A stretch of DNA of 64,000 nt, taken from Psychrobacillus psychrodurans. Its GTDB lineage: Bacteria > Bacillota > Bacilli > Bacillales_A > Planococcaceae. The stretch spans positions 1 to 64,000 of the forward strand of contig FOUN01000015.1 of NCBI GenBank assembly GCA_900114885.1. Direction: 5' to 3'. Below, piece by piece: positions 1 through 64,000 of the stretch (its first letter is position 1; every line of letters begins with the position of its first letter). The notes below the pieces were generated by a model, which ran no database searches, had not been told where the DNA came from, and saw only the letters and a list, made by a program, of their open reading frames with translations. A program made the translations under genes and the position numbers.

Positions 1-1
1 A

Positions 2-118
2 GAATTAAATTTACCATTCTCCAAAATGGAACATAATTTAGAAGAAGTGGAGTTGAGACAAGCAGCCTATTGGCAACCCCGTTCAATCGGTGAAGTAATT
101 TTCAACTGTTGGGATTAA
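2..118 (+). CDS. C-terminal end of an unrecognised protein (start outside window)
   Basis: The frame is open from the left edge to a TAA at 116-118, giving the last 38 residues of a protein that ends in YWQPRSIGEVIFNCWD. No domain is recognised. The reading is supported only by the uninterrupted frame and the natural amino acid composition. It is followed by the first copies of the dispersed palindromic repeat, so it is the last gene before or the first gene of the cassette-like array. Confidence 0.5.
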   Translation, partial: ELNLPFSKMEHNLEEVELRQAAYWQPRSIGEVIFNCWD

Positions 119-149
119 AGAATACACGAAATGCGGCTCTTTTAGCTTG

Positions 150-180
150 TTCTACTAAAGCAGCAGTTTAGTTGAAGAAG
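150..180 (+). repeat. Short palindromic repeat (P module)
   Basis: Inverted half-sites CTACTAAA and TTTAGTTGAA flank the short loop GCAGCAG. This is the leftmost copy of the family that separates genes across the first 53 kb. Confidence 0.7.
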
Positions 181-247
181 AAAGTCCTTTAAAATGATTG
201 TAGGTTTTAAAGGTTAACTGGGTTTTAATAATAGATGGAGGTTGTTG

Positions 248-323
248 CACTAACGGATGCTGTACTTCAAGAAGGGGTAAAGCCTTTTTCTTATTGAACT
301 AAAGAAGCAGTTTAGTCGAATAA
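248..323 (+). repeat. Composite repeat: terminator hairpin plus P module
   Basis: CACTAACGG is followed by a hairpin arm pair ending in GTAAAGCCTTTTTC, then TTGAACTAAA, a GCAG loop and TTTAGTCGAATAA. It lies directly upstream of the gene at 413. Confidence 0.75.
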
Positions 324-412
324 ATAAAATTAGAAAAAAGCGGAATTTTAGTTTGTTTATATTCGTATATTATTATGAGTTGATTATTATGACACTTGAA
401 AGGTGGATTTTT

Positions 413-754
413 ATGTACAAAGTGAATGGTATAGAAGCTTATGAAGCACATAATCGAACTGAGTTATTAGCAGGTTTAGAGGCAAAATCTGAATATATCC
501 TTATTAAAGGAGACTATTATAAAGAAGTAAGAAAGATTATGGATACTCATCTTCCAGAGAACGAAAGTATAGGAGTGGCATTAGGAAGTGCAGGTGTGTT
601 ATCAATTCTTAATTATGCAATAGATGCAGTAATAAATTCATTCAGTAATGCAGATAAAATGGATAAAAAAATTGACAGAAAGTTAAATTCATTCAAGGTT
701 AAAAAGATTACAGATGATGGTTTATTATTGAGCTTAAAGCAGTTAGATTATTAG
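413..754 (+). CDS. Hypothetical protein, 113 aa
   Basis: I do not recognise this protein. The ATG at 413 is chosen because AAAGGTGG lies 7 to 8 bases upstream; the frame stays open further upstream to 353 without a ribosome binding site. The sequence is hydrophilic at both ends with one mildly hydrophobic stretch around residues 55-75 (SIGVALGSAGVLSILNYAID) that is rich in Gly and Ala, followed by a Lys-rich segment. There is no signal peptide. It is the only gene between two copies of the dispersed repeat and has its own perfect 11 bp hairpin just after the stop, so it looks like a self-contained unit. Confidence 0.7.
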   Translation: MYKVNGIEAYEAHNRTELLAGLEAKSEYILIKGDYYKEVRKIMDTHLPENESIGVALGSAGVLSILNYAIDAVINSFSNADKMDKKIDRKLNSFKVKKITDDGLLLSLKQLDY

Positions 755-764
755 AACTTGCATA

Positions 765-791
765 CATAGAACTATTTTGGATAGTTCTATG
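765..791 (+). terminator. Perfect hairpin after the 413-754 gene
   Basis: CATAGAACTAT at 765-775 pairs with ATAGTTCTATG at 781-791 around a 5-base loop. There is no T run, so it may be an RNA-stabilising hairpin or a weak terminator. Confidence 0.5.
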
Positions 792-800
792 TGAATAAAT

Positions 801-940
801 ACACTTAAACAAACGGGAGCTTTAGCTAAACGAGACCATCATTTCGATGGTCCTTTTTTACGTCCAAAACATCAAGTGGATTTCGTCGATCCCTTGTGAA
901 ATGTTACACTTAAACTAAAGGTGCAGTTTAGTTGAAGAAG
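801..940 (+). repeat. Long composite repeat, subfamily A
   Basis: CTTAAACAAACGGGAGC/TTTAGCT opens the element. A terminator follows (GACCATC 834-840, GATGGTC 846-852, then T6). Next comes a linker beginning TCCAAAACATCAAG and ending TTGTGAAATGTTACACTT, then AACTAAAGGTGCAGTTTAGTTGAAG. Copies with the same layout and linker are at 5406-5557 and 37712-37843. Confidence 0.8.
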
Positions 941-997
941 GTATTTTTAAAATAATATTGAAATAATAAGAATAAAGGGTGAAAGGGTGAATGTATA

Positions 998-1765
998 ATG
1001 TCTCAAATTTCTATGGTGGAAAACCTTTTTAAAGGTTCATTTAAAGTAATAGATGGCATGCCTCAGTATATTGGAATAGAAGAAAGAGAGAGGGCGGTCT
1101 TTGATCATAATAACTGGAAAGATAAGATAAATACTTTAAATGAATTTGCTATACAAAATAAACTTAGCAGAATTAGTGCTTTAATTAACAGAACTTCGGA
1201 ACACTATTTGCTTCTTTCGCTAATGCTAATTAATTTGGGATTTGAAAAGTATGCTTCAAAAGTTGAAGTATTTAGAGACTTAATTGATATTAATAACAAT
1301 AAAAAAGGGTACGATTGGCAATCATTAAGTGACTATAATATATCGGAAGATGAGTTTAAGAAAATTTGGGAGAAATGTATGTATGCGTCTGAAAACTCCC
1401 CAACTTCACTTACAATGGATGAACATCTAAACTCAGTGAAAAATGAAATAGGGGAGAATTGGAGTAAATCTTGTAATGTCATTTACTTAGAAGACAAACC
1501 CGTTGGCATATCTATCCCCCATATAGAACGTGGCACTGTAGACGAAGGAAGGTTATTTTATTTTGGGATTTTACCTGAAGAGAGAGGGAAAGGACATAGT
1601 ATATCTATTCACTATCAGTCCATGAATTTTCTAAAAGAATTTGGAGCGACCTATTACATAGGAATTACACATGAGACCAATAAAAAAATGCAAAAAGTAT
1701 TTTTAAAAAATGGGTGTTCAATTAAGGCTGAAACAGAATCGTATTATAAATATATAAGTAATTAA
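998..1765 (+). CDS. GNAT family N-acetyltransferase
   Basis: A 255-residue protein whose C-terminal 100 residues carry a GNAT acetyl-CoA binding fold. A strand pair ends in FGILPEERGKGHS, where ERGKGH fits the Q/R-x-x-G-x-G/A motif, followed by a helix and the closing VFLKNGCS segment typical of GNAT motif B. The N-terminal 140 residues resemble the helical extension of two-domain acetyltransferases. The ATG is preceded by AAAGGGTGA at 982-990. GNAT enzymes move an acetyl group from acetyl-CoA to an amine; the substrate cannot be read here. It stands alone between a subfamily A repeat and a terminator. Confidence 0.85.
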   Translation: MSQISMVENLFKGSFKVIDGMPQYIGIEERERAVFDHNNWKDKINTLNEFAIQNKLSRISALINRTSEHYLLLSLMLINLGFEKYASKVEVFRDLIDINNNKKGYDWQSLSDYNISEDEFKKIWEKCMYASENSPTSLTMDEHLNSVKNEIGENWSKSCNVIYLEDKPVGISIPHIERGTVDEGRLFYFGILPEERGKGHSISIHYQSMNFLKEFGATYYIGITHETNKKMQKVFLKNGCSIKAETESYYKYISN

Positions 1766-1797
1766 GCCAACAGTTCTTTTACGGGCGGCTTTTTTTA
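1765..1797 (+). terminator. Weak Rho-independent terminator
   Basis: AGCC and GGCT form a short stem around a long loop, followed by seven T, directly after the GNAT stop codon. Confidence 0.5.
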
Positions 1798-2155
1798 TTT
1801 AACTAACGCGGCAGCAGGCCTCTGCCTTATGAATAGACCGAACGAAGGAATGTAAGCGCACTGACGCTAAGAGACATGGGAGGGTACGTCATCATAAGCA
1901 TCGCAGAGATCCATTGTGCATCAAATAATGGGTAAGAAAAGCTAATGTTTTCCATTAGTTTTAGCGAAGCGTACGCTCTTCTTGGTAATAAAAACAAGAA
2001 ATTCAAATCTATGTTTATTTGTTAATAGAAAAATAATTTTTCTCACATCACGAAGTGATGAAAATCGTTGATACTTCAATGTTTATAGAGGGAGGTTAGT
2101 TCAATAAGTATAGTAAAATGAGTTTGATAAAATGCTGTGTGAAGAAGGAGAAATT
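1797..2155. other. Non-coding stretch starting with a repeat half-site
   Basis: It begins with TTAACTAACGCGGCAG, the left half of the P module. Several small inverted repeats follow, for example CAGGC/GCCT and AGCTAATG-TTTTC-CATTAG near 1940-1960. No open frame or known RNA was recognised. A strong GAAGAAGGAG ribosome binding site for the next, broken, gene closes the stretch. Confidence 0.4.
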
Positions 2156-2638
2156 ATGGATAAAAAGGAGTTTTTTCATTCCCTTTAAAAAATAGTTGTT
2201 GACCCTCTGTTTATTGGTGAGAGTCTGCAAGACCTAGCTGAAGAAACAACAAACAACACATGGTCAATTTCTATTAGCAAGGAATTAGCTACTAAGATAT
2301 TATTGGAAGATTTCATAGGTTTTTTTCAAAGAGTGATAATGAACAGACAAGAGCAAATAAGCAGTTCAAATAACCGAGATGGAATGCTCTTCTATATTTG
2401 GTTCGATTGGCAATCGGCAGAAATAAAGTTTAATTTAATATCGGATTATGACACCGCCCTACCATTCGGATGTGAAATAGAAATTACAAATAGACTTGAG
2501 TCTATTATTGAAGATTTTCTAAGATTTCCATATCACGATGGCTTTCCATTTGAAGAGGTTAGAAATGATGACGAGCAAATGGAGGAAGTCGTAGAAGGAG
2601 AAACTTTGAGAGTATTCCTCCTCAAAATAAATCGATAA
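2156..2638 (+). pseudogene. Unrecognised gene with an early nonsense codon
   Basis: GAAGAAGGAG sits correctly before ATG 2156. The frame reads MDKKEFFHSL, hits TAA at 2186-2188, then continues in the same frame to 2638 with well-formed protein sequence (about 150 further residues). A single base change therefore explains the break. Reinitiation at the TTG at 2303 could give 111 residues but has no ribosome binding site. The protein is acidic and rich in aromatic residues (for example FYIWFDWQSAEIKFN). It resembles small cytoplasmic immunity-type proteins in composition, but no family is assigned. Confidence 0.65.
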
Positions 2639-2640
2639 TC

Positions 2641-2672
2641 TTATTCAACTAACGAGTGCATTAGTTGAGCAA
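2641..2672 (+). repeat. P module repeat
   Basis: ATTCAACTAACG, loop AGTGCA, TTAGTTGAGCAA. The left end ATTCAAC matches the integron core consensus RYYYAAC exactly. Confidence 0.7.
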
Positions 2673-2684
2673 TTAATTTCGTGA

Positions 2685-2900
2685 ATGGGATGTGGAGTAG
2701 TGAGTAAGTCCTTTTGGATTCCGTTAACGGCTTCATTTGGTACTATGATATTACTATATATAATAGGCTTTATAGCTGATATAGATTTTCTTATATTTAA
2801 AATTTCACTCTCGCATATTGAGATTGCTCTACTACCATTCGGTGTTGGGGTGTTAGTGGGGTTTATTAGTGAACGTATTATCAAAACGAAATCTCATTAA
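2685..2900 (+). CDS. Small two-segment membrane protein, about 71 aa
   Basis: I do not recognise the family. The protein has two hydrophobic segments (about residues 10-32 and 45-63) separated by a short loop and ends in a Lys-rich cytoplasmic tail. The start is uncertain: ATG 2685 and GTG 2700 are in frame and neither has a well-spaced ribosome binding site. It follows directly on a P module, like other single-gene units here. Confidence 0.55.
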   Translation: MGCGVVSKSFWIPLTASFGTMILLYIIGFIADIDFLIFKISLSHIEIALLPFGVGVLVGFISERIIKTKSH

Positions 2901-2910
2901 TGTAAAACAT

Positions 2911-2973
2911 TATACTTAAAGTAACGAGTGCTTTAGCAGAACAAGAGACTGCCTTTAGGGGTAGCTTTTTATA
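2911..2973 (+). repeat. Half composite repeat with terminator
   Basis: CTTAAAGTAACGAGTGCTTTAGC opens it, followed by the hairpin CTGCC-TTTA-GGGGTAG and a T run. This is the second terminator variant of the repeat family, also seen near 4508 and 39372. Confidence 0.6.
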
Positions 2974-3015
2974 AAGTAAGTGTAAAGTTAACCTTACACG
3001 AAATGAGGAATATCA

Positions 3016-3222
3016 GTGATAAATAAAGTAAAAGAATTACGGGAATTATACGGGCTAACTCAGGGACAATTAGGAGAAAAAGTAAATGTCTCACGTCAGG
3101 CTATCAATGCGATTGAGAAGAACAAATTCGATCCATCCATTTGGTTAGCATACGATTTAGCAAAACTTTTTAATAAATCAATTAAAGAAATATTTGATTT
3201 TGAAGGGAGCAAGAGAAAATGA
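3016..3222 (+). CDS. XRE-family helix-turn-helix regulator
   Basis: A 68-residue, single-domain Cro/CI-type regulator. The helix-turn-helix occupies residues 14-35, with TQGQLGEKVNVSRQAINAIE as the two helices, followed by the usual DPSIWLAYDLAKLFNKSIKEIF segment. The start is GTG 3016 behind GAGG. It overlaps the next gene by four bases (ATGA), so the two are translationally coupled. Small XRE proteins of this type are commonly paired with a small membrane protein in Bacillales. It probably represses its own two-gene operon. Confidence 0.85.
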   Translation: MINKVKELRELYGLTQGQLGEKVNVSRQAINAIEKNKFDPSIWLAYDLAKLFNKSIKEIFDFEGSKRK

Positions 3223-3437
3223 CGTTATTTAAAAATCCTTTAATTAATATCATTTTTATTATTTTTATGTCCGCAGTCTTTAATAGGTGTTTTATTATAG
3301 CAGGTTTTATATCTATCCTATTGGTTCCTGTAAGTATGATTTTGCTTTTAAGTGATCCTAATTATGTGATAGAAACTATTTTGTTGCTTGCATCTGTACA
3401 ATGGGGTAGTGTAATCGTTCTATTTTTATTTATGTGA
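3219..3437 (+). CDS. Small membrane protein coupled to the XRE regulator
   Basis: 72 residues with three short hydrophobic stretches and almost no charged residues. ATG 3219 overlaps the regulator stop by ATGA. No family is recognised beyond the common pairing of a small XRE regulator with a membrane partner. The protein ends abruptly in a hydrophobic segment (VLFLFM), so it may be shortened relative to its relatives. Confidence 0.65.
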   Translation: MTLFKNPLINIIFIIFMSAVFNRCFIIAGFISILLVPVSMILLLSDPNYVIETILLLASVQWGSVIVLFLFM

Positions 3438-3469
3438 TTAGAAATTAATCTCTATATTTGAACTGCCTT

Positions 3470-3550
3470 CTTCAAGTAACAGGTGCTTTTCTTCAAGAAG
3501 GGTGAAACATTTTTTCTTATTGAACTAACACCGCAGTTTCGTTGAATAAC
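3470..3550 (+). repeat. Full composite repeat
   Basis: TTCAAGTAACAGGTGC, a TTTTCTTCAAGAAGGGTGAAA hairpin, a T run, then TTGAACTAACACCGCAGTTTCGTTGAAT. The right end GTTGAAT fits the core consensus GTTRRRY. Confidence 0.75.
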
Positions 3551-3601
3551 GGAGTCACAAAACTAATGTCGAAAACGACTTATTGAAATGGGTGGGATAT
3601 T

Positions 3602-4027
3602 TTGAAGACTCATAAACTACTTTTCGTTATGGTTGTTTTATTTTTATCAATAATCGCAGGTTGTTCAAATAAAATAGTGAATGAAGAACAAAAAATTGAA
3701 GTTCAAAAGCGTATTCACGATGAAAACAATTATAAAGATTTCAAAGTAATTTCGGATAATGATGAAGTCCAAAAAGTGAAAGAGATAGTATTCGATACTG
3801 AATGGGAAAATGCAAAAGTACAGATGGAACATCCTGCTGATTATAGGTTTATATTTCAGTATAAAAATCCTAATATAGAAGCCAAAGTTGTGTCATATAA
3901 ACTTTGGATAAGTCCAAATAATGACGTAGCCGAAATTGTAATGGAAGATGATGAATACGCTATACTAAATGAGGAAAATTCAAGTATTTTAATTGAAATT
4001 TTAGCGGGTGAAAACTTACCAAACTAA
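3602..4027 (+). CDS. Lipoprotein, YhfM-like
   Basis: A 141-residue secreted lipoprotein. Residues 1-20 form a signal peptide ending in IIAGC, a proper lipobox, so Cys is lipidated after signal peptidase II cleavage. The mature part contains the pattern W.N.KVQM..P.DY.F.F and LWISPNNDVAEIV, which I associate with the Bacillus YhfM-type lipoproteins of unknown role. Start is TTG 3602 with GGGTGGGA upstream. It is flanked by repeats on both sides. Confidence 0.75.
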   Translation: MKTHKLLFVMVVLFLSIIAGCSNKIVNEEQKIEVQKRIHDENNYKDFKVISDNDEVQKVKEIVFDTEWENAKVQMEHPADYRFIFQYKNPNIEAKVVSYKLWISPNNDVAEIVMEDDEYAILNEENSSILIEILAGENLPN

Positions 4028-4036
4028 ATACCCATT

Positions 4037-4112
4037 GTTCAACTAACGTATGCTTTACTACAAGAAGAAGTAAAGCCTTTTTCCTATTGAAGTAACGGTG
4101 GGATTTAGTAAG
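4037..4112 (+). repeat. Full composite repeat
   Basis: TTCAACTAACGTATGCTTTAC and GTAAAGCCTTTTTCC form the terminator half. A degenerate second palindrome (TTGAAGTAACGGTGGGATTTAG) follows. Confidence 0.75.
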
Positions 4113-4129
4113 TAGTTGGAGGGTGGAGA

Positions 4130-4483
4130 ATGAGAAGAACAAAGAAGATTATTAAAATAACTTTATTAGCTATTCTTGCTGGATTAGTAATTGTACCGTT
4201 AGTATCCATACAAGCAAATAAATATATTTACGAAAATAGAGTAACTACTTACCTAATTGAAGAGAAGGGCTTTGAAAAAGAGGATATTGAGTCAGTTGAG
4301 GGTAAATGAGGATTTAAGCTTCCAGCATAATATGCATTGGTAACCTTCAAAAATGAACCATATGCTGAGTACACCTATTTTGCCCATGACAAGGATGTAT
4401 TTCAATTTAGTTACAACATTAATGACGCAGGACAGAAAGAAGGCATTAAAGAGGAAGACCTAAGGAATTATAATCTACGTTAA
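4130..4483 (+). pseudogene. DUF3139-type small secreted/membrane protein, two nonsense codons
   Basis: From ATG 4130 (GGAGGGTGGAGA upstream) the frame encodes an N-terminal membrane anchor followed by EKGFEKEDIESVEG. It then meets TGA at 4307-4309 and TAA at 4328-4330 and continues in the same frame with YALVTFKNEPYAEYTYF to the TAA at 4481. The layout (anchor, KG..E.DI, then EP...Y.Y) fits DUF3139. Two stops in one frame without a frameshift indicate decay by substitution. The true stop is part of the next repeat copy. Confidence 0.75.
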
Positions 4484-4565
4484 CGGGTAGTTTAGTTAAA
4501 CAAGGTGCTTGCCTGTATGGTAGCTTATTTCTTATTGAACTAATGGTGCAGTATAGTTGAAGAAG
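4479..4565 (+). repeat. Most complete composite repeat (two palindromes around a terminator)
   Basis: Palindrome 1 is GTTAACGGGTAGTTTAGTTA. The central hairpin is GCTTGCC-TGTAT-GGTAGC with a T-rich tail. Palindrome 2 is TTGAACTAATGGTGCAGTAT followed by AGTTGAAG. The total length of 87 bp is within the size range known for integron attC sites. Confidence 0.8.
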
Positions 4566-4652
4566 GAAAAGGTTCTTAAATTGTCGAAATTAAAGATTAT
4601 AGTTATGATATTCTATTCTACAAATAACAAATTATTAGGAGGGATTAGTACG

Positions 4653-5345
4653 TTGAAAACAATAGGTTTAATAGGTGGGATGAGTTGGGAATCATCAAGT
4701 GAATATTACCGTTTAATAAATGAAGAAATAAAGAATAAATTAGGTGGATTACATTCAGCCAAATGCATTTTATATAGCGTTGACTTTGACGAAATTGAAC
4801 GTTATCAAGCAAATGGCGATTGGGAAAATGCTGGACACACTTTGGGGGATGTGGCAACCTCTTTAGAAAAAGCAGGAGCAGATTTTATTGTTATTTGTAC
4901 AAACACAATGCACAAGGTAATAAACTATATTGAAGAAAAAATAAATATTCCAATTCTACATATTGCTGATGCGACAGCAAATGAAATAAAGAAAAATAAT
5001 GTAAATTCAGTTGGGTTACTTGGAACTAAATATACGATGATACAAGACTTTTACAAATCGAGAATTGAAGCTAATGATATCAAGGTATTAATTCCAGATA
5101 ATGAGGATATAGAACTTATAAATGAAGTGATTTATGAAGAATTATGTTTAGGTAAAATCAATCAAACGTCAAAAGAATATGTTAAAAAAGCTATAAAGAG
5201 GTTAGTTGATAAAGGTGCCGAAGGGATTATATTAGGATGTACAGAGATTGGATTATTAATAAAACAAGAGGATTCTGCAGTTCCAATATTTGATACTACA
5301 GTAATTCACGCTATTGAATCAGTTAATAAGGCAATTGAAAAATAA
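4653..5345 (+). CDS. Aspartate/glutamate racemase family protein
   Basis: A 230-residue cofactor-independent amino acid racemase. The N-terminus KTIGLIGGMSWESSSEYY is the hallmark of the RacX/aspartate racemase group. The two catalytic Cys are in ICTNTMH (about residue 84) and LGCTEI (about residue 195). These enzymes interconvert L- and D-amino acids by a two-base mechanism, often for cell wall or biofilm D-amino acids; the exact substrate is not visible. I chose TTG 4653 because TAGGAGGGA lies at 4636-4644 and family members begin here; an in-frame extension to 4557 lacks a binding site. Confidence 0.9.
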   Translation: MKTIGLIGGMSWESSSEYYRLINEEIKNKLGGLHSAKCILYSVDFDEIERYQANGDWENAGHTLGDVATSLEKAGADFIVICTNTMHKVINYIEEKINIPILHIADATANEIKKNNVNSVGLLGTKYTMIQDFYKSRIEANDIKVLIPDNEDIELINEVIYEELCLGKINQTSKEYVKKAIKRLVDKGAEGIILGCTEIGLLIKQEDSAVPIFDTTVIHAIESVNKAIEK

Positions 5346-5405
5346 GGATACCTTATTCAAAAGCTTTAGAAATATGAAAACGTCACATACCAGAGAGTTT
5401 ATAGT

Positions 5406-5557
5406 TGTTTCGCTAACGTGGTGTTTTAGCAAAATATGGCCATCATGGTGCAGCACCTCATTCGATGGTCTATTTTTATGTCCAAAACATTAAGTTGATC
5501 TCAGATATGCATTGTGAAATGTTATACCTAAACTAACGTAGCTGTTTAGTTGAATAA
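5406..5557 (+). repeat. Long composite repeat, subfamily A
   Basis: CGCTAACGTGGTGTTTTAGC, then a hairpin (GGCCATC, GATGGTC) with T run, the linker TCCAAAACATTAAGTTGAT ending TTGTGAAATGTTATACC, and AACTAACGTAGCTGTTTAGT followed by TGAATAA. It matches the copies at 801 and 37712. Confidence 0.8.
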
Positions 5558-5587
5558 ATTAGTATTTAATAATTGGGGGTGTTTCTA

Positions 5588-5656
5588 TTGAGACTAAGTA
5601 GTCAGGATGTTTTGAGGAAATTGACTAACAGTGTGCTTTACTTCAGTAAGGTGTAA
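5588..5656 (+). pseudogene. Gene start fused to a repeat copy (emptied unit)
   Basis: A strong GGGGGTG precedes TTG 5588. About 10 codons (MRLSSQDVLR) are followed directly by a repeat copy that runs into a stop. This looks like a unit whose gene body was lost by deletion, leaving ribosome binding site, start and terminal repeat. Confidence 0.4.
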
Positions 5657-5700
5657 AGCTCTTTCTTATTGAATCAATGAAGAAGTTTACTGGAAGAATA
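5620..5700 (+). repeat. Full composite repeat
   Basis: TTGACTAACAGTGTGCTTTAC and GTAAAGCTCTTTC terminator half, then a decayed second palindrome TTGAATCAATGAAGAAGTTTAC. Confidence 0.65.
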
Positions 5701-5828
5701 GTGGATTTTATATTGCCCCTTATTTAATAAGCATTAAGTGAGAAAATCTGAGTTTGTTGAGAACATAAATATGTATAACATCTGACATTGAAGAGTTCTT
5801 AGATAATGGAAACAATAATTTGTATATC

Positions 5829-5981
5829 TTATAGATTTTTAGCTTCATTCTCTTCGATTAATAGCTCCAGTGCCTCGCGAAGGAGATTTATATCTTGAAG
5901 AATTTGTTGTTTTATTAATTCATTAGGACATTTCTTATAGTCAAATACCAATTGATTGAGTTCCTTTGTAAAGAGTTCCAT
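5829..5981 (-). CDS. Small acidic helical protein, 50 aa
   Basis: This frame on the - strand starts at ATG 5981 with GAAGGAGAA correctly placed upstream. It encodes MELFTKELNQLVFDYKKCPN followed by a long amphipathic helix (QQILQDINLLREALELLIEE). The heptad pattern suggests a coiled coil. It slightly resembles small Spo0E-like phosphatases in length and in an ELNQLVFDY segment, but the SQELD signature is absent, so I do not assign that function. It is one of the few - strand genes in this part of the array. Confidence 0.65.
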   Translation of the reverse strand: MELFTKELNQLVFDYKKCPNELIKQQILQDINLLREALELLIEENEAKNL

Positions 5982-6210
5982 AAGTTATTCTCCTTCTAAC
6001 TAGGTCTAATTAGTATTATGAACCATTTTTCTAATAAGTAAAAGTAAAATGTATTTTAAATACTACTTTAAATTAAGGCAATATTAAAGGGAAATGGTGA
6101 TTATCGTAAAATGGTATCATAACGTCTACCTACATTCTCCACAATTAACAAGTATTAATTTCTAGAATTGAGAATAAGTAAATAGAAATATAAAACTGGG
6201 AGGAGAAAAA

Positions 6211-6471
6211 TTGGAAGAAAACGATAGAGGCACTTTATATTTTAATATGTCCATTGGTACACTAGGACTCCTCATTATTGCGGTAGGATTATTCAAATAT
6301 GTTGAAACAGTTGGAGGGGATTCTTCGTATACATTGTTAGGTTTTCCTTTAACAATGATTTACTTAAATTATCTTGAAGGGAAAGCCGGTATAAGTAAAA
6401 AAATATTATGGATTAAATCTATCATAGCGATTTCTTTACTGATTATAATTTATATCTTCTTATTAAACTAA
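6211..6471 (+). CDS. Small membrane protein, 86 aa
   Basis: Three hydrophobic segments (about residues 14-30, 41-53 and 66-85) with short polar loops; family not recognised. TTG 6211 is preceded by GGGAGGAG at good spacing. The stop codon overlaps the left half-site of the following repeat (AAACTAATAGGTG), meaning the repeat abuts the coding end with no spacer. Confidence 0.7.
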   Translation: MEENDRGTLYFNMSIGTLGLLIIAVGLFKYVETVGGDSSYTLLGFPLTMIYLNYLEGKAGISKKILWIKSIIAISLLIIIYIFLLN

Positions 6472-6495
6472 TAGGTGCCTTACTTGAACAACGAG
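6459..6495 (+). repeat. Partial repeat overlapping a stop codon
   Basis: TTAAACTAATAGGTGCCTTACTTGAACAA; left half-site and start of the terminator hairpin only. The stretch to 6767 otherwise holds only the family B piece listed next. Confidence 0.5.
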
Positions 6496-6639
6496 TCCTA
6501 AGACCTATCCGACCCAAATAAAAAATTTTCTTATCAACTCCCATGAAATTAATTCTTCAAGAAATGTCAATTCGTTTAAAAAAAGAGGGGAGCGTAGATA
6601 AGTCTATGGACTATGGCCGACTGGATTAAAGTAAGTATC

Positions 6640-6712
6640 AGTTTTGACACATCCTAACCATTTCATACTCTGTGGTTCAGCATGGATGGCTAAAGGGTGC
6701 TTAGATAAAAAT
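6640..6712 (+). repeat. Family B element, partial copy
   Basis: CATACTCTGTGGTTCAGCAT then GGATGGCTAAAGGGTGCTTA matches the 3' part of the long elements at 9249 and 15831. Confidence 0.6.
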
Positions 6713-6767
6713 GTGTTCAAATATCTGTTTAGATAATAATATTTCGTTTTGAAAGGGTAATTATAAA

Positions 6768-6962
6768 ATGAAAAAAATTAGAGCGATATTTATTGGTGAT
6801 GTTAGATATGATCAATGTCCTGTTTTTGAACTAAATAATGAAACAAACTACTTTGAAATGCTGATTGATAAAGAAATGAAATATGAAAAAGAAGTTGTTG
6901 AGGAAGATGATGATTTTTTAATTTTTGAAATAGAAAAAGATATTGCAACATTAATGGAGTAA
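6768..6962 (+). CDS. Small acidic hypothetical protein, 64 aa
   Basis: The ATG is preceded by GAAAGGGTAA. The protein is strongly acidic in its second half (KEVVEEDDDFLIFEIEKD) and begins with a short Lys-rich strand MKKIRAIFIG. No domain is recognised. Its composition is that of a soluble cytoplasmic protein. It stands alone between family B and P repeats. Confidence 0.6.
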   Translation: MKKIRAIFIGDVRYDQCPVFELNNETNYFEMLIDKEMKYEKEVVEEDDDFLIFEIEKDIATLME

Positions 6963-7051
6963 TAAAGCATATTCTTTATAAGAAATATAGGAGAAAGCAA
7001 AGGTTTACTTAAGCATTTAGATGAGATTGTTTAATAATTGTCTTTGTTATT

Positions 7052-7084
7052 ATTTTACTAACGCGGCTGCTTAGTTGATTAAAA
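7052..7084 (+). repeat. P module repeat
   Basis: TTTTACTAACGCGGCTGCTT then AGTTGATTAAAAG. Confidence 0.65.
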
Positions 7085-7157
7085 GGAATATTAAAACTAA
7101 TAACGAAATAATAAAATACAAGGACACTAAATCGATATCTCATGGGAGTTGTAAAAT

Positions 7158-7303
7158 TAGAATAATAAGTTCTTTACTTGGTTGTTTTCTAATAATTTTT
7201 GTTGGTTATTGTTTTATGTACCACCATTTTAAATGAACCTAATAAAAACGTAATGGTTGTAATAGTAGGAATAATGATGCTTGTTTGGGGATTTTTGTTT
7301 TGA
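7158..7303 (+). pseudogene. Remnant of a small membrane protein (frameshifted)
   Basis: One frame reads SLLGCFLIIFVGYCFM. It then shifts near 7218 into a second frame that reads ILNEPNKNVMVVIVGIMM and ends with a stop at 7301-7303. No clear start. Together they would form a two-segment membrane protein of about 50-60 residues. The rest of 7085-7769 holds a family B copy and no gene. Confidence 0.4.
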
Positions 7304-7434
7304 AAAAATTGCTAATTTTGGAAAGCAAAAGCCATCTTGAACTCGTAGGTTAGTTGAAGTTTCCATTGCTACGTGAGTACAACCATGCTCCTCAATCTAG
7401 TCAATTAACTTGTAATAGAAATACAGTGTTAGTT

Positions 7435-7510
7435 TCACATTTTCATTCTCTGTGGTGTACCGCTGATTATGTGTTACATAGATGGCTAACAGGGCAGGCT
7501 CGTTCATGTG
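7435..7510 (+). repeat. Family B element, partial copy
   Basis: CATTTTCATTCTCTGTGGTG, a short inverted pair (TGTA/TACA), then AGATGGCTAACAGGGCAGG. It shares its left part with the copy at 9249. Confidence 0.7.
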
Positions 7511-7769
7511 GTAACAGTATATAGTGTATACATTAAGAGAAATCCACTTGAATCTTAATAAATGAACTATATGATTTAGGGCTTTCTCTTTTTTAGTTTA
7601 CTATTTTAAGTTGTAGAAATTAAGTTAAGGGCTTTTCTCCTCTAAGATATATCCGTCTCGATTTTCTTTCTCAATGTTGAAACTAACATAACAATCATAT
7701 ATTGTTGTATTCAGTCATATGGTTCATCAACTTAAACCATTAAACAGTTTATTGGAGGCGTTTTACAGA

Positions 7770-8105
7770 ATGAATAAACAAGATCAGCTAAAAATGATCA
7801 AAGAGGATTTTATTAATAGTCAAAAAGTTCTGTTGGCAATTGGTGATGAAACCCGTCAATCGATTTTGTTAGTCCTAATGGGTACGGATTGTCAAACGGG
7901 TTTACGTGTTGGTGAAATCACGGAACAAACACATCTCTCACGACCTGCTGTGTCCCATCATCTTAAGATTCTACGAGATTCCGGTGTTATTTTAATGCGT
8001 AAAGAAGGAACAAAAAACTATTATTATATTAATGTACGTACAGAATTAGGTTTATTAAGAACACTTGTGTCAGATATTGATAAGTTCATGCAGAACTTTT
8101 ATTGA
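7770..8105 (+). CDS. ArsR/SmtB-type transcriptional regulator
   Basis: A 111-residue winged-helix repressor. The helix-turn-helix runs through GEITEQTHLSRPAVSHHLKILRDSG, and the wing through ILMRKEGTKNYYYIN. I place the start at ATG 7770 because TTGGAGGCG lies upstream and family members begin here; an earlier in-frame ATG at 7719 lacks a site. No CxC metal motif is visible, so metal sensing is unlikely. It lies 41 bases before an NADPH:quinone oxidoreductase gene and probably regulates it, perhaps in response to electrophiles or redox stress. Confidence 0.85.
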   Translation: MNKQDQLKMIKEDFINSQKVLLAIGDETRQSILLVLMGTDCQTGLRVGEITEQTHLSRPAVSHHLKILRDSGVILMRKEGTKNYYYINVRTELGLLRTLVSDIDKFMQNFY

Positions 8106-8146
8106 AATGATGGAATTTAAACAGACATTATTTGGAGGTGTAGGCT

Positions 8147-9145
8147 ATGAGAGCAATGGTTATTGAGAGGTATGGGGAAAATCCAATGAGTTTGGTAGAA
8201 ATGCCCACACCTGAAATTGGGGAATATGAGGTACTCGCAGAAATTCATGCAGCTAGTATTAATCCAATTGATTTTAAGATACGCGATGGTAAGGTGAAAT
8301 TGTTAGTTAAATATCAAATGCCACTTATCTTAGGGAATGACTTTGCTGGTGTCATTACACAGGTTGGCGCAAAAGTGACTCGTTTTAAAGTTGGTGATGA
8401 AATATATGCACGTCCTCGTAAGAGTAAAATCGGTACTTTTGCTGAATATATCGCTATTCATGAAGATGACATCGCCTTAAAACCTAAAAATTTGAGCTTT
8501 GAAGAAGCGGCGTCTATCCCACTGGTTGGATTAACCACCTATCAAGCTTTAACAGACATTTTGCAATTACAAAAGGGACAAAAGATTTTAATTCAAGCTG
8601 GGGCTGGTGGTGTCGGCACCTTTGCTATTCAACTGGCCAAATTAATGGGTGCCACTGTTGCAACGACTGCCAGTGAAGCTGGTGCGAATCTAGTAAAATC
8701 TCTTGGTGCTGATGAAATTATAAACTACAAGACAGAAAAATTTGAAGAGATACTGAAAAACTATGATGCCGTATTTGATACTCTTGGGGGCGAGATACTC
8801 GAAAAATCATTCGAAGTGATAAAAAGCGGTGGAAAAATTGTTTCCGTTTCAGGATTACCGAATGCTCGTTTTGGCAAAGAATATGGTTCAGGATTTTTTA
8901 AAACGTTGTTGTTTTTTGCAGCAAGTCATAAACTTGTTGCGCTTGAAAAAAAACATAATGCTCAATATACGTTTCTGTTTATGAAGCCAAGTGGAGAGCA
9001 ATTACGTATAATTGCGAATTTAATAGAGACTGGCAAAATCAATCCAGTTATTGATAGAGTTTTTCCTTTTGAAAATGCTCAAAAAGCGATGGAATATGCA
9101 GAGTCTGGAAGGGCTAAAGGTAAAATAATAGTGAAAATCAAATAG
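8147..9145 (+). CDS. NADP-dependent zinc-independent MDR oxidoreductase (quinone oxidoreductase type)
   Basis: 332 residues of the medium-chain dehydrogenase/reductase fold. The GroES-like half (about 1-120) carries INPIDFKIRDG and GNDFAGVI. The Rossmann half has the nucleotide motif AGAGGVGTFAIQLAK around residues 150-165. Catalytic zinc ligands are missing, as in quinone oxidoreductases. It reduces quinones or enones with NADPH in the cytosol. GGAGGTG precedes the ATG. It forms an operon with the ArsR-type gene 41 bases upstream. Confidence 0.88.
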   Translation: MRAMVIERYGENPMSLVEMPTPEIGEYEVLAEIHAASINPIDFKIRDGKVKLLVKYQMPLILGNDFAGVITQVGAKVTRFKVGDEIYARPRKSKIGTFAEYIAIHEDDIALKPKNLSFEEAASIPLVGLTTYQALTDILQLQKGQKILIQAGAGGVGTFAIQLAKLMGATVATTASEAGANLVKSLGADEIINYKTEKFEEILKNYDAVFDTLGGEILEKSFEVIKSGGKIVSVSGLPNARFGKEYGSGFFKTLLFFAASHKLVALEKKHNAQYTFLFMKPSGEQLRIIANLIETGKINPVIDRVFPFENAQKAMEYAESGRAKGKIIVKIK

Positions 9146-9248
9146 TTATGAAACAGGAGTAGTCTTAAAATATTTTTATCTTTGCTCTAATGTACTCTAT
9201 GTTGGAACCCTCTAAATAAAATAGATTGTGAACTATTGTATTTAAACT

Positions 9249-9432
9249 CCAACCACGGTGCTTCCCCGTCTGTGATGCACCGTGGTTGGAGTCAGACTAA
9301 CGGAAGGGCTCTATGGCACCAGTTCATCGACCTTCTTCTCCCAGTAGTAGAATCAGTAAATACGGTTTTTCAACATTTTCATTCTCTGTGGTGAAGCGCT
9401 GATTTAGTGCGTCGTGGATGGCTAATTGGTAC
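9249..9432 (+). repeat. Family B element, long copy
   Basis: It opens with a perfect 12 bp inverted repeat, CCAACCACGGTG (9249-9260) and CACCGTGGTTGG (9278-9289). Then come AGACTAACGG, AGTTCATCGACCTTCTTC, TCATTCTCTGTGGTG and GTGGATGGCTAATTGGT. From the second arm onward it aligns with 15831-16005. It fills the gap before the MFS gene. Confidence 0.8.
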
Positions 9433-9506
9433 TTTACTTTAAGAAGAAGAAATTCGAAGTAGATTGGATAAATTTACCGATAATAAGCTTAAGAGGTGAA
9501 CCCCAG

Positions 9507-10748
9507 ATGAAATTAAGAGAGCATAAAAGCTTTGTTCGTTTTTGGACTGCATCCACAACTTCAAACTTTGGCACCTATATTACAACTATTGCTCTACAAG
9601 TATTGGTAGTGGTTAATATGGGAGGTAGTGCTGTTGATGTAGGATGGGTATCAGCATCTAGATGGCTTCCATATGTATTATTGGGATTAATAGCTGGGGT
9701 TTTTGTTGATCGTTTTCACCTAAAGACTGTATTGGTAGTAACAGATATGGGGCGCGGCATAATATTTGCTTTAATTTGCTTATTAGCAGTCACAGGAGTA
9801 CTTAGTATTGGTTGGCTAATGATCCTGTTGTTGCTCTTTGGAGCCATGTCACTTTTTAATGATGCTGCCCACCAGTCCTTTGTGCCACAATTAGTCCCTC
9901 GCCCTTTATTAACACGTGCATATGCACGGCTAGAACAAAGCTCAGCTGTTGCGGAAACGAGCGGTCCAGCCATTGGAGGGGGGCTTGTCTTATGGATTGG
10001 TGCACCTTTTGCCCTTCTTATAGATGCCGTCTCGTATCTGTTTTCAGGTGTTTTAATGGCGACTGTTAAACACCAACCCTCAGATAAAGTAAAGCCTGGT
10101 CCACTTGGTCGGCAAATCAAGGAAGGTTTGCAATGGGTTTATCAACACCAATACCTCCGTACCCTCGCGTTAAACACGCATGTTTGGTTTCTCTTCCACA
10201 GCATGACTATGACAATCCTAGTATCCTTCTTTTTGATCGAGCTTGGCTTCGATGCTTCGCTACTTGGGTTTGCCCTCACAGCTGCAGGTGTCGGTGCGAT
10301 CGTTGGAACTTCTCTATCTTCTCGAGCCGGTGAGCGCTTTGGTGTCGGCCGTGCAATGGCTTTTTCTCGAATTCTCTATGCTCCGTCAGTAATTCTGATT
10401 ACTTTAGCTCCATCAGCTATCAACTCTGAACCGCAGAACATAGCTATCATTTTTGCGATAGTAGGGCAGCTCCTGTACGGCTTTTCCATGGGAATCGAAG
10501 GTCCTCTCGAAATGGGTTATCGTCAGTTTGTCACGCCTTCCCATCTGCAAGGTCGTATGAATGCGACGCTACGATCTATTAACCGTAGTGCGGTCGTTAT
10601 CGGCGCCCCGCTAGGAGGTGCCATTGCCGACGGACAAGGATTCTTGACGGCTTTATGGATATCTATAGCTGGTCTAGCTTTATGCGGACTATGGTTCAGT
10701 CTTTCATCGATGAGAAAAGCTCATATAAAAGAAGCAGAAGAAATCTAA
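9507..10748 (+). CDS. MFS transporter, macrolide-efflux (DHA3) type
   Basis: A 413-residue major facilitator with about 12 membrane segments. The loop between segments 2 and 3 reads AGVFVDRFHLKTVL (motif A region), and DAAHQSFVPQLVPRPLLTRA is the loop 4-5 region typical of MefA/MdrT-like drug exporters. ATG 9507 is preceded by AAGAGGTGAA. It likely exports a small hydrophobic drug using proton motive force. The second half is visibly more GC-rich than the first and than its neighbours, hinting at separate ancestry. It is followed by a bidirectional terminator shared with the opposite-strand gene. Confidence 0.85.
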   Translation: MKLREHKSFVRFWTASTTSNFGTYITTIALQVLVVVNMGGSAVDVGWVSASRWLPYVLLGLIAGVFVDRFHLKTVLVVTDMGRGIIFALICLLAVTGVLSIGWLMILLLLFGAMSLFNDAAHQSFVPQLVPRPLLTRAYARLEQSSAVAETSGPAIGGGLVLWIGAPFALLIDAVSYLFSGVLMATVKHQPSDKVKPGPLGRQIKEGLQWVYQHQYLRTLALNTHVWFLFHSMTMTILVSFFLIELGFDASLLGFALTAAGVGAIVGTSLSSRAGERFGVGRAMAFSRILYAPSVILITLAPSAINSEPQNIAIIFAIVGQLLYGFSMGIEGPLEMGYRQFVTPSHLQGRMNATLRSINRSAVVIGAPLGGAIADGQGFLTALWISIAGLALCGLWFSLSSMRKAHIKEAEEI

Positions 10749-10863
10749 ACCTCATTAAAATAATAAGACTCTGACGACCTAGCTAATTATATTATTATTT
10801 AAATTTAGAATCTAGTATAGAAACAAGTAGTGTATTAACGGTGTTCAGTTAAAAAGAATAAAT

Positions 10864-10902
10864 AAAAAAGTCGATTCCTTAATACTGGAATCGGCTTTTT
10901 AA
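10864..10902. terminator. Bidirectional Rho-independent terminator
   Basis: GTCGATTCC and GGAATCGGC form the stem, with A6 before and T5 after. It serves both converging genes. Confidence 0.85.
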
Positions 10903-10912
10903 AGGTTGTTAA

Positions 10913-11287
10913 TCACAATACCTTTTCTGCTATTTTTTGATTTTGAAATCCATATCTATATAAACCTAGCAAAAGAGGAAACATGATAATAAAGGTAAAA
11001 ACAGCAAGAAATATAATTCCTTCTGTTCCTAGTTCGGCATCTTGAAACCCATAATAAAGTATAGATACTACTACATCTATTACAGTAACTATGAATATAA
11101 TTTTCCAAAAAGATAGAGAATAGAGTTGTTTCTTATATACATAACCATAAAATCCTAATGTGTTAATAATGGCAATAATCGTACTCACTATTCTTAATAC
11201 AGTTTCTCCCCGACCATATTCATTCTCCAAAAACATTGACACTATCAACAAAACTAACATTATCCAAAAATAGATTTTCCAAAGCAT
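10913..11287 (-). CDS. Four-segment membrane protein, 124 aa
   Basis: Four hydrophobic segments at about residues 5-18, 32-50, 62-80 and 92-110, ending in a polar tail NQKIAEKVL. The ATG is preceded on its strand by TTGGAGGTATAAGG. I do not recognise the family. It is one of the few - strand genes of the region, and no copy of the dispersed repeat lies between it and its converging neighbour. Confidence 0.75.
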   Translation of the reverse strand: MLWKIYFWIMLVLLIVSMFLENEYGRGETVLRIVSTIIAIINTLGFYGYVYKKQLYSLSFWKIIFIVTVIDVVVSILYYGFQDAELGTEGIIFLAVFTFIIMFPLLLGLYRYGFQNQKIAEKVL

Positions 11288-11378
11288 CCTTATACCTCCA
11301 ATTTCCTATATATCATATTGGCAGGTATTTCTATAATAATCTACATACAATATTTTCCAAAGTATTGTTTGATGTGCG

Positions 11379-11582
11379 TTGGCAACCTCGTTAGAAATAA
11401 GACGCATTGTATTGCAATTACCGACTTCAACATCCCTTGAAAAATTAGCTATATTGATACATGCGGTCTTTGATAAACAGTTTTCGGTGAGTGAAAAACA
11501 TACGATTAATAATTGTTATCCAAGTGCATTAAAAATTTGGAACAAAATTAATAACAGTGAATTTCCAAATGAAATAAAATGA
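11379..11582 (+). CDS. Doubtful ORF, possibly a gene remnant
   Basis: A 67-codon frame from TTG without a ribosome binding site. The sequence LQLPTSTSLEKLAILIHAVF looks protein-like, but nothing supports expression. Upstream of it the DNA TTGGCAACCTCGTT nearly matches the WQPR codons of the first gene in the window. I regard it as a possible C-terminal remnant. Confidence 0.25.
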   Translation: MATSLEIRRIVLQLPTSTSLEKLAILIHAVFDKQFSVSEKHTINNCYPSALKIWNKINNSEFPNEIK

Positions 11583-11607
11583 CATTAATCAAAAGAAATA
11601 TTATTAA

Positions 11608-11683
11608 GCTAAAGACTTAATTCAAGAAGAAGTAAAATATTTTTCTTTATTGAACTAAGGCGGGAGGTTATTTCATAAAGAGT
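11608..11683 (+). repeat. Composite repeat
   Basis: TAAGCTAAAGACTTAATTC and AAGAAGTAAAATATTTTTC form a weak terminator half, then TTGAACTAAGGCGGGAGGTT. Confidence 0.6.
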
Positions 11684-11716
11684 TATATAATAGCTTTTGA
11701 AAGAAAGGAAACACAG

Positions 11717-12415
11717 ATGAAAAAGAAAATTAAATTTTTTGGAATTGGATTTTTATTAATGGCTCTTTTATTCGCAGGAACGTTTAAAGTTACAAAATTA
11801 AGGACATTTCAAATATTTGGAGGATTAACATACCAAATTGAAACAGAAAACAAGGTTATTGCTTTAACATTCGATGACGGTCCGACAAAAAACGTGGATC
11901 AAATTCTGCCTCTATTACAAAAATACGAGGCAAAAGCTACTTTTTTCCTTATCGGAAATGATATTGAAAAACACCCTGAAGAAGCAAAAAAGTTGGTAGA
12001 AGCAGGGCATCAAATTGGAAATCATACCTATTCACACAATAGAATGGTTTTAAAATTGCCTTCATTTATTAAAGAGGAGATAGAAAAAACTGATGAGTTG
12101 ATCAGAAAGTCTGGATATAAGAGCGAAATTGACTTTCGACCTCCCTATGGAAAAAAACTTGTGGGATTACCTTATTATTTAAATAAGCACAACAGAGAAA
12201 CTATTATGTGGTCTTTAGAACCTGATAAATATTACACAATTGCTGAAGAAAAAGTAAATTATGTAGTAGAAAACATTAAACCCGGCTCGATAATCTTGCT
12301 ACATCCAATGTACGATCAAACGGGTGGAGAAATCCAAGTGATTGAAGATATTTTACGAGAACTTACGAACGATGGGTATAAATTTGTGACTGTGGATGAA
12401 CTTCAGGAATTCTGA
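11717..12415 (+). CDS. Polysaccharide deacetylase (NodB domain)
   Basis: 232 residues with an N-terminal membrane anchor or signal (about 6-24) and a NodB deacetylase domain from about residue 45. The conserved motifs are present: TFDDGP (catalytic Asp and metal Asp), HTYSH (metal His pair), RPPYG (catalytic groove) and ILLHP (catalytic His). Such enzymes remove acetyl groups from peptidoglycan or chitin-like glycans outside the membrane. The ATG has AAGAAAGGAAAC upstream. It stands alone between repeat copies; role in spore or vegetative wall cannot be decided. Confidence 0.9.
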   Translation: MKKKIKFFGIGFLLMALLFAGTFKVTKLRTFQIFGGLTYQIETENKVIALTFDDGPTKNVDQILPLLQKYEAKATFFLIGNDIEKHPEEAKKLVEAGHQIGNHTYSHNRMVLKLPSFIKEEIEKTDELIRKSGYKSEIDFRPPYGKKLVGLPYYLNKHNRETIMWSLEPDKYYTIAEEKVNYVVENIKPGSIILLHPMYDQTGGEIQVIEDILRELTNDGYKFVTVDELQEF

Positions 12416-12578
12416 AGGAATAAAATTAATCCATCTTTAGCATTCGTTTGGAGAGATACAGTTGGTAAGTCAAGTTTGCTTGTCCCATAGTTAAGTTTCG
12501 CTTCATCTTTATTGAATTAAAAGTTGATAGAAAGCCAACAGAGATAAATCATTTGTTAGATAAGTTTGTGAGACAGTT

Positions 12579-12610
12579 CACTTAAACTAACGAAGCAATT
12601 TAGGTTAAGA
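12579..12610 (+). repeat. P module repeat with part of the subfamily A linker
   Basis: CACTTAAACTAACGAAGCAA then TTTAGGTTAAG. The preceding TTTGTGAGACAGTT resembles the end of the subfamily A linker. Confidence 0.6.
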
Positions 12611-12704
12611 TGAGATACTGGAAATATTGAAAAAAATGGAACTATTTAAGTTTTTATACGTAAAAGCAATAAAAAGCAATGCATGTTGAGAGGAGTGAAT
12701 CGCG

Positions 12705-13109
12705 TTGAAAAAGAGGGGTCTATTATTTATAAACATTGCGTTCATTTTTTTATTGACAGCGTGTTCGGAAGAAGTTATTCAATACGAAGCAAAAGCAACT
12801 GATTTTGAAGAAAGTGGTTTTAAAAATAAGTATTCACAGATTATTTCAATTCATGATGAAGAACTACTGATTTTTACTACTTATGACCATACCGAAAAGA
12901 AAACCAGTATAGATAAAATTTTTGAATTAGAGGATTCTACTGAAAAACCTCTTCAAAAAATCTATAAGAATGTAAAAATTAAAACAAAAAAAGATAGATA
13001 TTATATTACAGCGGAAGATGGTTTGTCATTAGAGTTTAGAAAAATTGGAGAACGAATTATAGTTGATGAAGAGGGTGTGGAGTATTACACTTCAAAATAC
13101 CCTGAATAA
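12705..13109 (+). CDS. Lipoprotein of unknown function, 134 aa
   Basis: Signal peptide MKKRGLLFINIAFIFLLTAC with lipobox LTAC, so it is a membrane-anchored lipoprotein. The mature part is rich in Lys and Glu with alternating strands and no known domain. TTG 12705 is preceded by GAGAGGAGTG. Flanked by repeats. Confidence 0.75.
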   Translation: MKKRGLLFINIAFIFLLTACSEEVIQYEAKATDFEESGFKNKYSQIISIHDEELLIFTTYDHTEKKTSIDKIFELEDSTEKPLQKIYKNVKIKTKKDRYYITAEDGLSLEFRKIGERIIVDEEGVEYYTSKYPE

Positions 13110-13118
13110 GGATAATTC

Positions 13119-13192
13119 TTATTAAACTAACACGGGTTGCTGAGGCAGCCCTTTTTTCTTATTGAAATAACGGCGCAGATTGGTTGAAGAAG
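13119..13192 (+). repeat. Full composite repeat with strong terminator
   Basis: TTAAACTAACAC, hairpin GGGTTGC-TGAG-GCAGCCC, T6, then TTGAAATAACGGCGCAGA and TTGGTTGAAGAAG. Confidence 0.8.
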
Positions 13193-13237
13193 AAAACTCT
13201 AAGTTTTACTAATAAATAAAGGGGAGGTGTAGATGAT

Positions 13238-13792
13238 ATGGCATTTGGAAATGTAGTATATCCAGCATTTATTAAGCAAGAAGAAGGTTTCGGCATTCAT
13301 TTCCCAAAATTGCTCTCAAAGTACGGGTGGGAGACTCCGCTAAGCTATGGTCCCACGAAAAAAGAGGCAATTCAAAATGCAAAGAAGACCTTAGCTTATT
13401 TGTTAGCTGGTGCTCTATATGATAATGAAGATTTACCAAGTCAAGCACACATTCCTGCTACTCTTGTGACAGAAGAGATGGAACTTATTTTTATTAAAAC
13501 ATCATATAGTGATTATGCAAAGGAAATTGAAGAGCATTTACACTTCCGCCATTGGCATATCTATTTTAACAGAGATGAGAAAAGTGATTTTCAAGCTGTT
13601 GCGTATAAGAATAGGCAAGGACTTTGGGATGCAAAGGTAGATGGTGATTTACCTATCGAAATGGCACAGGAGAAGTTGATACAACTTTGTCCTACATATC
13701 CTGTAATTTGTACTGTACGACGTCGAGATGAGGCGGAAGAAGCGTTCGACAATTTAGTACTCAGAGTAAAAAAGATAAAAAAGCAATTGTAG
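13238..13792 (+). CDS. HicB-like domain protein without a HicA partner
   Basis: 184 residues. The first 75 (YPAFIKQEEGFGIHFPKL and later EAIQNAKKTLAYLL) have the partial RNase H-like HicB fold seen in HicB antitoxins. The remaining about 110 residues are unassigned and contain no ribbon-helix-helix I can see. GGGGAGGTG precedes the ATG. No HicA-type toxin (a small dsRBD-like protein) is next to it, so it is an orphan or a stand-alone HicB-like protein rather than a working toxin-antitoxin pair. Confidence 0.7.
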   Translation: MAFGNVVYPAFIKQEEGFGIHFPKLLSKYGWETPLSYGPTKKEAIQNAKKTLAYLLAGALYDNEDLPSQAHIPATLVTEEMELIFIKTSYSDYAKEIEEHLHFRHWHIYFNRDEKSDFQAVAYKNRQGLWDAKVDGDLPIEMAQEKLIQLCPTYPVICTVRRRDEAEEAFDNLVLRVKKIKKQL

Positions 13793-13814
13793 ATTATATT
13801 GGGGGAAGCTAATC

Positions 13815-13895
13815 TTGGAATATGGCAAATTAGTTATTTGGGAACCACTAAAGGATACTGTATATAATTATAAAAAAATTCTGTTTATTCGTTAA
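13815..13895 (+). pseudogene. Very short ORF, probably a truncated gene start
   Basis: GGGGGAAG precedes TTG 13815 and 26 codons (MEYGKLVIWEPLKDTV...). The good binding site and the short length suggest the head of a lost gene, although a real microprotein cannot be excluded. Confidence 0.3.
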
Positions 13896-13910
13896 AGGAG
13901 ATAAATTACT

Positions 13911-14504
13911 ATGAAAATTGATACCAATATAATATTAGAAGGAGATACAGTCACTCTTTTTCCTCTTGAGATGAAATATAAGGAACAAGTATATGAAGCT
14001 ATAAAAAACCCTGATATATGGAAATATACTTGGAGAGAAGTTAAAACATTTGATGATATAGAACAAATATTATTGATAGCTGTACAAAACAAAGATGATG
14101 GAAAGCAATTACCTTTTATAATAAAGGATAAATTATCAGGAGAAATAATAGGGACAACTCGTATTGGTGACATAGATACAGCCAATCGTAATGTTGAAAT
14201 AGGATGGACTTGGCTTACTCCATCAGCTTGGAGAACGAAAGTAAACACAGAATGTAAATTTTTAATGCTTCAATATTGTTTTGAGGAACTGAAGGTACTA
14301 CGTGTTCAATTTTCAATTAGTGGACAAAATATCCGCTCTCAAAGAGCAGTTGAACGAATAGGGGCAGTAAAAGAAGGAACATTTCGTAAACATAGGATTA
14401 AGGCAGATGGGACTATTCACGACAATATATTTTACAGCATCGTGGATACCGAATGGATTGATGTAAAGGGAAAATTGATTAACTTATTGGAGAAGAAATA
14501 CTGA
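13911..14504 (+). CDS. GNAT acetyltransferase, RimJ/RimL type
   Basis: 197 residues matching the RimL-like branch: LEGDTVTLFPLEMKYKEQVY at the N-terminus, then GTTRIGDIDTANRNVEIGWTW, and NIRSQRAVERIGAVKEGTFR near the end. The acetyl-CoA loop reads TPSAWRTKVNTECK; in many relatives it is W.G....NEA, so the glycine pattern is altered (WRTKVN). AAAGGAG precedes the ATG. Relatives acetylate ribosomal protein N-termini or small amines. Confidence 0.85.
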   Translation: MKIDTNIILEGDTVTLFPLEMKYKEQVYEAIKNPDIWKYTWREVKTFDDIEQILLIAVQNKDDGKQLPFIIKDKLSGEIIGTTRIGDIDTANRNVEIGWTWLTPSAWRTKVNTECKFLMLQYCFEELKVLRVQFSISGQNIRSQRAVERIGAVKEGTFRKHRIKADGTIHDNIFYSIVDTEWIDVKGKLINLLEKKY

Positions 14505-14551
14505 TTTCATTCACATCCAATAGACTGATTTCTATTTTAATAAATAATTTT

Positions 14552-14583
14552 TTATTCAACTAACGCGGTAGTTTAGTAGAATT
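14552..14583 (+). repeat. P module repeat
   Basis: ATTCAACTAACGCGGTAGTT then TAGTAGAAT. Left core fits RYYYAAC. Confidence 0.75.
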
Positions 14584-14607
14584 ACAGAAAAGTGGAAAAT
14601 TCTTTTA

Positions 14608-14663
14608 GAATTGGAACCATAATTCATTTCAAACGTATTAAAGTAAAGGGAAAGTTAGTGAAG
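14608..14663 (+). repeat. Family F motif
   Basis: TTGGAACCATAATTCATTTC then AAACGTATTAAAGTAAAGGG then AAAGTTAGTG. Related copies at 26122, 29206, 31994 and 40207, mostly just downstream of a P module. Confidence 0.65.
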
Positions 14664-14760
14664 AATGTTATAAAAGTGGTGTAGTCTATGAGAGGGGTAC
14701 TGATTTTTTAAAAGTGAGAAAAATAGGGGTGTTTTTTAACCTAGAAAATGTGTGAAGGTT

Positions 14761-14798
14761 ATCACTTAAACTAACAAAGCAGGTGTTTGTTTAATAAG
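14761..14798 (+). repeat. P module repeat
   Basis: CACTTAAACTAACAAAGCAG then GTGTTTGTTTAATAAG, a degenerate right half. Confidence 0.55.
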
Positions 14799-14893
14799 AA
14801 TCACAAAAGGAATGAGCAGTTACTGTAAAAAACTGAGATGATACACATTAGTATAATTACACGACAAAAATAAAAATATATTGGAGGTTAATA

Positions 14894-15181
14894 ATGTTAT
14901 TTATGATATTTGGGGTTATTGCAATAGTAGCAACATTTATAAATCTTTATTTGTATAGAGCAGGAAAGGATTATAAGCTTGCTATGGCGATAGGATTATC
15001 ATTTACAGCATTAACACTCTGTGCAGAATACAGTCTTGTATCGGTCTGGGTAGAAGTGGAAGATTGGACAGCTTTAATGGATGTAGTACCTGGTATGGAA
15101 AGGGCATTATGGTTTTTGACAATTGTTTCTATCTTACTAAATATAGCACCTATACTTTTAGAACGAAAAGGGAAGAAATAA
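14894..15181 (+). CDS. Three-segment membrane protein, 95 aa
   Basis: Hydrophobic segments at about 1-18, 29-50 and 70-88, with an acidic loop EVEDWTALMDVVPGMERA and a basic tail ERKGKK. TTGGAGGTT precedes the ATG. I do not recognise a function. It occupies one repeat-bounded unit. Confidence 0.75.
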   Translation: MLFMIFGVIAIVATFINLYLYRAGKDYKLAMAIGLSFTALTLCAEYSLVSVWVEVEDWTALMDVVPGMERALWFLTIVSILLNIAPILLERKGKK

Positions 15182-15240
15182 TGATTTATTGTCACAAATT
15201 TATATAATATGCAATTATTGTGTAAGTCTTTATATATTCT

Positions 15241-15273
15241 TGTTGAGCTAACTCGGCAGGTTAGTTTATAACA
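15241..15273 (+). repeat. P module repeat
   Basis: TGTTGAGCTAACTCGGCAGG then TTAGTTTATAACAAG. Confidence 0.65.
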
Positions 15274-15320
15274 AGGTTAAAATATAGATAGAAAATATGA
15301 ACTGGGAGAAGGAGATTTGA

Positions 15321-15737
15321 ATGAAAGATTGTATATTTTGTAATCTAGAATTAGAACCAACCCAAAAAGTTATTTTAAGCAACGAGTATTGTATGTTTTT
15401 ACAGTTAGAACAAGCACAAGAGAAAGGTATTCAGCTTGAAGGTGCTGGGCTAATTATACCTAAAAAACATAGGGAAACTGCATTTGACTTAACGATAGAA
15501 GAATGGAATGCAACCTATACACTTCTTCATGATGTAAAAAAATTCTTAGATGAAATGTATCAACCTCAAGGATATAATCTCGGATGGAATTGTGGCGAGA
15601 TTGGAGGACAACATATTTTTCATTCTCATTTTCATGTATTACCGAGGTATGAAGATGAACCACTTGCGGGTAAAGGTATTAGGTATATGTTTAAAAGTGC
15701 TGATAATAAAAGGATAAATTATGTAATAAAAAGGTGA
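15321..15737 (+). CDS. HIT-family protein (histidine triad hydrolase)
   Basis: 138 residues. N-terminal zinc-type pair CIFC (residues 4-7), then the HIT core with IPKKHRETAFDL and the triad HSHFHVLPR near residue 100. HIT proteins hydrolyse nucleoside phosphoramidates or dinucleotide polyphosphates using the central His of the triad. AAGGAG precedes the ATG. Like its neighbours it is an isolated gene between repeats. Confidence 0.88.
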   Translation: MKDCIFCNLELEPTQKVILSNEYCMFLQLEQAQEKGIQLEGAGLIIPKKHRETAFDLTIEEWNATYTLLHDVKKFLDEMYQPQGYNLGWNCGEIGGQHIFHSHFHVLPRYEDEPLAGKGIRYMFKSADNKRINYVIKR

Positions 15738-15830
15738 GCAATTATGAAAATTTATATTGCATTTACCTTAATAAATACAGATCAGATTAGATATGTAAAA
15801 TAAAAGGTTAATATCTCACATGAGTGCTAA

Positions 15831-16005
15831 ATTCTGTGATGCACCGCGGTCGTTGGAGACAGATTAACGGGCTGGCTCAATGGCACATAGTTCATCGACC
15901 TTCTTCGCCAACCATAGTATCCTATACCCGTTTTTCCGTGATCATTCTCTGTGGTGTAGCGATGGTTTTTCGCTACATGGATGGCTAACGGGTGTTTAAA
16001 TAAAA
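15831..16005 (+). repeat. Family B element, long copy
   Basis: CTGTGATGCACCGCGGT, AGATTAACGGGC, AGTTCATCGACCTTCTTC, TCATTCTCTGTGGTG, an inverted pair TGTAGCGA/TCGCTACA, and ATGGATGGCTAACGGGTG. Parallel to 9249-9432, but without the 12 bp left arm. Confidence 0.8.
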
Positions 16006-16239
16006 AAGGAGATCAAAATAAAATGAGTTTGGAGAACATATCTAAGCTCATTTTATAAACGTATTTTAAATCAACCTTTAACATAGCCTAAAATTAAAAA
16101 AAGTAGAATAACAAGAGGCGTCCTGACAAATCTTTATTTTACTATTATCAAGTCCCTTTCGTTTACTTTTTATTTTTTATTCGATAGCATTTGAATAGTG
16201 AAGTATTCAATGAGCATTTGTGGAAGGGAAGATATATAG
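16006..16239. other. Non-coding stretch before the luciferase-like gene
   Basis: AT-rich, no open frame, no clear hairpin. GGAAGGGAAG near 16222-16231 is the ribosome binding site of the next gene. Confidence 0.3.
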
Positions 16240-17232
16240 ATGAAATTAAGTGTACTAGACCAAGCGCCAGTCACAACTGGCAATACAGCAGCGGAAGCAT
16301 TAAAAAAAGCAGAAGAACTGGCTATTTTAGCAGATGAACTAGGCTATCACCGTATGTGGATGGCCGAGCATCATGGAACCGATGCGTTTGCAAGTTCGGC
16401 ACCGGAAGTAATTGCAGCTCACTTAGCCGCAAAAACCAAAAATTTACGTATCGGTACAGGTGGCGTAATGATGATGCACTATTCACCACTAAAGCTAGCC
16501 GAAGTATTTAAAACACTGAGTGCACTTTCTCCAGGTCGTATCGACTTCGGTGTTGGACGTGCTCCAGGTGGAGATAATCATGCGATGTACGCCCTTTCGG
16601 AAGGACGTCCTCCAATGGTCAATAATATGTATGAAAAACTAGCGATTGCTCTGCAACTGATTAATGACGAAGTTCCAGAAGAAAGCCTATATAACAGAAC
16701 GCTCGCGACACCTTCTAAAATCGTGTTACCAGAAGCTTGGTTACTTGGTTCTACTGGTAATAGTGCTGTACAAGCTGGCAGAATGGGTCTCGGATATTCC
16801 TTTGCGCAATTTTTCCAAGGTGGTATGACACCAGCTATATTAGATACGTACCGCAAAAACTTTACGCCATCTGCTTTAATGGAGAAGCCAGAGATTAATG
16901 TTACCTATCTTGTCACTGCTGCAGAAACAAATGAAGAAGCTGAGTTTCAAGCATTACCGCAGGATATCTCTCGTTTGTCTCTTATGAAAGGGCAAATTCG
17001 TCCATTGATGACACCAGAGGAAGCGCAGGAATACCCATTGACGGAAATGGATCGAATGATGATACAAGAAAATCGTAAAATTCATCTGGTCGGTTCTGCT
17101 AAAGAAGTGGCTCAGACTTTACAGGAAGAGCAAGATATTTATGGCTTCGATGAAGTAATGATTTGTAGTATTCCGCATTCACAAGAAAAACGTTTGAATG
17201 TCTATCGTTTACTCGCAAAAGAATTGATGTAA
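16240..17232 (+). CDS. LLM-class flavin-dependent oxidoreductase
   Basis: 330 residues of the bacterial luciferase-like TIM-barrel family. The start KLSVLDQAPVTTGNTAAEAL and the segments WMAEHHG, IRIGTGGVMMMHYSPLKLAEVF and PGRIDFGVGRAPGGD are characteristic of the MsnO8/YhbW-type subgroup. These enzymes use FMNH2 to oxidise small organic substrates in the cytosol. A clear Rho-independent terminator follows the stop. A second, different member of the family is at 61635. Confidence 0.9.
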   Translation: MKLSVLDQAPVTTGNTAAEALKKAEELAILADELGYHRMWMAEHHGTDAFASSAPEVIAAHLAAKTKNLRIGTGGVMMMHYSPLKLAEVFKTLSALSPGRIDFGVGRAPGGDNHAMYALSEGRPPMVNNMYEKLAIALQLINDEVPEESLYNRTLATPSKIVLPEAWLLGSTGNSAVQAGRMGLGYSFAQFFQGGMTPAILDTYRKNFTPSALMEKPEINVTYLVTAAETNEEAEFQALPQDISRLSLMKGQIRPLMTPEEAQEYPLTEMDRMMIQENRKIHLVGSAKEVAQTLQEEQDIYGFDEVMICSIPHSQEKRLNVYRLLAKELM

Positions 17233-17241
17233 CTAGCAATT

Positions 17242-17271
17242 GGGCGCACTTGTCATGGGTGCGTCTTTTTT
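17242..17271 (+). terminator. Rho-independent terminator
   Basis: GGCGCAC and GTGCGTC (one G-U pair) flank a 9-base loop, followed by T6. Confidence 0.8.
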
Positions 17272-17289
17272 GTAGCCATTTATCCCCTC

Positions 17290-17318
17290 TTGAAATGAGA
17301 ACGAATGTTCTGTATTAT
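17290..17318 (+). promoter_or_regulatory. Sigma-A promoter with a LexA (SOS) box in the spacer
   Basis: -35 TTGAAA (17290-17295), 17 bp spacer, -10 TATTAT (17313-17318). Within the spacer AGAACGAATGTTCT (17298-17311) has the GAAC-N4-GTTC core of the Bacillus LexA operator. A bound repressor would block RNA polymerase. Confidence 0.75.
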
Positions 17319-17344
17319 AAGTGTAAAAGAAAGAACGTGATAAC

Positions 17345-17716
17345 ATGGCTAAATTTGAAGATGATTGGAACCAATTAGATTTATCTCGATTACAGGATCG
17401 TGGGTCAAAGAAATGGGTAGCAATGATGTTGCCTGAGCATGTGAAATTGCTTCGTGAGTACAGTGAGGAGATAAAAAAAGAGCCTTGCCCAAGCTTAAAC
17501 GAGTTTGATTATGAAGCTATTCAGGATCAAATCGCACTTGCAATGCAAAGAAATGTTGAAATTAAAATAAAACGGTGGAAAGAGGGAGAGTTTATCTATA
17601 ACCGCGGTACGATACAATGGATTGATTTGAGGAAAAGAACAATCGAACTAGAGGATCCTTTCCGCTCATTTGAGCTATATATTGATGAAATCGTAGACGT
17701 CACCATATTGGAATAG
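17345..17716 (+). CDS. YolD-like protein
   Basis: 123 residues of the YolD-like family, recognised by the start SRLQDRGSKKWVAMMLPEHV and the end W.E.G.....G.IQWIDLRKRTI. YolD-like proteins usually accompany a Y-family translesion polymerase (UvrX/YqjW) in Bacillus and are SOS-induced. Here no polymerase gene follows, but a LexA-like operator sits in its promoter, supporting DNA-damage control. The ribosome binding site is weak (AAAGAACGTGA). Confidence 0.85.
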   Translation: MAKFEDDWNQLDLSRLQDRGSKKWVAMMLPEHVKLLREYSEEIKKEPCPSLNEFDYEAIQDQIALAMQRNVEIKIKRWKEGEFIYNRGTIQWIDLRKRTIELEDPFRSFELYIDEIVDVTILE

Positions 17717-17728
17717 CAATTACCTAAA

Positions 17729-17760
17729 ACATCATCCTTTCAATGTGGATGATGTTTTTA
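17729..17760 (+). terminator. Rho-independent terminator
   Basis: ACATCATCC and GGATGATGT pair perfectly around 9 bases, followed by T4. Confidence 0.85.
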
Positions 17761-17851
17761 TGTATGAAGTAAAAAGAAGGAGTTTGTCAGGAAGATGTGG
17801 AAGATTATTCAAGGAGAATTGATTAGGTAAAAAATTAGAAGGAGAATATGA

Positions 17852-18511
17852 ATGAAAAAGTACACTGTCTTATTCGATCTCATATTCTATATGGTGCTAC
17901 CGTTTGCAATCTGGACATATGGAAGAGAAAGTCTAGGTGATTACTGGGCGATGCTTTTATCGACAGCACCTGGTTTTATTTATACGATCATAAATTTTGT
18001 TAGAGATCGTCAGTATAATATAACGGGCATTTTTATATTACTAAGTCTACTTGTTGGAACAGTTGTTGATATACTGTCAGGAACTGCAGAGCGGATGCTA
18101 TGGAATCAAGTATTCGTGGGAGTTTCATTTAGCAGCGTATTCTTAGTATCAATGCTTATTAAAAAGCCGCTTCCCTTATACTTTATGATGGATATGGCAT
18201 ATTTACAAGGATATCCGCGAGAAAGTAGTAGAGTGATTTATTTCAAAAAAGAGATATTACGGTGGTTCCAAGTACTTACATTAATTTTTGTACTGAGAGG
18301 TATTACTCTAGCATTAATAAAATCCTGGTTGCTAAACAAACATGGAGTAGACGCATATGGCTCCATGCTTATATATTTAAGGGTTACTAGCTGGGTATTC
18401 GGTGGTGTAATGATCATAGGGTATATTTTTATTGGAAACGAAATAAAAAAAGTAGTTAGTAAGCTGACAATTCCAAAGAAAGAGATAGAGTTAGTGACAG
18501 AATCTAAATAA
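17852..18511 (+). CDS. VC0807-family membrane protein
   Basis: 219 residues with about six hydrophobic segments. The start LFDLIFYMVLPFAIWTYGRE and the segment LSGTAERMLWNQVFVG resemble proteins annotated as VC0807 family, distantly related to septation-type membrane proteins. Function unknown. AGAAGGAGAA precedes the ATG. It is 14 bases upstream of a HAD hydrolase gene and probably co-transcribed with it. Confidence 0.75.
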   Translation: MKKYTVLFDLIFYMVLPFAIWTYGRESLGDYWAMLLSTAPGFIYTIINFVRDRQYNITGIFILLSLLVGTVVDILSGTAERMLWNQVFVGVSFSSVFLVSMLIKKPLPLYFMMDMAYLQGYPRESSRVIYFKKEILRWFQVLTLIFVLRGITLALIKSWLLNKHGVDAYGSMLIYLRVTSWVFGGVMIIGYIFIGNEIKKVVSKLTIPKKEIELVTESK

Positions 18512-18525
18512 AAGGGTGAATAATA

Positions 18526-19218
18526 ATGATAAAAGCAGTACTGTTTGATTTGGATGGTACGCTACTGAATAGAGATGAGTCGTTAAAGGTTTTCATCGAT
18601 AAGCAATATGAGAGATTGTTTGATTTTATAGGTCATATACCAAAAGATACGTATACAACAAGGTTTATACAACTAGATAGTAGAGGGTACGTATGGAAGG
18701 ATAAAGTATATCGGCAATTAGTAGAGGAGTTTAGATTAACTAAAGTTACTTGGGAAGAGCTGCTTGAAGATTATGTGAATGAGTTTAAGTTTTGTTGTGT
18801 TCCTTTTGATAATCTTATATTAATGCTAGAGGAATTAAAGAAAAGAAAGTTGCTAATTGGGATGATTACGAATGGATATGGCCGGTTTCAAATGGATAAT
18901 ATAAAGGCTTTAGGAATAGAAGATTATTTTCAAGTCATTTTGGTTTCAGAATGGGAAGATATTAAAAAGCCAGATCCCCATATATTTTTACGTGCTGTGG
19001 AGAAGCTTAGTGTGCTGCCAAACGAATGCGTTTTTATCGGTGATCATCCAAAAAATGATGTGCAAGGCGCTAAAAATGTAGGAATGATAGGTATCTGGAA
19101 GAAAGATATTCACTGGATAGGCGCTCAGGCTGACTATGTAGTAAATGATTTAATGGAAATTCCAGCTTTAGTAGCTGGTGTTATGGAAGAGGGAAATATG
19201 AAAGGGTTATTCATTTAG
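18526..19218 (+). CDS. HAD-family hydrolase
   Basis: 230 residues of the haloacid dehalogenase phosphatase fold. Motif I is FDLDGTLLNR (nucleophile Asp near residue 8), motif II ITNG, motif III around K in IKKPDPHIF, and motif IV GDHPKNDVQGAKN. A helical cap lies at about 16-95. It dephosphorylates a small metabolite; substrate unknown. AAAGGGTGA precedes the ATG. Confidence 0.9.
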   Translation: MIKAVLFDLDGTLLNRDESLKVFIDKQYERLFDFIGHIPKDTYTTRFIQLDSRGYVWKDKVYRQLVEEFRLTKVTWEELLEDYVNEFKFCCVPFDNLILMLEELKKRKLLIGMITNGYGRFQMDNIKALGIEDYFQVILVSEWEDIKKPDPHIFLRAVEKLSVLPNECVFIGDHPKNDVQGAKNVGMIGIWKKDIHWIGAQADYVVNDLMEIPALVAGVMEEGNMKGLFI

Positions 19219-19394
19219 AATATTTCACTAACGTCGTACTAATTTGGACTAGGTATTTACAAGCTCAAAATATTCACTATTTTAATTGTCCAATCTGGTG
19301 ACTTGCTGTATGAGGGTGTGTATATACTTATTCACATTTGTATGAGTAGCTGTAATTTGTGGTATTACAATATTTTTATACAAAAAATTTTCAT

Positions 19395-19470
19395 CTGACG
19401 AGCGCAGCTTTACTCCATAAAGAGTAAAGTTTTTTTCTGATTGCCTAAAACTAAAGGTTTAGTTTAGTGA
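19395..19470 (+). repeat. Composite repeat with perfect terminator
   Basis: TGACGAGCGCA, hairpin GCTTTACTC-CATAAA-GAGTAAAG with T7, then AAAACTAAAGGTTTAGTTTA. The rest of 19219-19394 is AT-rich without a gene. Confidence 0.7.
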
Positions 19471-19535
19471 GGGGATTAATCTATACTGTTTATTTGAGTC
19501 GATTATAGCAGATTTAATTATAGGGGGAGATACAA

Positions 19536-19763
19536 ATGGGGAAAACAGTACATTTTTCTTTTAGGAGTACAAATTATGAAGGAACAGAGGCAAAAGAAAC
19601 ATTGACTTTTGAAAAATTAGGTATTGATGAGAATATGGATGAAAAAGCATTAATAATAGAACTTGATAGAATTTTTCATTCATGGGTTTGGGATAAACTT
19701 AATATTTCTTATAGCATAGTCGCAGGTGAGGAGAACGCACTTGGTTCAAATGATATTCAGTAG
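19536..19763 (+). CDS. Small acidic protein, DUF7167-like
   Basis: 75 residues. AGGGGGAG precedes the ATG. The pattern TFEKLGIDENMDEKALIIEL followed by W.WDKLNISY resembles small phage- and plasmid-linked proteins assigned to DUF7167; I hold that assignment loosely. Cytoplasmic, no membrane segments. Confidence 0.6.
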   Translation: MGKTVHFSFRSTNYEGTEAKETLTFEKLGIDENMDEKALIIELDRIFHSWVWDKLNISYSIVAGEENALGSNDIQ

Positions 19764-19780
19764 AAAAGAAGTTGATTAAT

Positions 19781-19857
19781 TGACTAGCGAGGTGCTTAGT
19801 AAACAGAAGAGTTAATAATACAGCTCTCTTTTCTGATTGAACTAGGACGGCAGGTAT
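19781..19857 (+). repeat. Composite repeat
   Basis: TGACTAGCGAGGTGCTTAGT, hairpin AGAG-TTAATAATACAG-CTCT with T run, then TTGAACTAGGACGGCAGG. Confidence 0.6.
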
Positions 19858-19915
19858 GAAAAACAGGAGTAAAATTTGGTTGGATTAAAATATAAAAGGA
19901 AAATATTTAACTACA

Positions 19916-20050
19916 ATGAAGAGAATAAAATCGAATTCAGACCCTGAAGAAATTGAGAAGTTGTTGAAAAAACAAGGAAGTGGAATTAAGTTCTATTTAA
20001 TGACATCGGCAGAAAGTATTATTGACGAAGGGGAATTGCCACTAAATTAA
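19916..20050 (+). CDS. Possible small protein, 44 aa
   Basis: ATG 19916 opens MKRIKSNSDPEEIEKLLKKQ, a plausible amphipathic helix, and ends ELPLN at the first base of a repeat copy. AGGAAAA lies rather far upstream (about 14 bases). It may be a microprotein or the residue of a longer gene. Confidence 0.4.
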   Translation: MKRIKSNSDPEEIEKLLKKQGSGIKFYLMTSAESIIDEGELPLN

Positions 20051-20079
20051 TGAAACTAAAGCGGCAGTTATTTGAATTA
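20050..20079 (+). repeat. P module repeat
   Basis: ATGAAACTAAAGCGGCAGTT then ATTTGAATTAG. Confidence 0.55.
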
Positions 20080-20241
20080 GCAAGAATGAACTTTTGTTGT
20101 AAAGTTCGGATTGAAGGAAGAGGTCCTATTAAGTGGTAATGAGAAGTATAGTAATACTAACATAGTCGGAGATAAAGATTTTTAGAGAAGGGATTTTCTA
20201 CACTAGAATCGAATTATTTCTAGTAGGGGGGAATTGTAGGG

Positions 20242-20477
20242 ATGAAATCATTTAAAACGTTGGAACAAGCAAAAGAAGGTAGAGGAAGCTTTTGTCAGAG
20301 ATTATGTTATTCAATATGAATCCTCAAGCGGTTTGGGTTGTTGAATATATATCATTGAAAGAATTATGGGAGAAAGTAAATGGCACAAAAACGTTCGTTT
20401 ATACACCTAGTTCTATTCTAATTGTTTTAAAAAATAAATCTTTAAGAATATATCATTTTTGGGGAGAGGTTATATGA
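20242..20477 (+). pseudogene. Small protein gene broken by two frameshifts
   Basis: AGGGGGGAATTGTAGGG precedes ATG 20242 and MKSFKTLEQAKE. The frame then shifts to one reading FVRDYVIQYESS, and again to NPQAVWVVEYISLKELWEKV, ending at 20477. The joined protein of about 75 residues would be acidic with a VWVVEYISLKELWEKVNG core. No family recognised. The last codons run into the ribosome binding site of the ABC transporter gene. Confidence 0.55.
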
Positions 20478-21361
20478 TACAAATTCAAGGTCTAACCCAA
20501 CAATTTTCAAATGGAAGGGGAATATTTGATGTAACCTTTGAGGTGGAAAAAGGAGAGGTGTTCGGATTTCTAGGACCTAATGGTGCAGGAAAATCCACAA
20601 CAATTCGTCATTTAATGGGGTACATGAAGCCACAAAAAGGAACTGCTATAATCCATGGGTTTAACACTTGGGAACAACAAGAGAAAGCAAGAGAAAAAGT
20701 AGGCTATTTACCGGGAGAAATTTCTTTTTTGGATGGAATGAACGGATTGGAATTTATTAATCTAATGGCAGGTATGCAAGGATTAAAAGATAAGAAAAGG
20801 AGGAATGAATTAATTGAACGGCTTCAATTAGAACCTAAAACACCATTTCGTAAAATGTCAAAAGGGATGAAACAGAAAGTAGGTATTGTTGTTACATTCA
20901 TGCACAATCCTGAAATATATATATTAGATGAACCAACGTCAGGATTAGATCCTTTAATGCAAAAAGTCTTTATCGATCTTGTTTTAGAAGAAAAAGCAAA
21001 AGGGAAAACATTTATTATGTCTTCTCACAGTTTTGCAGAAATAGAGAGGACCTGTGATAGAGCTGCCATTATTAAGGATGGAAGGATTGTGACTGTTAAA
21101 AACATCAATGACCTGCAATATATGCAACGAAAAATCTATGATATTACTCTTGAGAATAAAAATGATGTAGAAAAAATTAAAGAATCTAATTTAATCATTG
21201 AAAACACTAATGACAATGTTGTTCGCATTGTGGTCCAAGGTGATTACAATGAGTTAATAGAGGAATTATCTAAATTTAACGTTATAAATATAAGTATTAT
21301 TAGTCAAAGCTTAGAAGATATTTTTATGAACTACTATGATACGAAGGTGGCTGTAAAATGA
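20474..21361 (+). CDS. ABC transporter ATP-binding protein
   Basis: 295 residues. Walker A GPNGAGKST (about residues 35-43), signature MSKGMKQK, Walker B YILDEPTSGLD, switch His in SSHSF. The C-terminal 80 residues form the extra domain of drug and lantibiotic export ATPases. ATG 20474 is chosen over an upstream in-frame ATG because GGGGAGAGG lies just before it. It overlaps the permease gene by ATGA, so the two form one ABC-2 exporter at the membrane. Confidence 0.9.
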   Translation: MIQIQGLTQQFSNGRGIFDVTFEVEKGEVFGFLGPNGAGKSTTIRHLMGYMKPQKGTAIIHGFNTWEQQEKAREKVGYLPGEISFLDGMNGLEFINLMAGMQGLKDKKRRNELIERLQLEPKTPFRKMSKGMKQKVGIVVTFMHNPEIYILDEPTSGLDPLMQKVFIDLVLEEKAKGKTFIMSSHSFAEIERTCDRAAIIKDGRIVTVKNINDLQYMQRKIYDITLENKNDVEKIKESNLIIENTNDNVVRIVVQGDYNELIEELSKFNVINISIISQSLEDIFMNYYDTKVAVK

Positions 21362-22167
21362 ATATTTCTTTGTTCAATCAAATGATAAAACTAAATATGA
21401 AGAACTTTCTTATTTTTGGGTTTGGTTCGGCCCTCTATGTAGTTCTAATGACATCTTTATATCCGATGTTTGCAGAAAATGCCGAGGCAATTAACGAATT
21501 AATAAAAATAATCCCTGAAACACTGAAAAACGCACTTGGCTTTGATTCTCTTACTAGTTATGGTGGATTTATTTCTGCTGAATATTTCGGTCTGTTTTTC
21601 CCTATTATTTTAGGTGTTTTTAGTGTAATGACAGCAACTCAATTGTTAGCACATCTAGTTGATAAGGGATCTATGGCTTATTTACTTTCTACAAAGGTTT
21701 CTCGTACTCAAATAGCTTTTACTCAAGCTTTAGTCTTGATTAGCGGATTACTTTTTATAGTATTATTAACATTTTTAGGTGGTATCGTTGCTGGAGAAAT
21801 GTTAATTGATGATCAAACCTCGCTTGAATTTAATACATTTTTCCATATATGCTTGGTTGGATTTTTATTGTTTTTTGTTGTTGGTGGGTACTCATTTCTA
21901 GTTTCTTCTTTATGTAATGACGAAAAAAAGTCGCTTGGTATAGCTGCTGCTTTAACTTTTATTTTCTATGGATTAGATATGGCAGGAAAAATCAGCTCGG
22001 ATTTTGAATGGCTAAGGAACATAACACCGTTCTCATTATACAATCCTAGTGGAATTGCCAGTGGTGATGCTGAGATATTCATACCTTCTTTTATTCTCTT
22101 AGGAATTGGATTTTTTAATTATTCAGCAGCTGTTGTCGTGTTTAAACTTCGTAATTTACCACTATAA
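21358..22167 (+). CDS. ABC-2 type transporter permease
   Basis: 269 residues with six hydrophobic segments (about 17-36, 75-95, 120-140, 155-175, 195-212, 240-258). ATG 21358 overlaps the ATPase stop. A loop with ISAEYFGLFFPIILGVFSV and the final segment fit BcrB-like permeases. With the ATPase it probably exports a hydrophobic compound or peptide. No two-component sensor is adjacent. Confidence 0.85.
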   Translation: MNISLFNQMIKLNMKNFLIFGFGSALYVVLMTSLYPMFAENAEAINELIKIIPETLKNALGFDSLTSYGGFISAEYFGLFFPIILGVFSVMTATQLLAHLVDKGSMAYLLSTKVSRTQIAFTQALVLISGLLFIVLLTFLGGIVAGEMLIDDQTSLEFNTFFHICLVGFLLFFVVGGYSFLVSSLCNDEKKSLGIAAALTFIFYGLDMAGKISSDFEWLRNITPFSLYNPSGIASGDAEIFIPSFILLGIGFFNYSAAVVVFKLRNLPL

Positions 22168-22333
22168 ATACATCATCTACGGATGTACATAATTAGTACG
22201 TTAATCACTTATTTGCCATGCTTTCTAATAAGTGTATAAACTACTCCTCGTTTTTTATCTAAATAAGAAACTGTTAGAATTTACGAAACATTTTAGTAAA
22301 TAAACTCGTAGAATAGATATAGGAGATGATTAT

Positions 22334-23191
22334 ATGGAAAAGACAATTGAGAAATATTCTAGTGAAGGAATAACAATTGAATATTCATTGGTCGGTAAAG
22401 GGGAACCTATTTTAATTTTCCACGGTGGACACTCAAATTGTAATGAAGAGTTTGGATACAAATCATTGTTAGACAATGGTTACTCCATAATTACACCTTC
22501 AAGAGCAGGGTATGGAAGTACATCTAAAGAGGCAGGTGAAAGTTTAACAAAGGCTTGTGGACATTATGATAATTTACTGAAACACCTAAAAATAGATCAA
22601 GTCCATGTTATAGCAATTTCAGCTGGCGGTCCAACTGGAATACGTTTTGCGTCTTTGTATTCAGAAAAAGTAAAAAGTCTTATCTTAGAGTGTGCAGTTT
22701 CAAAGGAATGGTTGACAAGCAAAGACATAGAGTATAAAGCAGCTCATTTTATTTTTCGGCCTTCTATTGAAGGGGTTACATGGAAGATGCTTAGTACACT
22801 TAGCCACCTATTTCCGAATACTATCTTTAAGATGATGGCTCCACAGTTTAGTTCTCTTAACAAAAAAGAGCTCCAACTAAAATCTGAGGTTAGTGATGTT
22901 GTAGAATTTACAAAAATGAATGCACGTCAACGTTCTGGTCATGGTTTCCTTATTGATCTAAAGCAATCTAAAGAAATAAAGGACCAAGATTTAAAATCTA
23001 TCAGTAGTCCAACTCTTATCATTCATAGTGAAAATGACGGTTTTATTTCTCTTGAACATCCACAGAATGCTCATGAAAAAATAGCCAAATCAGAGTTATA
23101 TGTAGTGGATACATGGGGGCATTTAATTTGGATTGGAAAATCAGCAAAAAAAATTAACCAAAAACTGATTTCCTTTCTCAAATCGGTTTGA
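22334..23191 (+). CDS. Alpha/beta hydrolase
   Basis: 285 residues of the alpha/beta hydrolase fold. Oxyanion-hole strand FHGGHSNCNEEFG, nucleophile elbow AISAGGP (Ser in S-A-G-G, in place of the usual G-x-S-x-G first Gly), acid in SENDGF and catalytic His in DTWGHL. Substrate unknown. ATAGGAGATG precedes the ATG. The 166 bases upstream contain no dispersed repeat. Confidence 0.85.
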   Translation: MEKTIEKYSSEGITIEYSLVGKGEPILIFHGGHSNCNEEFGYKSLLDNGYSIITPSRAGYGSTSKEAGESLTKACGHYDNLLKHLKIDQVHVIAISAGGPTGIRFASLYSEKVKSLILECAVSKEWLTSKDIEYKAAHFIFRPSIEGVTWKMLSTLSHLFPNTIFKMMAPQFSSLNKKELQLKSEVSDVVEFTKMNARQRSGHGFLIDLKQSKEIKDQDLKSISSPTLIIHSENDGFISLEHPQNAHEKIAKSELYVVDTWGHLIWIGKSAKKINQKLISFLKSV

Positions 23192-23204
23192 AATTCGACC
23201 TTTC

Positions 23205-23290
23205 TCACCCAGGCGTAAATAAGTATGGACGGTTTTCATCAATTTTGATGAAGCTCTGTTTTTGCGCGTCGTGGATGACTAAAGAGCGAG
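23205..23290 (+). repeat. Family B element, diverged copy
   Basis: CATCAATTTTGATGAAGCTC, GCGTCGTGGATGACTAAAGA. Shares the 3' half of the 9249 element. Confidence 0.5.
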
Positions 23291-23295
23291 TTTGA

Positions 23296-23442
23296 GTACG
23301 CTTTGCAGATATACAAAATCCCACCAGTATTATTGGTTGGAAAAAACTTATTGACTCAATTGAAGAGAATGGCATATTTGTGATATCAAATAAAAAAGTA
23401 CTTGATGCTCATACGCACCAAGTACTGAAAAATTATGACTGA
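23296..23442 (+). pseudogene. C-terminal coding remnant
   Basis: An open frame of 48 codons without a start reads FADIQNPTSIIGWKKLIDSI then EENGIFVISNKKVL and ends in a TGA inside the convergent MFS gene. Natural-looking protein sequence, family unknown. The final part coincides with the MFS terminator. Confidence 0.3.
23397..23426 (-). terminator. Terminator of the - strand MFS gene
   Basis: AGTACTTG (23397-23404) and CAAGTACT (23419-23426) pair perfectly; on the - strand the stem is followed by T6. Confidence 0.8.
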
Positions 23443-24629
23443 GCCATTTTCGTCTTGATTCGCCAAAAGAAATATAAAACGGGTAAAATCAGGAATGCAG
23501 AAGCCGAAATACCTCCTGCAATTGTTGTGTATAATGCGAATAATCCTACTAATGGTCCTCCAACAATTTGTCCAAGGGCATCAAGTTGTCCGAACATGGA
23601 AAGTGTTGTTGCACGACCTTTTGATTCAATTTGTTCATTCGTAATGATGCTCATTAATGGGTAATTTACGTTTCTCAGTGCACTTGTCACCCAGTACATC
23701 GCTACAGCTAACCAGAAATGACCTGTCCATGCGAAAATTAGCATCGTTCCCGTCAACACGGCATTTGTAAGCAATAGCACATCTGCGTAGCGACCTTTCA
23801 CATTTTTCTCAACAAAATGGAGTACGCCAATATTAAGTATAAATGCTATCGCATAAAAAGCACCGAACCAATAGATGGACTCATCATCCGACAAATCAAA
23901 GTTAGTGATGAAATGGGCACCATATAAACGATCGAATCCTTCACTGGCAAGCCCCCATAATAACGTAACTACCGCTATACTAACTAGCATAGTCTTTCCA
24001 CGAATCTGTGATAGTCCAACCTTGATGGTGTTAACCATATGTGTGATGCCCGACACACCTTTTTCACGGGTAACTCTGACAAATTTAGTTTCGGGTAGTT
24101 TAATGAAAGCCCAGACTGCAAGGGCAATTAGCATGACACCTGCAAATATAATCACTGTCTGTACAGACCAAAAAGCTGCAATCGCCATACTGGCCAATAT
24201 TCCAGCAAAACGTGCAAAAGATGAAAATTGTGATCCGCGAAGGAACGTGGTCTCTAAGTTTGTGCCATCTAACTCATCTGCAATCCATGCTTGTTCAGCT
24301 CCACTAATGAAGGTCCAGCCGATTCCCCACATCGCAGAAGAGAAAGCAATCGCCCAAAATTCTGGAGTACTCCCTTCAATTACATGTGCCAAACCAATAA
24401 TAATTGTGCCTAGTGCGAGAGAGCGTTTTCGTCCAAAGTGATCTGCATACAAACCCGTTGGCATTTCAAACAATAGAACGGAAATTTCCATGATTGTACC
24501 GATGAGAATCAGTTGCAATGCATTTAAATCTGCTTGCGTTACATAATAAATAGCATTTAATGTGAAAACCATTTGAATAAAAAACGACCTAGAACTTGTA
24601 ATTGTGTAATAAAAATTTTGTATGCTCAC
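23433..24629 (-). CDS. MFS transporter with leader-peptide control
   Basis: A 398-residue major facilitator with about 12 segments. MPTGLYADHFGRKRSLALG is motif A between segments 2 and 3. The overall sequence resembles Bacillus DHA3-type exporters. The start is GTG 24629 with GGAGG before it. That ribosome binding site lies inside a 9 bp stem, and a short ORF with its own binding site sits upstream, an arrangement typical of translational attenuation of resistance genes. A terminator follows. It is one of the larger - strand genes of the region and is not flanked by the dispersed repeat. Confidence 0.87.
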   Translation of the reverse strand: MSIQNFYYTITSSRSFFIQMVFTLNAIYYVTQADLNALQLILIGTIMEISVLLFEMPTGLYADHFGRKRSLALGTIIIGLAHVIEGSTPEFWAIAFSSAMWGIGWTFISGAEQAWIADELDGTNLETTFLRGSQFSSFARFAGILASMAIAAFWSVQTVIIFAGVMLIALAVWAFIKLPETKFVRVTREKGVSGITHMVNTIKVGLSQIRGKTMLVSIAVVTLLWGLASEGFDRLYGAHFITNFDLSDDESIYWFGAFYAIAFILNIGVLHFVEKNVKGRYADVLLLTNAVLTGTMLIFAWTGHFWLAVAMYWVTSALRNVNYPLMSIITNEQIESKGRATTLSMFGQLDALGQIVGGPLVGLFALYTTIAGGISASAFLILPVLYFFWRIKTKMAQS

Positions 24630-24637
24630 TATAATTC

Positions 24638-24675
24638 CTCCGATTTAGTTGATTCTTGATTAAATCAAATCGGAG
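24638..24675 (-). promoter_or_regulatory. Hairpin hiding the ribosome binding site of the MFS gene
   Basis: CTCCGATTT (24638-24646) and AAATCGGAG (24667-24675) are perfect 9 bp arms around a 20-base loop. On the transcript the 3' arm contains the GGAG of the MFS ribosome binding site. The 5' arm starts 9 bases after the leader ORF stop, so a ribosome halted at the end of the leader would open the stem. Confidence 0.75.
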
Positions 24676-24684
24676 ATCATATTA

Positions 24685-24738
24685 TTAAACCAACATGCCC
24701 TCCAATTTGAATGAAGAAGTCAGTGTTTTTCTTTGCAT
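24685..24738 (-). CDS. Putative 17-residue leader peptide
   Basis: ATG 24738 on the - strand, behind AAAGGGAGA at 7-base spacing, encodes MQRKTLTSSFKLEGMLV and stops 9 bases before the SD-masking hairpin. Its size and placement match leader peptides of inducible macrolide, phenicol or tetracycline resistance genes. The peptide is not one I recognise. TTGACA further upstream (around 24804-24809 on the - strand) may be its -35. Confidence 0.65.
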   Translation of the reverse strand: MQRKTLTSSFKLEGMLV

Positions 24739-25159
24739 ATGTATCTCTCCCTTTACTATTAATTTACTCAGACTAACCTATTATTCTGAATATTGTCAAG
24801 AGTTGTTAAAAGATTAAATCAGATCTGTTTTTAGAGGAGTACTTGGTCGTTTATTTTTAATATAGACGTAAGACTTGGATTCTATGAAGTTGAATCAAGG
24901 TAATAGAAGTAGTAGGTAGTCGTTCTATTCTTGGAATTTTGTCTCAAAATACAAACTTATTGAACTAATTGTGCTTTACTAGAAGAACATGAGCTGTATA
25001 GTCATATCTATATTTTTGATCTAGTGTTTTAGAGTAGTTGAAAAAGGAGTGTTGAGGAACATATTTAGGTAATATTATACAAATGAATGAAGCGAATATT
25101 TTTAAAGATGGTACTATTACAAAAAGACATTATTTGATAATAGGTTTATATTATGTACA
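24739..25159. other. Mostly non-coding stretch with one repeat
   Basis: It holds the promoter region of the - strand leader and MFS gene. A partial repeat (TTGAACTAATTGTGCTTTAC) lies around 24958-24988. A 28-codon frame starts at ATG 25082 (MNEANIFKDG...), without a binding site at normal distance. No clear gene. Confidence 0.35.
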
Positions 25160-25437
25160 GATGTAAGTAAGTTTCTACGGAAAATCGATTTTATTTTATC
25201 AAATTTAGGATAAAAAATAGGTTCAAAAAAGTAAACTATTATTTCTGGATTGTAAAAGGTGAAAGTTGATGGTCTAGTTACGAAAAACAATGGTATTTTA
25301 CCATTTATGGTGTTGTTCTTAGTTGTATTTGGTTTAATTACGGGGGTTTTAGAACTAAAAACTAGACGGAAAAAAGTAGGGTAATTTCTATCATGACTGC
25401 AGCATTTGCATTTTTTGTCGCCATTTATACATTCTAA
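25160..25437 (+). pseudogene. DUF3953-like membrane protein, degraded
   Basis: Several frames carry pieces of one small membrane protein: KNNGILPFMVLFLVVFGLIT in one frame, ending at a TAA at 25382, followed in another by ISIMTAAFAFFVAIYTF to 25437. The segment KNNGILPFM and the following membrane segment and Lys/Arg-rich loop fit DUF3953 proteins. At least one frameshift and several stops upstream make it nonfunctional. Confidence 0.5.
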
Positions 25438-25517
25438 GTAAATCGGGTTTACTTCAAAATAGAGATCAGAGTTTACCCTTGAACTACAAAGTTTCATATT
25501 GAAAGTGGGCGGAAATA

Positions 25518-26045
25518 ATGAATAAAATTTATATAATATCAGGACCAGCAGGAGTAGGTAAATCAACTACTACAAAGGGTCTAGCAAAACAGTTCAGTCA
25601 AAGTGCTTATATTGAAGGTGACTTAATAAATCATATGGTTGTTGGTGGATATCTTCCACCTTGGAAAAGTGAAGAATCACTTTCCTTAGTTTGGGAAAAT
25701 ATTGCTGATTTAAGTGTCAATTTTGTACAAGCAAAAAAGAATGTAATCATAGATTATGTTGCTTTCCCAGAAGAAGTAGAAGAATTTTCTCGTAAAATTT
25801 ACGCTGAGGCACAAAACGTAGAAATTATTTATGTTGTTTTATGGGTCGATAGAAAAGAACTGTTGAGAAGGGATGCTTTAAGGATTAAAGAACATCAAAT
25901 GGGAGTAAGATGTTTAGAATTAGTGAATGAATTTGAAATAAGAGTAATAGATAAACGCTTTTTCTATAATACAACCGACTTACAACCATCGAATTTAGAA
26001 GAAATCTATATGAATATTAAAGAAAACCCTTCATTTAAATTTTGA
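25518..26045 (+). CDS. P-loop kinase-like NTPase
   Basis: 175 residues beginning with a strand and Walker A, IISGPAGVGKSTTTK (residues 6-20). IEGD follows as in small-molecule kinases, and an Arg-rich lid is at about 110-130 (WVDRKELLRRDALRIKEHQ). It phosphorylates a small substrate, perhaps an antibiotic, nucleoside or sulfate ester; the substrate is not visible. GGGCGGAAA precedes the ATG. Isolated gene between repeats. Confidence 0.8.
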   Translation: MNKIYIISGPAGVGKSTTTKGLAKQFSQSAYIEGDLINHMVVGGYLPPWKSEESLSLVWENIADLSVNFVQAKKNVIIDYVAFPEEVEEFSRKIYAEAQNVEIIYVVLWVDRKELLRRDALRIKEHQMGVRCLELVNEFEIRVIDKRFFYNTTDLQPSNLEEIYMNIKENPSFKF

Positions 26046-26047
26046 TT

Positions 26048-26080
26048 AATTCTTAAACGAACTGTGCAGGTTGGTAGAAT
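26048..26080 (+). repeat. Degenerate P module
   Basis: CTTAAACGAACTGTGCAGGT then TGGTAGAATATG. Confidence 0.5.
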
Positions 26081-26121
26081 ATGAAAAAAATTTTGATGAT
26101 TTAATTGGTAAATTTACCTAA

Positions 26122-26177
26122 AAGGGGAACTGCAATCCATTTAAAACGTTTTAAAGTAAGTGGTAGATTAGTTTAAG
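26122..26177 (+). repeat. Family F motif
   Basis: GGGGAACTGCAATCCATTTA then AAACGTTTTAAAGTAAGTGG then TAGATTAGTTTAAG; lies between a P module and the next ribosome binding site. Confidence 0.6.
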
Positions 26178-26205
26178 AGTAAAATTTAATATGGAGGGTT
26201 TAGGC

Positions 26206-26553
26206 ATGAAGCAGTCAACCTACCTTATTGGTGTATTTATATTTGGAATATCGATTGTTATATCTTCTTTTATATTGTTTAGTGCCTTTTCAAATTCAGC
26301 AAATAAGCTAAGTGATACTCAAATAGTAACAAATTCACTACCTAATTTAATGACTAAAATGCAACTTTCCGAATATCTTCAGATAAGTGAGCAATCAATA
26401 GATGACATAATTAAGAAAGATGAATTTGAAAAAGCAAGCTTAAATAGCTATGACACCTATAAATATATCCCTTACTTAGAACTCGATAATAAGAAAAGGT
26501 TTTTAAAAGCAGAGATAGATGAATGGTTGAAATATAAGAATGATTTCCACTAA
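26206..26553 (+). CDS. Membrane-anchored protein with an excisionase-like helix-turn-helix
   Basis: 115 residues. Residues 4-26 form one membrane segment. From about 50 the sequence MTKMQLSEYLQISEQSIDDI then YKYIPYLELDNKKRFLKAEI resembles the winged helix of excisionase/MerR-like DNA-binding domains (HTH_17: helix, turn, short wing, then I-x-x-W-L, here IDEWLKYK). The domain follows the anchor with N-terminus inside or outside undecided; if cytoplasmic it could bind DNA at the membrane. ATG 26206 is chosen because ATGGAGGG precedes it. Confidence 0.65.
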   Translation: MKQSTYLIGVFIFGISIVISSFILFSAFSNSANKLSDTQIVTNSLPNLMTKMQLSEYLQISEQSIDDIIKKDEFEKASLNSYDTYKYIPYLELDNKKRFLKAEIDEWLKYKNDFH

Positions 26554-26617
26554 TTTAAAAACGGATGGTTTTGTTAAAGAGGAATAGCTTGGTGAACTAT
26601 ATTTAACAGTTCCTAAA

Positions 26618-26827
26618 ATGTACGATGTATTATATAAATTTAAACTGGTGCCAGTCAATCACAATGAATCAAAAACAACCTTTTTAACTGAAATGGTTAA
26701 TGAGCAGCTCATATTCCACTATTCATTAACAAGTGTAATAACCATTGTAGAGTATAAAGATTATAACGAGAATATATATAGCTTACAAACACATATAGTT
26801 TTTCACTGGAATTCAATTAATAGATAA
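26618..26827 (+). CDS. Hypothetical protein, about 69 aa, start uncertain
   Basis: The frame is open upstream of ATG 26618 for about ten codons (LGELYLTVPK) but no start with a binding site is visible. It may be the 3' part of a longer gene. The sequence is hydrophilic with alternating strands. A terminator follows at 26844. Confidence 0.35.
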   Translation: MYDVLYKFKLVPVNHNESKTTFLTEMVNEQLIFHYSLTSVITIVEYKDYNENIYSLQTHIVFHWNSINR

Positions 26828-26843
26828 CCTAGGAAAGAACATA

Positions 26844-26868
26844 AGGTTGCTGAGGCAACTCTTTTTTC
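26844..26868 (+). terminator. Rho-independent terminator
   Basis: GTTGC-TGAG-GCAAC followed by T6; nearly the same hairpin as in the repeat at 13119. Confidence 0.75.
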
Positions 26869-26896
26869 TAATAGAACTATGGGAGAAGGTGTTATT

Positions 26897-27385
26897 TTGA
26901 AGGGGAGATATATAGCTCTTCTTATTACATTGGCAGTAGTTATGAATGTAATATGTGTCTGGTTGTTTTGTACCCTTGGGGAAATGATAGCCCAAGGTGA
27001 GTATAGGAAATATAACAAAGGAGTTACTATTGAGGTAAATAATTTGAGTAATCAAAGTCTACCTGATCTTATATTTTCATACAGCGTCAATCAGACAGAT
27101 TTTAAAGAGGTAGGAACGATAAAAAATCTTAAAGCTGGAGAAAAAACTCAAATAACTGGTAGCAGCAAAGAGATTAAAACAAGTGATACAAGCCTATATT
27201 TGCATTACTACATAAATAATGGTGGAAAAGCAGTGAATAGTTTAGCTTATTTTTATATTGCTGAACCTAGAAAAGCTGTCATTGTTTTAAATATCTATGA
27301 AGTAAAACCTCATGGATTTTTAAAGTATGAGTATAGAGGTTATAGCGGTTGGGACCAATATGGACCAGATAAAATTAACTATTGA
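26897..27385 (+). CDS. Single-anchor surface protein, 162 aa
   Basis: Residues 6-28 are one membrane segment with positive residues before it. The rest looks extracellular and beta-rich, rich in Asn, Ser and Lys, with VNNLSNQSLPDLIFSYSVNQ. The fold resembles an immunoglobulin-like or FixG-type sandwich, but I cannot name the family. TTG 26897 is preferred over an upstream ATG because GGGAGAAGGTG precedes it. Confidence 0.7.
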   Translation: MKGRYIALLITLAVVMNVICVWLFCTLGEMIAQGEYRKYNKGVTIEVNNLSNQSLPDLIFSYSVNQTDFKEVGTIKNLKAGEKTQITGSSKEIKTSDTSLYLHYYINNGGKAVNSLAYFYIAEPRKAVIVLNIYEVKPHGFLKYEYRGYSGWDQYGPDKINY

Positions 27386-27507
27386 ATAATGAATTTATTA
27401 TTCAATAACGTTAAACTCCCTTGAAAATTAAAATGCTCACATCTATGCCGAAAGATTGTATTTTAAGGCGCTTTGGCAATGACTGAAATTTACTAGGAGG
27501 ACGAAAA

Positions 27508-27987
27508 ATGTTTATGTACATAATACAATTTGTCGTTGGATTCTTTACTTTAATAGTATCAACATTTATAGCTTGGTATGAAGGAAGTACAATAACAAAT
27601 AACTCTTTTGAATGGGAGTATTCAACACCATTTTCCAAATTACTTAACATTGAGATTATAACTGGTCGTGATATTAGTCAACTCGATTATTTTGTTTATG
27701 CAGCTAAATTTCATCCGCTATTTCCTGCTATTATGATAGTTAGTGCATTCTATATTTTGAGTGTAGTTGGTTATCTTTTAATACAGAATAAGTCTAAATG
27801 GACAATAGGATTTTGGGGATTAATAAGTTGTATGATGATATTACTTAGTGGGATGATTTTTAATTCACCAACAACTGGTGGAAGGATTTTATTCTGGGTT
27901 GCTTTAGTAAGTGGATTTATATGCATAGCTGTTGCTATCTTAGTGGGCTTAAGAAATTTCAAGAAAAAGGTGACGGTTGATTTATAA
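27508..27987 (+). CDS. yjdJ: YjdJ-like membrane protein (DUF4306)
   Basis: 159 residues with four membrane segments (about 3-22, 70-92, 98-115, 128-150). The signature STFIAWYEGSTITNNSFEWE followed by YSTPFSKLL and DISQLDYFVYAAKFHPLFP is that of Bacillus YjdJ. Function unknown. AGGAGG precedes the ATG. No repeat copy separates it from the gene at 26897. Confidence 0.75.
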   Translation: MFMYIIQFVVGFFTLIVSTFIAWYEGSTITNNSFEWEYSTPFSKLLNIEIITGRDISQLDYFVYAAKFHPLFPAIMIVSAFYILSVVGYLLIQNKSKWTIGFWGLISCMMILLSGMIFNSPTTGGRILFWVALVSGFICIAVAILVGLRNFKKKVTVDL

Positions 27988-28039
27988 CAATGTGATGACA
28001 GTGCGAAATAGGGTTAAAAAGGAGTAAGGCATCATATTT

Positions 28040-28098
28040 AATGTGTTATAGCTGGGGTAAAGCCTTTTTCTCGTTGACTAACCCATCAGTGAAGTTGG
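28040..28098 (+). repeat. Degenerate composite repeat
   Basis: AATGTGTTATAGCTGGGGTA then AAGCCTTTTTC, and TTGACTAACCCATCAGTGAA then GTTGGAG. Confidence 0.5.
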
Positions 28099-28144
28099 AG
28101 ATGATATAATTAAATAAATCTGATTTATTTTAAGGAGAAGTATA

Positions 28145-29140
28145 GTGTTGGATGCAAAATGTATTAAATTCTATAAATTCGGTAGCCCTAGAGATGTATT
28201 AAAAGTTGAATATAAAAGTATTGAATCACCAAAAGAATCCGAAGTCCTTGTTCGAATGTTAACACGTTCTATAAATCCTTCTGATTTAATACCAATTAGA
28301 GGGGCCTATTCACATCGGATAACTTTACCTAATATTCCGGGTTATGAAGGGGTTGGTATTGTAGAAGAGGTAGGTCCATTAGTTTCTCGACACCTTATTG
28401 GTAAAAGAGTTTTACCCTTGAGAGGGGAAGGTACATGGCAGGAATTTGTTAAAACATCATCAGAATTTGCAGTTCCAATACCAGATTCTATTGATAATTT
28501 TACAGCATCACAGATGTATATCAATCCAATCACAGCATGGGTAGTTTGTACGGAAGTTTTAAAATTAAAACCATATGATGTTTTGCTGGTTAACGCATGT
28601 GGTTCTTCTATTGGGCATATTTTTGCTCAATTATCAAAGCTTTTAGGTTTTCGATTGATAGCAATTACTAGAAGTAATAAGCATACAGAAAAATTACTTA
28701 ATCTAGGTGCTTCTTTTGTAATTGATACATCTAAAAATCCACTTTATGAAACGGTTATGGAATTGACAAGTGGGATTGGTGCTGATGCTGCTATTGATTC
28801 TATTGGAGGTTCATCTGGAAACGACTTGGCATTTTGTGTGCACCCTAATGGCAATTTTTTAACTATCGGTCTTTTATCAGGAATACAAGTAAATTGGTCA
28901 GATATTGTAAATAAGGCTAAGGTTAATGCTAGTATCTTTCATTTGCGGAATTGGAATAAAAATGTCTCGGCAGATAAATGGCAAAATACATTTAACCATT
29001 TGATAACTCTAATTGATGATAAAAAATTAAGTTTGATGATGGTAGATTCCCAATACGACTTATCGAACGTAAAAAAAGCTGTTGAAGAAATTGAAACATT
29101 AAAAGAGACCAAAGGGAAAGTATTTTTAACAAGTTACTGA
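28145..29140 (+). CDS. MDR oxidoreductase, enoyl reductase-like
   Basis: 331 residues of the medium-chain dehydrogenase fold without zinc ligands. INPSDLIPIRGAYSHRITLP then NIPGYEGVGIV is the substrate half, as in trans-2-enoyl-CoA/ACP reductases (MECR-type). VNACGSSIGHIFAQLSK is the nucleotide-binding turn, where the usual AxxGGVG is altered to CGSSIG. NADPH-dependent reduction of an enoyl or quinone substrate is likely. GTG 28145 follows AAGGAGAAG. Confidence 0.85.
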   Translation: MLDAKCIKFYKFGSPRDVLKVEYKSIESPKESEVLVRMLTRSINPSDLIPIRGAYSHRITLPNIPGYEGVGIVEEVGPLVSRHLIGKRVLPLRGEGTWQEFVKTSSEFAVPIPDSIDNFTASQMYINPITAWVVCTEVLKLKPYDVLLVNACGSSIGHIFAQLSKLLGFRLIAITRSNKHTEKLLNLGASFVIDTSKNPLYETVMELTSGIGADAAIDSIGGSSGNDLAFCVHPNGNFLTIGLLSGIQVNWSDIVNKAKVNASIFHLRNWNKNVSADKWQNTFNHLITLIDDKKLSLMMVDSQYDLSNVKKAVEEIETLKETKGKVFLTSY

Positions 29141-29149
29141 GTTAACTCT

Positions 29150-29180
29150 TGTTCAACTATCGCGGCAATTAGTTGAATAA
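29150..29180 (+). repeat. P module repeat
   Basis: GTTCAACTATCGCGGCAATT then AGTTGAATAAG; both ends fit integron-type core sites (TTCAAC, GTTGAAT). Confidence 0.7.
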
Positions 29181-29205
29181 GCGAAATGGATCTATGGTAA
29201 TTTAA

Positions 29206-29252
29206 AATGGAACATTAATTATTCTCAAACATATTAATGTAAAATAGCAAGA
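29206..29252 (+). repeat. Family F motif
   Basis: AATGGAACATTAATTATTCT then CAAACATATTAATGTAAAAT; 26 bases after a P module and upstream of the next gene. Confidence 0.5.
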
Positions 29253-29287
29253 ATACATAAACAGACAGTGGGGGGCATGGTTAATAA

Positions 29288-29788
29288 ATGAATAGTGATA
29301 CATTGCATTCACTAAATTTACTGAAGTTTAAAGAGGTTGACTTTAATGCTTATTTCAGCCTTGTATCTAATGAAAAAGTTATGGCGCAAATTACCGAATA
29401 CGCTATCCCTTTAAAAGAAGCTCAATTCAATTTTCAAAGATTATTAAAACGTAATGAAAAACATGAACACTTTGGTACATATAAAATCTATGATAATTTA
29501 ATTAATGAATTTATAGGACTTGGACACTTAACTATTGATGAAGAGAATAATGAAGAAGCTGAAATTGGCTATATGTTAAAGCCAGAGTATTGGGGTAAAG
29601 GATACGGCGGTCAGATAGCGAAGGTATTGATTGAACGGGCTTTGAAATTAGAACTAAAGACTCTGAAAGCGATTATTGACCCAGATAATATTGCTTCTAG
29701 GAAAATTCTAATAAAAAGAGGATTTGTCTCTGAAAAGATCGGCGAATTTGATGGCTTACCTGGAGAAATATTAAGTAAAAAATTATAA
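29288..29788 (+). CDS. GNAT acetyltransferase
   Basis: 166 residues of RimL-like type. EEAEIGYMLKPEYWGKGYGG contains the acetyl-CoA loop W-G-K-G-Y-G (about residues 95-103), followed by ALKLELKTLKAIIDPDNIAS and RKILIKRGF. GGGGGCATGG precedes the ATG. Substrate unknown. Confidence 0.88.
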   Translation: MNSDTLHSLNLLKFKEVDFNAYFSLVSNEKVMAQITEYAIPLKEAQFNFQRLLKRNEKHEHFGTYKIYDNLINEFIGLGHLTIDEENNEEAEIGYMLKPEYWGKGYGGQIAKVLIERALKLELKTLKAIIDPDNIASRKILIKRGFVSEKIGEFDGLPGEILSKKL

Positions 29789-29990
29789 ACAAAATCGACA
29801 ATAATAGTGTATTTCATATTAATCCCCCAATAAAATGTTGGAAATCTATAATATTGCATAAAAAATTGAGACTCAGAAAAGCTATTTTAAAACAGACTGA
29901 GCCATCAATACGTCTATCTTGAGATAAAATGTAAAACAGACGAACATGTTGGTGAATACTAATTTTTTTAAACTTTTAGGGGGATTAATA

Positions 29991-30415
29991 TTGGAAAAAA
30001 CAAAAGTGCAAGCATACTTAGTCTAAGTAATGCTGATGATTTTCCATTAGATGAGTTAACTAAAAGAATGAAAATACAGCTGTCTAGGACAACAAAGGTT
30101 GGGGAACCATTACTTTTAAATTCAGCTAGACATTATTTTTCTACCACTTGGCAATATGGTTTAGGATATAAAGAAACACTTGATGTGGATGAAGTATTAA
30201 TGCCTGTTATTTATAAATTGGAATCAAAAGTCAATGATATTTTACTTTTGAAAAAAGATTATAATTTAGCAGCAAAATTCTACATTGAAATTCAAATACA
30301 TAACGGGCGTTCTCCTGGTCTTGCCATTAACACGAGGGCTAGTAAATTAGCTACTGAAATTGAAGCAGTTTTTGATATTGATTTGTATGCATATGCTTAT
30401 AGTGAACTAGAGTAA
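29991..30415 (+). pseudogene. DUF4279-like protein with a 5' frameshift
   Basis: AGGGGGATTAATA precedes TTG 29991 (MEKTKV...). That frame stops at once, while the frame ending at 30415 is open from about 30003 and reads SASILSLSNADDFPLDELTK then the conserved GYKETLDVDEVLMPVIYKLE. A single-base deletion near 30004 explains it. DUF4279 proteins are small soluble proteins of unknown role, many with immunity-like distribution. Translation from ATG 30068 would give 115 residues but has no binding site. Confidence 0.65.
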
Positions 30416-30494
30416 ATGTACCAAATATTTTTGAAGAATTGGATAGATGATATTTAATTAGACTGCCAATTCATTGTGCTAGCTGTGTTTTTAG

Positions 30495-31376
30495 TTATTC
30501 CATAAGTTGTTTTGTCATAAATACTTGTGAAATATCAGTATTTTTAAATCCATTATTTTTTAAAAACGGAAGGAAATTTTGCATTTTGTCTTCCAAATTA
30601 TAAGTATTTCTTTTAATGGAACGATTAAAATGAAGCCCTTCCTGAAGTGCGGCTTGAAGAGCGCGTATTCCATCTGGATGTTCTTTGTTAGTAGAAGCTT
30701 GAAATAATGTGACACCTTCAGCTTCGCTACCAAATTTTTGTTTTGTTCTTACTAAGCATGCTGCAAGTACTTCACTATCCTTCATTGCGATAATTGCCTC
30801 TCCACCAGCTTTTGGTGTAATAGAAGGATCTACTTGCCATGGTACTAAAGCTGGGAAAATAATTGAATTTACTGCTTGCAGTGCAGGTATTCTTTTCAAT
30901 TCAAATTCGCTAGCAATTTTTTCATCATAGTTTAATACACCTTCTGCCTCCCAAAAATGTAGCGTATCAATTATTTTATACCCAACTTTCTCATATAGTT
31001 TAATAGCCGGTTGATTAATTGACAGAGCCTCTAATGTAGCAATATTTACTTTTTGCTGACTTAACAATTCAAGAGCCTTTTCAATTAGGATTGTCCCTAG
31101 TTTTTTTCCTCTGTATTCTGGAATAATTCCAGTACCACCATTCCAAGCAATTTTCTCACCATTCACTTCTCGAATGCCTTGTAATACAAATCCTACTGGT
31201 CTATCCTCATCAAACATAACAATAGATATTCCTGCTGATAGATTATCATTTCCAAACCGAGCTATAAATGCATCCAATGGCATCTTCATCGGAGTAAAAT
31301 ATCCTTCAAACCCATTTATAAAAAGTTCGTGTGCTTCCTTGAAAGTTAAATGCTCCATTGTTTTAAATGTAATCAT
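30495..31376 (-). CDS. GNAT acetyltransferase, two-domain
   Basis: 293 residues. The N-terminal GNAT domain has GGTGIIPEYRGKKLGTILIE, with R-G-K-K-L-G as the acetyl-CoA loop (about 88-93), and AIKLYEKVGYK. A second half of about 140 residues is a degenerate GNAT-like domain. ATG 31376 is chosen because AAGGGGTG precedes it; an in-frame ATG 33 bases upstream lacks a site. It lies on the - strand without flanking repeats. Confidence 0.85.
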   Translation of the reverse strand: MITFKTMEHLTFKEAHELFINGFEGYFTPMKMPLDAFIARFGNDNLSAGISIVMFDEDRPVGFVLQGIREVNGEKIAWNGGTGIIPEYRGKKLGTILIEKALELLSQQKVNIATLEALSINQPAIKLYEKVGYKIIDTLHFWEAEGVLNYDEKIASEFELKRIPALQAVNSIIFPALVPWQVDPSITPKAGGEAIIAMKDSEVLAACLVRTKQKFGSEAEGVTLFQASTNKEHPDGIRALQAALQEGLHFNRSIKRNTYNLEDKMQNFLPFLKNNGFKNTDISQVFMTKQLME

Positions 31377-32113
31377 TTTAAAACACCCCTTGTTAAAAGT
31401 AGTATACATTTCTTTTTAGATTTCCGAATAAGGAAATGCTAGCTGCAGTAGCATGAAGAAGAACTTCATCAATTTCCCCAAATATTTTTAAGCGTGGGTA
31501 GATTTATTTCTTTTGAGAACACACCACTCTCACGTCCATTATTTAAAGTGTAAAAAAACGGTAAATTTGCTAATTCTGTTGCTTGCTCGTGGAAATGAGT
31601 AAGATGATGGATATATCTATATCTAAGAAAAAAAGAGCCACTGTTATGTAAGCAACCATTTTGTATAGCCAGAGGTATTTGTTTGTTTTATATTACTATT
31701 ATAGCACGGAATATTTTGAATTATAAGACTATTAAAGGTTTGATGATAAAACATCGAATTTGAAGAAGAGTTATTTGAACCAAAAGGAAAGTTTGTCTCT
31801 GCAAACTCATTTGATGAGAAATTTAGGCTGCAAATTAAATATCACAATATCAGATACTAGGGGAACTTTTTGTATTCGTTTTCAACTAAAGCGTTTACTA
31901 ATTTTGTTTTGTGGTCATATTTTCTTTTTAAATAGCAGTTTAGTCATATAATAGTAATGGATTTATCAAACTTATAATGGAATATTCAATTAATCATGGA
32001 ACTTATACTCGGTTTGAACGTTTTAAATAAAGAAATGGTAAGTTGAAATTTAAAGTAATCGAGGATTGTATTATAAATTAGGAATTTAAAAATTATGAAT
32101 AGTGATGCGATAA
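31377..32113. other. Intergenic stretch with gene remnants
   Basis: 31750-31860 is an open frame without a start (EFEEELFEPKGKFVSANSFD...), probably the end of a lost gene. 31994-32050 is a diverged family F copy (GGTTTGAACGTTTTAAATAA). The rest is AT-rich without recognised structure. Confidence 0.35.
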
Positions 32114-32434
32114 TTGAGTGGAGATGTTTTAGTTTGGTTTATTCTTTTGTTATTGATATTATTTTTTGATGGAACAGTAATTCACTTACACATGATTAAT
32201 AAAATGCCTTTATGGATTTCTGGAATCATTATGGCTATACTTGTTCCAGTTTTGGGATTTTCGATAGGGGCAATATTTTTAAAAATTTCCAGAGTTGTTG
32301 ATTCTTCTGGAACACACTAAGGTTCGGCATTCGCAGCTGCATTTATCGCATTGTTTCTTTTGGCCAATGCTCTAGTTTTCTTCGTTAGTGGATTAATTAT
32401 AAAATCAGTAAGTTATTTAAAACCCAAAAGTTAA
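32114..32434 (+). pseudogene. Small membrane protein with in-frame stop
   Basis: TTG 32114 opens 68 codons with two membrane segments, ending at TAA 32318-32320. The same frame continues with AAAFIALFLLANALVFFVSG to a TAA at 32432-32434. The joined product of about 105 residues would have three membrane segments. No good ribosome binding site. Family unknown. Confidence 0.5.
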
Positions 32435-32439
32435 AAAGT

Positions 32440-32547
32440 GAATGGTACGTTTGGGGTAAAGAGACAATAGACATTGTCGAACCAAACCCCAAGTGGATAG
32501 AAAAAGGAACTCTAATCATTGCTGACATTATGTACCACCTAACCTAG
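32440..32547 (+). pseudogene. C-terminal coding remnant
   Basis: Open frame without a start: EWYVWGKETIDIVEPNPKWI then EKGTLIIADIMYHL. Protein-like; family not recognised. The DNA also holds an inner perfect hairpin GACAAT-AGAC-ATTGTC. Confidence 0.3.
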
Positions 32548-32579
32548 ACAATGCTCGATAGCAACTGTTATTATCCCAA

Positions 32580-33344
32580 TTACAATTGTTTATCTAACAG
32601 CTTTGTTATTAGTTTTTCAAATTTGTTTGCGCTCATCATTTCGTGTGTAATAAATTTCCCATCATAAAACAGACCAAAAGTTGTCCAAATGGTAGGAGCA
32701 TTTTGTGCTTCTTCTTTGGTGGTTAATTGATGAGTGGTAAATGTAACTCCATGGTTTTCTGCAACCTTTTTTAGATCTTCCAAAATACCTACAGCAAAGG
32801 GACATTGAGCAGTATAATAAATCGCTACTCCTTGTTGTGGAACTGATAATTTTCTATCCCGCTTAAAAGAAGGCCTAACAGCTTGGTCATTCCATGATAA
32901 TGAAACCAGATCAAAATAAGGATCTATTTGATCTACTAACTTAAATCCCATATATTCAAAAAAAATTTTTTCACTCAAGTAAGGCTTCTTTTTCTTTCCC
33001 ACTATATGTACAATTCCATCCATCCCTCGAGCCATAGCGTCTTCTTTACACTTATCCAGTAATTGTTTTCCAAGTCCATTGTTTTTATATTTTCCAGAAA
33101 CCCATAAACAATTGATATACATATAATTAGTTGCTTGAATAGGAATCCATGCCATCTCAGCAGGTAAATATTCAATAAATACTTTTGCACGTTCATTTAA
33201 ACGGTAAAAAACCAAGCCTTCATCCATTCGTTCTGTTAACCATTTCTTCTTCTCGTTTACTGCTTTCTCATATTGTTTTGCACCTAAAGCACAACAGATG
33301 TGTTCATTTTCAATATTTTTTTTTGTTATTTGAATGAATCCCAT
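32580..33344 (-). CDS. yoaP: YoaP-like protein: GNAT domain plus thioredoxin-like YoaP domain
   Basis: 254 residues. The start FIQITKKNIENEHICCALGA and the loop VSGKYKNNGLGKQLLDKC (acetyl-CoA site, about 90-100) form a GNAT domain. From about 165 the YoaP domain begins with VAIYYTAQCPFAVGILEDLK, a thioredoxin-like fold with a single Cys in place of CxxC. Order and sequence match B. subtilis YoaP. Function unknown; acetylation or thiol chemistry is possible. ATG 33344 is preceded by GGAGGAG. Confidence 0.85.
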   Translation of the reverse strand: MGFIQITKKNIENEHICCALGAKQYEKAVNEKKKWLTERMDEGLVFYRLNERAKVFIEYLPAEMAWIPIQATNYMYINCLWVSGKYKNNGLGKQLLDKCKEDAMARGMDGIVHIVGKKKKPYLSEKIFFEYMGFKLVDQIDPYFDLVSLSWNDQAVRPSFKRDRKLSVPQQGVAIYYTAQCPFAVGILEDLKKVAENHGVTFTTHQLTTKEEAQNAPTIWTTFGLFYDGKFITHEMMSANKFEKLITKLLDKQL

Positions 33345-33457
33345 TTCTCCTTCACTCCTCCACAAAATTATACAATTACCATATCATATTCTAAAAGAAC
33401 CCCATACTTCTTAAATAGAAAAGGCGTATCACTTAAGTGATTACACCTGTAAGATAA

Positions 33458-33928
33458 TTAATCCCAAACACGTACTCTTGGAACCTCAGCCATTCTTAAG
33501 TAATCCAGCAATTGACCGGTGTGTACAGATTCATGATAGGCGACTCTTAGCAACATGTCTCCCAAACTTCTTATGTAGCCTGATTCTGAGCGATCAACTT
33601 TAATATTTGTTAAATCTTCTTCAGAATATGACTTAATAGTTTCTATGAACTCATTTCTAAATGGTTCTGCAACTTTCAATTCTGCATTTACAGTGGAAAA
33701 AGGTAGTTTTTCGAAAGGAGAATCAAAGACTGTCAGACTGCCTTGGTTTTGGATAGCTAGATGGTAATAATGTTCACTTTCTAAAACATGCCTAACCATC
33801 TCTATACAAGTCATTGCTTCTTTATCAGGTTTCCAATGTAGTTTTTCTTGAGGAATAGATGTCCAAACCTTTGTACTTCTTCTTCGTACTTCGTTTAAAT
33901 TTAAAAGAATTAAATCAATTGAGTTCAT
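33458..33928 (-). CDS. DinB-family protein, SOS box upstream
   Basis: 156 residues of the DinB/YfiT four-helix fold. Metal-binding His are in VRHVLESEHYYH (about residues 46-54) and YHESVHTGQLLDYL (about 131-135). Proteins of this fold include bacillithiol S-transferases and B. subtilis DinB, which is SOS-induced. Here a LexA-like box lies in the promoter, supporting a real dinB-type gene. AAAGGAGAA precedes the ATG. Confidence 0.85.
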   Translation of the reverse strand: MNSIDLILLNLNEVRRRSTKVWTSIPQEKLHWKPDKEAMTCIEMVRHVLESEHYYHLAIQNQGSLTVFDSPFEKLPFSTVNAELKVAEPFRNEFIETIKSYSEEDLTNIKVDRSESGYIRSLGDMLLRVAYHESVHTGQLLDYLRMAEVPRVRVWD

Positions 33929-33958
33929 AACATATTCTCCTTTAGTTGGTATGTTTTA

Positions 33959-33980
33959 ATTATACACGAATGCACGTTCG
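33959..33980 (-). promoter_or_regulatory. LexA-like box next to a -10 element
   Basis: On the - strand CGAACGTGCATTCG (33980 to 33967) differs at one position from CGAAC-N4-GTTCG. TATAAT (33964 to 33959) lies 2 bases downstream and is the -10 of the DinB gene. The -35 region is a weak T-rich sequence. Confidence 0.7.
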
Positions 33981-34174
33981 AAAAAAAGAGAGTGATTTTG
34001 GTTAAAAGATTATGTCACAGTTTGACCGGACTAAAGAGGAGGGGATATATGAGTTAAATTAATGCGTTGGATTATTATATTAAGGTCACAAACAGTTAAA
34101 AAACAATCTAGATTCTAGTGCAATTAAATTAAAGTGGCTGAAAGTGATGATGGACCAGATTGGTAATTAGGTTC

Positions 34175-34270
34175 TTATTCAACTAACATATGCTTAGTTA
34201 AGTATATGGCTGTCTGAAAGGGTTGCTTTTTCTTATTGAACATTATCGCAGTAGGTTTGCTCAATAAGAG
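34175..34270 (+). repeat. Full composite repeat
   Basis: ATTCAACTAACATATGCTTA then GTTAAGTAT, hairpin GGCTGTC-TGAAA-GGGTTGC with T5, then TTGAACATTATCGCAGTAGG then TTTGCTCAATAAG. Confidence 0.75.
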
Positions 34271-34362
34271 CAGGAGAATCAATATTATAGGTAGAAATAT
34301 AATAAGATGACATTGTTTAGAGGTTTTGAAACACTATTATATTTATATGAGGAGTGTTAGTT

Positions 34363-34857
34363 ATGGTCCATGCAAAAGATGTTATATCGGATCAATTGTT
34401 GGCAAATGCAAATGACCCTAGTTGGTACCTACCATTTTCAGATTCAATAAGAGGACTGACTGAGGATCAAGCATTTTGGAAACCAAACGAGGAAAGTAAT
34501 AGTATTGCTGAAATCGTACAGCATCTACTATATTGGAATCAAACATGGCAAACAAGGTACAAAAAATCTCACGTTGATGCCGTTCCTTCCATTGGAAATA
34601 ATAATAACAGCTTTATTATTCCTGAAAATCATTCATTTGCTGACTTAGAAAAACAACTATTAGAGGTGCTTATACTTTGGCAAGAGTTATTGTCTGAAGA
34701 AAAAGTTGAGAGTGAAGTGAATGGCTTTTCTGAACATGTAAAATGGTGGGAAGTTCTCGGAAATGTGTCAACTCATAATGCGTATCACATAGGTCAGATT
34801 ATTTATATCCGAAAGTTGCAAAAAAGCTGGAAAATAAATGTTGGAGAAGATGAATAA
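34363..34857 (+). CDS. DinB-family protein
   Basis: 164 residues of the DinB_2 four-helix fold. The first metal His is in EIVQHLLYWN (about residue 51) and the pair in STHNAYHIGQIIYIRKL (about 141-145). Such proteins bind Zn, Fe or Ni and several act as thiol transferases. GGAGTG lies before ATG 34363. No SOS box upstream, unlike the DinB gene on the opposite strand 435 bases away. Confidence 0.83.
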   Translation: MVHAKDVISDQLLANANDPSWYLPFSDSIRGLTEDQAFWKPNEESNSIAEIVQHLLYWNQTWQTRYKKSHVDAVPSIGNNNNSFIIPENHSFADLEKQLLEVLILWQELLSEEKVESEVNGFSEHVKWWEVLGNVSTHNAYHIGQIIYIRKLQKSWKINVGEDE

Positions 34858-34880
34858 ATAGAATGTATACAAGTGATTTC

Positions 34881-34953
34881 TTGAACTAAGGCGCGCTTAT
34901 TTCAAGTAGGAGATAAGCATTTTTCTTTGAACTAAGCAGTTTAGTTGAAGAAG
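34881..34953 (+). repeat. Full composite repeat
   Basis: TTGAACTAAGGCGCGCTTAT, hairpin GCTTAT-TTCAAGTAGG-AGATAAGC with T run, then TTGAACTAAGCAGTTTAGTT then GAAGAAG. Confidence 0.8.
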
Positions 34954-35002
34954 AATTTCCCTCTAAAATTATCGAATTGCTACATGAGAAAGGATGTAGA
35001 AT

Positions 35003-35473
35003 ATGAAGTTATTTATAGAAAATATGAATGAAGAAATAGCAAAAGATATACTTAGCTGGGAGTATGAAAAACCATATGATTTCTATAATAATGAATTAAC
35101 AGATCAAGAAATAAAGGAAAGACTCGATGGTTCATATTATGCACTTGTAAATGATAAGAAAGAATTATATGGATTTTTTTGTACTGGAGAGAATGCACAA
35201 GTTCCAGTCGGGAAAAAAATTGGTGTTTATTCAGACGACTCAATAGATATGGGACTAGGAATGAACCCTAAAATGGTAGGGAAAGGTAACGGTTTTGAAT
35301 TTTGTTCTTTTATTCTTCGTTACATTGAAAAAAACTATATAGGTAGTCCAATTCGATTAACTGTGGCAAAGTTCAATCAAAGAGCTATTCATTTATATGA
35401 AAAGCTTGGTTTTGTTAAGAAAGACGAATTTAACACGGATTATTCAGAATTTATGACGATGATCAAATTATAA
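35003..35473 (+). CDS. GNAT acetyltransferase
   Basis: 156 residues. The acetyl-CoA loop is MNPKMVGKGNGFEFCSFIL (V-G-K-G-N-G), followed by IRLTVAKFNQRAIHLYEKLG and F. GAAAGGATG precedes the ATG. It stands alone after a composite repeat. Confidence 0.88.
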   Translation: MKLFIENMNEEIAKDILSWEYEKPYDFYNNELTDQEIKERLDGSYYALVNDKKELYGFFCTGENAQVPVGKKIGVYSDDSIDMGLGMNPKMVGKGNGFEFCSFILRYIEKNYIGSPIRLTVAKFNQRAIHLYEKLGFVKKDEFNTDYSEFMTMIKL

Positions 35474-35530
35474 CAGCGCTCGAATATACTTTAAGTAGAT
35501 TAATATTAATAAGAAAAAAACGTTTAAGTT

Positions 35531-35719
35531 ATGTACGATGGTCACCATATTCAAGTGGTGAACTGGTTTACAGGAGAAAAGTTATGTGTAAACAGACAAT
35601 TACAAGATGAAAATCTTGGACTTGCTGTAAGAGCTAAATTAAATGGTGAACAAAAAAGTAGTGACAATATACAGTTCATACCAACTTTTGATTTTAAAAA
35701 GAGAGGAAATAAAAAATAA
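35531..35719 (+). pseudogene. Probable gene fragment
   Basis: 62 codons with MYDGHHIQVVNWFTGEKLCV then NRQLQDENLGLAVRAKLNGE. No ribosome binding site, and relatives known to me by pattern (GEKLYVN..LQDE) are longer. It looks like the start region of a larger protein. Confidence 0.35.
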
Positions 35720-35955
35720 AAGGGGAGATTGCGTTCATTCCAGTTTTTAGGTGCAAAAGGGTGCTAAAACGTTTCTCGTTGTTGTCTGAAAAAACTTTCA
35801 AATGAGATAGAAATTCTTTTCACTTTGAGGTTGTAGCTGAATGTTAGTTATTTACTTTTTGATACATAGCTTTGTTATTATAATAAAATATTTTAAGAAG
35901 TATATATAGTATGAAATAACATGAAAAATATGTAACTATGATAAAGGAGAGTAAA

Positions 35956-36750
35956 ATGTATACAATTGGACATGTTGCTAAATTTTTAGGTGTATCTAGA
36001 GATACCTTAAAATTTTATGAAGAAAAGGGATTAGTTAAACCTAAACAAAACAAGGAGAATGGGTATAGAAAATATAATCGTTTCGATATATATGATATAA
36101 CCACAGTAAATTTCTATAGAGAAATGGATATTGAAATAAAAAAAATTAAGGAATTAAGAAAAAGCAAGAGTATAGAGGGAATAAAATCTTTATTAGAAGA
36201 GAAAGAACAAAAGGTTTTAGAAGAAATAGAATATAAGAAGCTTCTTTTAAAAAAGATTCAGATCGTAAAAGAAGATTGCGAAAAAATAAAACAATTCTTA
36301 GGAGAATACACAGTAAAAGAAATGAAGCCTTTAGAAATAAAAGGAGAAATAGAGCATTTCACTGCGTTTGATGAATATGAAACTCTTAAAGAGAATACGG
36401 ACAGCTTGAAAGATGCCATTACTCTAACGTCTTTAAGAAGAGTCATAAGATTCAATGACGAAGGTATTCTTGAAGATAAGTTTATCATTGTAAGAAAAGT
36501 AAATGACACTCATGAAGAAAATGAAGGTGAGATTTTATCTCATCCAAAATGTATGTATACCATTATTGAAGATGGAAGGTGGTCGACTGGTGGAAAAAAT
36601 ATTGACCATAATGTGGAAGCGAGTTTAAGAAGAGTAGCTATAGAAAAAGGATATGAACTTTTGGGGCTAGTTTATATCAATCTATTACTTACTACTTATG
36701 AAGAAGGACTTGAACGTGTATTTTTAGAAATGTATGTACCTATAAAATAA
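35956..36750 (+). CDS. MerR-family regulator with effector domain
   Basis: 264 residues. The N-terminal winged helix has TIGHVAKFLGVSRDTLKFYE then EKGLVKPKQNKENGYRKY; then a coiled-coil dimer helix (about 75-120) and a C-terminal ligand-binding domain of the GyrI-like type (about 130-264). ATG 35956 is chosen for AAAGGAGAG. MerR proteins twist promoters with long spacers. It lies 109 bases upstream of a CPBP protease gene and may control it. Confidence 0.88.
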   Translation: MYTIGHVAKFLGVSRDTLKFYEEKGLVKPKQNKENGYRKYNRFDIYDITTVNFYREMDIEIKKIKELRKSKSIEGIKSLLEEKEQKVLEEIEYKKLLLKKIQIVKEDCEKIKQFLGEYTVKEMKPLEIKGEIEHFTAFDEYETLKENTDSLKDAITLTSLRRVIRFNDEGILEDKFIIVRKVNDTHEENEGEILSHPKCMYTIIEDGRWSTGGKNIDHNVEASLRRVAIEKGYELLGLVYINLLLTTYEEGLERVFLEMYVPIK

Positions 36751-36859
36751 TGCAGATATGTATTGACCTGTGAGTAACCCCTAGGTTTAAGCTGAAGGTA
36801 TTCGTAAGTAGAAGCGATAATAAATTTACGAAATACTTAGCTTGAAGAGGGGATTATAC

Positions 36860-37687
36860 ATGAATGGTGAAAAGAAACAAAAAAATCCAGTCACTAGTTT
36901 TATTTTGCTAACCAATATCATTTTTTTACCGCTTTTTATTCTTGTAGGAGTCACCAGAATGTTAGAATTTCCTGCATGGGTCTTTGATGTTATGCTCTGT
37001 ATATCAGCTTGGTCCTCAACCTTTGCTTTTGGAGTGTTATTTAAAAGGATCTATCCTGGGCAGAGTTTTATTCAATTTGCAAAAGATAGGTTCAAGAATA
37101 AAATTAAATTTTCTGTGATTCTTACGGTAAGTATGATTCAAGCTTTCATATTTTTAGTGATTTTGTTTATCGTATCTAATAATAGTGAAGCAGACTCTAT
37201 TTTCACTAAAACTTCATGGGGAATGCTGGTTTATTTCTTTTTTAAAAATCTTCTGTCAGGTCCACTAGGAGAAGAAATAGGGTGGAGAGGATTCGCTCAA
37301 ATTGAGCTTCAAAAAAAGCATTCGCCATTAAAAGCTTCGATAATCTTGGGATTTTGGTGGGGCATATGGCATTTACCCATATGGTTTACTACAGGGTATG
37401 TGGGCATTGATTTAATCAAATATATGTTGTTCTTTATGATTTCAATTCAGTCCACGACAATCATCATGACCGTATTCTATAACTTAAATCAAAATTTGAT
37501 TGTTCCCATTACCATCCACCAATTCTTTAATTTTTTTATTGGCATAATAAATGGAAACTTGATCGATTTAATCATGTATAACGCATTATTTTATTTAGTA
37601 GTTGCCGTTTTGATAATCGTTATAAATCCAAAGAAAGTATTGTATGGAAAGAAGACACAAACATTTTTAATGGATAACATTACATGA
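36860..37687 (+). CDS. CPBP-family intramembrane metalloprotease
   Basis: 275 residues with about eight membrane segments. Motif 1 GPLGEEIGWRGF has the Glu pair at residues 138-139 and Arg 143. Motif 2 FWWGIWHLP has His 171. Motif 3 is TIHQFFNF. These are the metal-site residues of the CAAX/CPBP family, which cleave proteins in the membrane or give bacteriocin self-immunity. GAAGAGGGGA precedes ATG 36860. Confidence 0.88.
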   Translation: MNGEKKQKNPVTSFILLTNIIFLPLFILVGVTRMLEFPAWVFDVMLCISAWSSTFAFGVLFKRIYPGQSFIQFAKDRFKNKIKFSVILTVSMIQAFIFLVILFIVSNNSEADSIFTKTSWGMLVYFFFKNLLSGPLGEEIGWRGFAQIELQKKHSPLKASIILGFWWGIWHLPIWFTTGYVGIDLIKYMLFFMISIQSTTIIMTVFYNLNQNLIVPITIHQFFNFFIGIINGNLIDLIMYNALFYLVVAVLIIVINPKKVLYGKKTQTFLMDNIT

Positions 37688-37711
37688 TTTATTGATAGTT
37701 TGTACAACTAT

Positions 37712-37843
37712 ACATCTAAACTATCGGGAGCTTTAGTTGCAAAAGTCCTTTTTCTGGGTCCCTCTTTAAAACATCAAGAAGATTTTGGGGATTACTTGTG
37801 AAATGTTGCACTTAAACAACGATGAAGGCTAGTTGAATAAGAA
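37712..37843 (+). repeat. Long composite repeat, subfamily A
   Basis: CTAAACTATCGGGAGCTTTA opens it. The terminator is decayed. The linker AAAACATCAAGAAGATTT to TTGTGAAATGTTGCACTT is kept, then AAACAACGATGAAGGC and TAGTTGAATAAG. Confidence 0.75.
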
Positions 37844-37885
37844 GGTATTTTGGCGATTGTGCTGAATAAGTTAAAATATGTAAAT

Positions 37886-37945
37886 TGTTGAACAATGGGT
37901 GCTCTACTTCAAGTCTAGGGCACTTTTTTCTTTAACTAATGCAAC
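37886..37945 (+). repeat. Composite repeat, partial
   Basis: TTGAACAATGGGTGCTCTAC then TTCAAGTCTAGGGCACTTTT, and TTTAACTAATGCAACGAGAG. Confidence 0.5.
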
Positions 37946-37954
37946 GAGAGTGTT

Positions 37955-38154
37955 TCGGCTGCAATTATATTACTTAATGACCAAAAGAAAATATTACGAA
38001 TTAAGATCTTTTGAGAGGTTGGGAAATGCCAGGTGGAGTAGTTGAGCAAGGTGAATCTCTGAAAGGCGTAATGTTAAATGCAATGCGAGTAGAACATTTT
38101 ATTGATTACACTCTCACGAAGAGCCCATTGGCGGATGGGTTCTTTTTGGTATAA
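37955..38154 (+). pseudogene. NUDIX hydrolase remnant
   Basis: One frame reads SAAIILLNDQKKIL, the first strand of a NUDIX domain. After a frameshift near 38013 a second frame reads RGWEMPGGVVEQGESLKGVM, the start of the Nudix box (G-x5-E), but the REVxEE half is missing. An N-terminal part and the C-terminus are lost. Confidence 0.65.
38119..38147 (+). terminator. Rho-independent terminator
   Basis: GAGCCCAT and ATGGGTTC (one G-U pair) around 6 bases, followed by T5. Confidence 0.75.
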
Positions 38155-38166
38155 AAAGAAAAAATA

Positions 38167-38248
38167 GATATATCGGTTTATGATATAAGAATAGACATAT
38201 GTATCACTTAATGATATATTATTTTTAGATGTATCACTTTAAGATATA
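38167..38248 (+). promoter_or_regulatory. Three spaced operator-like repeats before the PadR gene
   Basis: TATATCGGTTTATGATATA (38169-38187), TGTATCACTTAATGATATA (38200-38218) and TGTATCACTTTAAGATATA (38230-38248). Each is an imperfect palindrome and they are spaced 30-31 bp, three helical turns, so they would face the same side of the DNA. They probably bind the PadR dimer encoded downstream. Confidence 0.7.
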
Positions 38249-38275
38249 TCCAAAAAAGATATAGAAGGTGATTGA

Positions 38276-38593
38276 TTGAAGAAAACAGAGCAATTAACTG
38301 ATTCAATGTTTTATATTATGGCTGCTCTAACCAAACCAAAGCATGGTTACTCAATTATGAATTTAATTGAAGAAACAACAAAAGGGGCAATTACTATAGG
38401 GCCTGCTTCGATGTACACTATTATAAAAAAGCTATTAAAACAAGAGTGGATTTATTTGCATGATGGGTCGGATTCAAGACGTAAAACATATCTACTTACT
38501 GAAAAAGGTAGAGAAGTATTAGAAGAAGATGTGAAGTTAAGAAAACTGATGATTCAATTAGCGGAGACTGGATTGAAGGAGGTTGAAAAATGA
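38276..38593 (+). CDS. PadR-family transcriptional regulator
   Basis: 105 residues of the short PadR winged helix. MFYIMAALTKPKHGYSIMNL then GPASMYTIIKKLLKQEWI are the recognition elements, and SDSRRKTYLLTEKGREVLEE is the wing. TTG 38276 follows AAGGTGATTGA. It overlaps the next gene by ATGA, the usual PadR/DUF2812 arrangement, and likely represses the pair through three upstream operators. Confidence 0.9.
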   Translation: MKKTEQLTDSMFYIMAALTKPKHGYSIMNLIEETTKGAITIGPASMYTIIKKLLKQEWIYLHDGSDSRRKTYLLTEKGREVLEEDVKLRKLMIQLAETGLKEVEK

Positions 38594-39306
38594 AACAAAC
38601 AAAGTATATTACGTCAGGTGGGTTAGCTTTTTCAGAGGATAAGGACATGGAAAAATTACGTAGATTTTCTTTGAAGGGTTGGCATGTCAGTGATTTTAAG
38701 TTTATGGGCTATATGCTTGAAAAAGGGGAACTCGAAGATTATATCTACAGTGTAGATTATCGCTCATTAAAAGAGGATGAAGAAGAGGAATACTTTGACT
38801 TTTTTTCATCTTCTGGATGGTCGCATATTGCTTCTGAAGGATATATTCATTTATTTCGATCATATTCTGGTACGCAACCAATTTACAGTGACCGAGACAC
38901 ATCGATTGAAAAGCATGATAATTCAATTACCTCGATGAAACGCTTTGCAATTCCGTTAGTTTTAATAACGATACTCGCATGGGTTGGAGCAATGATAAGT
39001 TCGGGTACTTTAAAATCATTACTACAGGTAATAGCTGTTATTTTCACTGTAATTGCCATCCCAACTGCTTGGACTGTTATCGCAACATACAATAACAAAT
39101 GGAAGGTAAAAGAAAAAAAGGGATTAGTTAATCTATTGAAAATTATACCTTTCCTTCTTTTCATAATTGCTGTTATTATTTTGTTATTTGTTGATGGTAG
39201 TGAACTCTATCTCATAGCGTCTATGGTAATTGGAGCAATCGCACTTCCAACAGCAATTTGGGTCATCATGTCTCTTTTTCACAAAATAGGTATGAAGAGA
39301 GCTTAG
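38590..39306 (+). CDS. DUF2812 membrane protein, PadR partner
   Basis: 238 residues. The cytosolic N-terminal half (KLRRFSLKGWHVSDFKFMGY, YSVDYR, YFDFFSSSGWSHIASEGYIH) is DUF2812. The C-terminal half has four membrane segments in two pairs (about 117-160 and 182-228). It is translationally coupled to the PadR gene. DUF2812 proteins are commonly controlled by PadR in Bacillales; function unknown. Confidence 0.88.
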   Translation: MKQTKYITSGGLAFSEDKDMEKLRRFSLKGWHVSDFKFMGYMLEKGELEDYIYSVDYRSLKEDEEEEYFDFFSSSGWSHIASEGYIHLFRSYSGTQPIYSDRDTSIEKHDNSITSMKRFAIPLVLITILAWVGAMISSGTLKSLLQVIAVIFTVIAIPTAWTVIATYNNKWKVKEKKGLVNLLKIIPFLLFIIAVIILLFVDGSELYLIASMVIGAIALPTAIWVIMSLFHKIGMKRA

Positions 39307-39360
39307 TAGAAGAATCCAATGATTCAGTTTTTAGACATTTTGGAGTTAATGAGTAACTTT

Positions 39361-39413
39361 TGTTAAACAAGTGGCTACCTGTAAGGGTAGCTATTTCATT
39401 TTAGTTGAATAAG
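39361..39413 (+). repeat. Composite repeat, compact copy
   Basis: TGTTAAACAAGT, hairpin GGCTACC-TGTAA-GGGTAGC, then a direct join to TTTTAGTTGAATAAG; the inner left half-site is lost. Confidence 0.65.
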
Positions 39414-39471
39414 TAATAAACAGTTTTTAAATCTTAGAAGCTATTCAGTTATGAACAAGGGAGAGAAAAAA

Positions 39472-40125
39472 ATGCTACAATCACTGATTTTTGATATGGA
39501 TGGAACTCTATTTCAAACAGATAAAATTTTAGAATTATCACTCGAAGATACTTTTAACCATTTACGATCATTAAATAAGTGGGATACAGTAGCTCCTATT
39601 GATAAATATCGTGAAATTATGGGAATCCCTTTACCAAGAGTATGGGAAGCTTTGTTGCCTAATCATTCAGATGAAGTAAGAGGACAAACTGATGCTTATT
39701 TTCTGGAAAGATTAGTAGAAAATATTAGAAGTGGAAAAGGTGCTTTATATCCTAATGTAAAGGAAGTTTTTAGTTATTTAAAAGCGAATAATTGCTCCAT
39801 TTACATAGCGAGTAATGGGTTAACTGAGTACTTAAACGCAATTGTGAGTTATTATAATCTAGATAAATGGGTTACAGAAACATTTAGTATTCAACAAATA
39901 CAAACGTTGGATAAAGGGGATTTAGTTAAAACTATTTTAAAGAAGTATGATATAAAAAAAGCAGCAGTAGTCGGAGACCGTCTATCTGATATATATGCGG
40001 CTAAAGATAATGGATTAACTGCAATTGGATGTAATTTTGATTTTGCACAAGAAGATGAACTCGCACAGGCAGATTTGGTAATAGATGACTTAATTGAACT
40101 AACCACTTTATTACCTAAACTGTAA
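39472..40125 (+). CDS. HAD-family phosphatase
   Basis: 217 residues. Motif I IFDMDGTLFQT (Asp about residue 8), motif II IASNG, Lys in TLDKGDLVK, motif IV VGDRLSDIYAAKDNG. Helical cap between residues 15 and 85. It resembles phosphoglycolate phosphatase-like enzymes. ATG 39472 is chosen for GGGAGAG upstream. Confidence 0.88.
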   Translation: MLQSLIFDMDGTLFQTDKILELSLEDTFNHLRSLNKWDTVAPIDKYREIMGIPLPRVWEALLPNHSDEVRGQTDAYFLERLVENIRSGKGALYPNVKEVFSYLKANNCSIYIASNGLTEYLNAIVSYYNLDKWVTETFSIQQIQTLDKGDLVKTILKKYDIKKAAVVGDRLSDIYAAKDNGLTAIGCNFDFAQEDELAQADLVIDDLIELTTLLPKL

Positions 40126-40135
40126 AATAACTTCT

Positions 40136-40160
40136 TCCACTAACTAGGTACTATAGTTAA
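40136..40160 (+). repeat. Degenerate P module
   Basis: CCACTAACTAGGTACTATAG then TTAAAT; the right end GTTAAAT fits the GTTRRRY core. Confidence 0.5.
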
Positions 40161-40206
40161 ATATTAAAAAAAGTACCTTAGATATTTTCATTTGGAAAGT
40201 TTACTC

Positions 40207-40263
40207 AAAATTGGAACCTATATTTATTTCAAACGTATTTAAGGAAAGGGCAGGCTAGCTAAT
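40207..40263 (+). repeat. Family F motif
   Basis: AAATTGGAACCTATATTTAT then TTCAAACGTATTTAAGGAAA then GGGCAGGCTAGCTAA; best match to the copy at 14608. Confidence 0.65.
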
Positions 40264-40287
40264 AGGGAAATGGTGGGGGATGCTTTT

Positions 40288-41271
40288 GTGAGTAAAAATG
40301 AAGACCAATATATAACACCAGAAAATTTTGGACATTACTTCTTAAATGGAAATCCAGAAACACTTTATAAACAATGTATTAAAGATTTTAAAGAGTTAAT
40401 AACGATTGGACAATTTAAAGAATTAGTACAGTCATTTAATCATAATGTTGAAAGTTACCAACTAATTAAAACGACATTGATAGGATCTTTTGTTCAGTAT
40501 TTATGGTTAGATAAACATAGCGAAAAAATAATTTGTGTTTTATTCGATTCGATGGACGCTATCCATCGCCTTTTATTAAAACCCTATATAACCTTTCCAA
40601 AAAGTGACAAACGTTATTCGAAAAATGCATATACGTTCCCTATTAAAGAAGATTGGTTTGTCTTTTGGGGTGGAACAAATGAATTTATTAACTACCATTA
40701 TATTTATGAATCACAACGTTATGCATATGATTTAGTTGTGATGAAGGATGACCAAACCTATAAAGATAACAAAATGTATAATGAAAATTTCTATGCATTC
40801 GATAAAGAGGTCGTTGCACCAGCAGATAGTAAGGTCGTAAAAGTGATTAATAATATTATTGATAACATTCCGGGCGAGATGAATGAATCACAGCCAGCAG
40901 GAAATTATGTCATTTTAGAGCATTCAAACAAAGAGTATAGTTTACTTGCCCATTTTAAACAACATTCCATTATGGTAAATGAGGGAGATATAGTTAAGCA
41001 AGGACAAAATATTGGACTTTGTGGAAATTCTGGAAACTCATCTGAGCCACATATTCATTTTCAAGTTATGGATTCGCCGGATTATATGAATTGTCAATCA
41101 ATTCGTATCAATTTTATCGATGGAATAGAGCCAATTCAAGGGGATACTGTAACGCAATGTATTAAAAAAAAGAAAGAAAAAATGGATACCTTTGATAAAG
41201 TTGAAAATGCATTTACATTAGCAGACTTTTTCTTATTTATTCCTCGAATTATAGGTTCTTTCTTTAAATAA
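40288..41271 (+). CDS. M23-family (LytM-like) metallopeptidase domain protein
   Basis: 327 residues. The C-terminal half is a LytM domain: HYIYESQRYAYDLVV (first His/Asp metal ligands), APADSKVV, GNYVILEH, and SSEPHIHFQV with the H-x-H pair. The N-terminal 110 residues are helical and unassigned. No signal peptide or membrane segment is seen, which is unusual for a wall hydrolase and may mean a cytosolic peptidase role. GTG 40288 follows GGTGGGGGA. Confidence 0.82.
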   Translation: MSKNEDQYITPENFGHYFLNGNPETLYKQCIKDFKELITIGQFKELVQSFNHNVESYQLIKTTLIGSFVQYLWLDKHSEKIICVLFDSMDAIHRLLLKPYITFPKSDKRYSKNAYTFPIKEDWFVFWGGTNEFINYHYIYESQRYAYDLVVMKDDQTYKDNKMYNENFYAFDKEVVAPADSKVVKVINNIIDNIPGEMNESQPAGNYVILEHSNKEYSLLAHFKQHSIMVNEGDIVKQGQNIGLCGNSGNSSEPHIHFQVMDSPDYMNCQSIRINFIDGIEPIQGDTVTQCIKKKKEKMDTFDKVENAFTLADFFLFIPRIIGSFFK

Positions 41272-41360
41272 GGGTTATGGTAAAGTAGTTAGTTTTATAA
41301 GGAATTGTCTGATAAATTGCATATAATGGAATTATCATACTGAGGAATTGAGGGATTATT

Positions 41361-42020
41361 ATGTTTAATTGGCTTACAGAAATTGAAGAACCTCCATTCC
41401 AATTTAATAATGATGATAATGGTGAATTAAATTTCAAGAGATTTGATTCAACCATCGAATTAAGTGAAATGAGCACGGTTTGCCAGCTTTTTGCTTCTTT
41501 TGATTTAATTTTTGGTAAAGATTCCCTCACAACATTACCAACCTCAAATGACAATGCTTTAGAAACTATAATGAAAGAAGTAGTTCCTCATTATTTAGAT
41601 ATAAAGCAAATATTCATTGATGGGAAGCTTAAAGAAATAAATGTAAGATTCCTTAAAAAAGAGTCTAAAAAGATTGTACAGGATTTGCTGTCAAATGGTA
41701 TATATCCAGTTATTCCTGATTTATATCGTACAAAACATCTTAATTTGGCAACTAAACCAAGAGTAGTGAAATACTATTTGGTGAATCAAGAATTGATCGA
41801 TCCACTAGACATTAAAGAGACAGAGAAAATACGAGGATTTTTTATGTGTTCATTCTTTATTGAAAATGGATCAATATTACTTCAACCAACTGGATGGAAG
41901 TTGGATGAAAATTTAAAAGAGTCATTGACCATTCGTGTATTTATTACATTTGCAAAACAAATTGTTTTAGTAGTAGATAATAAAGATATGAGTGTAATTG
42001 GACTTCATATTTACGGATGA
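41361..42020 (+). CDS. Hypothetical protein, 219 aa
   Basis: No family recognised. Soluble, acidic at the N-terminus (EIEEPPFQFNNDDNGELNFK), with a central helical region and a strand-rich end (VFITFAKQIVLVVDNKDMSV). GAGGAATTGAGGGATT precedes the ATG. It occupies its own unit, bounded by the repeat at 42040. Confidence 0.7.
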   Translation: MFNWLTEIEEPPFQFNNDDNGELNFKRFDSTIELSEMSTVCQLFASFDLIFGKDSLTTLPTSNDNALETIMKEVVPHYLDIKQIFIDGKLKEINVRFLKKESKKIVQDLLSNGIYPVIPDLYRTKHLNLATKPRVVKYYLVNQELIDPLDIKETEKIRGFFMCSFFIENGSILLQPTGWKLDENLKESLTIRVFITFAKQIVLVVDNKDMSVIGLHIYG

Positions 42021-42039
42021 TTGTATTGGTTTCTAGTAT

Positions 42040-42108
42040 AAACTGGTGCTTTGCTTCAAGAAGAAGTAAAGCTTTTTTTATTAAACTAGCCCAGCAGTTT
42101 AAGTAATA
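42040..42108 (+). repeat. Full composite repeat
   Basis: AAACTGGTGCTTTGCTTC and GAAGTAAAGCTTTTTTTA terminator half, then TTAAACTAGCCCAGCAGTTT then AAGTAATAAAG. Confidence 0.75.
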
Positions 42109-42178
42109 AAGCAGGAGTTTAAGGAATTATGTTGAATTGGCTTTTATAAGACAATCAAATTAAAGAGAAGGTGGAGTC

Positions 42179-42718
42179 ATGAAAGCACTATTAGTAATTG
42201 ATGCACAAAATATAATTGTGGAATTTAAAGATTTTCAGCAAGAACTAAACAAAATTGATAGTATTATTCAAGACTTTAAAGAAAATGATGAACCTGTAAT
42301 ATTTATAAGAAATATAGATGATGATGAAACAAGCCCTTTCAATAAAGAATTGCCAAGCTCAGAACTGCATCACTCTCTAAAGGCATATGCAGATATTGTA
42401 ATTGAGAAGAAGTCACCAAGTGCTTTCTTTCATACAGAACTTAGTGAAAAGTTAGACCAACTCGGTGTAGAACATCTTTTTATAACAGGATTTAACACTG
42501 AGTTTTGTTGCCAGTTTACTGCAATAGCAGCATATGACAGAGGTTATCAAGTCACATTTATTGAAGATGCTACAGGAACTGTTAATGACGAAGCCACATA
42601 TGAAATGAAAGAACTGGATGTAAAGGGTTTCGTAGGGACAGTTTTACATTGGTCTAATGTTATTCAGGTATTGGATATAGAGGAATATATTGAAGAGTAT
42701 AAATCAAGGAGAGTTTAA
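42179..42718 (+). CDS. Isochorismatase-family cysteine hydrolase
   Basis: 179 residues. Catalytic triad visible: Asp in LLVIDAQN (residue 8), Lys in EKKSPSAFF (about 84), Cys in TEFCCQFTAIAAYDRGY (about 117). These enzymes hydrolyse amides or vinyl ethers; nicotinamidase- or isochorismatase-like activity cannot be separated here. GAAGGTGGAG precedes the ATG. A second member lies at 59737. Confidence 0.88.
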   Translation: MKALLVIDAQNIIVEFKDFQQELNKIDSIIQDFKENDEPVIFIRNIDDDETSPFNKELPSSELHHSLKAYADIVIEKKSPSAFFHTELSEKLDQLGVEHLFITGFNTEFCCQFTAIAAYDRGYQVTFIEDATGTVNDEATYEMKELDVKGFVGTVLHWSNVIQVLDIEEYIEEYKSRRV

Positions 42719-42815
42719 ATAATTTATACGTGAAGTGTTATTGTACTATCGGTGCAAGAGTTAGCTTAAGAACAAATGTTATGATTATTTAAAATAAATA
42801 TGATAGGTGATTTTG

Positions 42816-43306
42816 ATGAGCAAAAGTTTAAGGTTGATAACGTTAAGCGGGTTAGATCAAGCACAAAATGCGAAAGTAAAATCTCTTCACTCTGAACTAG
42901 TTCCTTTTTTGAATATATCTTAGAGTTAGTTTACCGTGAGAAAAATCCATATATGTTAAATAAGCTACTAGCATTAGATTTATGTAAACCTTTCCCTTAT
43001 ACCGATACGTCCAAAATAATGAGTGATTTTAAAGAATTGATCTTGGAAGACGACTGTATAAATGCTGATTTGAATACATACTGGATGAACATTAATGGGA
43101 TTTTAAGTTATATTCTTAGGGGACGTTCTCAAAACATACCACAAGGTCAGATAGATTGGCTTCAAATGTCATTCTTTAATCACTTCCAACAATATAGTTT
43201 TTTGGAAGAACATATCGGTTTATATCCAGGTTTTTATGAAGAATATATTAAATATGAAAAAGCACGAAATTTAATATTCTGTTACCTGTTTCTTGAAGCT
43301 TTATAA
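42816..43306 (+). pseudogene. YxiJ-like gene with a frameshift
   Basis: AGGTGATTTTG precedes ATG 42816 (MSKSLRLITLSGLDQAQNAK...). That frame stops at 42921-42923. Another frame takes over with FFEYILELVYREKNPYMLNK and runs through PFPYTDTSKIMSDFKELILE and ADLNTYWMNINGILSYIL to 43306. The second part matches B. subtilis YxiJ, from a locus rich in toxin immunity genes. Reinitiation at ATG 42953 could give 117 residues without a good site. Confidence 0.65.
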
Positions 43307-43396
43307 AACAATCGGAATCATAGTTCAATAAGAGGAATATGTTGGGGGCTTATCGATATAAGTACACGGACCAAGAAAGTCATAGGATGAAACTGT

Positions 43397-43735
43397 ATGT
43401 TTTATAGGAGGAAATTTTATATTGTAAAAAATGATTTTGTTGAAAAGTTTAATGAACATTTCGACAAAACTAATTTACCTAATCAACTAAAGTACGGAGC
43501 AAGATTGGTTGGACGATGGTTGAAGGATAATAAGGATAATACTACAGAAATTTTTGCTATTTGGGAATATGACAGTTATGACAATTATATAGAAATAGAG
43601 AATAATGTAAAAGGTGACAATGCTCACGTCAAACGAATTAAAGAGTGGTACGAGAAAAATGGTGGTAGGGAACACATTTTCACTGAATTTATATTTGAAG
43701 TGAAGAATGAAGAGTTAGTATCTACCCTACGATAA
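43397..43735 (+). CDS. NIPSNAP-family protein
   Basis: 112 residues of the dimeric alpha/beta-barrel NIPSNAP type. The start FYRRKFYIVKNDFVEKFNEH, the middle LVGRWLKDNKDNTTEIFAIW and EYDSYDNYIEIENNV follow the family pattern. Function in bacteria unknown. The ribosome binding site is weak (AGGATGAAAC). Confidence 0.75.
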   Translation: MFYRRKFYIVKNDFVEKFNEHFDKTNLPNQLKYGARLVGRWLKDNKDNTTEIFAIWEYDSYDNYIEIENNVKGDNAHVKRIKEWYEKNGGREHIFTEFIFEVKNEELVSTLR

Positions 43736-43815
43736 AAAACTAATAATGTTCAAGACATGGAATAATTAGACAACCATATTGAAGCCCATTGTGCTAAGAC
43801 AGGTTACTTGAGTTT

Positions 43816-43979
43816 ATGATTTTATCTGCTTTAATTTTGGTTATTTCTACAGGAGTATATGGTTGAATGACTTAGAGGATTTACCTTTTACCTTTACTTA
43901 TTGTGGTATGCCTTACATTCTGACACTACCAATTACAGCGATATTATATTCAAGAAACTTTAATATTATAACTTATTGA
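43816..43979 (+). pseudogene. Remnant of a membrane protein (frameshift)
   Basis: ATG 43816 opens MILSALILVISTGVYG. The frame then stops; a shifted frame continues WLNDLEDLPFTFTYCGMPYI then LTLPITAILYSRNF to 43979. Two membrane segments; family not recognised. Confidence 0.5.
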
Positions 43980-44048
43980 TGGTGATACCCCATCTACAAG
44001 TTAAAGGGTGTCGAAATAGATTATAGAAAAGTAAAGAGGAGTGGCAGC

Positions 44049-44422
44049 ATGAAAAATAAGTATAATAAATCATTGATTTACTTATTTTCAATTGGGGTAA
44101 TAATAATTTTTTCTTTTGGTATTTATCAATATTTGACTCACTTTTCAACTCGTGATGAAGCAATTGAAAAATATATCACAGAAATGTTTGATATTGATTC
44201 TACACAGTTAATAGATGTTGTTGAAACGGATATATCTAATGCTTTATATCTAATGCTTATTATTTGTTATTACGAACAAATGGTTCAGATGTTATTAATA
44301 CGACATCAAACGTGAAGATCCAAGAAAACATGTTTGGTTGGAAAGTTACAGCTGGATATGAAAGAGCCTATGCAGATTTAGGTAAACATCTTATAGATAG
44401 AGAAACTAACACATTAAAATAA
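44049..44422 (+). pseudogene. DUF3139-like protein, frameshifted
   Basis: GAGGAGTGG precedes ATG 44049. The frame gives an anchor and RDEAIEKYITEMFDIDSTQL, then shifts near 44275 into a frame with NGSDVINTTSNVKIQENMFG then WKVTAGYERAYADLG, ending at 44422. It would be a secreted or anchored small protein of about 125 residues. The last 30 bases resemble 50352-50385 right of the insertion sequence. Confidence 0.55.
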
Positions 44423-44444
44423 TTCATATCACAAATGGGCAAGT

Positions 44445-44480
44445 ACTAATTGTGCTAAAGGCTGCTTTAGTTAAACAGTA
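44445..44480 (+). repeat. Half repeat
   Basis: TACTAATTGTGCTAAAGGCT then GCTTTAGTTAAACAG; right core GTTAAAC. Confidence 0.45.
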
Positions 44481-44488
44481 ACCTTACT

Positions 44489-44669
44489 TCAATAGACGCT
44501 AATCAGTGGAATACAGATTTTACAAGTACTACGATAGAAGTTAAAGGGAACAAAATAACCCTTCCATCAGAAAAAGGATATTATATTATATGAAGTTATT
44601 GTTGAATGACCGCAGGGAAAAGCAACTTATATTTTTATATTGATATATTATAACCAAAAACTGTTATAG
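44489..44669 (+). pseudogene. C-terminal remnant of a secreted protein
   Basis: No start. One frame reads NQWNTDFTSTTIEVKGNKIT then LPSEKGYYII, and after a small shift EVIVE-stop-PQGKATYIFILIYY. The sense is that of the end of a Bacillus lipoprotein (KGTYVYEVI..W..GKA). Degraded. Confidence 0.45.
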
Positions 44670-44762
44670 AAAAGCTATTGCATATAGTAACTCCTAGAAC
44701 GTAAAAAGGATAGTTCACTATATAAATTCTCAGAAATAGAATATGTATATAGGGGTGATAAT

Positions 44763-45395
44763 ATGTCATTGATTTGCATAGAAGGAGCAAGTGCCGTAGG
44801 AAAAACAACAACTTCTCATGAATTTGCAAAAAGAACCAATGCTTTTATAATTCCGGAAGTAAATCTATTATTCGAGCGCCCGAAGGTAGAGTCAAAAACG
44901 TGGTATATAGAACGTCAAATAGAACGTTGGTTAATTGCTCAAGAAAAACTTAAAACTTATGATACTGTTATTCTTGATGGCGATATTTTTCAACTACTAA
45001 GTTATAACTGGTGTTTCGATTTTAAATTATATAAACATAGTTTAGATTTTATTTCTGGATTTTACCGAAATGAAATTAAAGAGGGGAGAATTAGATTCCC
45101 TGATAAGTATTTCTATCTATATACTGACAAAGAAAATTTGAAAAGTCGTAAGGAGAAAGATATTACAAGAAAAAGAGGTAATTTTGAAAAACATTTAGAA
45201 ATAGTGGAACCTCATCAACGTTATTATGAGACATTAAACTATTTTATTCCTGATTATGTTGAACTAATAAATGCAGAGAGCATACAAGGAAATATTACAT
45301 CTATATCAGATAATGTTTGTTCTTATCCTGTAAGTTTCCATTCAGTAGATTTACTTGATAATATGACAAAATGGTTAGCAAATAACAAGGCATAG
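44763..45395 (+). CDS. P-loop kinase-like NTPase
   Basis: 210 residues. Walker A GASAVGKTT at residues 8-16, an acidic VILDGDIFQLL strand at about 70, and an Arg/Lys-rich lid (KSRKEKDITRKRGNFEKH) at about 122-140. It looks like a nucleoside or small-molecule kinase of the deoxynucleoside or chloramphenicol phosphotransferase kind; substrate unknown. AGGGGTGATA precedes the ATG. Confidence 0.8.
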   Translation: MSLICIEGASAVGKTTTSHEFAKRTNAFIIPEVNLLFERPKVESKTWYIERQIERWLIAQEKLKTYDTVILDGDIFQLLSYNWCFDFKLYKHSLDFISGFYRNEIKEGRIRFPDKYFYLYTDKENLKSRKEKDITRKRGNFEKHLEIVEPHQRYYETLNYFIPDYVELINAESIQGNITSISDNVCSYPVSFHSVDLLDNMTKWLANNKA

Positions 45396-45404
45396 TCTTG
45401 CTCC

Positions 45405-45500
45405 TATTTATACTAACGAAAGTTAAACTTCAAGAAGGGAATTGATACAAAATATGAATAGTTCTGCTGCATGACCGGCTAAAAGGGTGCGTTTAGTTAG
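45405..45500 (+). repeat. Mixed repeat pieces
   Basis: ACTAACGAAAGTTAAACTTC then AAGAAGGG, and the family B tail GCATGACCGGCTAAAAGGGT then GCGTTTAGTTAGAT. Here the family B tail joins directly to a palindrome half-site. Confidence 0.5.
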
Positions 45501-45555
45501 ATGATAATGGAGTTTTCATGTTGAATACGAAGGGAAGATACATAGAATAAAAGCA

Positions 45556-45927
45556 TTAGTTGGATTTAATCTTTATCGAAAAACCTGAAATTAATATTAA
45601 GCTATACGCCCACAGTAACCATGAAGCGAAAAAAGGTAATGAATCAGTATGTAAGTTTAAAAAGACTTTATCAAAAAAAATAACACTAAATATATCCAAA
45701 ATCATTCCTGGGAGAGCAATTTGGACTGATGTCATTAGACGCTTTGATTCAGGTATCTTTCTCAAATAATAATAAGCATACGTTGCAATTATTATTAAAG
45801 GTATGGTCAGAATAAAGGTAATAATCAATAAAGGCACATTCCCAGGTATCAGAAACAGTTGTCCGTAAAAACGGAAAAGTAATGTCGCTAAAACCCACAA
45901 TAAAATGCCCCAGCTTACATTTATCAT
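45556..45927 (-). CDS. DUF5367-like membrane protein
   Basis: 123 residues with four membrane segments. The start VSWGILLWVLATLLFRFYGQ then LFLIPG is that of DUF5367 proteins; function unknown. ATG 45927 is preferred over a GTG nine bases upstream because AGAGGTGA is well spaced to it. It faces the MDR gene divergently. Confidence 0.75.
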   Translation of the reverse strand: MINVSWGILLWVLATLLFRFYGQLFLIPGNVPLLIITFILTIPLIIIATYAYYYLRKIPESKRLMTSVQIALPGMILDIFSVIFFDKVFLNLHTDSLPFFASWLLWAYSLILISGFSIKIKSN

Positions 45928-46250
45928 AAAACTCACCTCTAATTAAGATTTAATATATATTATTCTACATAGATTATTAATCTCCTCGTATCTTCGGTAA
46001 ATTTTATGTAAAGATGAGGTGCCGGAGCTAAGGTTACGGATAAAAGTGTAAAACAAGATTTATAACTAATTGGGAGAGTTATCCAAAAAGTTTACCGAAT
46101 TCTGATAGCTCTTTAAAACTGCTTGAGTGGGAACAATACCATAACTGATCAGGAGTGTGGAAGAAGGAATTTAATATAAAAGTGTAGAAAATATAATATT
46201 CAACATATATTTTAATATTGGCAACTATTAAATGTAAGGGAGCAATCACC

Positions 46251-47231
46251 ATGAAGGCGATGGTATACGATAGGTACGGAATGACAGACGTTCTTATGCT
46301 CAAAGAAGTAAAAATACCAGTTATACAGGACAATGAAGTACTGGTAAAAGTTCATGCTGTATCTGTGAATTCATGGGACTGGGATCTCCTAAGAGGTAAA
46401 CCCTTCTTAACTCGTATTGGAGGATTGCTAAAACCAAAATACAAAATCCTCGGAGCGGACATAGCGGGGCGGGTTGAAGCGGTTGGCAGCGATGTAAAAC
46501 ACCTTCTTCCAGGAGATGAAGTATTCGGGGATATTTCCTGGTGTGGCTGGGGTGGGTATGCAGAGTATGTATGTGTGCATGAAGACGCATTATCTTTAAA
46601 ACCACCAAGTATGACATTTGAACAAGCGGCAGCCATTCCACAAGCTGCTGTTCTAGCTTTGCAAGGTCTTCGCGATAAAGGACATATTCAGGAAGGGCAA
46701 ACGGTTTTAATTAACGGTGCAGGCGGAGGTGTGGGCACGTTCGGGTTGCAGATTGCCAAATTACATGGTGCTGAAGTAACCTGTGTAGATAGCACGGATA
46801 AGTTGGAAATGCTGAAGACAATGGGTGCGGACCATGTTATTGATTACACTCAAGAAGATTTCGTGCAAAAAGGTATATTGTATGATCTTATTCTTGATGT
46901 AGTAGGAAACCGGTCTATTTTCAATTATAAGGATTTATTAAAAACTAAGGGCACGTACGTCATGGTCGGTGGTCCAATGTCACTAATCTCTCAAGTATTG
47001 TTTCTGGGACCTATAATTTCTAAAATGGAAAAAAAGAACATGAAATTACTTGTCCATAAACCCAATAAATCTGATCAAAACATCCTACTGGATCTTTTTG
47101 TACAAGGAACAGTACAACCTGTAATAGATAAAAGTTATCCGTTAAGCCAGGTTGCAGACGCTATAGAGTATCTTAGTGAAGGAAACGCACAGGGGAAAGT
47201 TGTCATCAGTTTGGAACAAAAAATACTTTAA
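46251..47231 (+). CDS. MDR-family NAD(P)-dependent oxidoreductase
   Basis: 326 residues. Substrate half with VNSWDWDLLRGKPFLTRIGG then ILGADIAGRVEAVGSDV; nucleotide half with NGAGGGVGTFGLQIAKLHGA (about 145-165). No structural zinc Cys cluster. Typical of quinone or enone reductases. ATG 46251 is chosen for AAGGGAGC upstream. Bases 46060-46200 before it include a coding-like fragment (LPNSDSSLKLLEWEQYHN) that may be a lost gene. Confidence 0.87.
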   Translation: MKAMVYDRYGMTDVLMLKEVKIPVIQDNEVLVKVHAVSVNSWDWDLLRGKPFLTRIGGLLKPKYKILGADIAGRVEAVGSDVKHLLPGDEVFGDISWCGWGGYAEYVCVHEDALSLKPPSMTFEQAAAIPQAAVLALQGLRDKGHIQEGQTVLINGAGGGVGTFGLQIAKLHGAEVTCVDSTDKLEMLKTMGADHVIDYTQEDFVQKGILYDLILDVVGNRSIFNYKDLLKTKGTYVMVGGPMSLISQVLFLGPIISKMEKKNMKLLVHKPNKSDQNILLDLFVQGTVQPVIDKSYPLSQVADAIEYLSEGNAQGKVVISLEQKIL

Positions 47232-47399
47232 AGAATTGTACTTCAAAAAGATTTTAATTATATTATTAATCCTGTTTATGGTGCTGGAGTAACTATTCGT
47301 TTAGTTTTTTGTTCAACTGGGTTTTTGACTCTTGATATAGGGAGGAGAATGAAGAAATTCCCCTAAAATAGTTAATAAATGCATAGACTCTTTCAGTCG

Positions 47400-47436
47400 A
47401 AACACTCAACTTTTCCTAATAGTCTGGGTGTTTTTT
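47400..47436 (+). terminator. Probable terminator
   Basis: ACACTC and GGGTGT (one wobble pair) around a long loop, followed by T6. The remaining bases from 47232 carry no gene. Confidence 0.55.
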
Positions 47437-47471
47437 ATTAGTTAAATTATGTATTTATTATAAAGGTATTC

Positions 47472-47540
47472 TCACTTACCGGTGCTTTACTTCAAGAGGG
47501 GTATTGCATTTTTTATTGAAATAGCGCGGAAGTTATAAGA
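47472..47540 (+). repeat. Full composite repeat
   Basis: CACTTACCGGTGCTTTACTT then AAGAGGGGTATTGCATTTTT terminator half, then TTGAAATAGCGCGGAAGTTA. Confidence 0.65.
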
Positions 47541-47579
47541 GTATCTATCAATTTTAAAATAAGTAAAGGGTGAGTTATA

Positions 47580-48188
47580 TTGGGTTCAAGAATAATGCAC
47601 TTGATTATTACTAATAGAATTGCAGAGAGTCTATTGATAGAAGATAGAACCTCATTTTTACTTGGAGGCATTGCAGCAGATGCTGTTTCCACTAAAGACT
47701 TAACACATTTCTTTAAAGGTGATGTACAAGATTATACAAGAAGCATTAGTTATAAAGGATTCTTACATAAATATAAATCACAAATAGAAGACCTTTATAT
47801 ATTAGGGTATTTTACACATTTAATCGCCGATGATATTTGGTTAAAAGGTTTTTATCTTCCTTGGTTGAGAAACAGGATGGAAGAAAATAACGAAATACTT
47901 CATTTGTATCATAATGATTTCCGATTATTAAATGGTAAATTATTAGAATACTATGGCTTAAAAAATGATTTAAGTAGAAGGTTAAGTAAGTTTCCTACAA
48001 TTTTAGATTTGGAAGAGGTTAAGTCTGAAGAGGTAAAAAATTTCCTTCCTTTTCTTTTAAATGAGATGGAATACGATAAAGAAGTTTTGAATGAAAAACT
48101 TGATGTTTTTACGTTTAATCAGATAATTGGTTATATAGAGACATCAGTTAATATGGGATTATTAAATATCAAACTTTTATCACGATAA
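47580..48188 (+). CDS. Zinc-dependent phospholipase C-like protein
   Basis: 202 residues. HLIITNRIAESL, FLLGGIAADA, HFF and LYILGYFTHLIADDIW follow the Zn_dep_PLPC pattern, where His and Asp residues (H7, D35, H42-type, H and D in THLIADD) bind zinc. Members are related to phospholipase C and S1/P1 nuclease folds. TTG 47580 follows AAGGGTGAG. Cytosolic, no signal peptide. Confidence 0.75.
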   Translation: MGSRIMHLIITNRIAESLLIEDRTSFLLGGIAADAVSTKDLTHFFKGDVQDYTRSISYKGFLHKYKSQIEDLYILGYFTHLIADDIWLKGFYLPWLRNRMEENNEILHLYHNDFRLLNGKLLEYYGLKNDLSRRLSKFPTILDLEEVKSEEVKNFLPFLLNEMEYDKEVLNEKLDVFTFNQIIGYIETSVNMGLLNIKLLSR

Positions 48189-48304
48189 GATGTTATACTA
48201 GCTGGTGCTTTAATTCAAACAGTGGAAAAGGAAAAGCTGGTGAAAGAAGGTTAAGTATTAGCTTTGGTTCCTTAACATCAAGTGGTAAGAAAGGAGTTAT
48301 TCAT

Positions 48305-48880
48305 TTGAAATTAAGTATTTCTCTGTTTGTAACTCTGTCTTTCTTGTTAATGATAACTGGTTGTACGCATAGAAATTATTTAGAACAAGATGAATTAAAA
48401 AAGGAAGATGTTATCGATATAGAAGAAGAGAAAGTATTATTAATTGATGACTCAGAAGAAGAGTTTTCATATTTATCCGACCTGTCGGAAGAAGAATTAA
48501 AGTCATATGAACTATTTACAAGGGAGTATGACACAAATTACTTAAAAGGTTTTTCACCAGAAAAGACTATACTTATATATATTCATTCAGCAGTTATCGA
48601 CGATATAGAAGCAATCTATTCATTGGCTTATTTGGATGGTGAGCTACCTGGTTATGATTCTTTTAAAGAAAAATATTATGAAAATCTGAACATATCCAAT
48701 TTAGAGATAGCCTTAGATTTTAGATATTATGATTCAATCAAAATAAAACAAGAGAATAGTAATGGCCTATTAGTCGAATTAATGGTTAGCTATGGGAGTT
48801 TCACGGCTACTACATTAATGGGATTAAAAAAAGAAAATGAAACATGGAAAATTGAAGTACCAGACTTACTTCAAAATTGA
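48305..48880 (+). CDS. Lipoprotein, 191 aa
   Basis: Signal peptide with lipobox ITGC (Cys about 20). An acidic linker EEEKVLLIDDSEEEFSYL is followed by a domain with an FSPEKTILIYIHSAVIDDIE helix, and the end GLKKENETWKIEVPDLLQ resembles lipoproteins with a DUF4878/NTF2-like or YvbJ-type end. Role unknown. TTG 48305 follows AAAGGAG. Confidence 0.75.
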   Translation: MKLSISLFVTLSFLLMITGCTHRNYLEQDELKKEDVIDIEEEKVLLIDDSEEEFSYLSDLSEEELKSYELFTREYDTNYLKGFSPEKTILIYIHSAVIDDIEAIYSLAYLDGELPGYDSFKEKYYENLNISNLEIALDFRYYDSIKIKQENSNGLLVELMVSYGSFTATTLMGLKKENETWKIEVPDLLQN

Positions 48881-48992
48881 GCTTTTCAGTATTTAGCCTT
48901 ATTTAACTAGGGGGGCTGAATGTAGAATAGATGTATGGACACATCTTGGTTAAGTCAATAAAATTGAACTAACGAAAGGTCGTGTCTGTATT

Positions 48993-49253
48993 ATGAGTAA
49001 AAAACGGTATAACCAAGAATTTAAACAAACAGTAGTGGAGCTTCACAGCTCAGGTACCCCGGTCAGCCAACTATCTAGCGAATATGGTGTTTCAGAAGTA
49101 ACCATCTATAAATGGATTAAACAGTTCTCTACAATCGAAGGGACAAAGGAATTAACTGTATCCGATGTAGAAATGATTCAAAAAGAAAACCTCCGGTTAA
49201 AACAGGAGCTTGAAATCCTAAAAAAGGCTATGACCATATTCGCGAGAAAATAG
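48993..49253 (+). CDS. IS3-family transposase OrfA
   Basis: 86 residues. Helix-turn-helix of the IS3/IS911 OrfA kind: RYNQEFKQTVVELHSSGTPV then SQLSSEYGVSEVTIYKWIKQ, followed by a leucine-zipper-like helix ENLRLKQELEILKKAM. It binds the IS ends. The reading frame overlaps OrfB by one base near AGAAAATAG, where a -1 slip would fuse the two. Confidence 0.9.
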   Translation: MSKKRYNQEFKQTVVELHSSGTPVSQLSSEYGVSEVTIYKWIKQFSTIEGTKELTVSDVEMIQKENLRLKQELEILKKAMTIFARK

Positions 49254-50128
49254 AGGACGAAGAACTGATCAACTACATTACAAATGAAAGCGGGCATCAT
49301 CCAGTACAAGTGATGTGTCGCATTTTAAAGATGCCTAAAAGTACTTATTATCATTCATTTCATAAGAAACCGAACAGCTACCACGTGGCCAATGAGGCAA
49401 TATTGGATCGTATAATAGCCATTCATAAAGGAAGCAAAGGTATCTATGGCGCTCCCAAAATACATCGAGTACTTTTAAAAGAAGGCTATTCTTGCAGTAT
49501 AAAAAGAGTCCAACGTCTGATGAAACAAGCAGGCATCCAGTCAAACATTGTGAAGAAATACCGTCCAGCAAGCACACAGACACCAGTGGAAGAACGAGAA
49601 AATGTGTTGAAGCAAGATTTTACAACAACCACAATCAATGAAAAATGGGTGGCAGATATCACGTATATCCATACACTTCGAGATGGCTGGTGTTATCTAG
49701 CGTCTGTCCTCGATTTGCATTCAAAGAAAATAGTAGGCTACAAGTTTTCCCATACGATGACCACAGAAATCGTGTTGGATGCTTTAAAAAGTGCCGTCGA
49801 TTCCCAAAATCCTTCACCGGGATTGATCATCCATACGGATCTAGGTACCCAATATACAAGTGAGGCATTTCAAGAACAGTTAAAAAAATATGAAATGATT
49901 GCATCATTCAGTCGTAAAGGATGCCCTTATGACAATGCATGCATCGAGTCCTTTCATGCCACACTCAAAAAAGAAGAGGTCTATCGGAAACGATATGAAG
50001 ATTTTGAGAATGCGAGAATCTCCCTATTTCAATATATAGAAGGCTGGTATAATCGTAGACGAATTCATGGAAGCATCGGCTTTGTAACGCCAGAGGCGTA
50101 TGAAATAATGTGTCGCGCAGCAGCCTGA
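49250..50128 (+). CDS. IS3-family transposase OrfB (DDE integrase)
   Basis: Catalytic part of the transposase, read in the -1 frame relative to OrfA from 49250; the first internal ATG is 49310 (272 residues from there). HTH_21 region KGSKGIYGAPKIHRVLLKEG, then the DDE residues: Asp in KWVADITYI, Asp in IIHTDLGTQYTS, Glu in NACIESFHATLKKEEVY, with 35 residues between the last two, as in the rve integrase core. The full product is probably the OrfAB fusion made by frameshift. Confidence 0.9.
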   Translation: MEDEELINYITNESGHHPVQVMCRILKMPKSTYYHSFHKKPNSYHVANEAILDRIIAIHKGSKGIYGAPKIHRVLLKEGYSCSIKRVQRLMKQAGIQSNIVKKYRPASTQTPVEERENVLKQDFTTTTINEKWVADITYIHTLRDGWCYLASVLDLHSKKIVGYKFSHTMTTEIVLDALKSAVDSQNPSPGLIIHTDLGTQYTSEAFQEQLKKYEMIASFSRKGCPYDNACIESFHATLKKEEVYRKRYEDFENARISLFQYIEGWYNRRRIHGSIGFVTPEAYEIMCRAAA

Positions 50129-50167
50129 GTCTTAAGGGTAAAAGCCAATCCCCCTCCACATTTTTCA

Positions 50168-50279
50168 TGCACAACATCCATTGGTTAATCTCTCCACGTC
50201 CCAAGTAGATTGTCAAAGGCTCTTTTCACTTTGACGATCTACTTGGGATGTGGAACACTCCATGAATGGTGGTTGTGCA
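50168..50279. repeat. Large nested hairpin inside the IS, after orfB
   Basis: Inner stem: 50193-50218 pairs with 50229-50254 (26 bp, mismatches few) around 10 bases. Outer arms TGCACAAC at 50168 and GTTGTGCA ending at 50279 extend it to almost 50 bp per side. It may insulate the element from transcription or be a remnant of a nested mini-element. Confidence 0.7.
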
Positions 50280-50454
50280 GAAAAAACTTAATCTTTTTGT
50301 GTCCAGAATCTTGACGTAGATCCAGGCTTTATATGAAGAGCTTTTAATAACACATTAAAAAGATTGATATCATTTGTTTAAATTTAATAGAGTTAACGTG
50401 AAGATTAAAACAAGTAGCTAATAATAGAATACAAACGACGGGGGAGAAAAGTCC

Positions 50455-50994
50455 ATGGGATTTCCAAATTTGGAAACAACACGGTTGAACTTAGTTCAAG
50501 TTGAAAAGGAACATGCTCAAAGCTTTTACGAAATTATGTCAAGAAACGAAGTGACTAAGTACTATGGAATGGAGAGTTTGAAAAGTCTAGAAGATGCTCT
50601 AAAAATAGTCGAGTCTTTCCAAAACACATACAAGAGCAAAAGAGGTATAAGATGGGGAATCGTATTAAGGGATACTGGCGAGTTTGTAGGTACATTGGGA
50701 TTAAACAATCTTAGCACCAGGAGTAAAAAAGCTGAGATTGGTTTTGAGCTGCATCCTTCACATTGGAACAAAGGGATTATGACTGAAGCTGTAAGGGAAA
50801 TATTACGATATTCATTTGAGGATTTAGAAATATATAGAATTGGTGCTATAACTTATCCACAGAATGAGCCATCTATACAGTTATTAAAACGGTTGGGTTT
50901 TACTGAGGAGGGATTATTAAGGGGTTACCTCTATCAAAATAATCAGTCTCATCATGCTTTAGTTTTTTCATTGTTAAGAACAGAATGGCAATAA
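50455..50994 (+). CDS. GNAT acetyltransferase, RimJ/RimL type
   Basis: 179 residues. LETTRLNLVQVEKEHAQSFY at the start, FVGTLGLNNLSTRSKKAEIG then FELHPSHWNKGIMTEAVREI (acetyl-CoA loop W-N-K-G-I-M) and NEPSIQLLKRLGFTEEGLLR. Relatives acetylate ribosomal proteins or aminoglycoside-like amines. GGGGGAGAA precedes the ATG. The 150 bases between the IS and this gene include a coding scrap (AFNNTLKRLISF) of a lost gene. Confidence 0.9.
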   Translation: MGFPNLETTRLNLVQVEKEHAQSFYEIMSRNEVTKYYGMESLKSLEDALKIVESFQNTYKSKRGIRWGIVLRDTGEFVGTLGLNNLSTRSKKAEIGFELHPSHWNKGIMTEAVREILRYSFEDLEIYRIGAITYPQNEPSIQLLKRLGFTEEGLLRGYLYQNNQSHHALVFSLLRTEWQ

Positions 50995-51057
50995 ATATTA
51001 TTGAACCAGTATAGTTAAACAAGTGGTACATGTCCATCTAAGGCGGAGATAACAAGG

Positions 51058-51090
51058 GTGATTGCACAAAAATTGCAATCGCTATTTTGG
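51058..51090 (+). terminator. Hairpin, probable terminator
   Basis: GTGATTGC and GCAATCGC (one wobble pair) around 9 bases, followed by TATTTTGG. It lies after a half repeat TTGAACCAGTATAGTTAAAC. Confidence 0.6.
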
Positions 51091-51155
51091 CAGAAAATAT
51101 TCTTTAATGATATCGATCTATATACATTCCTTAAAAGAAAGGAGAAATTATAAAT

Positions 51156-51560
51156 TTGATTAATTATTTTGAACGTAAAATAAGATTAAAAGACTTCGAA
51201 GTTTGGGATTTACGAATTGCCAAACGAAACTTATCATTATTCATATTAGATGAACATCGACCTGCTACCTTAGAGGATTTTGAAATGCCAGAGCTAATTT
51301 ATGAAGAAGGTGACCAACGTGTGAATTATGTATCTGCTAAGTATTACTCAAAAGAAGTTGTTTTAGAAGAACATAAAGAAATACTTGGTGAATTTGCAAG
51401 AATGCTAACAGAACATTTAGCATTGGCACATTGTGAAGTTATTATAAAATTTTATCAAGAAAACCCTAAAAAAGCACTAGACCGAATTATGTTAGCTAAA
51501 TATGGTTTCAAAGAGTCTGAAATTCCTTTAAAAAAACTATGGCACTTTAATCAAGAATAG
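51156..51560 (+). CDS. Hypothetical protein, 134 aa
   Basis: Not recognised. Soluble, with a strand-rich first half (WDLRIAKRNLSLFILDEHRP) and a helical second half with YYSKEVVLEEHKEILGEFAR. AAAGGAGA lies 11 bases before TTG 51156. Confidence 0.65.
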   Translation: MINYFERKIRLKDFEVWDLRIAKRNLSLFILDEHRPATLEDFEMPELIYEEGDQRVNYVSAKYYSKEVVLEEHKEILGEFARMLTEHLALAHCEVIIKFYQENPKKALDRIMLAKYGFKESEIPLKKLWHFNQE

Positions 51561-51679
51561 AAGTTGAGTTTTTTCCCTAAAGTTTGAAAATTAAAAATGA
51601 TAAAAGGTTGTGTAGGACTGTAGAATGACTATGAAATAGTTGATTTAAATAGATACATATGGGGAAAGAAGGTATAAAT

Positions 51680-52945
51680 ATGCCTGGTGAGCTGAATAAC
51701 TTTGCTCAAGGATACATAGAAAATCCAGAGAGAATAAAAAAGTTATATAAACGAACATTGATCATAATCGTTATTTCTCAAATGTTTGGAGGAGCAGGAT
51801 TAGCAGCTGGAGTAACAGTTGGAGCATTACTTGCAGAACAAATGCTTGGAACAAATGCATTTGCAGGGCTTCCAGCAGCTTTTTTGACTTTAGGATCAGC
51901 AGGAGCTGCTTTTTCAGTAGGAAGACTTTCTAACCGTCTTGGTAGACGCATGGGTCTTGCAACAGGCTTTATAACAGGCGGCCTCGGAGCAATAGGCGTT
52001 GTTTTTGCGACTGTTTTTAATAGTGTGCCTATATTATTTGCTTCCTTATTTGTATACGGTGCAGGAACTGCAACAAATTTACAAGCTCGCTATGCCGGTA
52101 CAGATCTAGCAACTAATAAACAGCGGGGCACTGCTGTAAGTATAGCAATGGTTTCCACGACATTTGGAGCAGTTGCTGGTCCAAACCTAGTGGATGTAAT
52201 GGGGAATTTCGCACTTTCAATTGGTGTTCCTGAATTAGCAGGTCCGTTTATTTTATCGGCAGCAGCATTTATATTAGCAGGAATTGTGATATTTACTTTT
52301 TTACGTCCTGATCCACTCATTATTGCGTTAAACATAAATACAAATAAAAAAAACACGATACTTAACGAGACTCTCGAAAAGAAACAAAGTAATAAAAAAG
52401 GAATTACAATTGGAGCTACCATTATGGTTCTTAGTCAAATTGTGATGCTTGCTATTATGACAATGACACCGATTCATATGGGACATCATGGTTACAGTTT
52501 AAGGGAAATCGGACTTGTTATCGGGTTTCATATAGGTGCAATGTATCTGCCTTCACTCTTCACGGGGATTCTTGTTGATAAGTTTGGTCGAACTGCCATG
52601 GCGATTGCTTCTGGAATCACATTGCTGCTTGCAGGAGTTGTAGCTGCAATTGCACCCGCTGACTCTTTATTCCTTCTTGTTGTTGCATTATCGTTACTTG
52701 GAATAGGATGGAATTTGGGGTTAATAAGCGGTACAGCCTTAATTGTTGATTCAACAGAACCTTCAACACGTGCCAAAACTCAAGGGACTGTGGATGTTTT
52801 TATTGCATTAGCAGGTGCAACCGGAGGTATCATGTCAGGACTGGTTGTTGCTGGTACAAGTTACGAAACGTTATCACTTGCCGGAGGGATTTTGTCTTTA
52901 ATACTCATTCCAGTTGTAATATGGTCCCGCAGTGGAAAAGAATGA
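51680..52945 (+). CDS. MFS transporter
   Basis: 421 residues with about 12 membrane segments. GRLSNRLGRRMGLATGFITG is motif A in the 2-3 loop, and GILVDKFGRTAMAIASG the matching motif in the 8-9 loop. The middle loop is LRPDPLIIALNINTNKKNTI. Substrate unknown. ATG 51680 follows AAAGAAGGT. It is the last large gene of the repeat-rich region. Confidence 0.87.
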   Translation: MPGELNNFAQGYIENPERIKKLYKRTLIIIVISQMFGGAGLAAGVTVGALLAEQMLGTNAFAGLPAAFLTLGSAGAAFSVGRLSNRLGRRMGLATGFITGGLGAIGVVFATVFNSVPILFASLFVYGAGTATNLQARYAGTDLATNKQRGTAVSIAMVSTTFGAVAGPNLVDVMGNFALSIGVPELAGPFILSAAAFILAGIVIFTFLRPDPLIIALNINTNKKNTILNETLEKKQSNKKGITIGATIMVLSQIVMLAIMTMTPIHMGHHGYSLREIGLVIGFHIGAMYLPSLFTGILVDKFGRTAMAIASGITLLLAGVVAAIAPADSLFLLVVALSLLGIGWNLGLISGTALIVDSTEPSTRAKTQGTVDVFIALAGATGGIMSGLVVAGTSYETLSLAGGILSLILIPVVIWSRSGKE

Positions 52946-52967
52946 TGGTACAAACGAAAATATTTCT

Positions 52968-52999
52968 TGTTTAACAAACGAGTGCGATTGTTGAACAAG
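52968..52999 (+). repeat. Last repeat copy of the array
   Basis: TTGTTTAACAAACGAGTGCG then ATTGTTGAACAAG; half-sites are variant (AACAAACG, TTGTTGAA). Beyond it no copy is seen. Confidence 0.55.
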
Positions 53000-53137
53000 A
53001 TTATCAGTTATTAACAACTCTCCACTCTTAAGAGTTTGGAATAATAATGATTTTATATTGGTTTTTACTCTTAGTTTGAATTTAGACCTCCAGGGTACAA
53101 TAGTACAGAGGACAAATTGTAGGTAGGAGGTGTTTAC

Positions 53138-53464
53138 ATGAATCAGAAATATGAAGAGTGTCTTAAAGCTTGCAACGAATGTCTAGAGGCTTGTAACAAA
53201 TGTTATGATGCTTGTTTAAGGGAAGATCATGTAAAAATGATGGTAGAGTGCATTAGATTAGATCGAGCTTGTGCGGATGCTTGTGCATTTGCTATACAAG
53301 CAATGACTTCTAATAGCCCTTTTATGAAAGAGATTTGTCAACTTTGTGCGGAAATTTGTGAACGTTGCGCGGATGAATGTGCTAAGCACGACCATGAACA
53401 TTGTCAAAGATGTGCTGAATCTTGCCGAAAATGTGCAAAAGCATGTCGTGAAATGAGTATGTAA
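53138..53464 (+). CDS. yhjQ: Four-helix bundle copper-binding protein (YhjQ-like)
   Basis: 108 residues with about 20 Cys, many in CxxC or CxxxC spacing (ECLKACNECLEACNKC, CQLCAEICERCADEC, CQRCAESCRKCAKAC). This is the Csp/DUF326 pattern of a helical bundle lined with Cys that stores Cu(I). It lies next to the csoR-copZ-copA cluster, which supports copper buffering. TAGGAGGTG precedes the ATG. Confidence 0.88.
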   Translation: MNQKYEECLKACNECLEACNKCYDACLREDHVKMMVECIRLDRACADACAFAIQAMTSNSPFMKEICQLCAEICERCADECAKHDHEHCQRCAESCRKCAKACREMSM

Positions 53465-53498
53465 GTTAAAATTACTAGGAATTTAATTTTGATTATTA

Positions 53499-53550
53499 AA
53501 AGGCTACTGCAAAAAGTAAGCAATATACTTTTTGTGGTAGCCTTAAATTT
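53499..53550 (+). terminator. Strong Rho-independent terminator
   Basis: AAGGCTAC-TG-CAAAAAGTA pairs with TACTTTTTG-TG-GTAGCCTT around 7 bases; a long two-part stem. Confidence 0.75.
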
Positions 53551-53667
53551 CTCTAAAAGAAAAAATGAAAGTGATGTTCCATCTTGCTGTGACATAAATG
53601 TAGAAACTCGTCAGAATGAGTCTCTTTAATATATAGACATTAAATAATAGCTCTGAAATTTTCTACT

Positions 53668-53696
53668 TTACATACCACACCGTGGTATGGTAATAT
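53668..53696 (+). promoter_or_regulatory. csoR promoter with CsoR-type operator
   Basis: CATACCAC (53671-53678), ACC, GTGGTATG (53682-53689) is a perfect inverted repeat. It fills the spacer between a weak -35 TTACAT (53668-53673) and -10 TAATAT (53691-53696). Confidence 0.8.
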
Positions 53697-53721
53697 GAAA
53701 CCAAGTTAGGAGGTTGAGCTG

Positions 53722-54054
53722 ATGGAAAACGTATTGAAAGATACTATTTACGATAAAGAGTTTGTCACATCCTGCCGGAAAAGCCATCATCCAGAACGTG
53801 TAAAAAAGGATTTAACAACTCGATTAAATCGTATAGAAGGGCAAATACGAGGGATCAAAGGCATGATAGATAAAGACGTTTACTGTGACGATGTAATTAC
53901 ACAACTGTCTGCGACACAATCTGCTTTAAATAGTGTAGCCAAAATTCTTGTGGAAGGTCATCTAAAAGGCTGTGTAGTTGATCGCCTTTCAGAAGGTGAT
54001 GAAGAGGTATTAGACGAACTACTTGTGACGATTCAAAAGCTCATGAAAAAATAA
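53722..54054 (+). CDS. csoR: Copper-sensing repressor CsoR
   Basis: 110 residues. The Cu(I) ligands are all present: Cys55 (VYCDDVITQ), His80 and Cys84 (VEGHLKGC). CsoR is an all-helical tetramer that leaves the DNA when it binds Cu(I). The N-terminal 20 residues extend beyond the usual start and contain an extra Cys and HH. GGAGG precedes the ATG. Operators of its kind lie before csoR, copZ and copA. Confidence 0.93.
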   Translation: MENVLKDTIYDKEFVTSCRKSHHPERVKKDLTTRLNRIEGQIRGIKGMIDKDVYCDDVITQLSATQSALNSVAKILVEGHLKGCVVDRLSEGDEEVLDELLVTIQKLMKK

Positions 54055-54095
54055 AAAGATATAACTAGCATAATGCAAAAATTTTTAATTAAAGT

Positions 54096-54112
54096 ATACC
54101 CCAGTGGTGTAT
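54096..54112 (+). promoter_or_regulatory. CsoR-type operator before copZ
   Basis: ATACCCC-AGT-GGTGTAT, one mismatch between the arms. Confidence 0.75.
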
Positions 54113-54149
54113 GTGGGTTATATATACTTCAATTAAGGAGAGAAAAAAT

Positions 54150-54356
54150 ATGCAAAATTTAACATTAAATGTACAAGGAATGTCTTGTGGACATTGCGTG
54201 AACGCAATCGAAAAAAGCGTTGGTCAATTAACTGGAGTAGAACTAGTAAAAGTAAACTTAACGGACGCGCAAGTAAATCTAGCATTCAATAAAGTGCAAG
54301 TATCACTCGATAAAATTAAAGAAACGATTGAAGATCAAGGTTATGAGGTAGAATAA
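54150..54356 (+). CDS. copZ: Copper chaperone CopZ
   Basis: 68 residues of the ferredoxin-like HMA fold. GMSCGHC holds the Cu(I)-binding CxxC (residues 13-16) in the usual loop. It passes Cu(I) to the N-terminal domains of CopA. ATG 54150 is chosen for AAGGAGAG; an in-frame ATG at 54111 overlaps the operator. Confidence 0.93.
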   Translation: MQNLTLNVQGMSCGHCVNAIEKSVGQLTGVELVKVNLTDAQVNLAFNKVQVSLDKIKETIEDQGYEVE

Positions 54357-54365
54357 AAATTGATG

Positions 54366-54392
54366 GAGTGCTTCCATAGCACTCTCTTATTT
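54366..54392 (+). terminator. Hairpin between copZ and copA
   Basis: GAGTGCT-TCCAT-AGCACTC followed by TCTTATTTT. It could reduce read-through so copA depends on its own promoter. Confidence 0.6.
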
Positions 54393-54402
54393 TCAAAATT
54401 AG

Positions 54403-54419
54403 ATACCCCTAGATGGTAT
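54403..54419 (+). promoter_or_regulatory. CsoR-type operator before copA
   Basis: ATACC-CCTAGAT-GGTAT, 5 bp arms with a 7-base centre. It overlaps an alternative upstream ATG of copA, which argues against that start. Confidence 0.75.
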
Positions 54420-54438
54420 GAAAGAGGTGGAAAGTAAC

Positions 54439-56856
54439 ATGAATACAGAAGTTAAAGAAGCTAACTTGCAAATTACAGGAATGACATGCGCAGCGTGTGC
54501 AATTCGTATAGAAAAAGGGTTAAATAAAATGGATGGTGTCGAACAAGCAAGTGTGAACTTGGCACTTGAAAAGTCATCGATTAAATATGATCCGTCCAAA
54601 CTGAGTGCAGCCGATTTTGAAAAAAAAATCGAAGCACTTGGTTACGGTGTTGTTAAACAAAAAGCGGAATTTGATATTACAGGAATGACTTGTGCCGCAT
54701 GTTCTACTCGCATTGAAAAAGGGTTAAATAAAATAGAAGGTGTTGCAATTGCGAACGTCAATCTAGCGCTTGAAAAAGCAACAATCGAATTTAATCCATC
54801 AGAAGTAACAGTTGCGGACATTATTGCCAAGGTAGAGAAGCTCGGTTATGGTGCACATCAAAAGCAAGAGGATACAGAACAAGTGGACCACAGAGAAAAG
54901 GCAATAAAAGATCAGAAACGTAAATTCATTATTTCGGCCATTTTATCGTTACCTTTACTATGGACGATGGTAGGGCACTTTACATTTACATCATTCCTAT
55001 ATGTACCGGATTTTTTAATGAATCCATGGATACAACTGATTTTGGCAACACCAGTACAATTTATTATCGGTAAACAGTTTTATGTGGGTGCTTATAAAGC
55101 ACTTCGCAATGGTAGCGCAAACATGGATGTACTTGTAGTCATGGGTACTTCCGCAGCCTATTTTTATAGTGTATATCAAGCAGTTGTTACAGCTGGAACA
55201 CATCACGGGCCACACCTATATTTTGAAACAAGTGCGGTACTGATTACACTTATTATTTTAGGTAAATTATTTGAGGCAAAAGCTAAAGGACGTTCGTCTG
55301 AAGCTATAAAAAAATTAATGGGGCTTCAAGCTAAAACAGCCATCGTCGTTCGTGATGGAGTTGAAAAAGAAGTACCCTTAGAAGAAGTAGTGATAGGTGA
55401 CACGATTTTAGTGAAACCAGGTGAAAAAATCCCAGTTGATGGGGAGGTTTTAGAAGGAATTACAGCAGTGGATGAATCCATGTTAACAGGTGAAAGTTTA
55501 CCTGTGGATAAAAATACAGGCGATGTATTATATGGATCAACCATTAACAAAAATGGTTTCATCAAAATGAAAGCAACAAAAGTTGGTCGTGACACTACAT
55601 TAGCTCAAATTATTAAAGTAGTAGAAGATGCACAAGGGTCAAAAGCTCCGATCCAACGAATGGCAGATCAAATTTCGGGTATTTTTGTACCAATAGTAAT
55701 AGGGATTGCTATCCTTACCTTCCTAGTATGGATTATCTGGGTGCAACCAGGTGAATTTACACCCGCACTTGAAGTGTTGATAGCGGTACTGGTTATTGCT
55801 TGTCCGTGTGCACTTGGTCTGGCTACACCAACTTCAATTATGGCGGGTTCTGGTCGTGCAGCTGAGTTAGGCATTTTATTCAAAGGTGGAGAGCACTTAG
55901 AGCAGACACAAAGTATTGACACGGTTGTAGTTGATAAAACTGGAACTGTTACACATGGTAAACCTGTTTTAACAGATGTTGTGCTAGCATCTGGTCAAGA
56001 GGAAGAAAAACTCCTGTCCTTAATCGGTGCGGCCGAGAAACAATCAGAACACCCATTAGCACAAGCAATCGTTGAAGGTATTCAAGACAAAAGCATTGAA
56101 CTGGGTAAAGTTCAATTTTTCGAAGCAATCCCCGGTTACGGTGTCCAGGCAACCGTTTCAGGTCAGGCCGTTGTTATAGGTACACGCAAACTTATGCAGC
56201 AATATGGAATAGAAATACAATCAGTTCTTCCAACGATGGAAAAGTTAGAGAGTGATGGCAAAACAGCAATGTTAGCTGCCATTAATGGACAATATGCAGG
56301 AATAGTTGCAGTAGCAGATACAATTAAAGATACCTCTCGGGAAGCTGTACACCGATTACAACAAATGGGCATCAAGGTGATCATGATGACAGGTGATAAT
56401 GAACGTACAGCCCAAGCAATTGGAAAAGAGGTAGGCGTTGATGCAGTTATTGCAGAAGTGCTTCCCGAAGGTAAAGCAGAAGAAGTGAAAAAGCTACAAC
56501 AACAGGGCAAAAAGGTTGCAATGGTTGGTGATGGTATTAATGATGCACCAGCACTAGCAACTGCCAATATTGGGATGGCCATTGGTACTGGAACTGACGT
56601 AGCGATGGAAGCTGCTGATGTGACATTAATTCGCGGAGATTTAAACAGCATTGCTGATGCGATTATAATGAGTCGTAAAACAATGCGCAATATTAAACAA
56701 AACTTATTCTGGGCATTTGGCTATAATACACTTGGTATTCCGATTGCGGCAATAGGATTACTTGCACCTTGGATTGCAGGCGCAGCGATGGCATTTAGTT
56801 CCGTGTCAGTTGTACTGAACGCTCTACGTTTACAAAGAGTGAAACTAGAAAAATAA
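54439..56856 (+). CDS. copA: Copper-exporting P1B-type ATPase CopA
   Basis: 805 residues. Two N-terminal HMA domains with GMTCAAC at about residues 14-20 and 82-88. Then eight membrane segments with the CPC motif at 455-457 ([13 protein letters not shown]), phosphorylation site DKTGT with Asp 499, SEHPLA, GDN and [10 protein letters not shown]. It pumps Cu(I) out of the cytosol. The ATG 54439 follows AAGAGGTGGA. A strong terminator follows. Confidence 0.95.
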
Positions 56857-56865
56857 AACACCATT

Positions 56866-56908
56866 ATCTATAGAGTGAACTACGATATACACTGTTTACT
56901 CTATAGAT
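56866..56908 (+). terminator. Strong hairpin after copA
   Basis: ATCTATAGAGTGAAC and GTTTACTCTATAGAT, 15 bp with one wobble pair; no T run directly after. Confidence 0.7.
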
Positions 56909-56974
56909 TACATGTTATTCGTATCAATTAAGAAGCATTTACCAAAAAATATACAATTTTTTTGGAGCTAAATA

Positions 56975-56991
56975 ATACCTAACCTAGGTAT
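56975..56991 (+). promoter_or_regulatory. CsoR/CstR-type operator before the reductase-like gene
   Basis: ATACCTA-ACC-TAGGTAT, perfect 7 bp arms. The same TACC/GGTA frame as the sites before csoR, copZ, copA and the CstR-like gene. Confidence 0.7.
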
Positions 56992-57041
56992 GGTAATTAA
57001 GATAAATAAAGAATACTATTTAGAAAAAGGTGGAAATGAAT

Positions 57042-57659
57042 ATGGAGAGCGATGTTAAAAAAATTAAAATTGCGATAAACAGCGGAATAGGGTTTGGAGC
57101 AAAGTTAGATGCAAAACAACTTATGACAATCTCTAAATATATGTATGAAGATGATCAACTTGAATTAACCACTTTTCAACAACTCTATATAGAAATTCCA
57201 GAGAATAGAAAAGTAGAAATCATAGATGAATTTGAACGTGTTGGGTTGGCTTGTTATCCAGTAGGAAACTACGTAAAGAGTTTAAGAACATGCAATTTTT
57301 GCAAAGGAGAAGAAGAAGAAGGAATGCCAGTAGCAAAAGAGTTAAATAGACGCTTTGCTGGAAAACCTGTACCGTTCACTCTAAAGTTTGCTTATACAGG
57401 TTGCCCAATTGGCTGCGGTGAACCAATGTTAAGTGACATAGGAGTAATGAAATTTAAAGATAATTACAATTTATATGTTGGAGGAAAAGCAAAAGGAAAA
57501 GACGCCGAGGTTGGTTTCTTGCTGAAGGAGAACTTAACACCAGAAGAATTGTACGATACCGTAGATGAGGTAATTGCTACCTATTCACAAATGGGCAAAA
57601 ACCGGGAGACATTTTTTAAATTCTGGAAGAGGCTTGGTAAGGACCAATTGATAAGTTAA
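57042..57659 (+). CDS. Nitrite/sulfite reductase domain protein (siroheme, 4Fe-4S type)
   Basis: 205 residues, far shorter than a full reductase. It has the ferredoxin-like half (FQQLYIEIP) and the cluster motifs RTCNFCKG and TGCPIGCGEP, the two Cys pairs that hold 4Fe-4S and siroheme. Similar short proteins occur with CstR or CsoR regulons and may act in sulfur or persulfide metabolism. ATG 57042 is chosen for AAAAAGGTGG; two further in-frame starts lie 6 and 12 bases upstream. Confidence 0.8.
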   Translation: MESDVKKIKIAINSGIGFGAKLDAKQLMTISKYMYEDDQLELTTFQQLYIEIPENRKVEIIDEFERVGLACYPVGNYVKSLRTCNFCKGEEEEGMPVAKELNRRFAGKPVPFTLKFAYTGCPIGCGEPMLSDIGVMKFKDNYNLYVGGKAKGKDAEVGFLLKENLTPEELYDTVDEVIATYSQMGKNRETFFKFWKRLGKDQLIS

Positions 57660-57785
57660 TGAAGATTGCTATATTTGTTGTGGATTAATAAATAGGTAAG
57701 GGGAAATAATTCATCTTATTCTAGACGGTCCATTATTTAATATCATAGTCAAAAATTAAACTGTAATATTGGAGGTAATATCGTT

Positions 57786-59204
57786 ATGACTACACATGCA
57801 CAGTCAATTTCGCAACCTGATCCGAAGCGTTGGAAAGCACTCTTTTTGTTGTGCTTTGCGAATTTTCTTGTCATGATGGATTCTGCGATTATTCAGATTG
57901 CCCTACCATCTATCAAAGAAACGCTCGGTTATAGTCAAGAAAACTTACAATGGGTAATGAGTGCTTTTCTGATTTTCTTCGGAGGATTTCTACTATTGGG
58001 CGGAAGGTTAGCGGATTTATTCGGAAATCGACGAATTTTTAATATGGGTGTTATCATTTTAATTGTGTCATCTATGTTTGCAGGTTTAGCTTGGAGTGAA
58101 ATGAGTTTAAACGTGTTCCGAGGAATTCAAGGATTGGGCTCTGCTTTCATTGCTCCAGCTGCACTGTCCCTGATTATGCTATTGTTTTCTTATAATGGAC
58201 AAGAAATGGGTAAAGCACTTGCTTTTTGGGGGCTTTCCGGGGCAGCAGGTGGAGCTTTAGGGATCGTTTTAGGAGGCATCATTACTGAAGTTCTAGGTTG
58301 GCGCTGGACATTATTGATCTATGTACCATTTGGTATTATCGTACTTATCTTATCTCCAAAGCTTTTACAAAAGACAGGACGCAAAGCAACGGGTGGTGTT
58401 GATTATATCGGTGCCATTTTAGTTACTGTTTCCTCCATGTTAATTGTGTATGGAATTGTAACAGCAGAGCATAGTGGTTGGCAGTCATTCAATACAATAG
58501 TTGCCTTAGCTGTTGGTGCTGTCTTGCTTCTTATTTTTCTTTTGGTACAGTCCAAGAAAAAAGAACCACTTTTACCGCTCAATATATTCAAGATACCTAA
58601 TTTAGCTATAGGAAATATTTCCGTTTTCTTAATAGCAGCATCCTGGTTTCCGCTTGTATATATACTTGTTTTATACTTGCAACAGGTTTTACAGCTTTCT
58701 CCTTTTGTTGGAGCAATGGCACTACTTCCCATGCCGATATTTATGGCGATTTTCATGATCGTTTTGGCAGAAAAGGTAATGGAGAAATTCGGAATAAAAA
58801 AGACATTGATCACTGGATTTATCATACTAGGAGGAGGCGCCATTTTATTTTCACAAACAGCTACAGTAAATGGAAACTATTGGACAAATGTGTTGCTAGC
58901 TGGATTACTAGCATCTCTAGGTAATGCACTTGCCTATTTACCTGCTACCACGGCATCTGTGTCAGAAGTCGAATCAGAAAGGTCAGGTATTGCATCTGGT
59001 TTATACAATACCTTTTACCAAATTGGTTCTGCGGTTGGTCTAGCTGTAATAGTAGCTATTGCAGGTGCAACCACTGCTTCTAGCACAGCCGGATCCTCGG
59101 TAGTTGCCTTGAATGACGGTTTTCAGCAGGCATTTTTCTGGTCAGGTATAATAGCATTTGTAGGTGCTCTATTAGTGCTTCTATTTGCCCGCTCACCGAA
59201 TTAA
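57786..59204 (+). CDS. MFS transporter, DHA2 (EmrB/QacA) type, 14 segments
   Basis: 472 residues. NFLVMMDSAIIQIALPSIKE is motif D1 of 14-segment drug:H+ antiporters, then GGRLADLFGNRRIFNMG (motif A), RGIQGLGSAFIAPAALSLIM (motif B) and GLSGAAGGALGIVLGGIITE (motif C, antiporter motif). It exports drugs or dyes. TTGGAGGTAA precedes the ATG; a terminator follows. Confidence 0.9.
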   Translation: MTTHAQSISQPDPKRWKALFLLCFANFLVMMDSAIIQIALPSIKETLGYSQENLQWVMSAFLIFFGGFLLLGGRLADLFGNRRIFNMGVIILIVSSMFAGLAWSEMSLNVFRGIQGLGSAFIAPAALSLIMLLFSYNGQEMGKALAFWGLSGAAGGALGIVLGGIITEVLGWRWTLLIYVPFGIIVLILSPKLLQKTGRKATGGVDYIGAILVTVSSMLIVYGIVTAEHSGWQSFNTIVALAVGAVLLLIFLLVQSKKKEPLLPLNIFKIPNLAIGNISVFLIAASWFPLVYILVLYLQQVLQLSPFVGAMALLPMPIFMAIFMIVLAEKVMEKFGIKKTLITGFIILGGGAILFSQTATVNGNYWTNVLLAGLLASLGNALAYLPATTASVSEVESERSGIASGLYNTFYQIGSAVGLAVIVAIAGATTASSTAGSSVVALNDGFQQAFFWSGIIAFVGALLVLLFARSPN

Positions 59205-59225
59205 GGAGAGTCATTTCCATTGGTA

Positions 59226-59260
59226 AAGTCCCGGATTTATTGTTCTGGGGCTTTTTTTTA
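59226..59260 (+). terminator. Rho-independent terminator
   Basis: AAGTCCC and GGGGCTT (one wobble pair) around 14 bases, then T7. Confidence 0.75.
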
Positions 59261-59283
59261 ATATGTTTAACTATGAAATATGA

Positions 59284-59318
59284 AAAAAACAGACAGAAAT
59301 GTATTTTTTCAGTCTGTA
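59284..59318 (-). terminator. Terminator of the small - strand gene
   Basis: On the - strand ACAGAC and GTCTGT form the stem, followed by T7, 8 bases after the stop at 59326. Confidence 0.65.
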
Positions 59319-59325
59319 TTTACGC

Positions 59326-59451
59326 TTAAAATGAGTTTGATTCGCCGTGGTCTGGTGCAGCCTTATCCCCTTCATAGATATCTTCTTCCCTCATAACGGA
59401 CGAACCGCCTTCTATCTTATATGTTGCGATTACTTCTTTGACCACCTTCAT
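59326..59451 (-). CDS. Small acidic protein, 41 aa
   Basis: ATG 59451 on the - strand; MKVVKEVIATYKIEGGSSVM then REEDIYEGDKAAPDHGESNS. GGAG lies about 13 bases upstream, a long spacing. Its own Rho-independent terminator follows at once, which supports a real small gene. No family recognised. Confidence 0.5.
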   Translation of the reverse strand: MKVVKEVIATYKIEGGSSVMREEDIYEGDKAAPDHGESNSF

Positions 59452-59510
59452 ATCAAACAGTATCTCCAGCTAGATATAAAGTTTTTTCTTTTGTTGTTTG
59501 AAGACAACAT

Positions 59511-59657
59511 GTGTATAATAAGTCTTCGCTAAAAGATATTTTAAAATTTAATGGTAGATTCGGTGAAGAAAAATGGTATGATCCCTACATCACAACAAAA
59601 TATCCGAATAAAAAGCTAGTTGTATTATCTTGTATGGATTCACGTCTTGTTAACTAA
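59511..59657 (+). pseudogene. Beta-carbonic anhydrase, N-terminal remnant
   Basis: From GTG 59511 the frame reads SLKDILKFNGRFGEEKWYDP then YITTKYPNKKLVVLSCMDSR and stops at 59655. LSCMDSRL is the first zinc motif (C-x-D-x-R) of beta-carbonic anhydrases, which are normally about 190 residues. The rest, with the second His and Cys, is gone. Confidence 0.7.
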
Positions 59658-59670
59658 GTAAAGTGTAATG

Positions 59671-59712
59671 AAAAAAGACTATCCAGAAAAAATTACATCT
59701 GGACAGCCTTTA
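59671..59712 (-). terminator. Terminator of the isochorismatase gene
   Basis: On the - strand GGCTGTCCAGA pairs with TCTGGATAGTC, then T6. Confidence 0.75.
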
Positions 59713-59736
59713 CTTTTAAATGTTCTTTATGATTTG

Positions 59737-60288
59737 TTAATTTTTTTGTAGGAAATCTTCGGTGGATTCTACAGCGCAATACATACCGTTAAGCGCACCG
59801 ACAAACGCATAATGAACTTGTTCAGCTGGAACGACCTTACCTTCATAAGACAAGTCTCGTGTAGCACATGCATCTTCAATAAGTGTCGTCTCAAACCCTA
59901 GATCCACTGCAGCTCTGACTGTTGCATCAATACACATATGTGTCATCATACCCACAACCACTACCTTAGTTATTCCTTTTTCTTTTAGTTTGCTTGCTAA
60001 TTCAGTCTTTAAAAAGCTATTAGGGAAATGTTTGATAATAATGCTTTCATTTTCCAATGGTTGAACAGTTTCATGTATTTCAGCCCCTAGGGTATCAGAA
60101 ATAAAGAAGCCTAGTGCTGGGTCAGCTGCGATATGTTGAACATGAAAAATGTTCTCTTTGTTATTCTTTCTAAACCATTCAAGCACTTTCGCAGCATTAG
60201 CAGCCGCTTTTTCAGGGTTATTTAATTCCATATTTCCTTTTGGAAAATAGTCGTTTTGAATATCTACAATAATTAGAGCTGTGCTCAT
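59737..60288 (-). CDS. Isochorismatase-family cysteine hydrolase
   Basis: 183 residues. Triad: Asp in IIVDIQNDYF (residue 9), Lys in IIIKHFPNSF (about 88), Cys in MMTHMCIDATVRAAVDLGF (about 119). DIQNDYFPKGNMEL is typical of the pncA/YcaC-like branch. ATG 60288 follows GAGGTGGA. It faces an Lrp/AsnC gene 120 bases away, which may regulate it. Confidence 0.9.
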   Translation of the reverse strand: MSTALIIVDIQNDYFPKGNMELNNPEKAAANAAKVLEWFRKNNKENIFHVQHIAADPALGFFISDTLGAEIHETVQPLENESIIIKHFPNSFLKTELASKLKEKGITKVVVVGMMTHMCIDATVRAAVDLGFETTLIEDACATRDLSYEGKVVPAEQVHYAFVGALNGMYCAVESTEDFLQKN

Positions 60289-60408
60289 TTTATCCACCTC
60301 ATTCAAATTATTTTGTTACACTATAATCATAGAACGTTTAGTAGTTTATATCGATAGGTTGACGAAACACTTTTATCTCTAAAAATTTCATGGTGAAAGG
60401 AATTTATA

Positions 60409-60849
60409 ATGGAACTTGATAATATTGATTTTCAAATTCTTCGGTTATTATCCGAAAACTCTCGTGTTCAATGGAAAGACTTAGGTGAACAAATTCATAT
60501 GACCGGACAAGCAGTAGGGAATCGTATAAAAAAACTGGAGGAAAATGGGGTTATTAAAGCTTACTCATTAATAGTTGATGAAATGAAATTAGGACTTATT
60601 TATACTGCGTTTGTCATTATTTATATGAAAACAGTCAATCATGATTCGTTCATAAGGTTGATGAATGATCGAAAAGAAGTGGTAGAGGTTCACCGCGTAT
60701 CGGGAGAAGCCTGTTATCATATAAAAATAAAAGTCAGTTCTCAAGAGCAATTGAATCTTTTTTTGGATAAAATTCTTGAGTACGGGAACTATACTGTACA
60801 TTTATCTATCCAGGAGATTAAACTACAGAATCCGTTGACTGCTACATGA
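60409..60849 (+). CDS. Lrp/AsnC-family transcriptional regulator
   Basis: 146 residues. The helix-turn-helix is in DFQILRLLSENSRVQWKDLG then EQIHMTGQAVGNRIKKLEEN, followed by the RAM effector domain (VHRVSGEACYHIKIKVSSQE). Divergent from the isochorismatase gene. GAAAGGAATT precedes the ATG. A second, decayed member of the family is at 62895. Confidence 0.9.
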   Translation: MELDNIDFQILRLLSENSRVQWKDLGEQIHMTGQAVGNRIKKLEENGVIKAYSLIVDEMKLGLIYTAFVIIYMKTVNHDSFIRLMNDRKEVVEVHRVSGEACYHIKIKVSSQEQLNLFLDKILEYGNYTVHLSIQEIKLQNPLTAT

Positions 60850-60917
60850 ATAAAAACGTTTTTCTTTTCTAGGTGCATCGTTTCTATATTATTCGGGTGG
60901 TACGATTAGATTAAAAT

Positions 60918-60960
60918 AAAAAAGGCAACTTTCGGTTAAAAACTAGAAGTTGCTTTTTTT
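60918..60960. terminator. Bidirectional terminator
   Basis: GCAACTT and AAGTTGC around 15 bases, A6 before and T7 after; serves the converging Lrp and HxlR genes. Confidence 0.8.
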
Positions 60961-60996
60961 GTGTGTTGCTTTTTTAAATTAGCATTTTCTAATCTG

Positions 60997-61332
60997 TTAT
61001 TTTTCTTTATTATGCTCTCCCCATTGACACATTTCTTGAATTAGAGGCCAGAGAGTTTGTCCTTTTTCAGTAAGGCTATATTCGACCTTTGGCGGAATTT
61101 GAGGATATTCCTCACGATGAACTAAGCCATCATTCTCCATTTCTTTTAATGTCGAACTTAGCGTTCTATAGGTTACAGTGCCTATCATCCGTTGAAGTTC
61201 ATTATATCGTACGGCACCATTTTTGGATAAATAGTAAATAACGAGCAGTTTCCATTTACCGTTGATAATAGAAAGTGTGTAGCCGAAAAAAGTCTCTTCG
61301 TTGTCTGCGACTATAACTTTGGATGTTTTCAT
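60997..61332 (-). CDS. HxlR-family transcriptional regulator
   Basis: 111 residues. TLSIINGKWKLLVIYYLSKN then VRYNELQRMIGTVTYRTLSS and DGLVHREEYPQIPPKVEYSL are the HxlR winged-helix pattern. HxlR proteins sense aldehydes or quinones. It faces the luciferase-like oxidoreductase gene at 61635 and may control it. On its strand GGAGGATAG lies upstream of ATG 61332. Confidence 0.9.
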   Translation of the reverse strand: MKTSKVIVADNEETFFGYTLSIINGKWKLLVIYYLSKNGAVRYNELQRMIGTVTYRTLSSTLKEMENDGLVHREEYPQIPPKVEYSLTEKGQTLWPLIQEMCQWGEHNKEK

Positions 61333-61425
61333 AATTACACTATCCTCCTTGATAGTATACGTCTTAAAAGTGCATACTTGTTTGAGTAACTATATGTACT
61401 ATATAATACATTTAGATTCCAGTAA

Positions 61426-61569
61426 AGCTTGTATCCAACATACAAAGTGGATACATTCCACGAGGAAAATGCCACCTATATTACCATGAATAAAGGGAGA
61501 GAGTTTCATTTTCCAGATGTAATTGCTGCTAAATCTATTGGTATCGACGGTGATATTGCGGAAGAGTAA
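61426..61569 (+). pseudogene. C-terminal coding remnant
   Basis: Open frame without a start: TYKVDTFHEENATYITMNKG then REFHFPDVIAAKSIGIDGDI. Good protein character, family not recognised. It lies in the promoter gap between HxlR and the LLM gene. Confidence 0.35.
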
Positions 61570-61634
61570 GAGCATTTATTGCACATGAGATAAGCTAATA
61601 TAAAAGAAGGATAAATTATTTTAGAGGTGAAATT

Positions 61635-62636
61635 ATGAAAAAATTTGATATATCTGTTTTATCAGTTGCACCGTTAAGACATGGAGAAACAATGAAGCAA
61701 GGAATTGATACTGCAGTATTATTAGCCAAAGCTGTAGATAAAATGGGCTATAACCGGATTTGGTTTGCGGAGCATCATAATCACGATGCTTATGCAAGTG
61801 CTGCCACTGTTTCGATTGTACAACATGTACTAGCAAATACAAAAAACATTCGCGTAGGTTCAGGAGGTGTTATGCTCCCAAATCACTCCCCATTGGTAGT
61901 AGCCGAGCAGTTTGGAACACTAGAAACATTGTATCCAAATCGTGTAGATTTAGCACTTGGGCGTGCGCCTGGGACGGATCAAAAAACTGCCGATGTGATT
62001 CGTCGTTCGAATCATAATGGGGTATTTTTCTTTGAAAGAGAAGTACAAGATATTTTGCGTTTTGTAGGGGAAGAGAGTGTGCAAGGAGAGGTACGCGCTT
62101 ATCCAGGTGTTGGAACTAATGTACCAGTTTTTGTATTAGGCTCCTCCACGGGTTCAGCTAAAATCGCTGCAAAACTTGGGCTACCTTATGCATTTGGTGC
62201 TCAATTTAAACCTCATGCGATGGCAGAAACTATCACTATATACCGAGAAAATTTCCAACCATCTGCTTATCTACAAGAGCCTTATGTGATAGCTTGTATT
62301 AATGTGATTGCAGCAGATTCAATGGAAGAGGCAACATTCATTTCTGCAAGTCATTTGCAGGTGTATATTGATATTTACACAAATAATTTAAGCCAGCTGA
62401 TTCCACCAACTAAAAACTTCCTCGAATCGTTATCACAAGTTGAACTAGAGATTCTTCATCATCGGTTAGGCTATACAATCATGGGTGATGCAGAAACAAT
62501 TCGTCGTGATTTAATTGAATTTCAACAGACGTATCAAGTAGATGAAATTATCGTGATTTCTAATATTTACGAATCGAAAAAGGAAATTCATTCTTATGAG
62601 ATTTTAAAACAAGTAGTGGATGAGCTATTTGAATGA
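61635..62636 (+). CDS. LLM-class flavin-dependent oxidoreductase
   Basis: 333 residues of the luciferase-like family. DISVLSVAPLRHGETMKQGI, WFAEHHNHDAYASAA, IRVGSGGVMLPNHSPLVVAE then PNRVDLALGRAPGTD. Same subgroup as the enzyme at 16240, but clearly different in sequence. Uses FMNH2 in the cytosol. TTAGAGGTGA precedes the ATG. Next to an HxlR regulator on the opposite strand. Confidence 0.9.
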   Translation: MKKFDISVLSVAPLRHGETMKQGIDTAVLLAKAVDKMGYNRIWFAEHHNHDAYASAATVSIVQHVLANTKNIRVGSGGVMLPNHSPLVVAEQFGTLETLYPNRVDLALGRAPGTDQKTADVIRRSNHNGVFFFEREVQDILRFVGEESVQGEVRAYPGVGTNVPVFVLGSSTGSAKIAAKLGLPYAFGAQFKPHAMAETITIYRENFQPSAYLQEPYVIACINVIAADSMEEATFISASHLQVYIDIYTNNLSQLIPPTKNFLESLSQVELEILHHRLGYTIMGDAETIRRDLIEFQQTYQVDEIIVISNIYESKKEIHSYEILKQVVDELFE

Positions 62637-62690
62637 ACAATACAGCTACATTAGAAGTACTCCTCAGTTGAAGTCACCTACCAATGCTGA

Positions 62691-62724
62691 AAGCACATCA
62701 ATGATTTTATTGATGTGCTTTTTC
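62691..62724 (+). terminator. Strong Rho-independent terminator
   Basis: AAGCACATCAA (62691-62701) and TTGATGTGCTT (62710-62720) pair perfectly, then TTTC. The stretch 62725-62894 holds nothing I recognise. Confidence 0.85.
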
Positions 62725-62894
62725 AAATTATTCGAAAGCCGTAAAACAAGTGTTTCCACTTTATCCAAGAACCTTCATCTTCGTATTTTTAGGCTTGATA
62801 AAACAATAGATACCAAATATCTTGTGTTTAGAATATGCAATCACAGTGGCTTGAGCTCGTATACAACATTGGATTTAATGAGCCCTTAATACCA

Positions 62895-63247
62895 CTATAG
62901 TTTTGGATATTGGCAAAGTTTATTTGACTGGAAAAACCCTTCAGATAGGGCTGCAAAATTAGAGGATAACGGAATGATTGATGGTATACAATTAAAGTAA
63001 ATCAAGTTAAATTAGGATATTATATATTTGCTATTATTACCTTTCTTAAACAATGCACTTATCATCAATCTTATTTATCGTTTATAAAAACACAAGAAAC
63101 ATACATAATCCATAATTATAAAATGAGTGGTGACAGTTCTTATCTTCTCGGATACAAATTTCAATTTTATTATATATTAGATAGATTTCTGTAAGACTTA
63201 AACGAACATGCAAATTATCCATTGTCATCAATAAGTAGTGTTCATCA
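62895..63247 (+). pseudogene. Lrp/AsnC-family regulator, degraded
   Basis: One frame reads SDRAAKLEDNGMIDG, the end of the recognition helix. After a frameshift near 62980 another reads YTIKVNQVKLGYYIFAIITF then SFIKTQETYIIHNYKMSGDS and, beyond a TAA at about 63195, DLNEHANYPLSSI. The order is that of an Lrp/AsnC protein (DNA-binding then RAM domain), missing its start. Confidence 0.65.
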
Positions 63248-63262
63248 ATAGAGTAGACTCAT

Positions 63263-63300
63263 TTGTCAATATTGACAATATACCAGAGAGGGTATATCAT
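63263..63300 (+). promoter_or_regulatory. Promoter and operators of the CstR-like gene
   Basis: -35 TTGACA (63272-63277), 17 bp, -10 TATCAT (63295-63300). The operator ATATACC (63278-63284), AGAGAG, GGTATAT (63291-63297) fills the spacer. A separate perfect 16 bp palindrome TTGTCAATATTGACAA (63263-63278) covers the -35. Confidence 0.75.
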
Positions 63301-63343
63301 ACAGCTTGTCACTAGTTTTGTGATAAATAGGGAGGAGAATTCC

Positions 63344-63604
63344 ATGGAATACAATGATCAAATGAAAAACAGAGTGAAGCGTATGGAAGGTCAACTTCGG
63401 GGAATCTTGAAAATGATGGAAGAAAACAAAGATTGTAAAGAAGTCATTACGCAGTTGTCAGCTGTTCGCTCAGCAGTAGACAGAACAATTGGTGTGATAG
63501 TGAGTTCAAACTTAGTTGAATGTGTCCAAGAAGCCGGAGTAAATGGAGAAAAAACAGATGAAATGATTAAAGAAGCTGTCAACTTGCTTGTAAAAAGCAG
63601 ATGA
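63344..63604 (+). CDS. cstR: CstR-like persulfide-sensing repressor
   Basis: 86 residues of the CsoR/RcnR family. Cys31 (KDCKEVITQLSAVRSAVDR) and Cys60 (NLVECVQ) are the only Cys and match the CstR pair in position. The His of copper sensors is Asn56 here. This pattern is that of CstR, which senses sulfane sulfur by linking the two Cys across subunits. ATG 63344 follows AGGGAGGAG. It is followed by tusA, as in cst operons. Confidence 0.85.
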   Translation: MEYNDQMKNRVKRMEGQLRGILKMMEENKDCKEVITQLSAVRSAVDRTIGVIVSSNLVECVQEAGVNGEKTDEMIKEAVNLLVKSR

Positions 63605-63614
63605 AACTCAAGGG

Positions 63615-63656
63615 TTGACATCTTTTTTTTCTTTCGTTATTATACCCATAGGGGTA
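63615..63656 (+). promoter_or_regulatory. tusA promoter with CstR-type operator
   Basis: -35 TTGACA (63615-63620), 17 bp, -10 TATTAT (63638-63643). The operator TACCC-ATAG-GGGTA (63643-63656) overlaps the start site. Confidence 0.75.
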
Positions 63657-63683
63657 ATTGTGAAAAGAAAAGGAGGAATAAAA

Positions 63684-63911
63684 ATGAATGCTGATAAAGT
63701 ATTAGATGCAAAAGGATTAGCATGCCCAATGCCAATCGTAAAAAGTAGAATGACCATAAATGAACTTGAAGGGGGCCAAATACTAGAGGTTCATACATCA
63801 GATAAGGGAGCTAAAAACGACTTTCCAGCCTGGGCTAAATCTGGTGGGCACGAGCTTCTGAAACATGAGGAAGAAAATGATGTATTAAAGTTTTGGATTA
63901 AAAAGGGCTAA
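63684..63911 (+). CDS. tusA: TusA-type sulfur carrier protein
   Basis: 75 residues of the TusA/SirA fold. LDAKGLACPMPIVKSRM contains the CPxP motif with the sulfur-carrying Cys14. ILEVHTSDKGAKNDFPAWAK and the end WIKKG are typical. It receives persulfide sulfur in the cytosol and passes it on. ATG 63684 follows AAAGGAGGAA. It follows the CstR-like gene but has its own promoter and operator. Confidence 0.92.
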   Translation: MNADKVLDAKGLACPMPIVKSRMTINELEGGQILEVHTSDKGAKNDFPAWAKSGGHELLKHEEENDVLKFWIKKG

Positions 63912-63931
63912 TTCTATTTTTTTATACAATT

Positions 63932-63950
63932 TTATACCCTAGGAGGTAAA
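63932..63950 (+). promoter_or_regulatory. Possible further CstR-type half operator
   Basis: TTATACC-CTAGGA-GGTAAA, imperfect arms of the same kind, before the gene at the right edge. Confidence 0.45.
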
Positions 63951-63977
63951 AAACATATCTATAAAGGTGGTAAAGAT

Positions 63978-64000
63978 TTGGAATACGTAACTTACATCGT
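63978..64000 (+). CDS. Start of a further gene of the sulfur cluster (partial)
   Basis: AAAGGTGGTAAAGA precedes TTG 63978 and the frame MEYVTYIV runs off the window. Too short to name. Position after cstR and tusA suggests a sulfurtransferase or related protein. Confidence 0.5.

Follow-up and report, generated by a model that had tools for sequence, protein, structure and literature searches.

What is the repeat that recurs between the genes of this Psychrobacillus psychrodurans contig, and do the genes between its copies belong to a gene-cassette array? We searched the window (the whole 64,000-nt stretch of DNA analyzed here) with a profile built from the eight clearest copies. At E ≤ 0.05, 26 repeat loci were found, 18 of them outside the training set and all scoring best on the + strand, and no match was found in ten dinucleotide shuffles or in the reversed window. 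At E ≤ 1, there were 41 loci (38 +, 3 -), compared with 0-2 per shuffle and two in the reversed window. An earlier sequence-only reading put the number of copies at about 35 in 53 kb, almost all in one direction, which is a fair estimate given these numbers. The complete copies that it named at 4479-4565, 3470-3550, 13119-13192, 34175-34270, and 34881-34953 are all real. The search at E ≤ 1 gave no repeat locus beyond 53,000, and the profile detected no copy in the window from about 15.3 to 19.4 kb. Three - strand genes lie within 30495-33928. From sequence comparisons, the window very probably represents an old and eroding portion of an array of gene cassettes, whose units are exchanged at the right-hand simple site of the repeat by a XerA-type recombinase.

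The composite repeat consists of two inverted half-site pairs on either side of a terminator-like hairpin, and the same reading had described complete copies correctly in these terms. In fresher copies elsewhere, the left pair is approximately CTTATTCAACTAA-CGGGTGCT-TTAGTTNAACAAG and the right pair approximately CTTATTGAACTAA-CGNNGCAGT-TTAGTTGAATAAG (both consensuses by eye); the window copies are diverged or decayed relative to these, and terminator-like hairpins are present in some copies. Of 847 right halves, only 505 have a left half upstream (18 have one downstream), so the left half may be dispensable. An Rfam search of the window gave no match. When eight window copies were folded as single strands, three (34876-34953, 42032-42110, and 805-945) clearly outperformed shuffles, with z below -2.5; a fourth had a z of -2.43, and the remaining four were not clearly better. 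Covariation between the repeat halves was absent across 473 sites, which gives no support for a folded substrate and no proof against one. The sites and shared units of the window are listed in Table 1.

Table 1. Repeat sites and shared gene units in the window
Feature	Position	Strand	Remarks
Site, right half	132-181	+	Window 1-260 and the start of contig C12 share 99% identity
Complete composite site: left pair, terminator-like hairpin, right pair	242-323	+	
Complete site, long center	805-941	+	GACCATC-GATGGTC terminator-like hairpin at 834-852
Unit with 255-aa gene (998-1765)	894-1795	+	A second copy, C12:1550-2451 of the same genome, has 95% identity
Site core split by ~290-bp IS110-family element remnant (1813-2100)	1790-2108	+	
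Complete composite site	3468-3549	+	
Complete composite site	4035-4116	+	
Complete composite site	4479-4566	+	
Asp/Glu racemase unit	4522-5344	+	Common to three other Psychrobacillus loci: L157 and L158, 90%; L116, 96%
Complete site, long center	5412-5557	+	
Complete composite site	5618-5699	+	
Site, right half	7042-7082	+	
Complete composite site	11598-11685	+	
Site, right half	12567-12612	+	
Complete composite site	13110-13193	+	GGGTTGCTGAGGCAGCCC terminator-like hairpin
Site, right half	14545-14582	+	
Site, right half	15235-15268	+	
Complete composite site	19395-19470	+	
Complete composite site	19776-19860	+	
Site, decayed	29126-29181	+	
Complete composite site, decayed	34175-34269	+	
DinB-family unit	34251-34881	+	88% identical to L147:5156-5776, Bacillus sp. 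FJAT-29814
Complete composite site	34881-34954	+	Single-strand fold of 34876-34953, z -3.15
GNAT unit	34878-35467	+	89% identical to Psychrobacillus sp. OK032, L135:7835-8431
Site, decayed	37889-37943	+	
Complete composite site, decayed	42032-42105	+	
Complete composite site, decayed	47468-47535	+	

The window genes are mostly single between repeats and mostly on the + strand. Among 50 ORFs scanned, we found GNAT, HAD, HIT, DinB, Asp/Glu racemase, isochorismatase, and MFS families, and many ORFs had no Pfam match. Neighboring units match different genera; for example, the relative matched by the GNAT unit differs from that matched by the DinB unit to its left. At the Bacillus locus matching the DinB unit, the model detects no site, and decayed half-sites can be seen by eye on both sides. 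Relatives (Psychrobacillus and other genera of the family) carry several arrays per genome, reaching about 211 kb and made mostly of single-gene units. The median unit length is 736 bp, and exactly one ORF of at least 80 aa is present in 385 of 598 units. Placement of the repeat is far from random: an ORF of at least 120 aa contains only 4 of 863 sites but 470 of 863 random positions. In 501 of 556 units, the longest ORF runs in the site direction. Across 79 loci, 938 strong sites are on the majority strand of their own locus and 11 are against it, six of the latter clustering in one region of a single genome (G003). A link between array orientation and replication was suggestive in one genome and mixed in others, and was dropped.

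We found no recombinase gene in the window itself. In relatives, however, a conserved tyrosine recombinase of about 280 aa is encoded inside the arrays, where a search near array ends had been proposed. It is opposed to the sites in 228 of 228 site matches at 39 recombinase-bearing loci and, by a separate count of segments, in 81 of 83. The protein scores 225.6 bits with the XerA model NF040815 (cut-off 220) and is below the cut-offs for XerC (199.1 vs 335.15), XerD (206.7 vs 329.6), and integron integrase (TIGR02249; 89.8 vs 265). Residues R140, K164, H230, R233, H256, and Y265, which correspond to catalytic residues of tyrosine recombinases, are invariant in 12 of 12 copies. Genomes carry several copies or relics; in one of them (G000), the best copy spans two frames and the others are relics. 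The AlphaFold model of the recombinase was poor (pLDDT 54).

Close relatives of the recombinase were found in one GTDB family (f1) and in one Bacillus at 77% identity, and relatives of 62-74% identity are on plasmids of other Bacillaceae. The array element had been discussed at the level of Firmicutes; that scope was too broad. In a hand tally of 261 family genomes, counting as recombinase a segment of at least 80% identity among the matches listed, sites were present in 41 of 42 genomes with such a segment and in 68 of 219 others. Ten of the 261 had at least 10 sites and no such segment among the matches listed.

In 30 of 44 copies of the recombinase, an attI-like leader and core are found 70-73 nt from the aligned 5' end, the arrangement of a primary attI-type site beside a divergent recombinase. 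Past this core, the sequence is unrelated between loci (32 pairs used of 425). In P. antarcticus, a 495-bp unit of gene plus site adjoins the recombinase; P. faecigallinarum shows a clean absence of this unit. Three differences are seen at the core: a single site-to-site interval in two cases (495 and 1941 bp) and three intervals in the other (2509 bp). These were chosen by eye as lying at sites among the listed members of 241 collinear gaps between loci, many of which are recombinase relics, other insertions, or gaps away from sites. The expectation that related strains would differ by exact units was thus borne out beside the recombinase, but not in the near-identical pair NEAU-3TGS and P. 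lasiicapitis (98.4%), whose array is collinear for about 20 kb. The sole large indel in that pair is an ordinary deletion extending into a gene, and we rejected it as a unit gain. Unit differences, recombinase genes in the arrays, and site placement together support the original proposal that the genes form a cassette array in which the 3' element is fixed.

We mapped the crossover by comparing pairs of homologous units from different arrays (n = 75 of 103 for 3' sites and 135 of 152 for 5' sites). In the repeat's right half, such units change neighbors within one 9-bp spacer, CGNNGCAGT. Upstream-unit linkage is 0.6-0.8 for variable positions from -6 to 0 and about 0 from position 15 onwards; downstream-unit linkage stays near 0 through position 10, reaches 0.35 at 15, and is 0.4-0.7 for variable positions from 21. 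These values put the exchange between positions 7 and 15, on the upstream side of G19|T20 and not at the G|TT of the 1R box as in attC. At position 15, identity with the upstream unit is 0.40 (random, 0.46; n = 75), and this lack of linkage makes G|TT at 19|20 less likely as the principal point of exchange. In stricter sets of at least 95% identity (14 and 31 pairs), linkage to both sides is partial at positions 7 and 9, and upstream linkage is seen at 21 (0.69) and 28 (0.52) and is absent at 22, 25, 29, and 30. Owing to this mixed linkage, we place the cut as an interval and not at exact positions. The NN of the spacer is poorly linked to either neighboring unit.

Given the one-way arrays, opposed recombinase, attI-like core, spacer exchange, and clean absence of units, the Psychrobacillus system appears to work like an integron. 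Each unit would usually be one gene followed by its composite site. A XerA-type recombinase, encoded elsewhere in the arrays and divergent from them, would act on the right-hand simple site, in which inverted arms AACTAA and TTAGTT surround the spacer, and would excise units, probably as circles. Units would be inserted, rather than lost, preferentially at the attI-like core just 5' of the recombinase gene, and so would align in one orientation downstream. Because the NN follows neither neighbor, we infer that double-stranded DNA is cut in a staggered way, the spacer forming the overlap as it does in ordinary Xer-type reactions, and that the single-strand attC reaction is not used. The hairpin between the halves looks like a transcription terminator and would insulate each unit.

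Could this be a true, diverged integron, in which IntI recombines the folded bottom strand of attC? The layout is the same, with a divergent recombinase, an attI-like site, and one-way cassettes with what look like two simple sites around a variable center; of the attC pattern RYYYAAC...GTTRRRY, the right arm carries GTTRRRY-like letters, which fit only in part, and some copies fold better than shuffles. We nevertheless consider this unlikely, as the recombinase passes the XerA cut-off and falls well short of that for IntI, which no protein exceeded in any of 19 genus genomes; position 15 is unlinked to the upstream unit, and the halves do not covary. Judged by its sequence, the system falls outside the IntI/attC family because of this integrase score and a crossover away from the attC G|TT. 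Somewhat less probable still is a passive role of the repeats, as terminators or REP-like elements, with RecA-dependent homologous recombination between them shuffling the units. The repeats are frequent, some have terminator-like hairpins, and recombination between repeats is common in general, but exchange would then be expected anywhere in the shared ~90 bp, whereas sequence upstream of the spacer is almost unlinked to the downstream unit (n = 135). Passive repeats also leave unaccounted for a recombinase with a core at constant distance and its co-occurrence with sites.

Movement by the housekeeping XerC/XerD proteins, as has been proposed with host XerC/XerD for pdif modules, we rate slightly lower again. 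The site does look like a core in which a short spacer separates two inverted arms, and the host encodes other tyrosine recombinases. Against this, a dedicated recombinase, 31-34% identical to three other recombinases of genome G000, sits in the arrays and co-occurs with sites, and one genus (g7, 46 genomes) has neither sites nor the dedicated recombinase, although PF00589 proteins occur in 27 of 27 genomes searched from 11 genera. The least probable reading, and a very improbable one, is a MITE-like mobile element inserting behind stationary genes: copy number, inverted repeats, and intergenic placement would suit it, but the piece that differs beside the recombinase is gene plus site, and the same gene units recur beside different neighbors. 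An array of units exchanged by the XerA-type recombinase is the explanation we retain.

Integrons are a main platform for collecting and reshuffling accessory genes in Gram-negative bacteria. The relevant passages on IntegronFinder 2.0 report only one complete integron and a few CALIN elements in all Firmicutes and call the reasons for this near absence unclear (PMC9024848), and passages of another study treat double-strand chemistry as ancestral for integron integrases (PMC4792948). In titles, abstract openings, and passages (preprints falling outside this coverage and subscription papers being thinly represented), we found no published description of the present cassette system. A family of Bacillus relatives carries a system apparently doing the job of an integron with another recombinase and apparently with double-strand chemistry. 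On balance, we lean towards a second, independently evolved kind of integron, having a Xer-type recombinase with double-strand exchange, its own primary site, a large cassette pool common to several genera and at least one plasmid, and site-specific insertion sequences in its sites. If so, cassette capture would be possible without IntI or folded single-stranded sites. With this system, the origin of integrons can be studied through a comparison open to testing. It also supplies a new pool of small accessory genes and may be of use for cloning cassettes in Gram-positive bacteria.

The pdif or Xer modules of Acinetobacter plasmids are likewise gene modules bounded by Xer-type core sites, but the Psychrobacillus arrays have a dedicated in-array recombinase, one-way sites, and an attI-like primary site. 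XerA-type recombinases (NF040815, PDB 4a8e), the subfamily of the Psychrobacillus enzyme, are not known to come with cassette arrays. Some IS1111 elements, those of the IS1111-attC group, target attC, according to passages of PMC11187229; an IS110-family element likewise lies within a site core here, although element and site are both different. The attC sites have two simple sites (LH and RH) and a variable center in each cassette, as outlined in passages of PMC3053210. With chromosomal (sedentary) integrons, the Psychrobacillus system has in common a one-way array of mostly single, unrelated accessory genes with a 3' site each, a divergent tyrosine recombinase with an adjoining primary site, and what looks like this two-part site anatomy. 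It differs in having a XerA-type recombinase that scores below the IntI cut-off, exchange within the RH spacer and not at G|TT, a spacer NN unlinked to its neighbors, a terminator-like hairpin as part of the site, and several arrays and several recombinase copies or relics in each genome.

Inspection of the window confirmed the repeat copies named in the sequence-only reading, and the genes are mostly single, on the + strand and mutually unrelated, as described there. A profile built on eight clear copies detected 26 repeat loci, every one on the + strand, at E ≤ 0.05; at E ≤ 1 it detected 41. The corresponding counts in ten dinucleotide shuffles of the window were 0 and 0–2. The copies are diverged. 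The source genome is a 4.0-Mb draft of 47 contigs, with the window at C38:1-64000. The pattern AACTAACGNNGCAGTTTAGTTGAA, at ≤3 mismatches, has 78 matches in this genome, clustered and frequently at contig ends, and 0 in reverse; it is present in 19/19 genomes of the genus. In a complete genome (G003), a 220-kb stretch around the array contains 138 sites, with 0 strong sites on the opposite strand. A search of the window's own genome showed no recombinase segments on C38; the best copy, on contig C17, is split over two frames, and the others are relics. Carrying no recombinase itself, the window represents a decayed segment of one array.

Coordinates of features in the window and in related sequences
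Sequence	Position	Feature
Window	834, 2949, 13134, 15239, 19406	Terminator-like sites overlapping repeat copies
Window	1813-2100	3' remnant of the ~1.8-kb IS110-like element
Window	7443-7511, 9379-9447, 15942-16010, 23236-23304	Second repeat family (TCATTCTCTGTGGTGTAGCG...; full length about 400 bp), terminating at the left half in several sites
L063	854-1250	Second repeat family
Window	34251-34881	Unit matching Bacillus sp. FJAT-29814
Window	34878-35467	Next unit, matching Psychrobacillus sp. OK032
Window	48993-50128	IS3-like transposase pair between array units; rve domain in second ORF
Window	53138-56856	Past array end: DUF326 protein and P-type ATPase with HMA domains; between them, two small ORFs, CsoR-type regulator-like and copper chaperone-like (by eye)
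L066	7225-7508	~285-bp unit, 93-97% identical across several Psychrobacillus arrays
L106	14817-16597	~1.8-kb element with 425-aa transposase, inside recombination core
G003	C1:837-1049 kb	Array
P. faecigallinarum	8309	Core beside recombinase
P. antarcticus	10914	Core beside recombinase
P. antarcticus	11409	Site of the 495-bp unit

A complete site has a left half (LH), a centre and a right half (RH). In 285 seeds, the RH is an inverted arm pair flanking a 9-bp spacer. An LH lies within 200 bp upstream of the RH in 505 of 847 sites and downstream in 18, mostly at a distance of 40–60 or about 100 bp. By eye, terminator-like hairpins are frequent in the centre; positions 1-20000 of the window contain 12 terminator-like sites (five of them overlapping repeat copies) versus 8.9 (sd 2.9) in shuffles, so an overall excess is not clear. 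Placement relative to genes is non-random: 4 of 863 sites fall inside ORFs of at least 120 aa versus 470 of 863 at random. Units have a median length of 736 bp (598 units of 250–2500 bp; 43 intervals below and 150 above this range were left aside, as were 27 units with the recombinase), with one ORF of at least 80 aa in 385, none in 98 and two or more in 115. The longest ORF runs along the site direction in 501/556 units versus 336/449 random intervals.

The sequence-only reading had proposed looking for a recombinase gene near array ends, and our search for tyrosine recombinases found a conserved frame of ~294 codons inside arrays of relatives. A TTG codon behind AGGGGG is a possible start and would give a protein of about 279 aa. 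The protein is XerA-type, scoring 225.6 bits against NF040815 (XerA; cut-off 220) and falling under the cut-offs of the XerC, XerD and integron integrase models, and six putative catalytic residues are invariant in 12/12 copies. Among named genomes, 46 loci were recorded, in Psychrobacillus, Sporosarcina, Paenisporosarcina, Lysinibacillus, Solibacillus and one Bacillus; L170 and L173–L175 (20–32% identity) are remote. Across 39 loci (L131–L169, where L146 and L153 overlap and L145 is without a site), the recombinase lies on the strand opposite to 228/228 site matches (≤4 mismatches), and in a larger set it reads against the sites in 81/83 segments of over 60% identity. Site orientation is imperfect: over 79 loci, 938 sites follow the majority strand of the locus and 11 strong sites the minority strand.

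NCBI places Psychrobacillus and Lysinibacillus in Bacillaceae, order Caryophanales; GTDB groups many genera with Psychrobacillus in one family. In this family, 261 genomes were searched; the recombinase was matched at E ≤ 1e-40 in 91 of them, and a site (≤1 mismatch) in 109. By hand tally, at least one site occurs in 41/42 genomes for which a recombinase segment of at least 80% identity is listed versus 68/219 others, and at least ten sites in 32/42 versus 10/219 (Fisher p = 4e-17 and 1e-23, values made too small by kinship of the genomes). Both recombinase and site were absent from one genus (g7, 46 genomes) in the family-wide searches. On the 266-kb Sporosarcina psychrophila plasmid pSP10-266k, a possible vehicle between species, the recombinase (93%) is accompanied by five sites, every one reading against it; the passenger genes there include merA/merR and NUDIX. 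Plasmids of other Bacillaceae, and one with an Arthrobacter label, carry relatives at 62–74% identity; in our opinion, the record name Arthrobacter citreus appears to be wrong given this content. Recombinases at 57–74% identity occur on plasmids and many chromosomes of the family. On plasmid CP053689.1, the one of these inspected closely, the RH model matches both strands, with 5 + and 4 − hits at E < 0.01; we read these as the LH and RH of a sister site, and half-sites of such related build would likely belong to a sister system. Plasmid NZ_CP011009.1 has one clear RH-model match only.

Upstream of the recombinase, a leader is similar across about 70 nt and ends in a core, ACTAACG. The core was detected 70–73 nt from the aligned recombinase start in 30/44 copies, and a decayed core was seen by eye in several of the remaining 14. 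No LH or hairpin was seen at this primary site, and the sequence past the core differs from locus to locus (32 pairs used of 425). In P. faecigallinarum the core is followed by unit B; in P. antarcticus a 495-bp unit (open frame plus site) intervenes, with flanks 90–91% identical between the two. Likewise, P. vulpis and G008 differ here by one site-to-site interval of 1941 bp; between G012 (and its near-identical counterpart L132) and P. faecigallinarum the difference is three intervals, 2509 bp in all. These differences may be gains or losses, in either direction. The proposed comparison of related strains for whole-unit differences came out in favour beside the recombinase. Against fast turnover, one pair at 98.4% identity stays collinear for about 20 kb except for one ordinary deletion, and an indel of some 500 bp between G003 and P. 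lasiicapitis does not coincide with a site.

Homologous units also have different neighbours in different arrays. Within the window, FJAT-29814-like and OK032-like units meet where the site at 34881 begins; the model detects no site at the FJAT-29814 copy, but decayed halves are visible by eye on either side. We compared homologous unit pairs with random site pairs column by column (75 and 135 non-independent pairs, no site used more than twice). With the upstream unit, linkage was 0.3–0.6 at −29 to −12 and 0.6–0.8 at variable positions −6 to 0, falling to 0.28 at 7 and to 0.19 and 0.12 at NN; none was left at 15. Downstream linkage stayed close to 0 through position 10, then reached 0.35 at 15 and 0.4–0.7 at variable positions from 21. 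In stricter sets each site was used once and the far side had to differ. At ≥80% identity (55 and 98 pairs) the picture was unchanged. At ≥95% (14 and 31 pairs), upstream linkage was 0.63, 0.46, 0.09 and −0.04 at 7, 9, 10 and 15, with 0.69 at 21, 0.52 at 28 and −0.21 to 0.14 at 22, 25, 29 and 30; downstream values at 7, 9, 10 and 15 were 0.50, 0.32, 0.23 and 0.59. Together, the two profiles place the exchange mainly in the interval from position 7 to 15 rather than at G19|T20, which corresponds to the G|TT crossover of attC. General recombination between repeats would instead be expected to spread exchange along the whole repeat. The middle is wholly linked to neither the upstream nor the downstream unit, the outcome expected of a staggered double-strand cut.

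The ~1.8-kb element in the recombination core was taken, by eye, as IS110 family, and a plasmid record annotates an IS110 transposase near the recombinase. Its right end abuts a half-site in 8/9 cases; left ends follow ACTAA by eye (a scripted check gave 0/8, its flank cut too short). IS1111-attC elements of integrons (PMC11187229, in part) offer a parallel.

The literature searched, with preprints outside it and few subscription papers, yielded no description of this system. The integron-like cassette system with an XerA-type recombinase seen here is real and apparently undescribed. From the portions of the papers used, PMC9024848 reports one complete integron in Firmicutes, in Limnochorda pilosa, plus a few CALIN; PMC8618304 includes Firmicutes in a list of phyla; and PMC4792948 gives 6–8 bp for spacers of tyrosine recombinase sites and describes an ancestral double-strand pathway retained by integrases. 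The sites gave no indication of being selected for a folded substrate. Judged by its sequence features, the array, site and recombinase together would work like an integron, yet differ from IntI/attC (anatomy from PMC3053210; see also PMC11089894, both in part) in two defining respects, recombinase type and crossover point.
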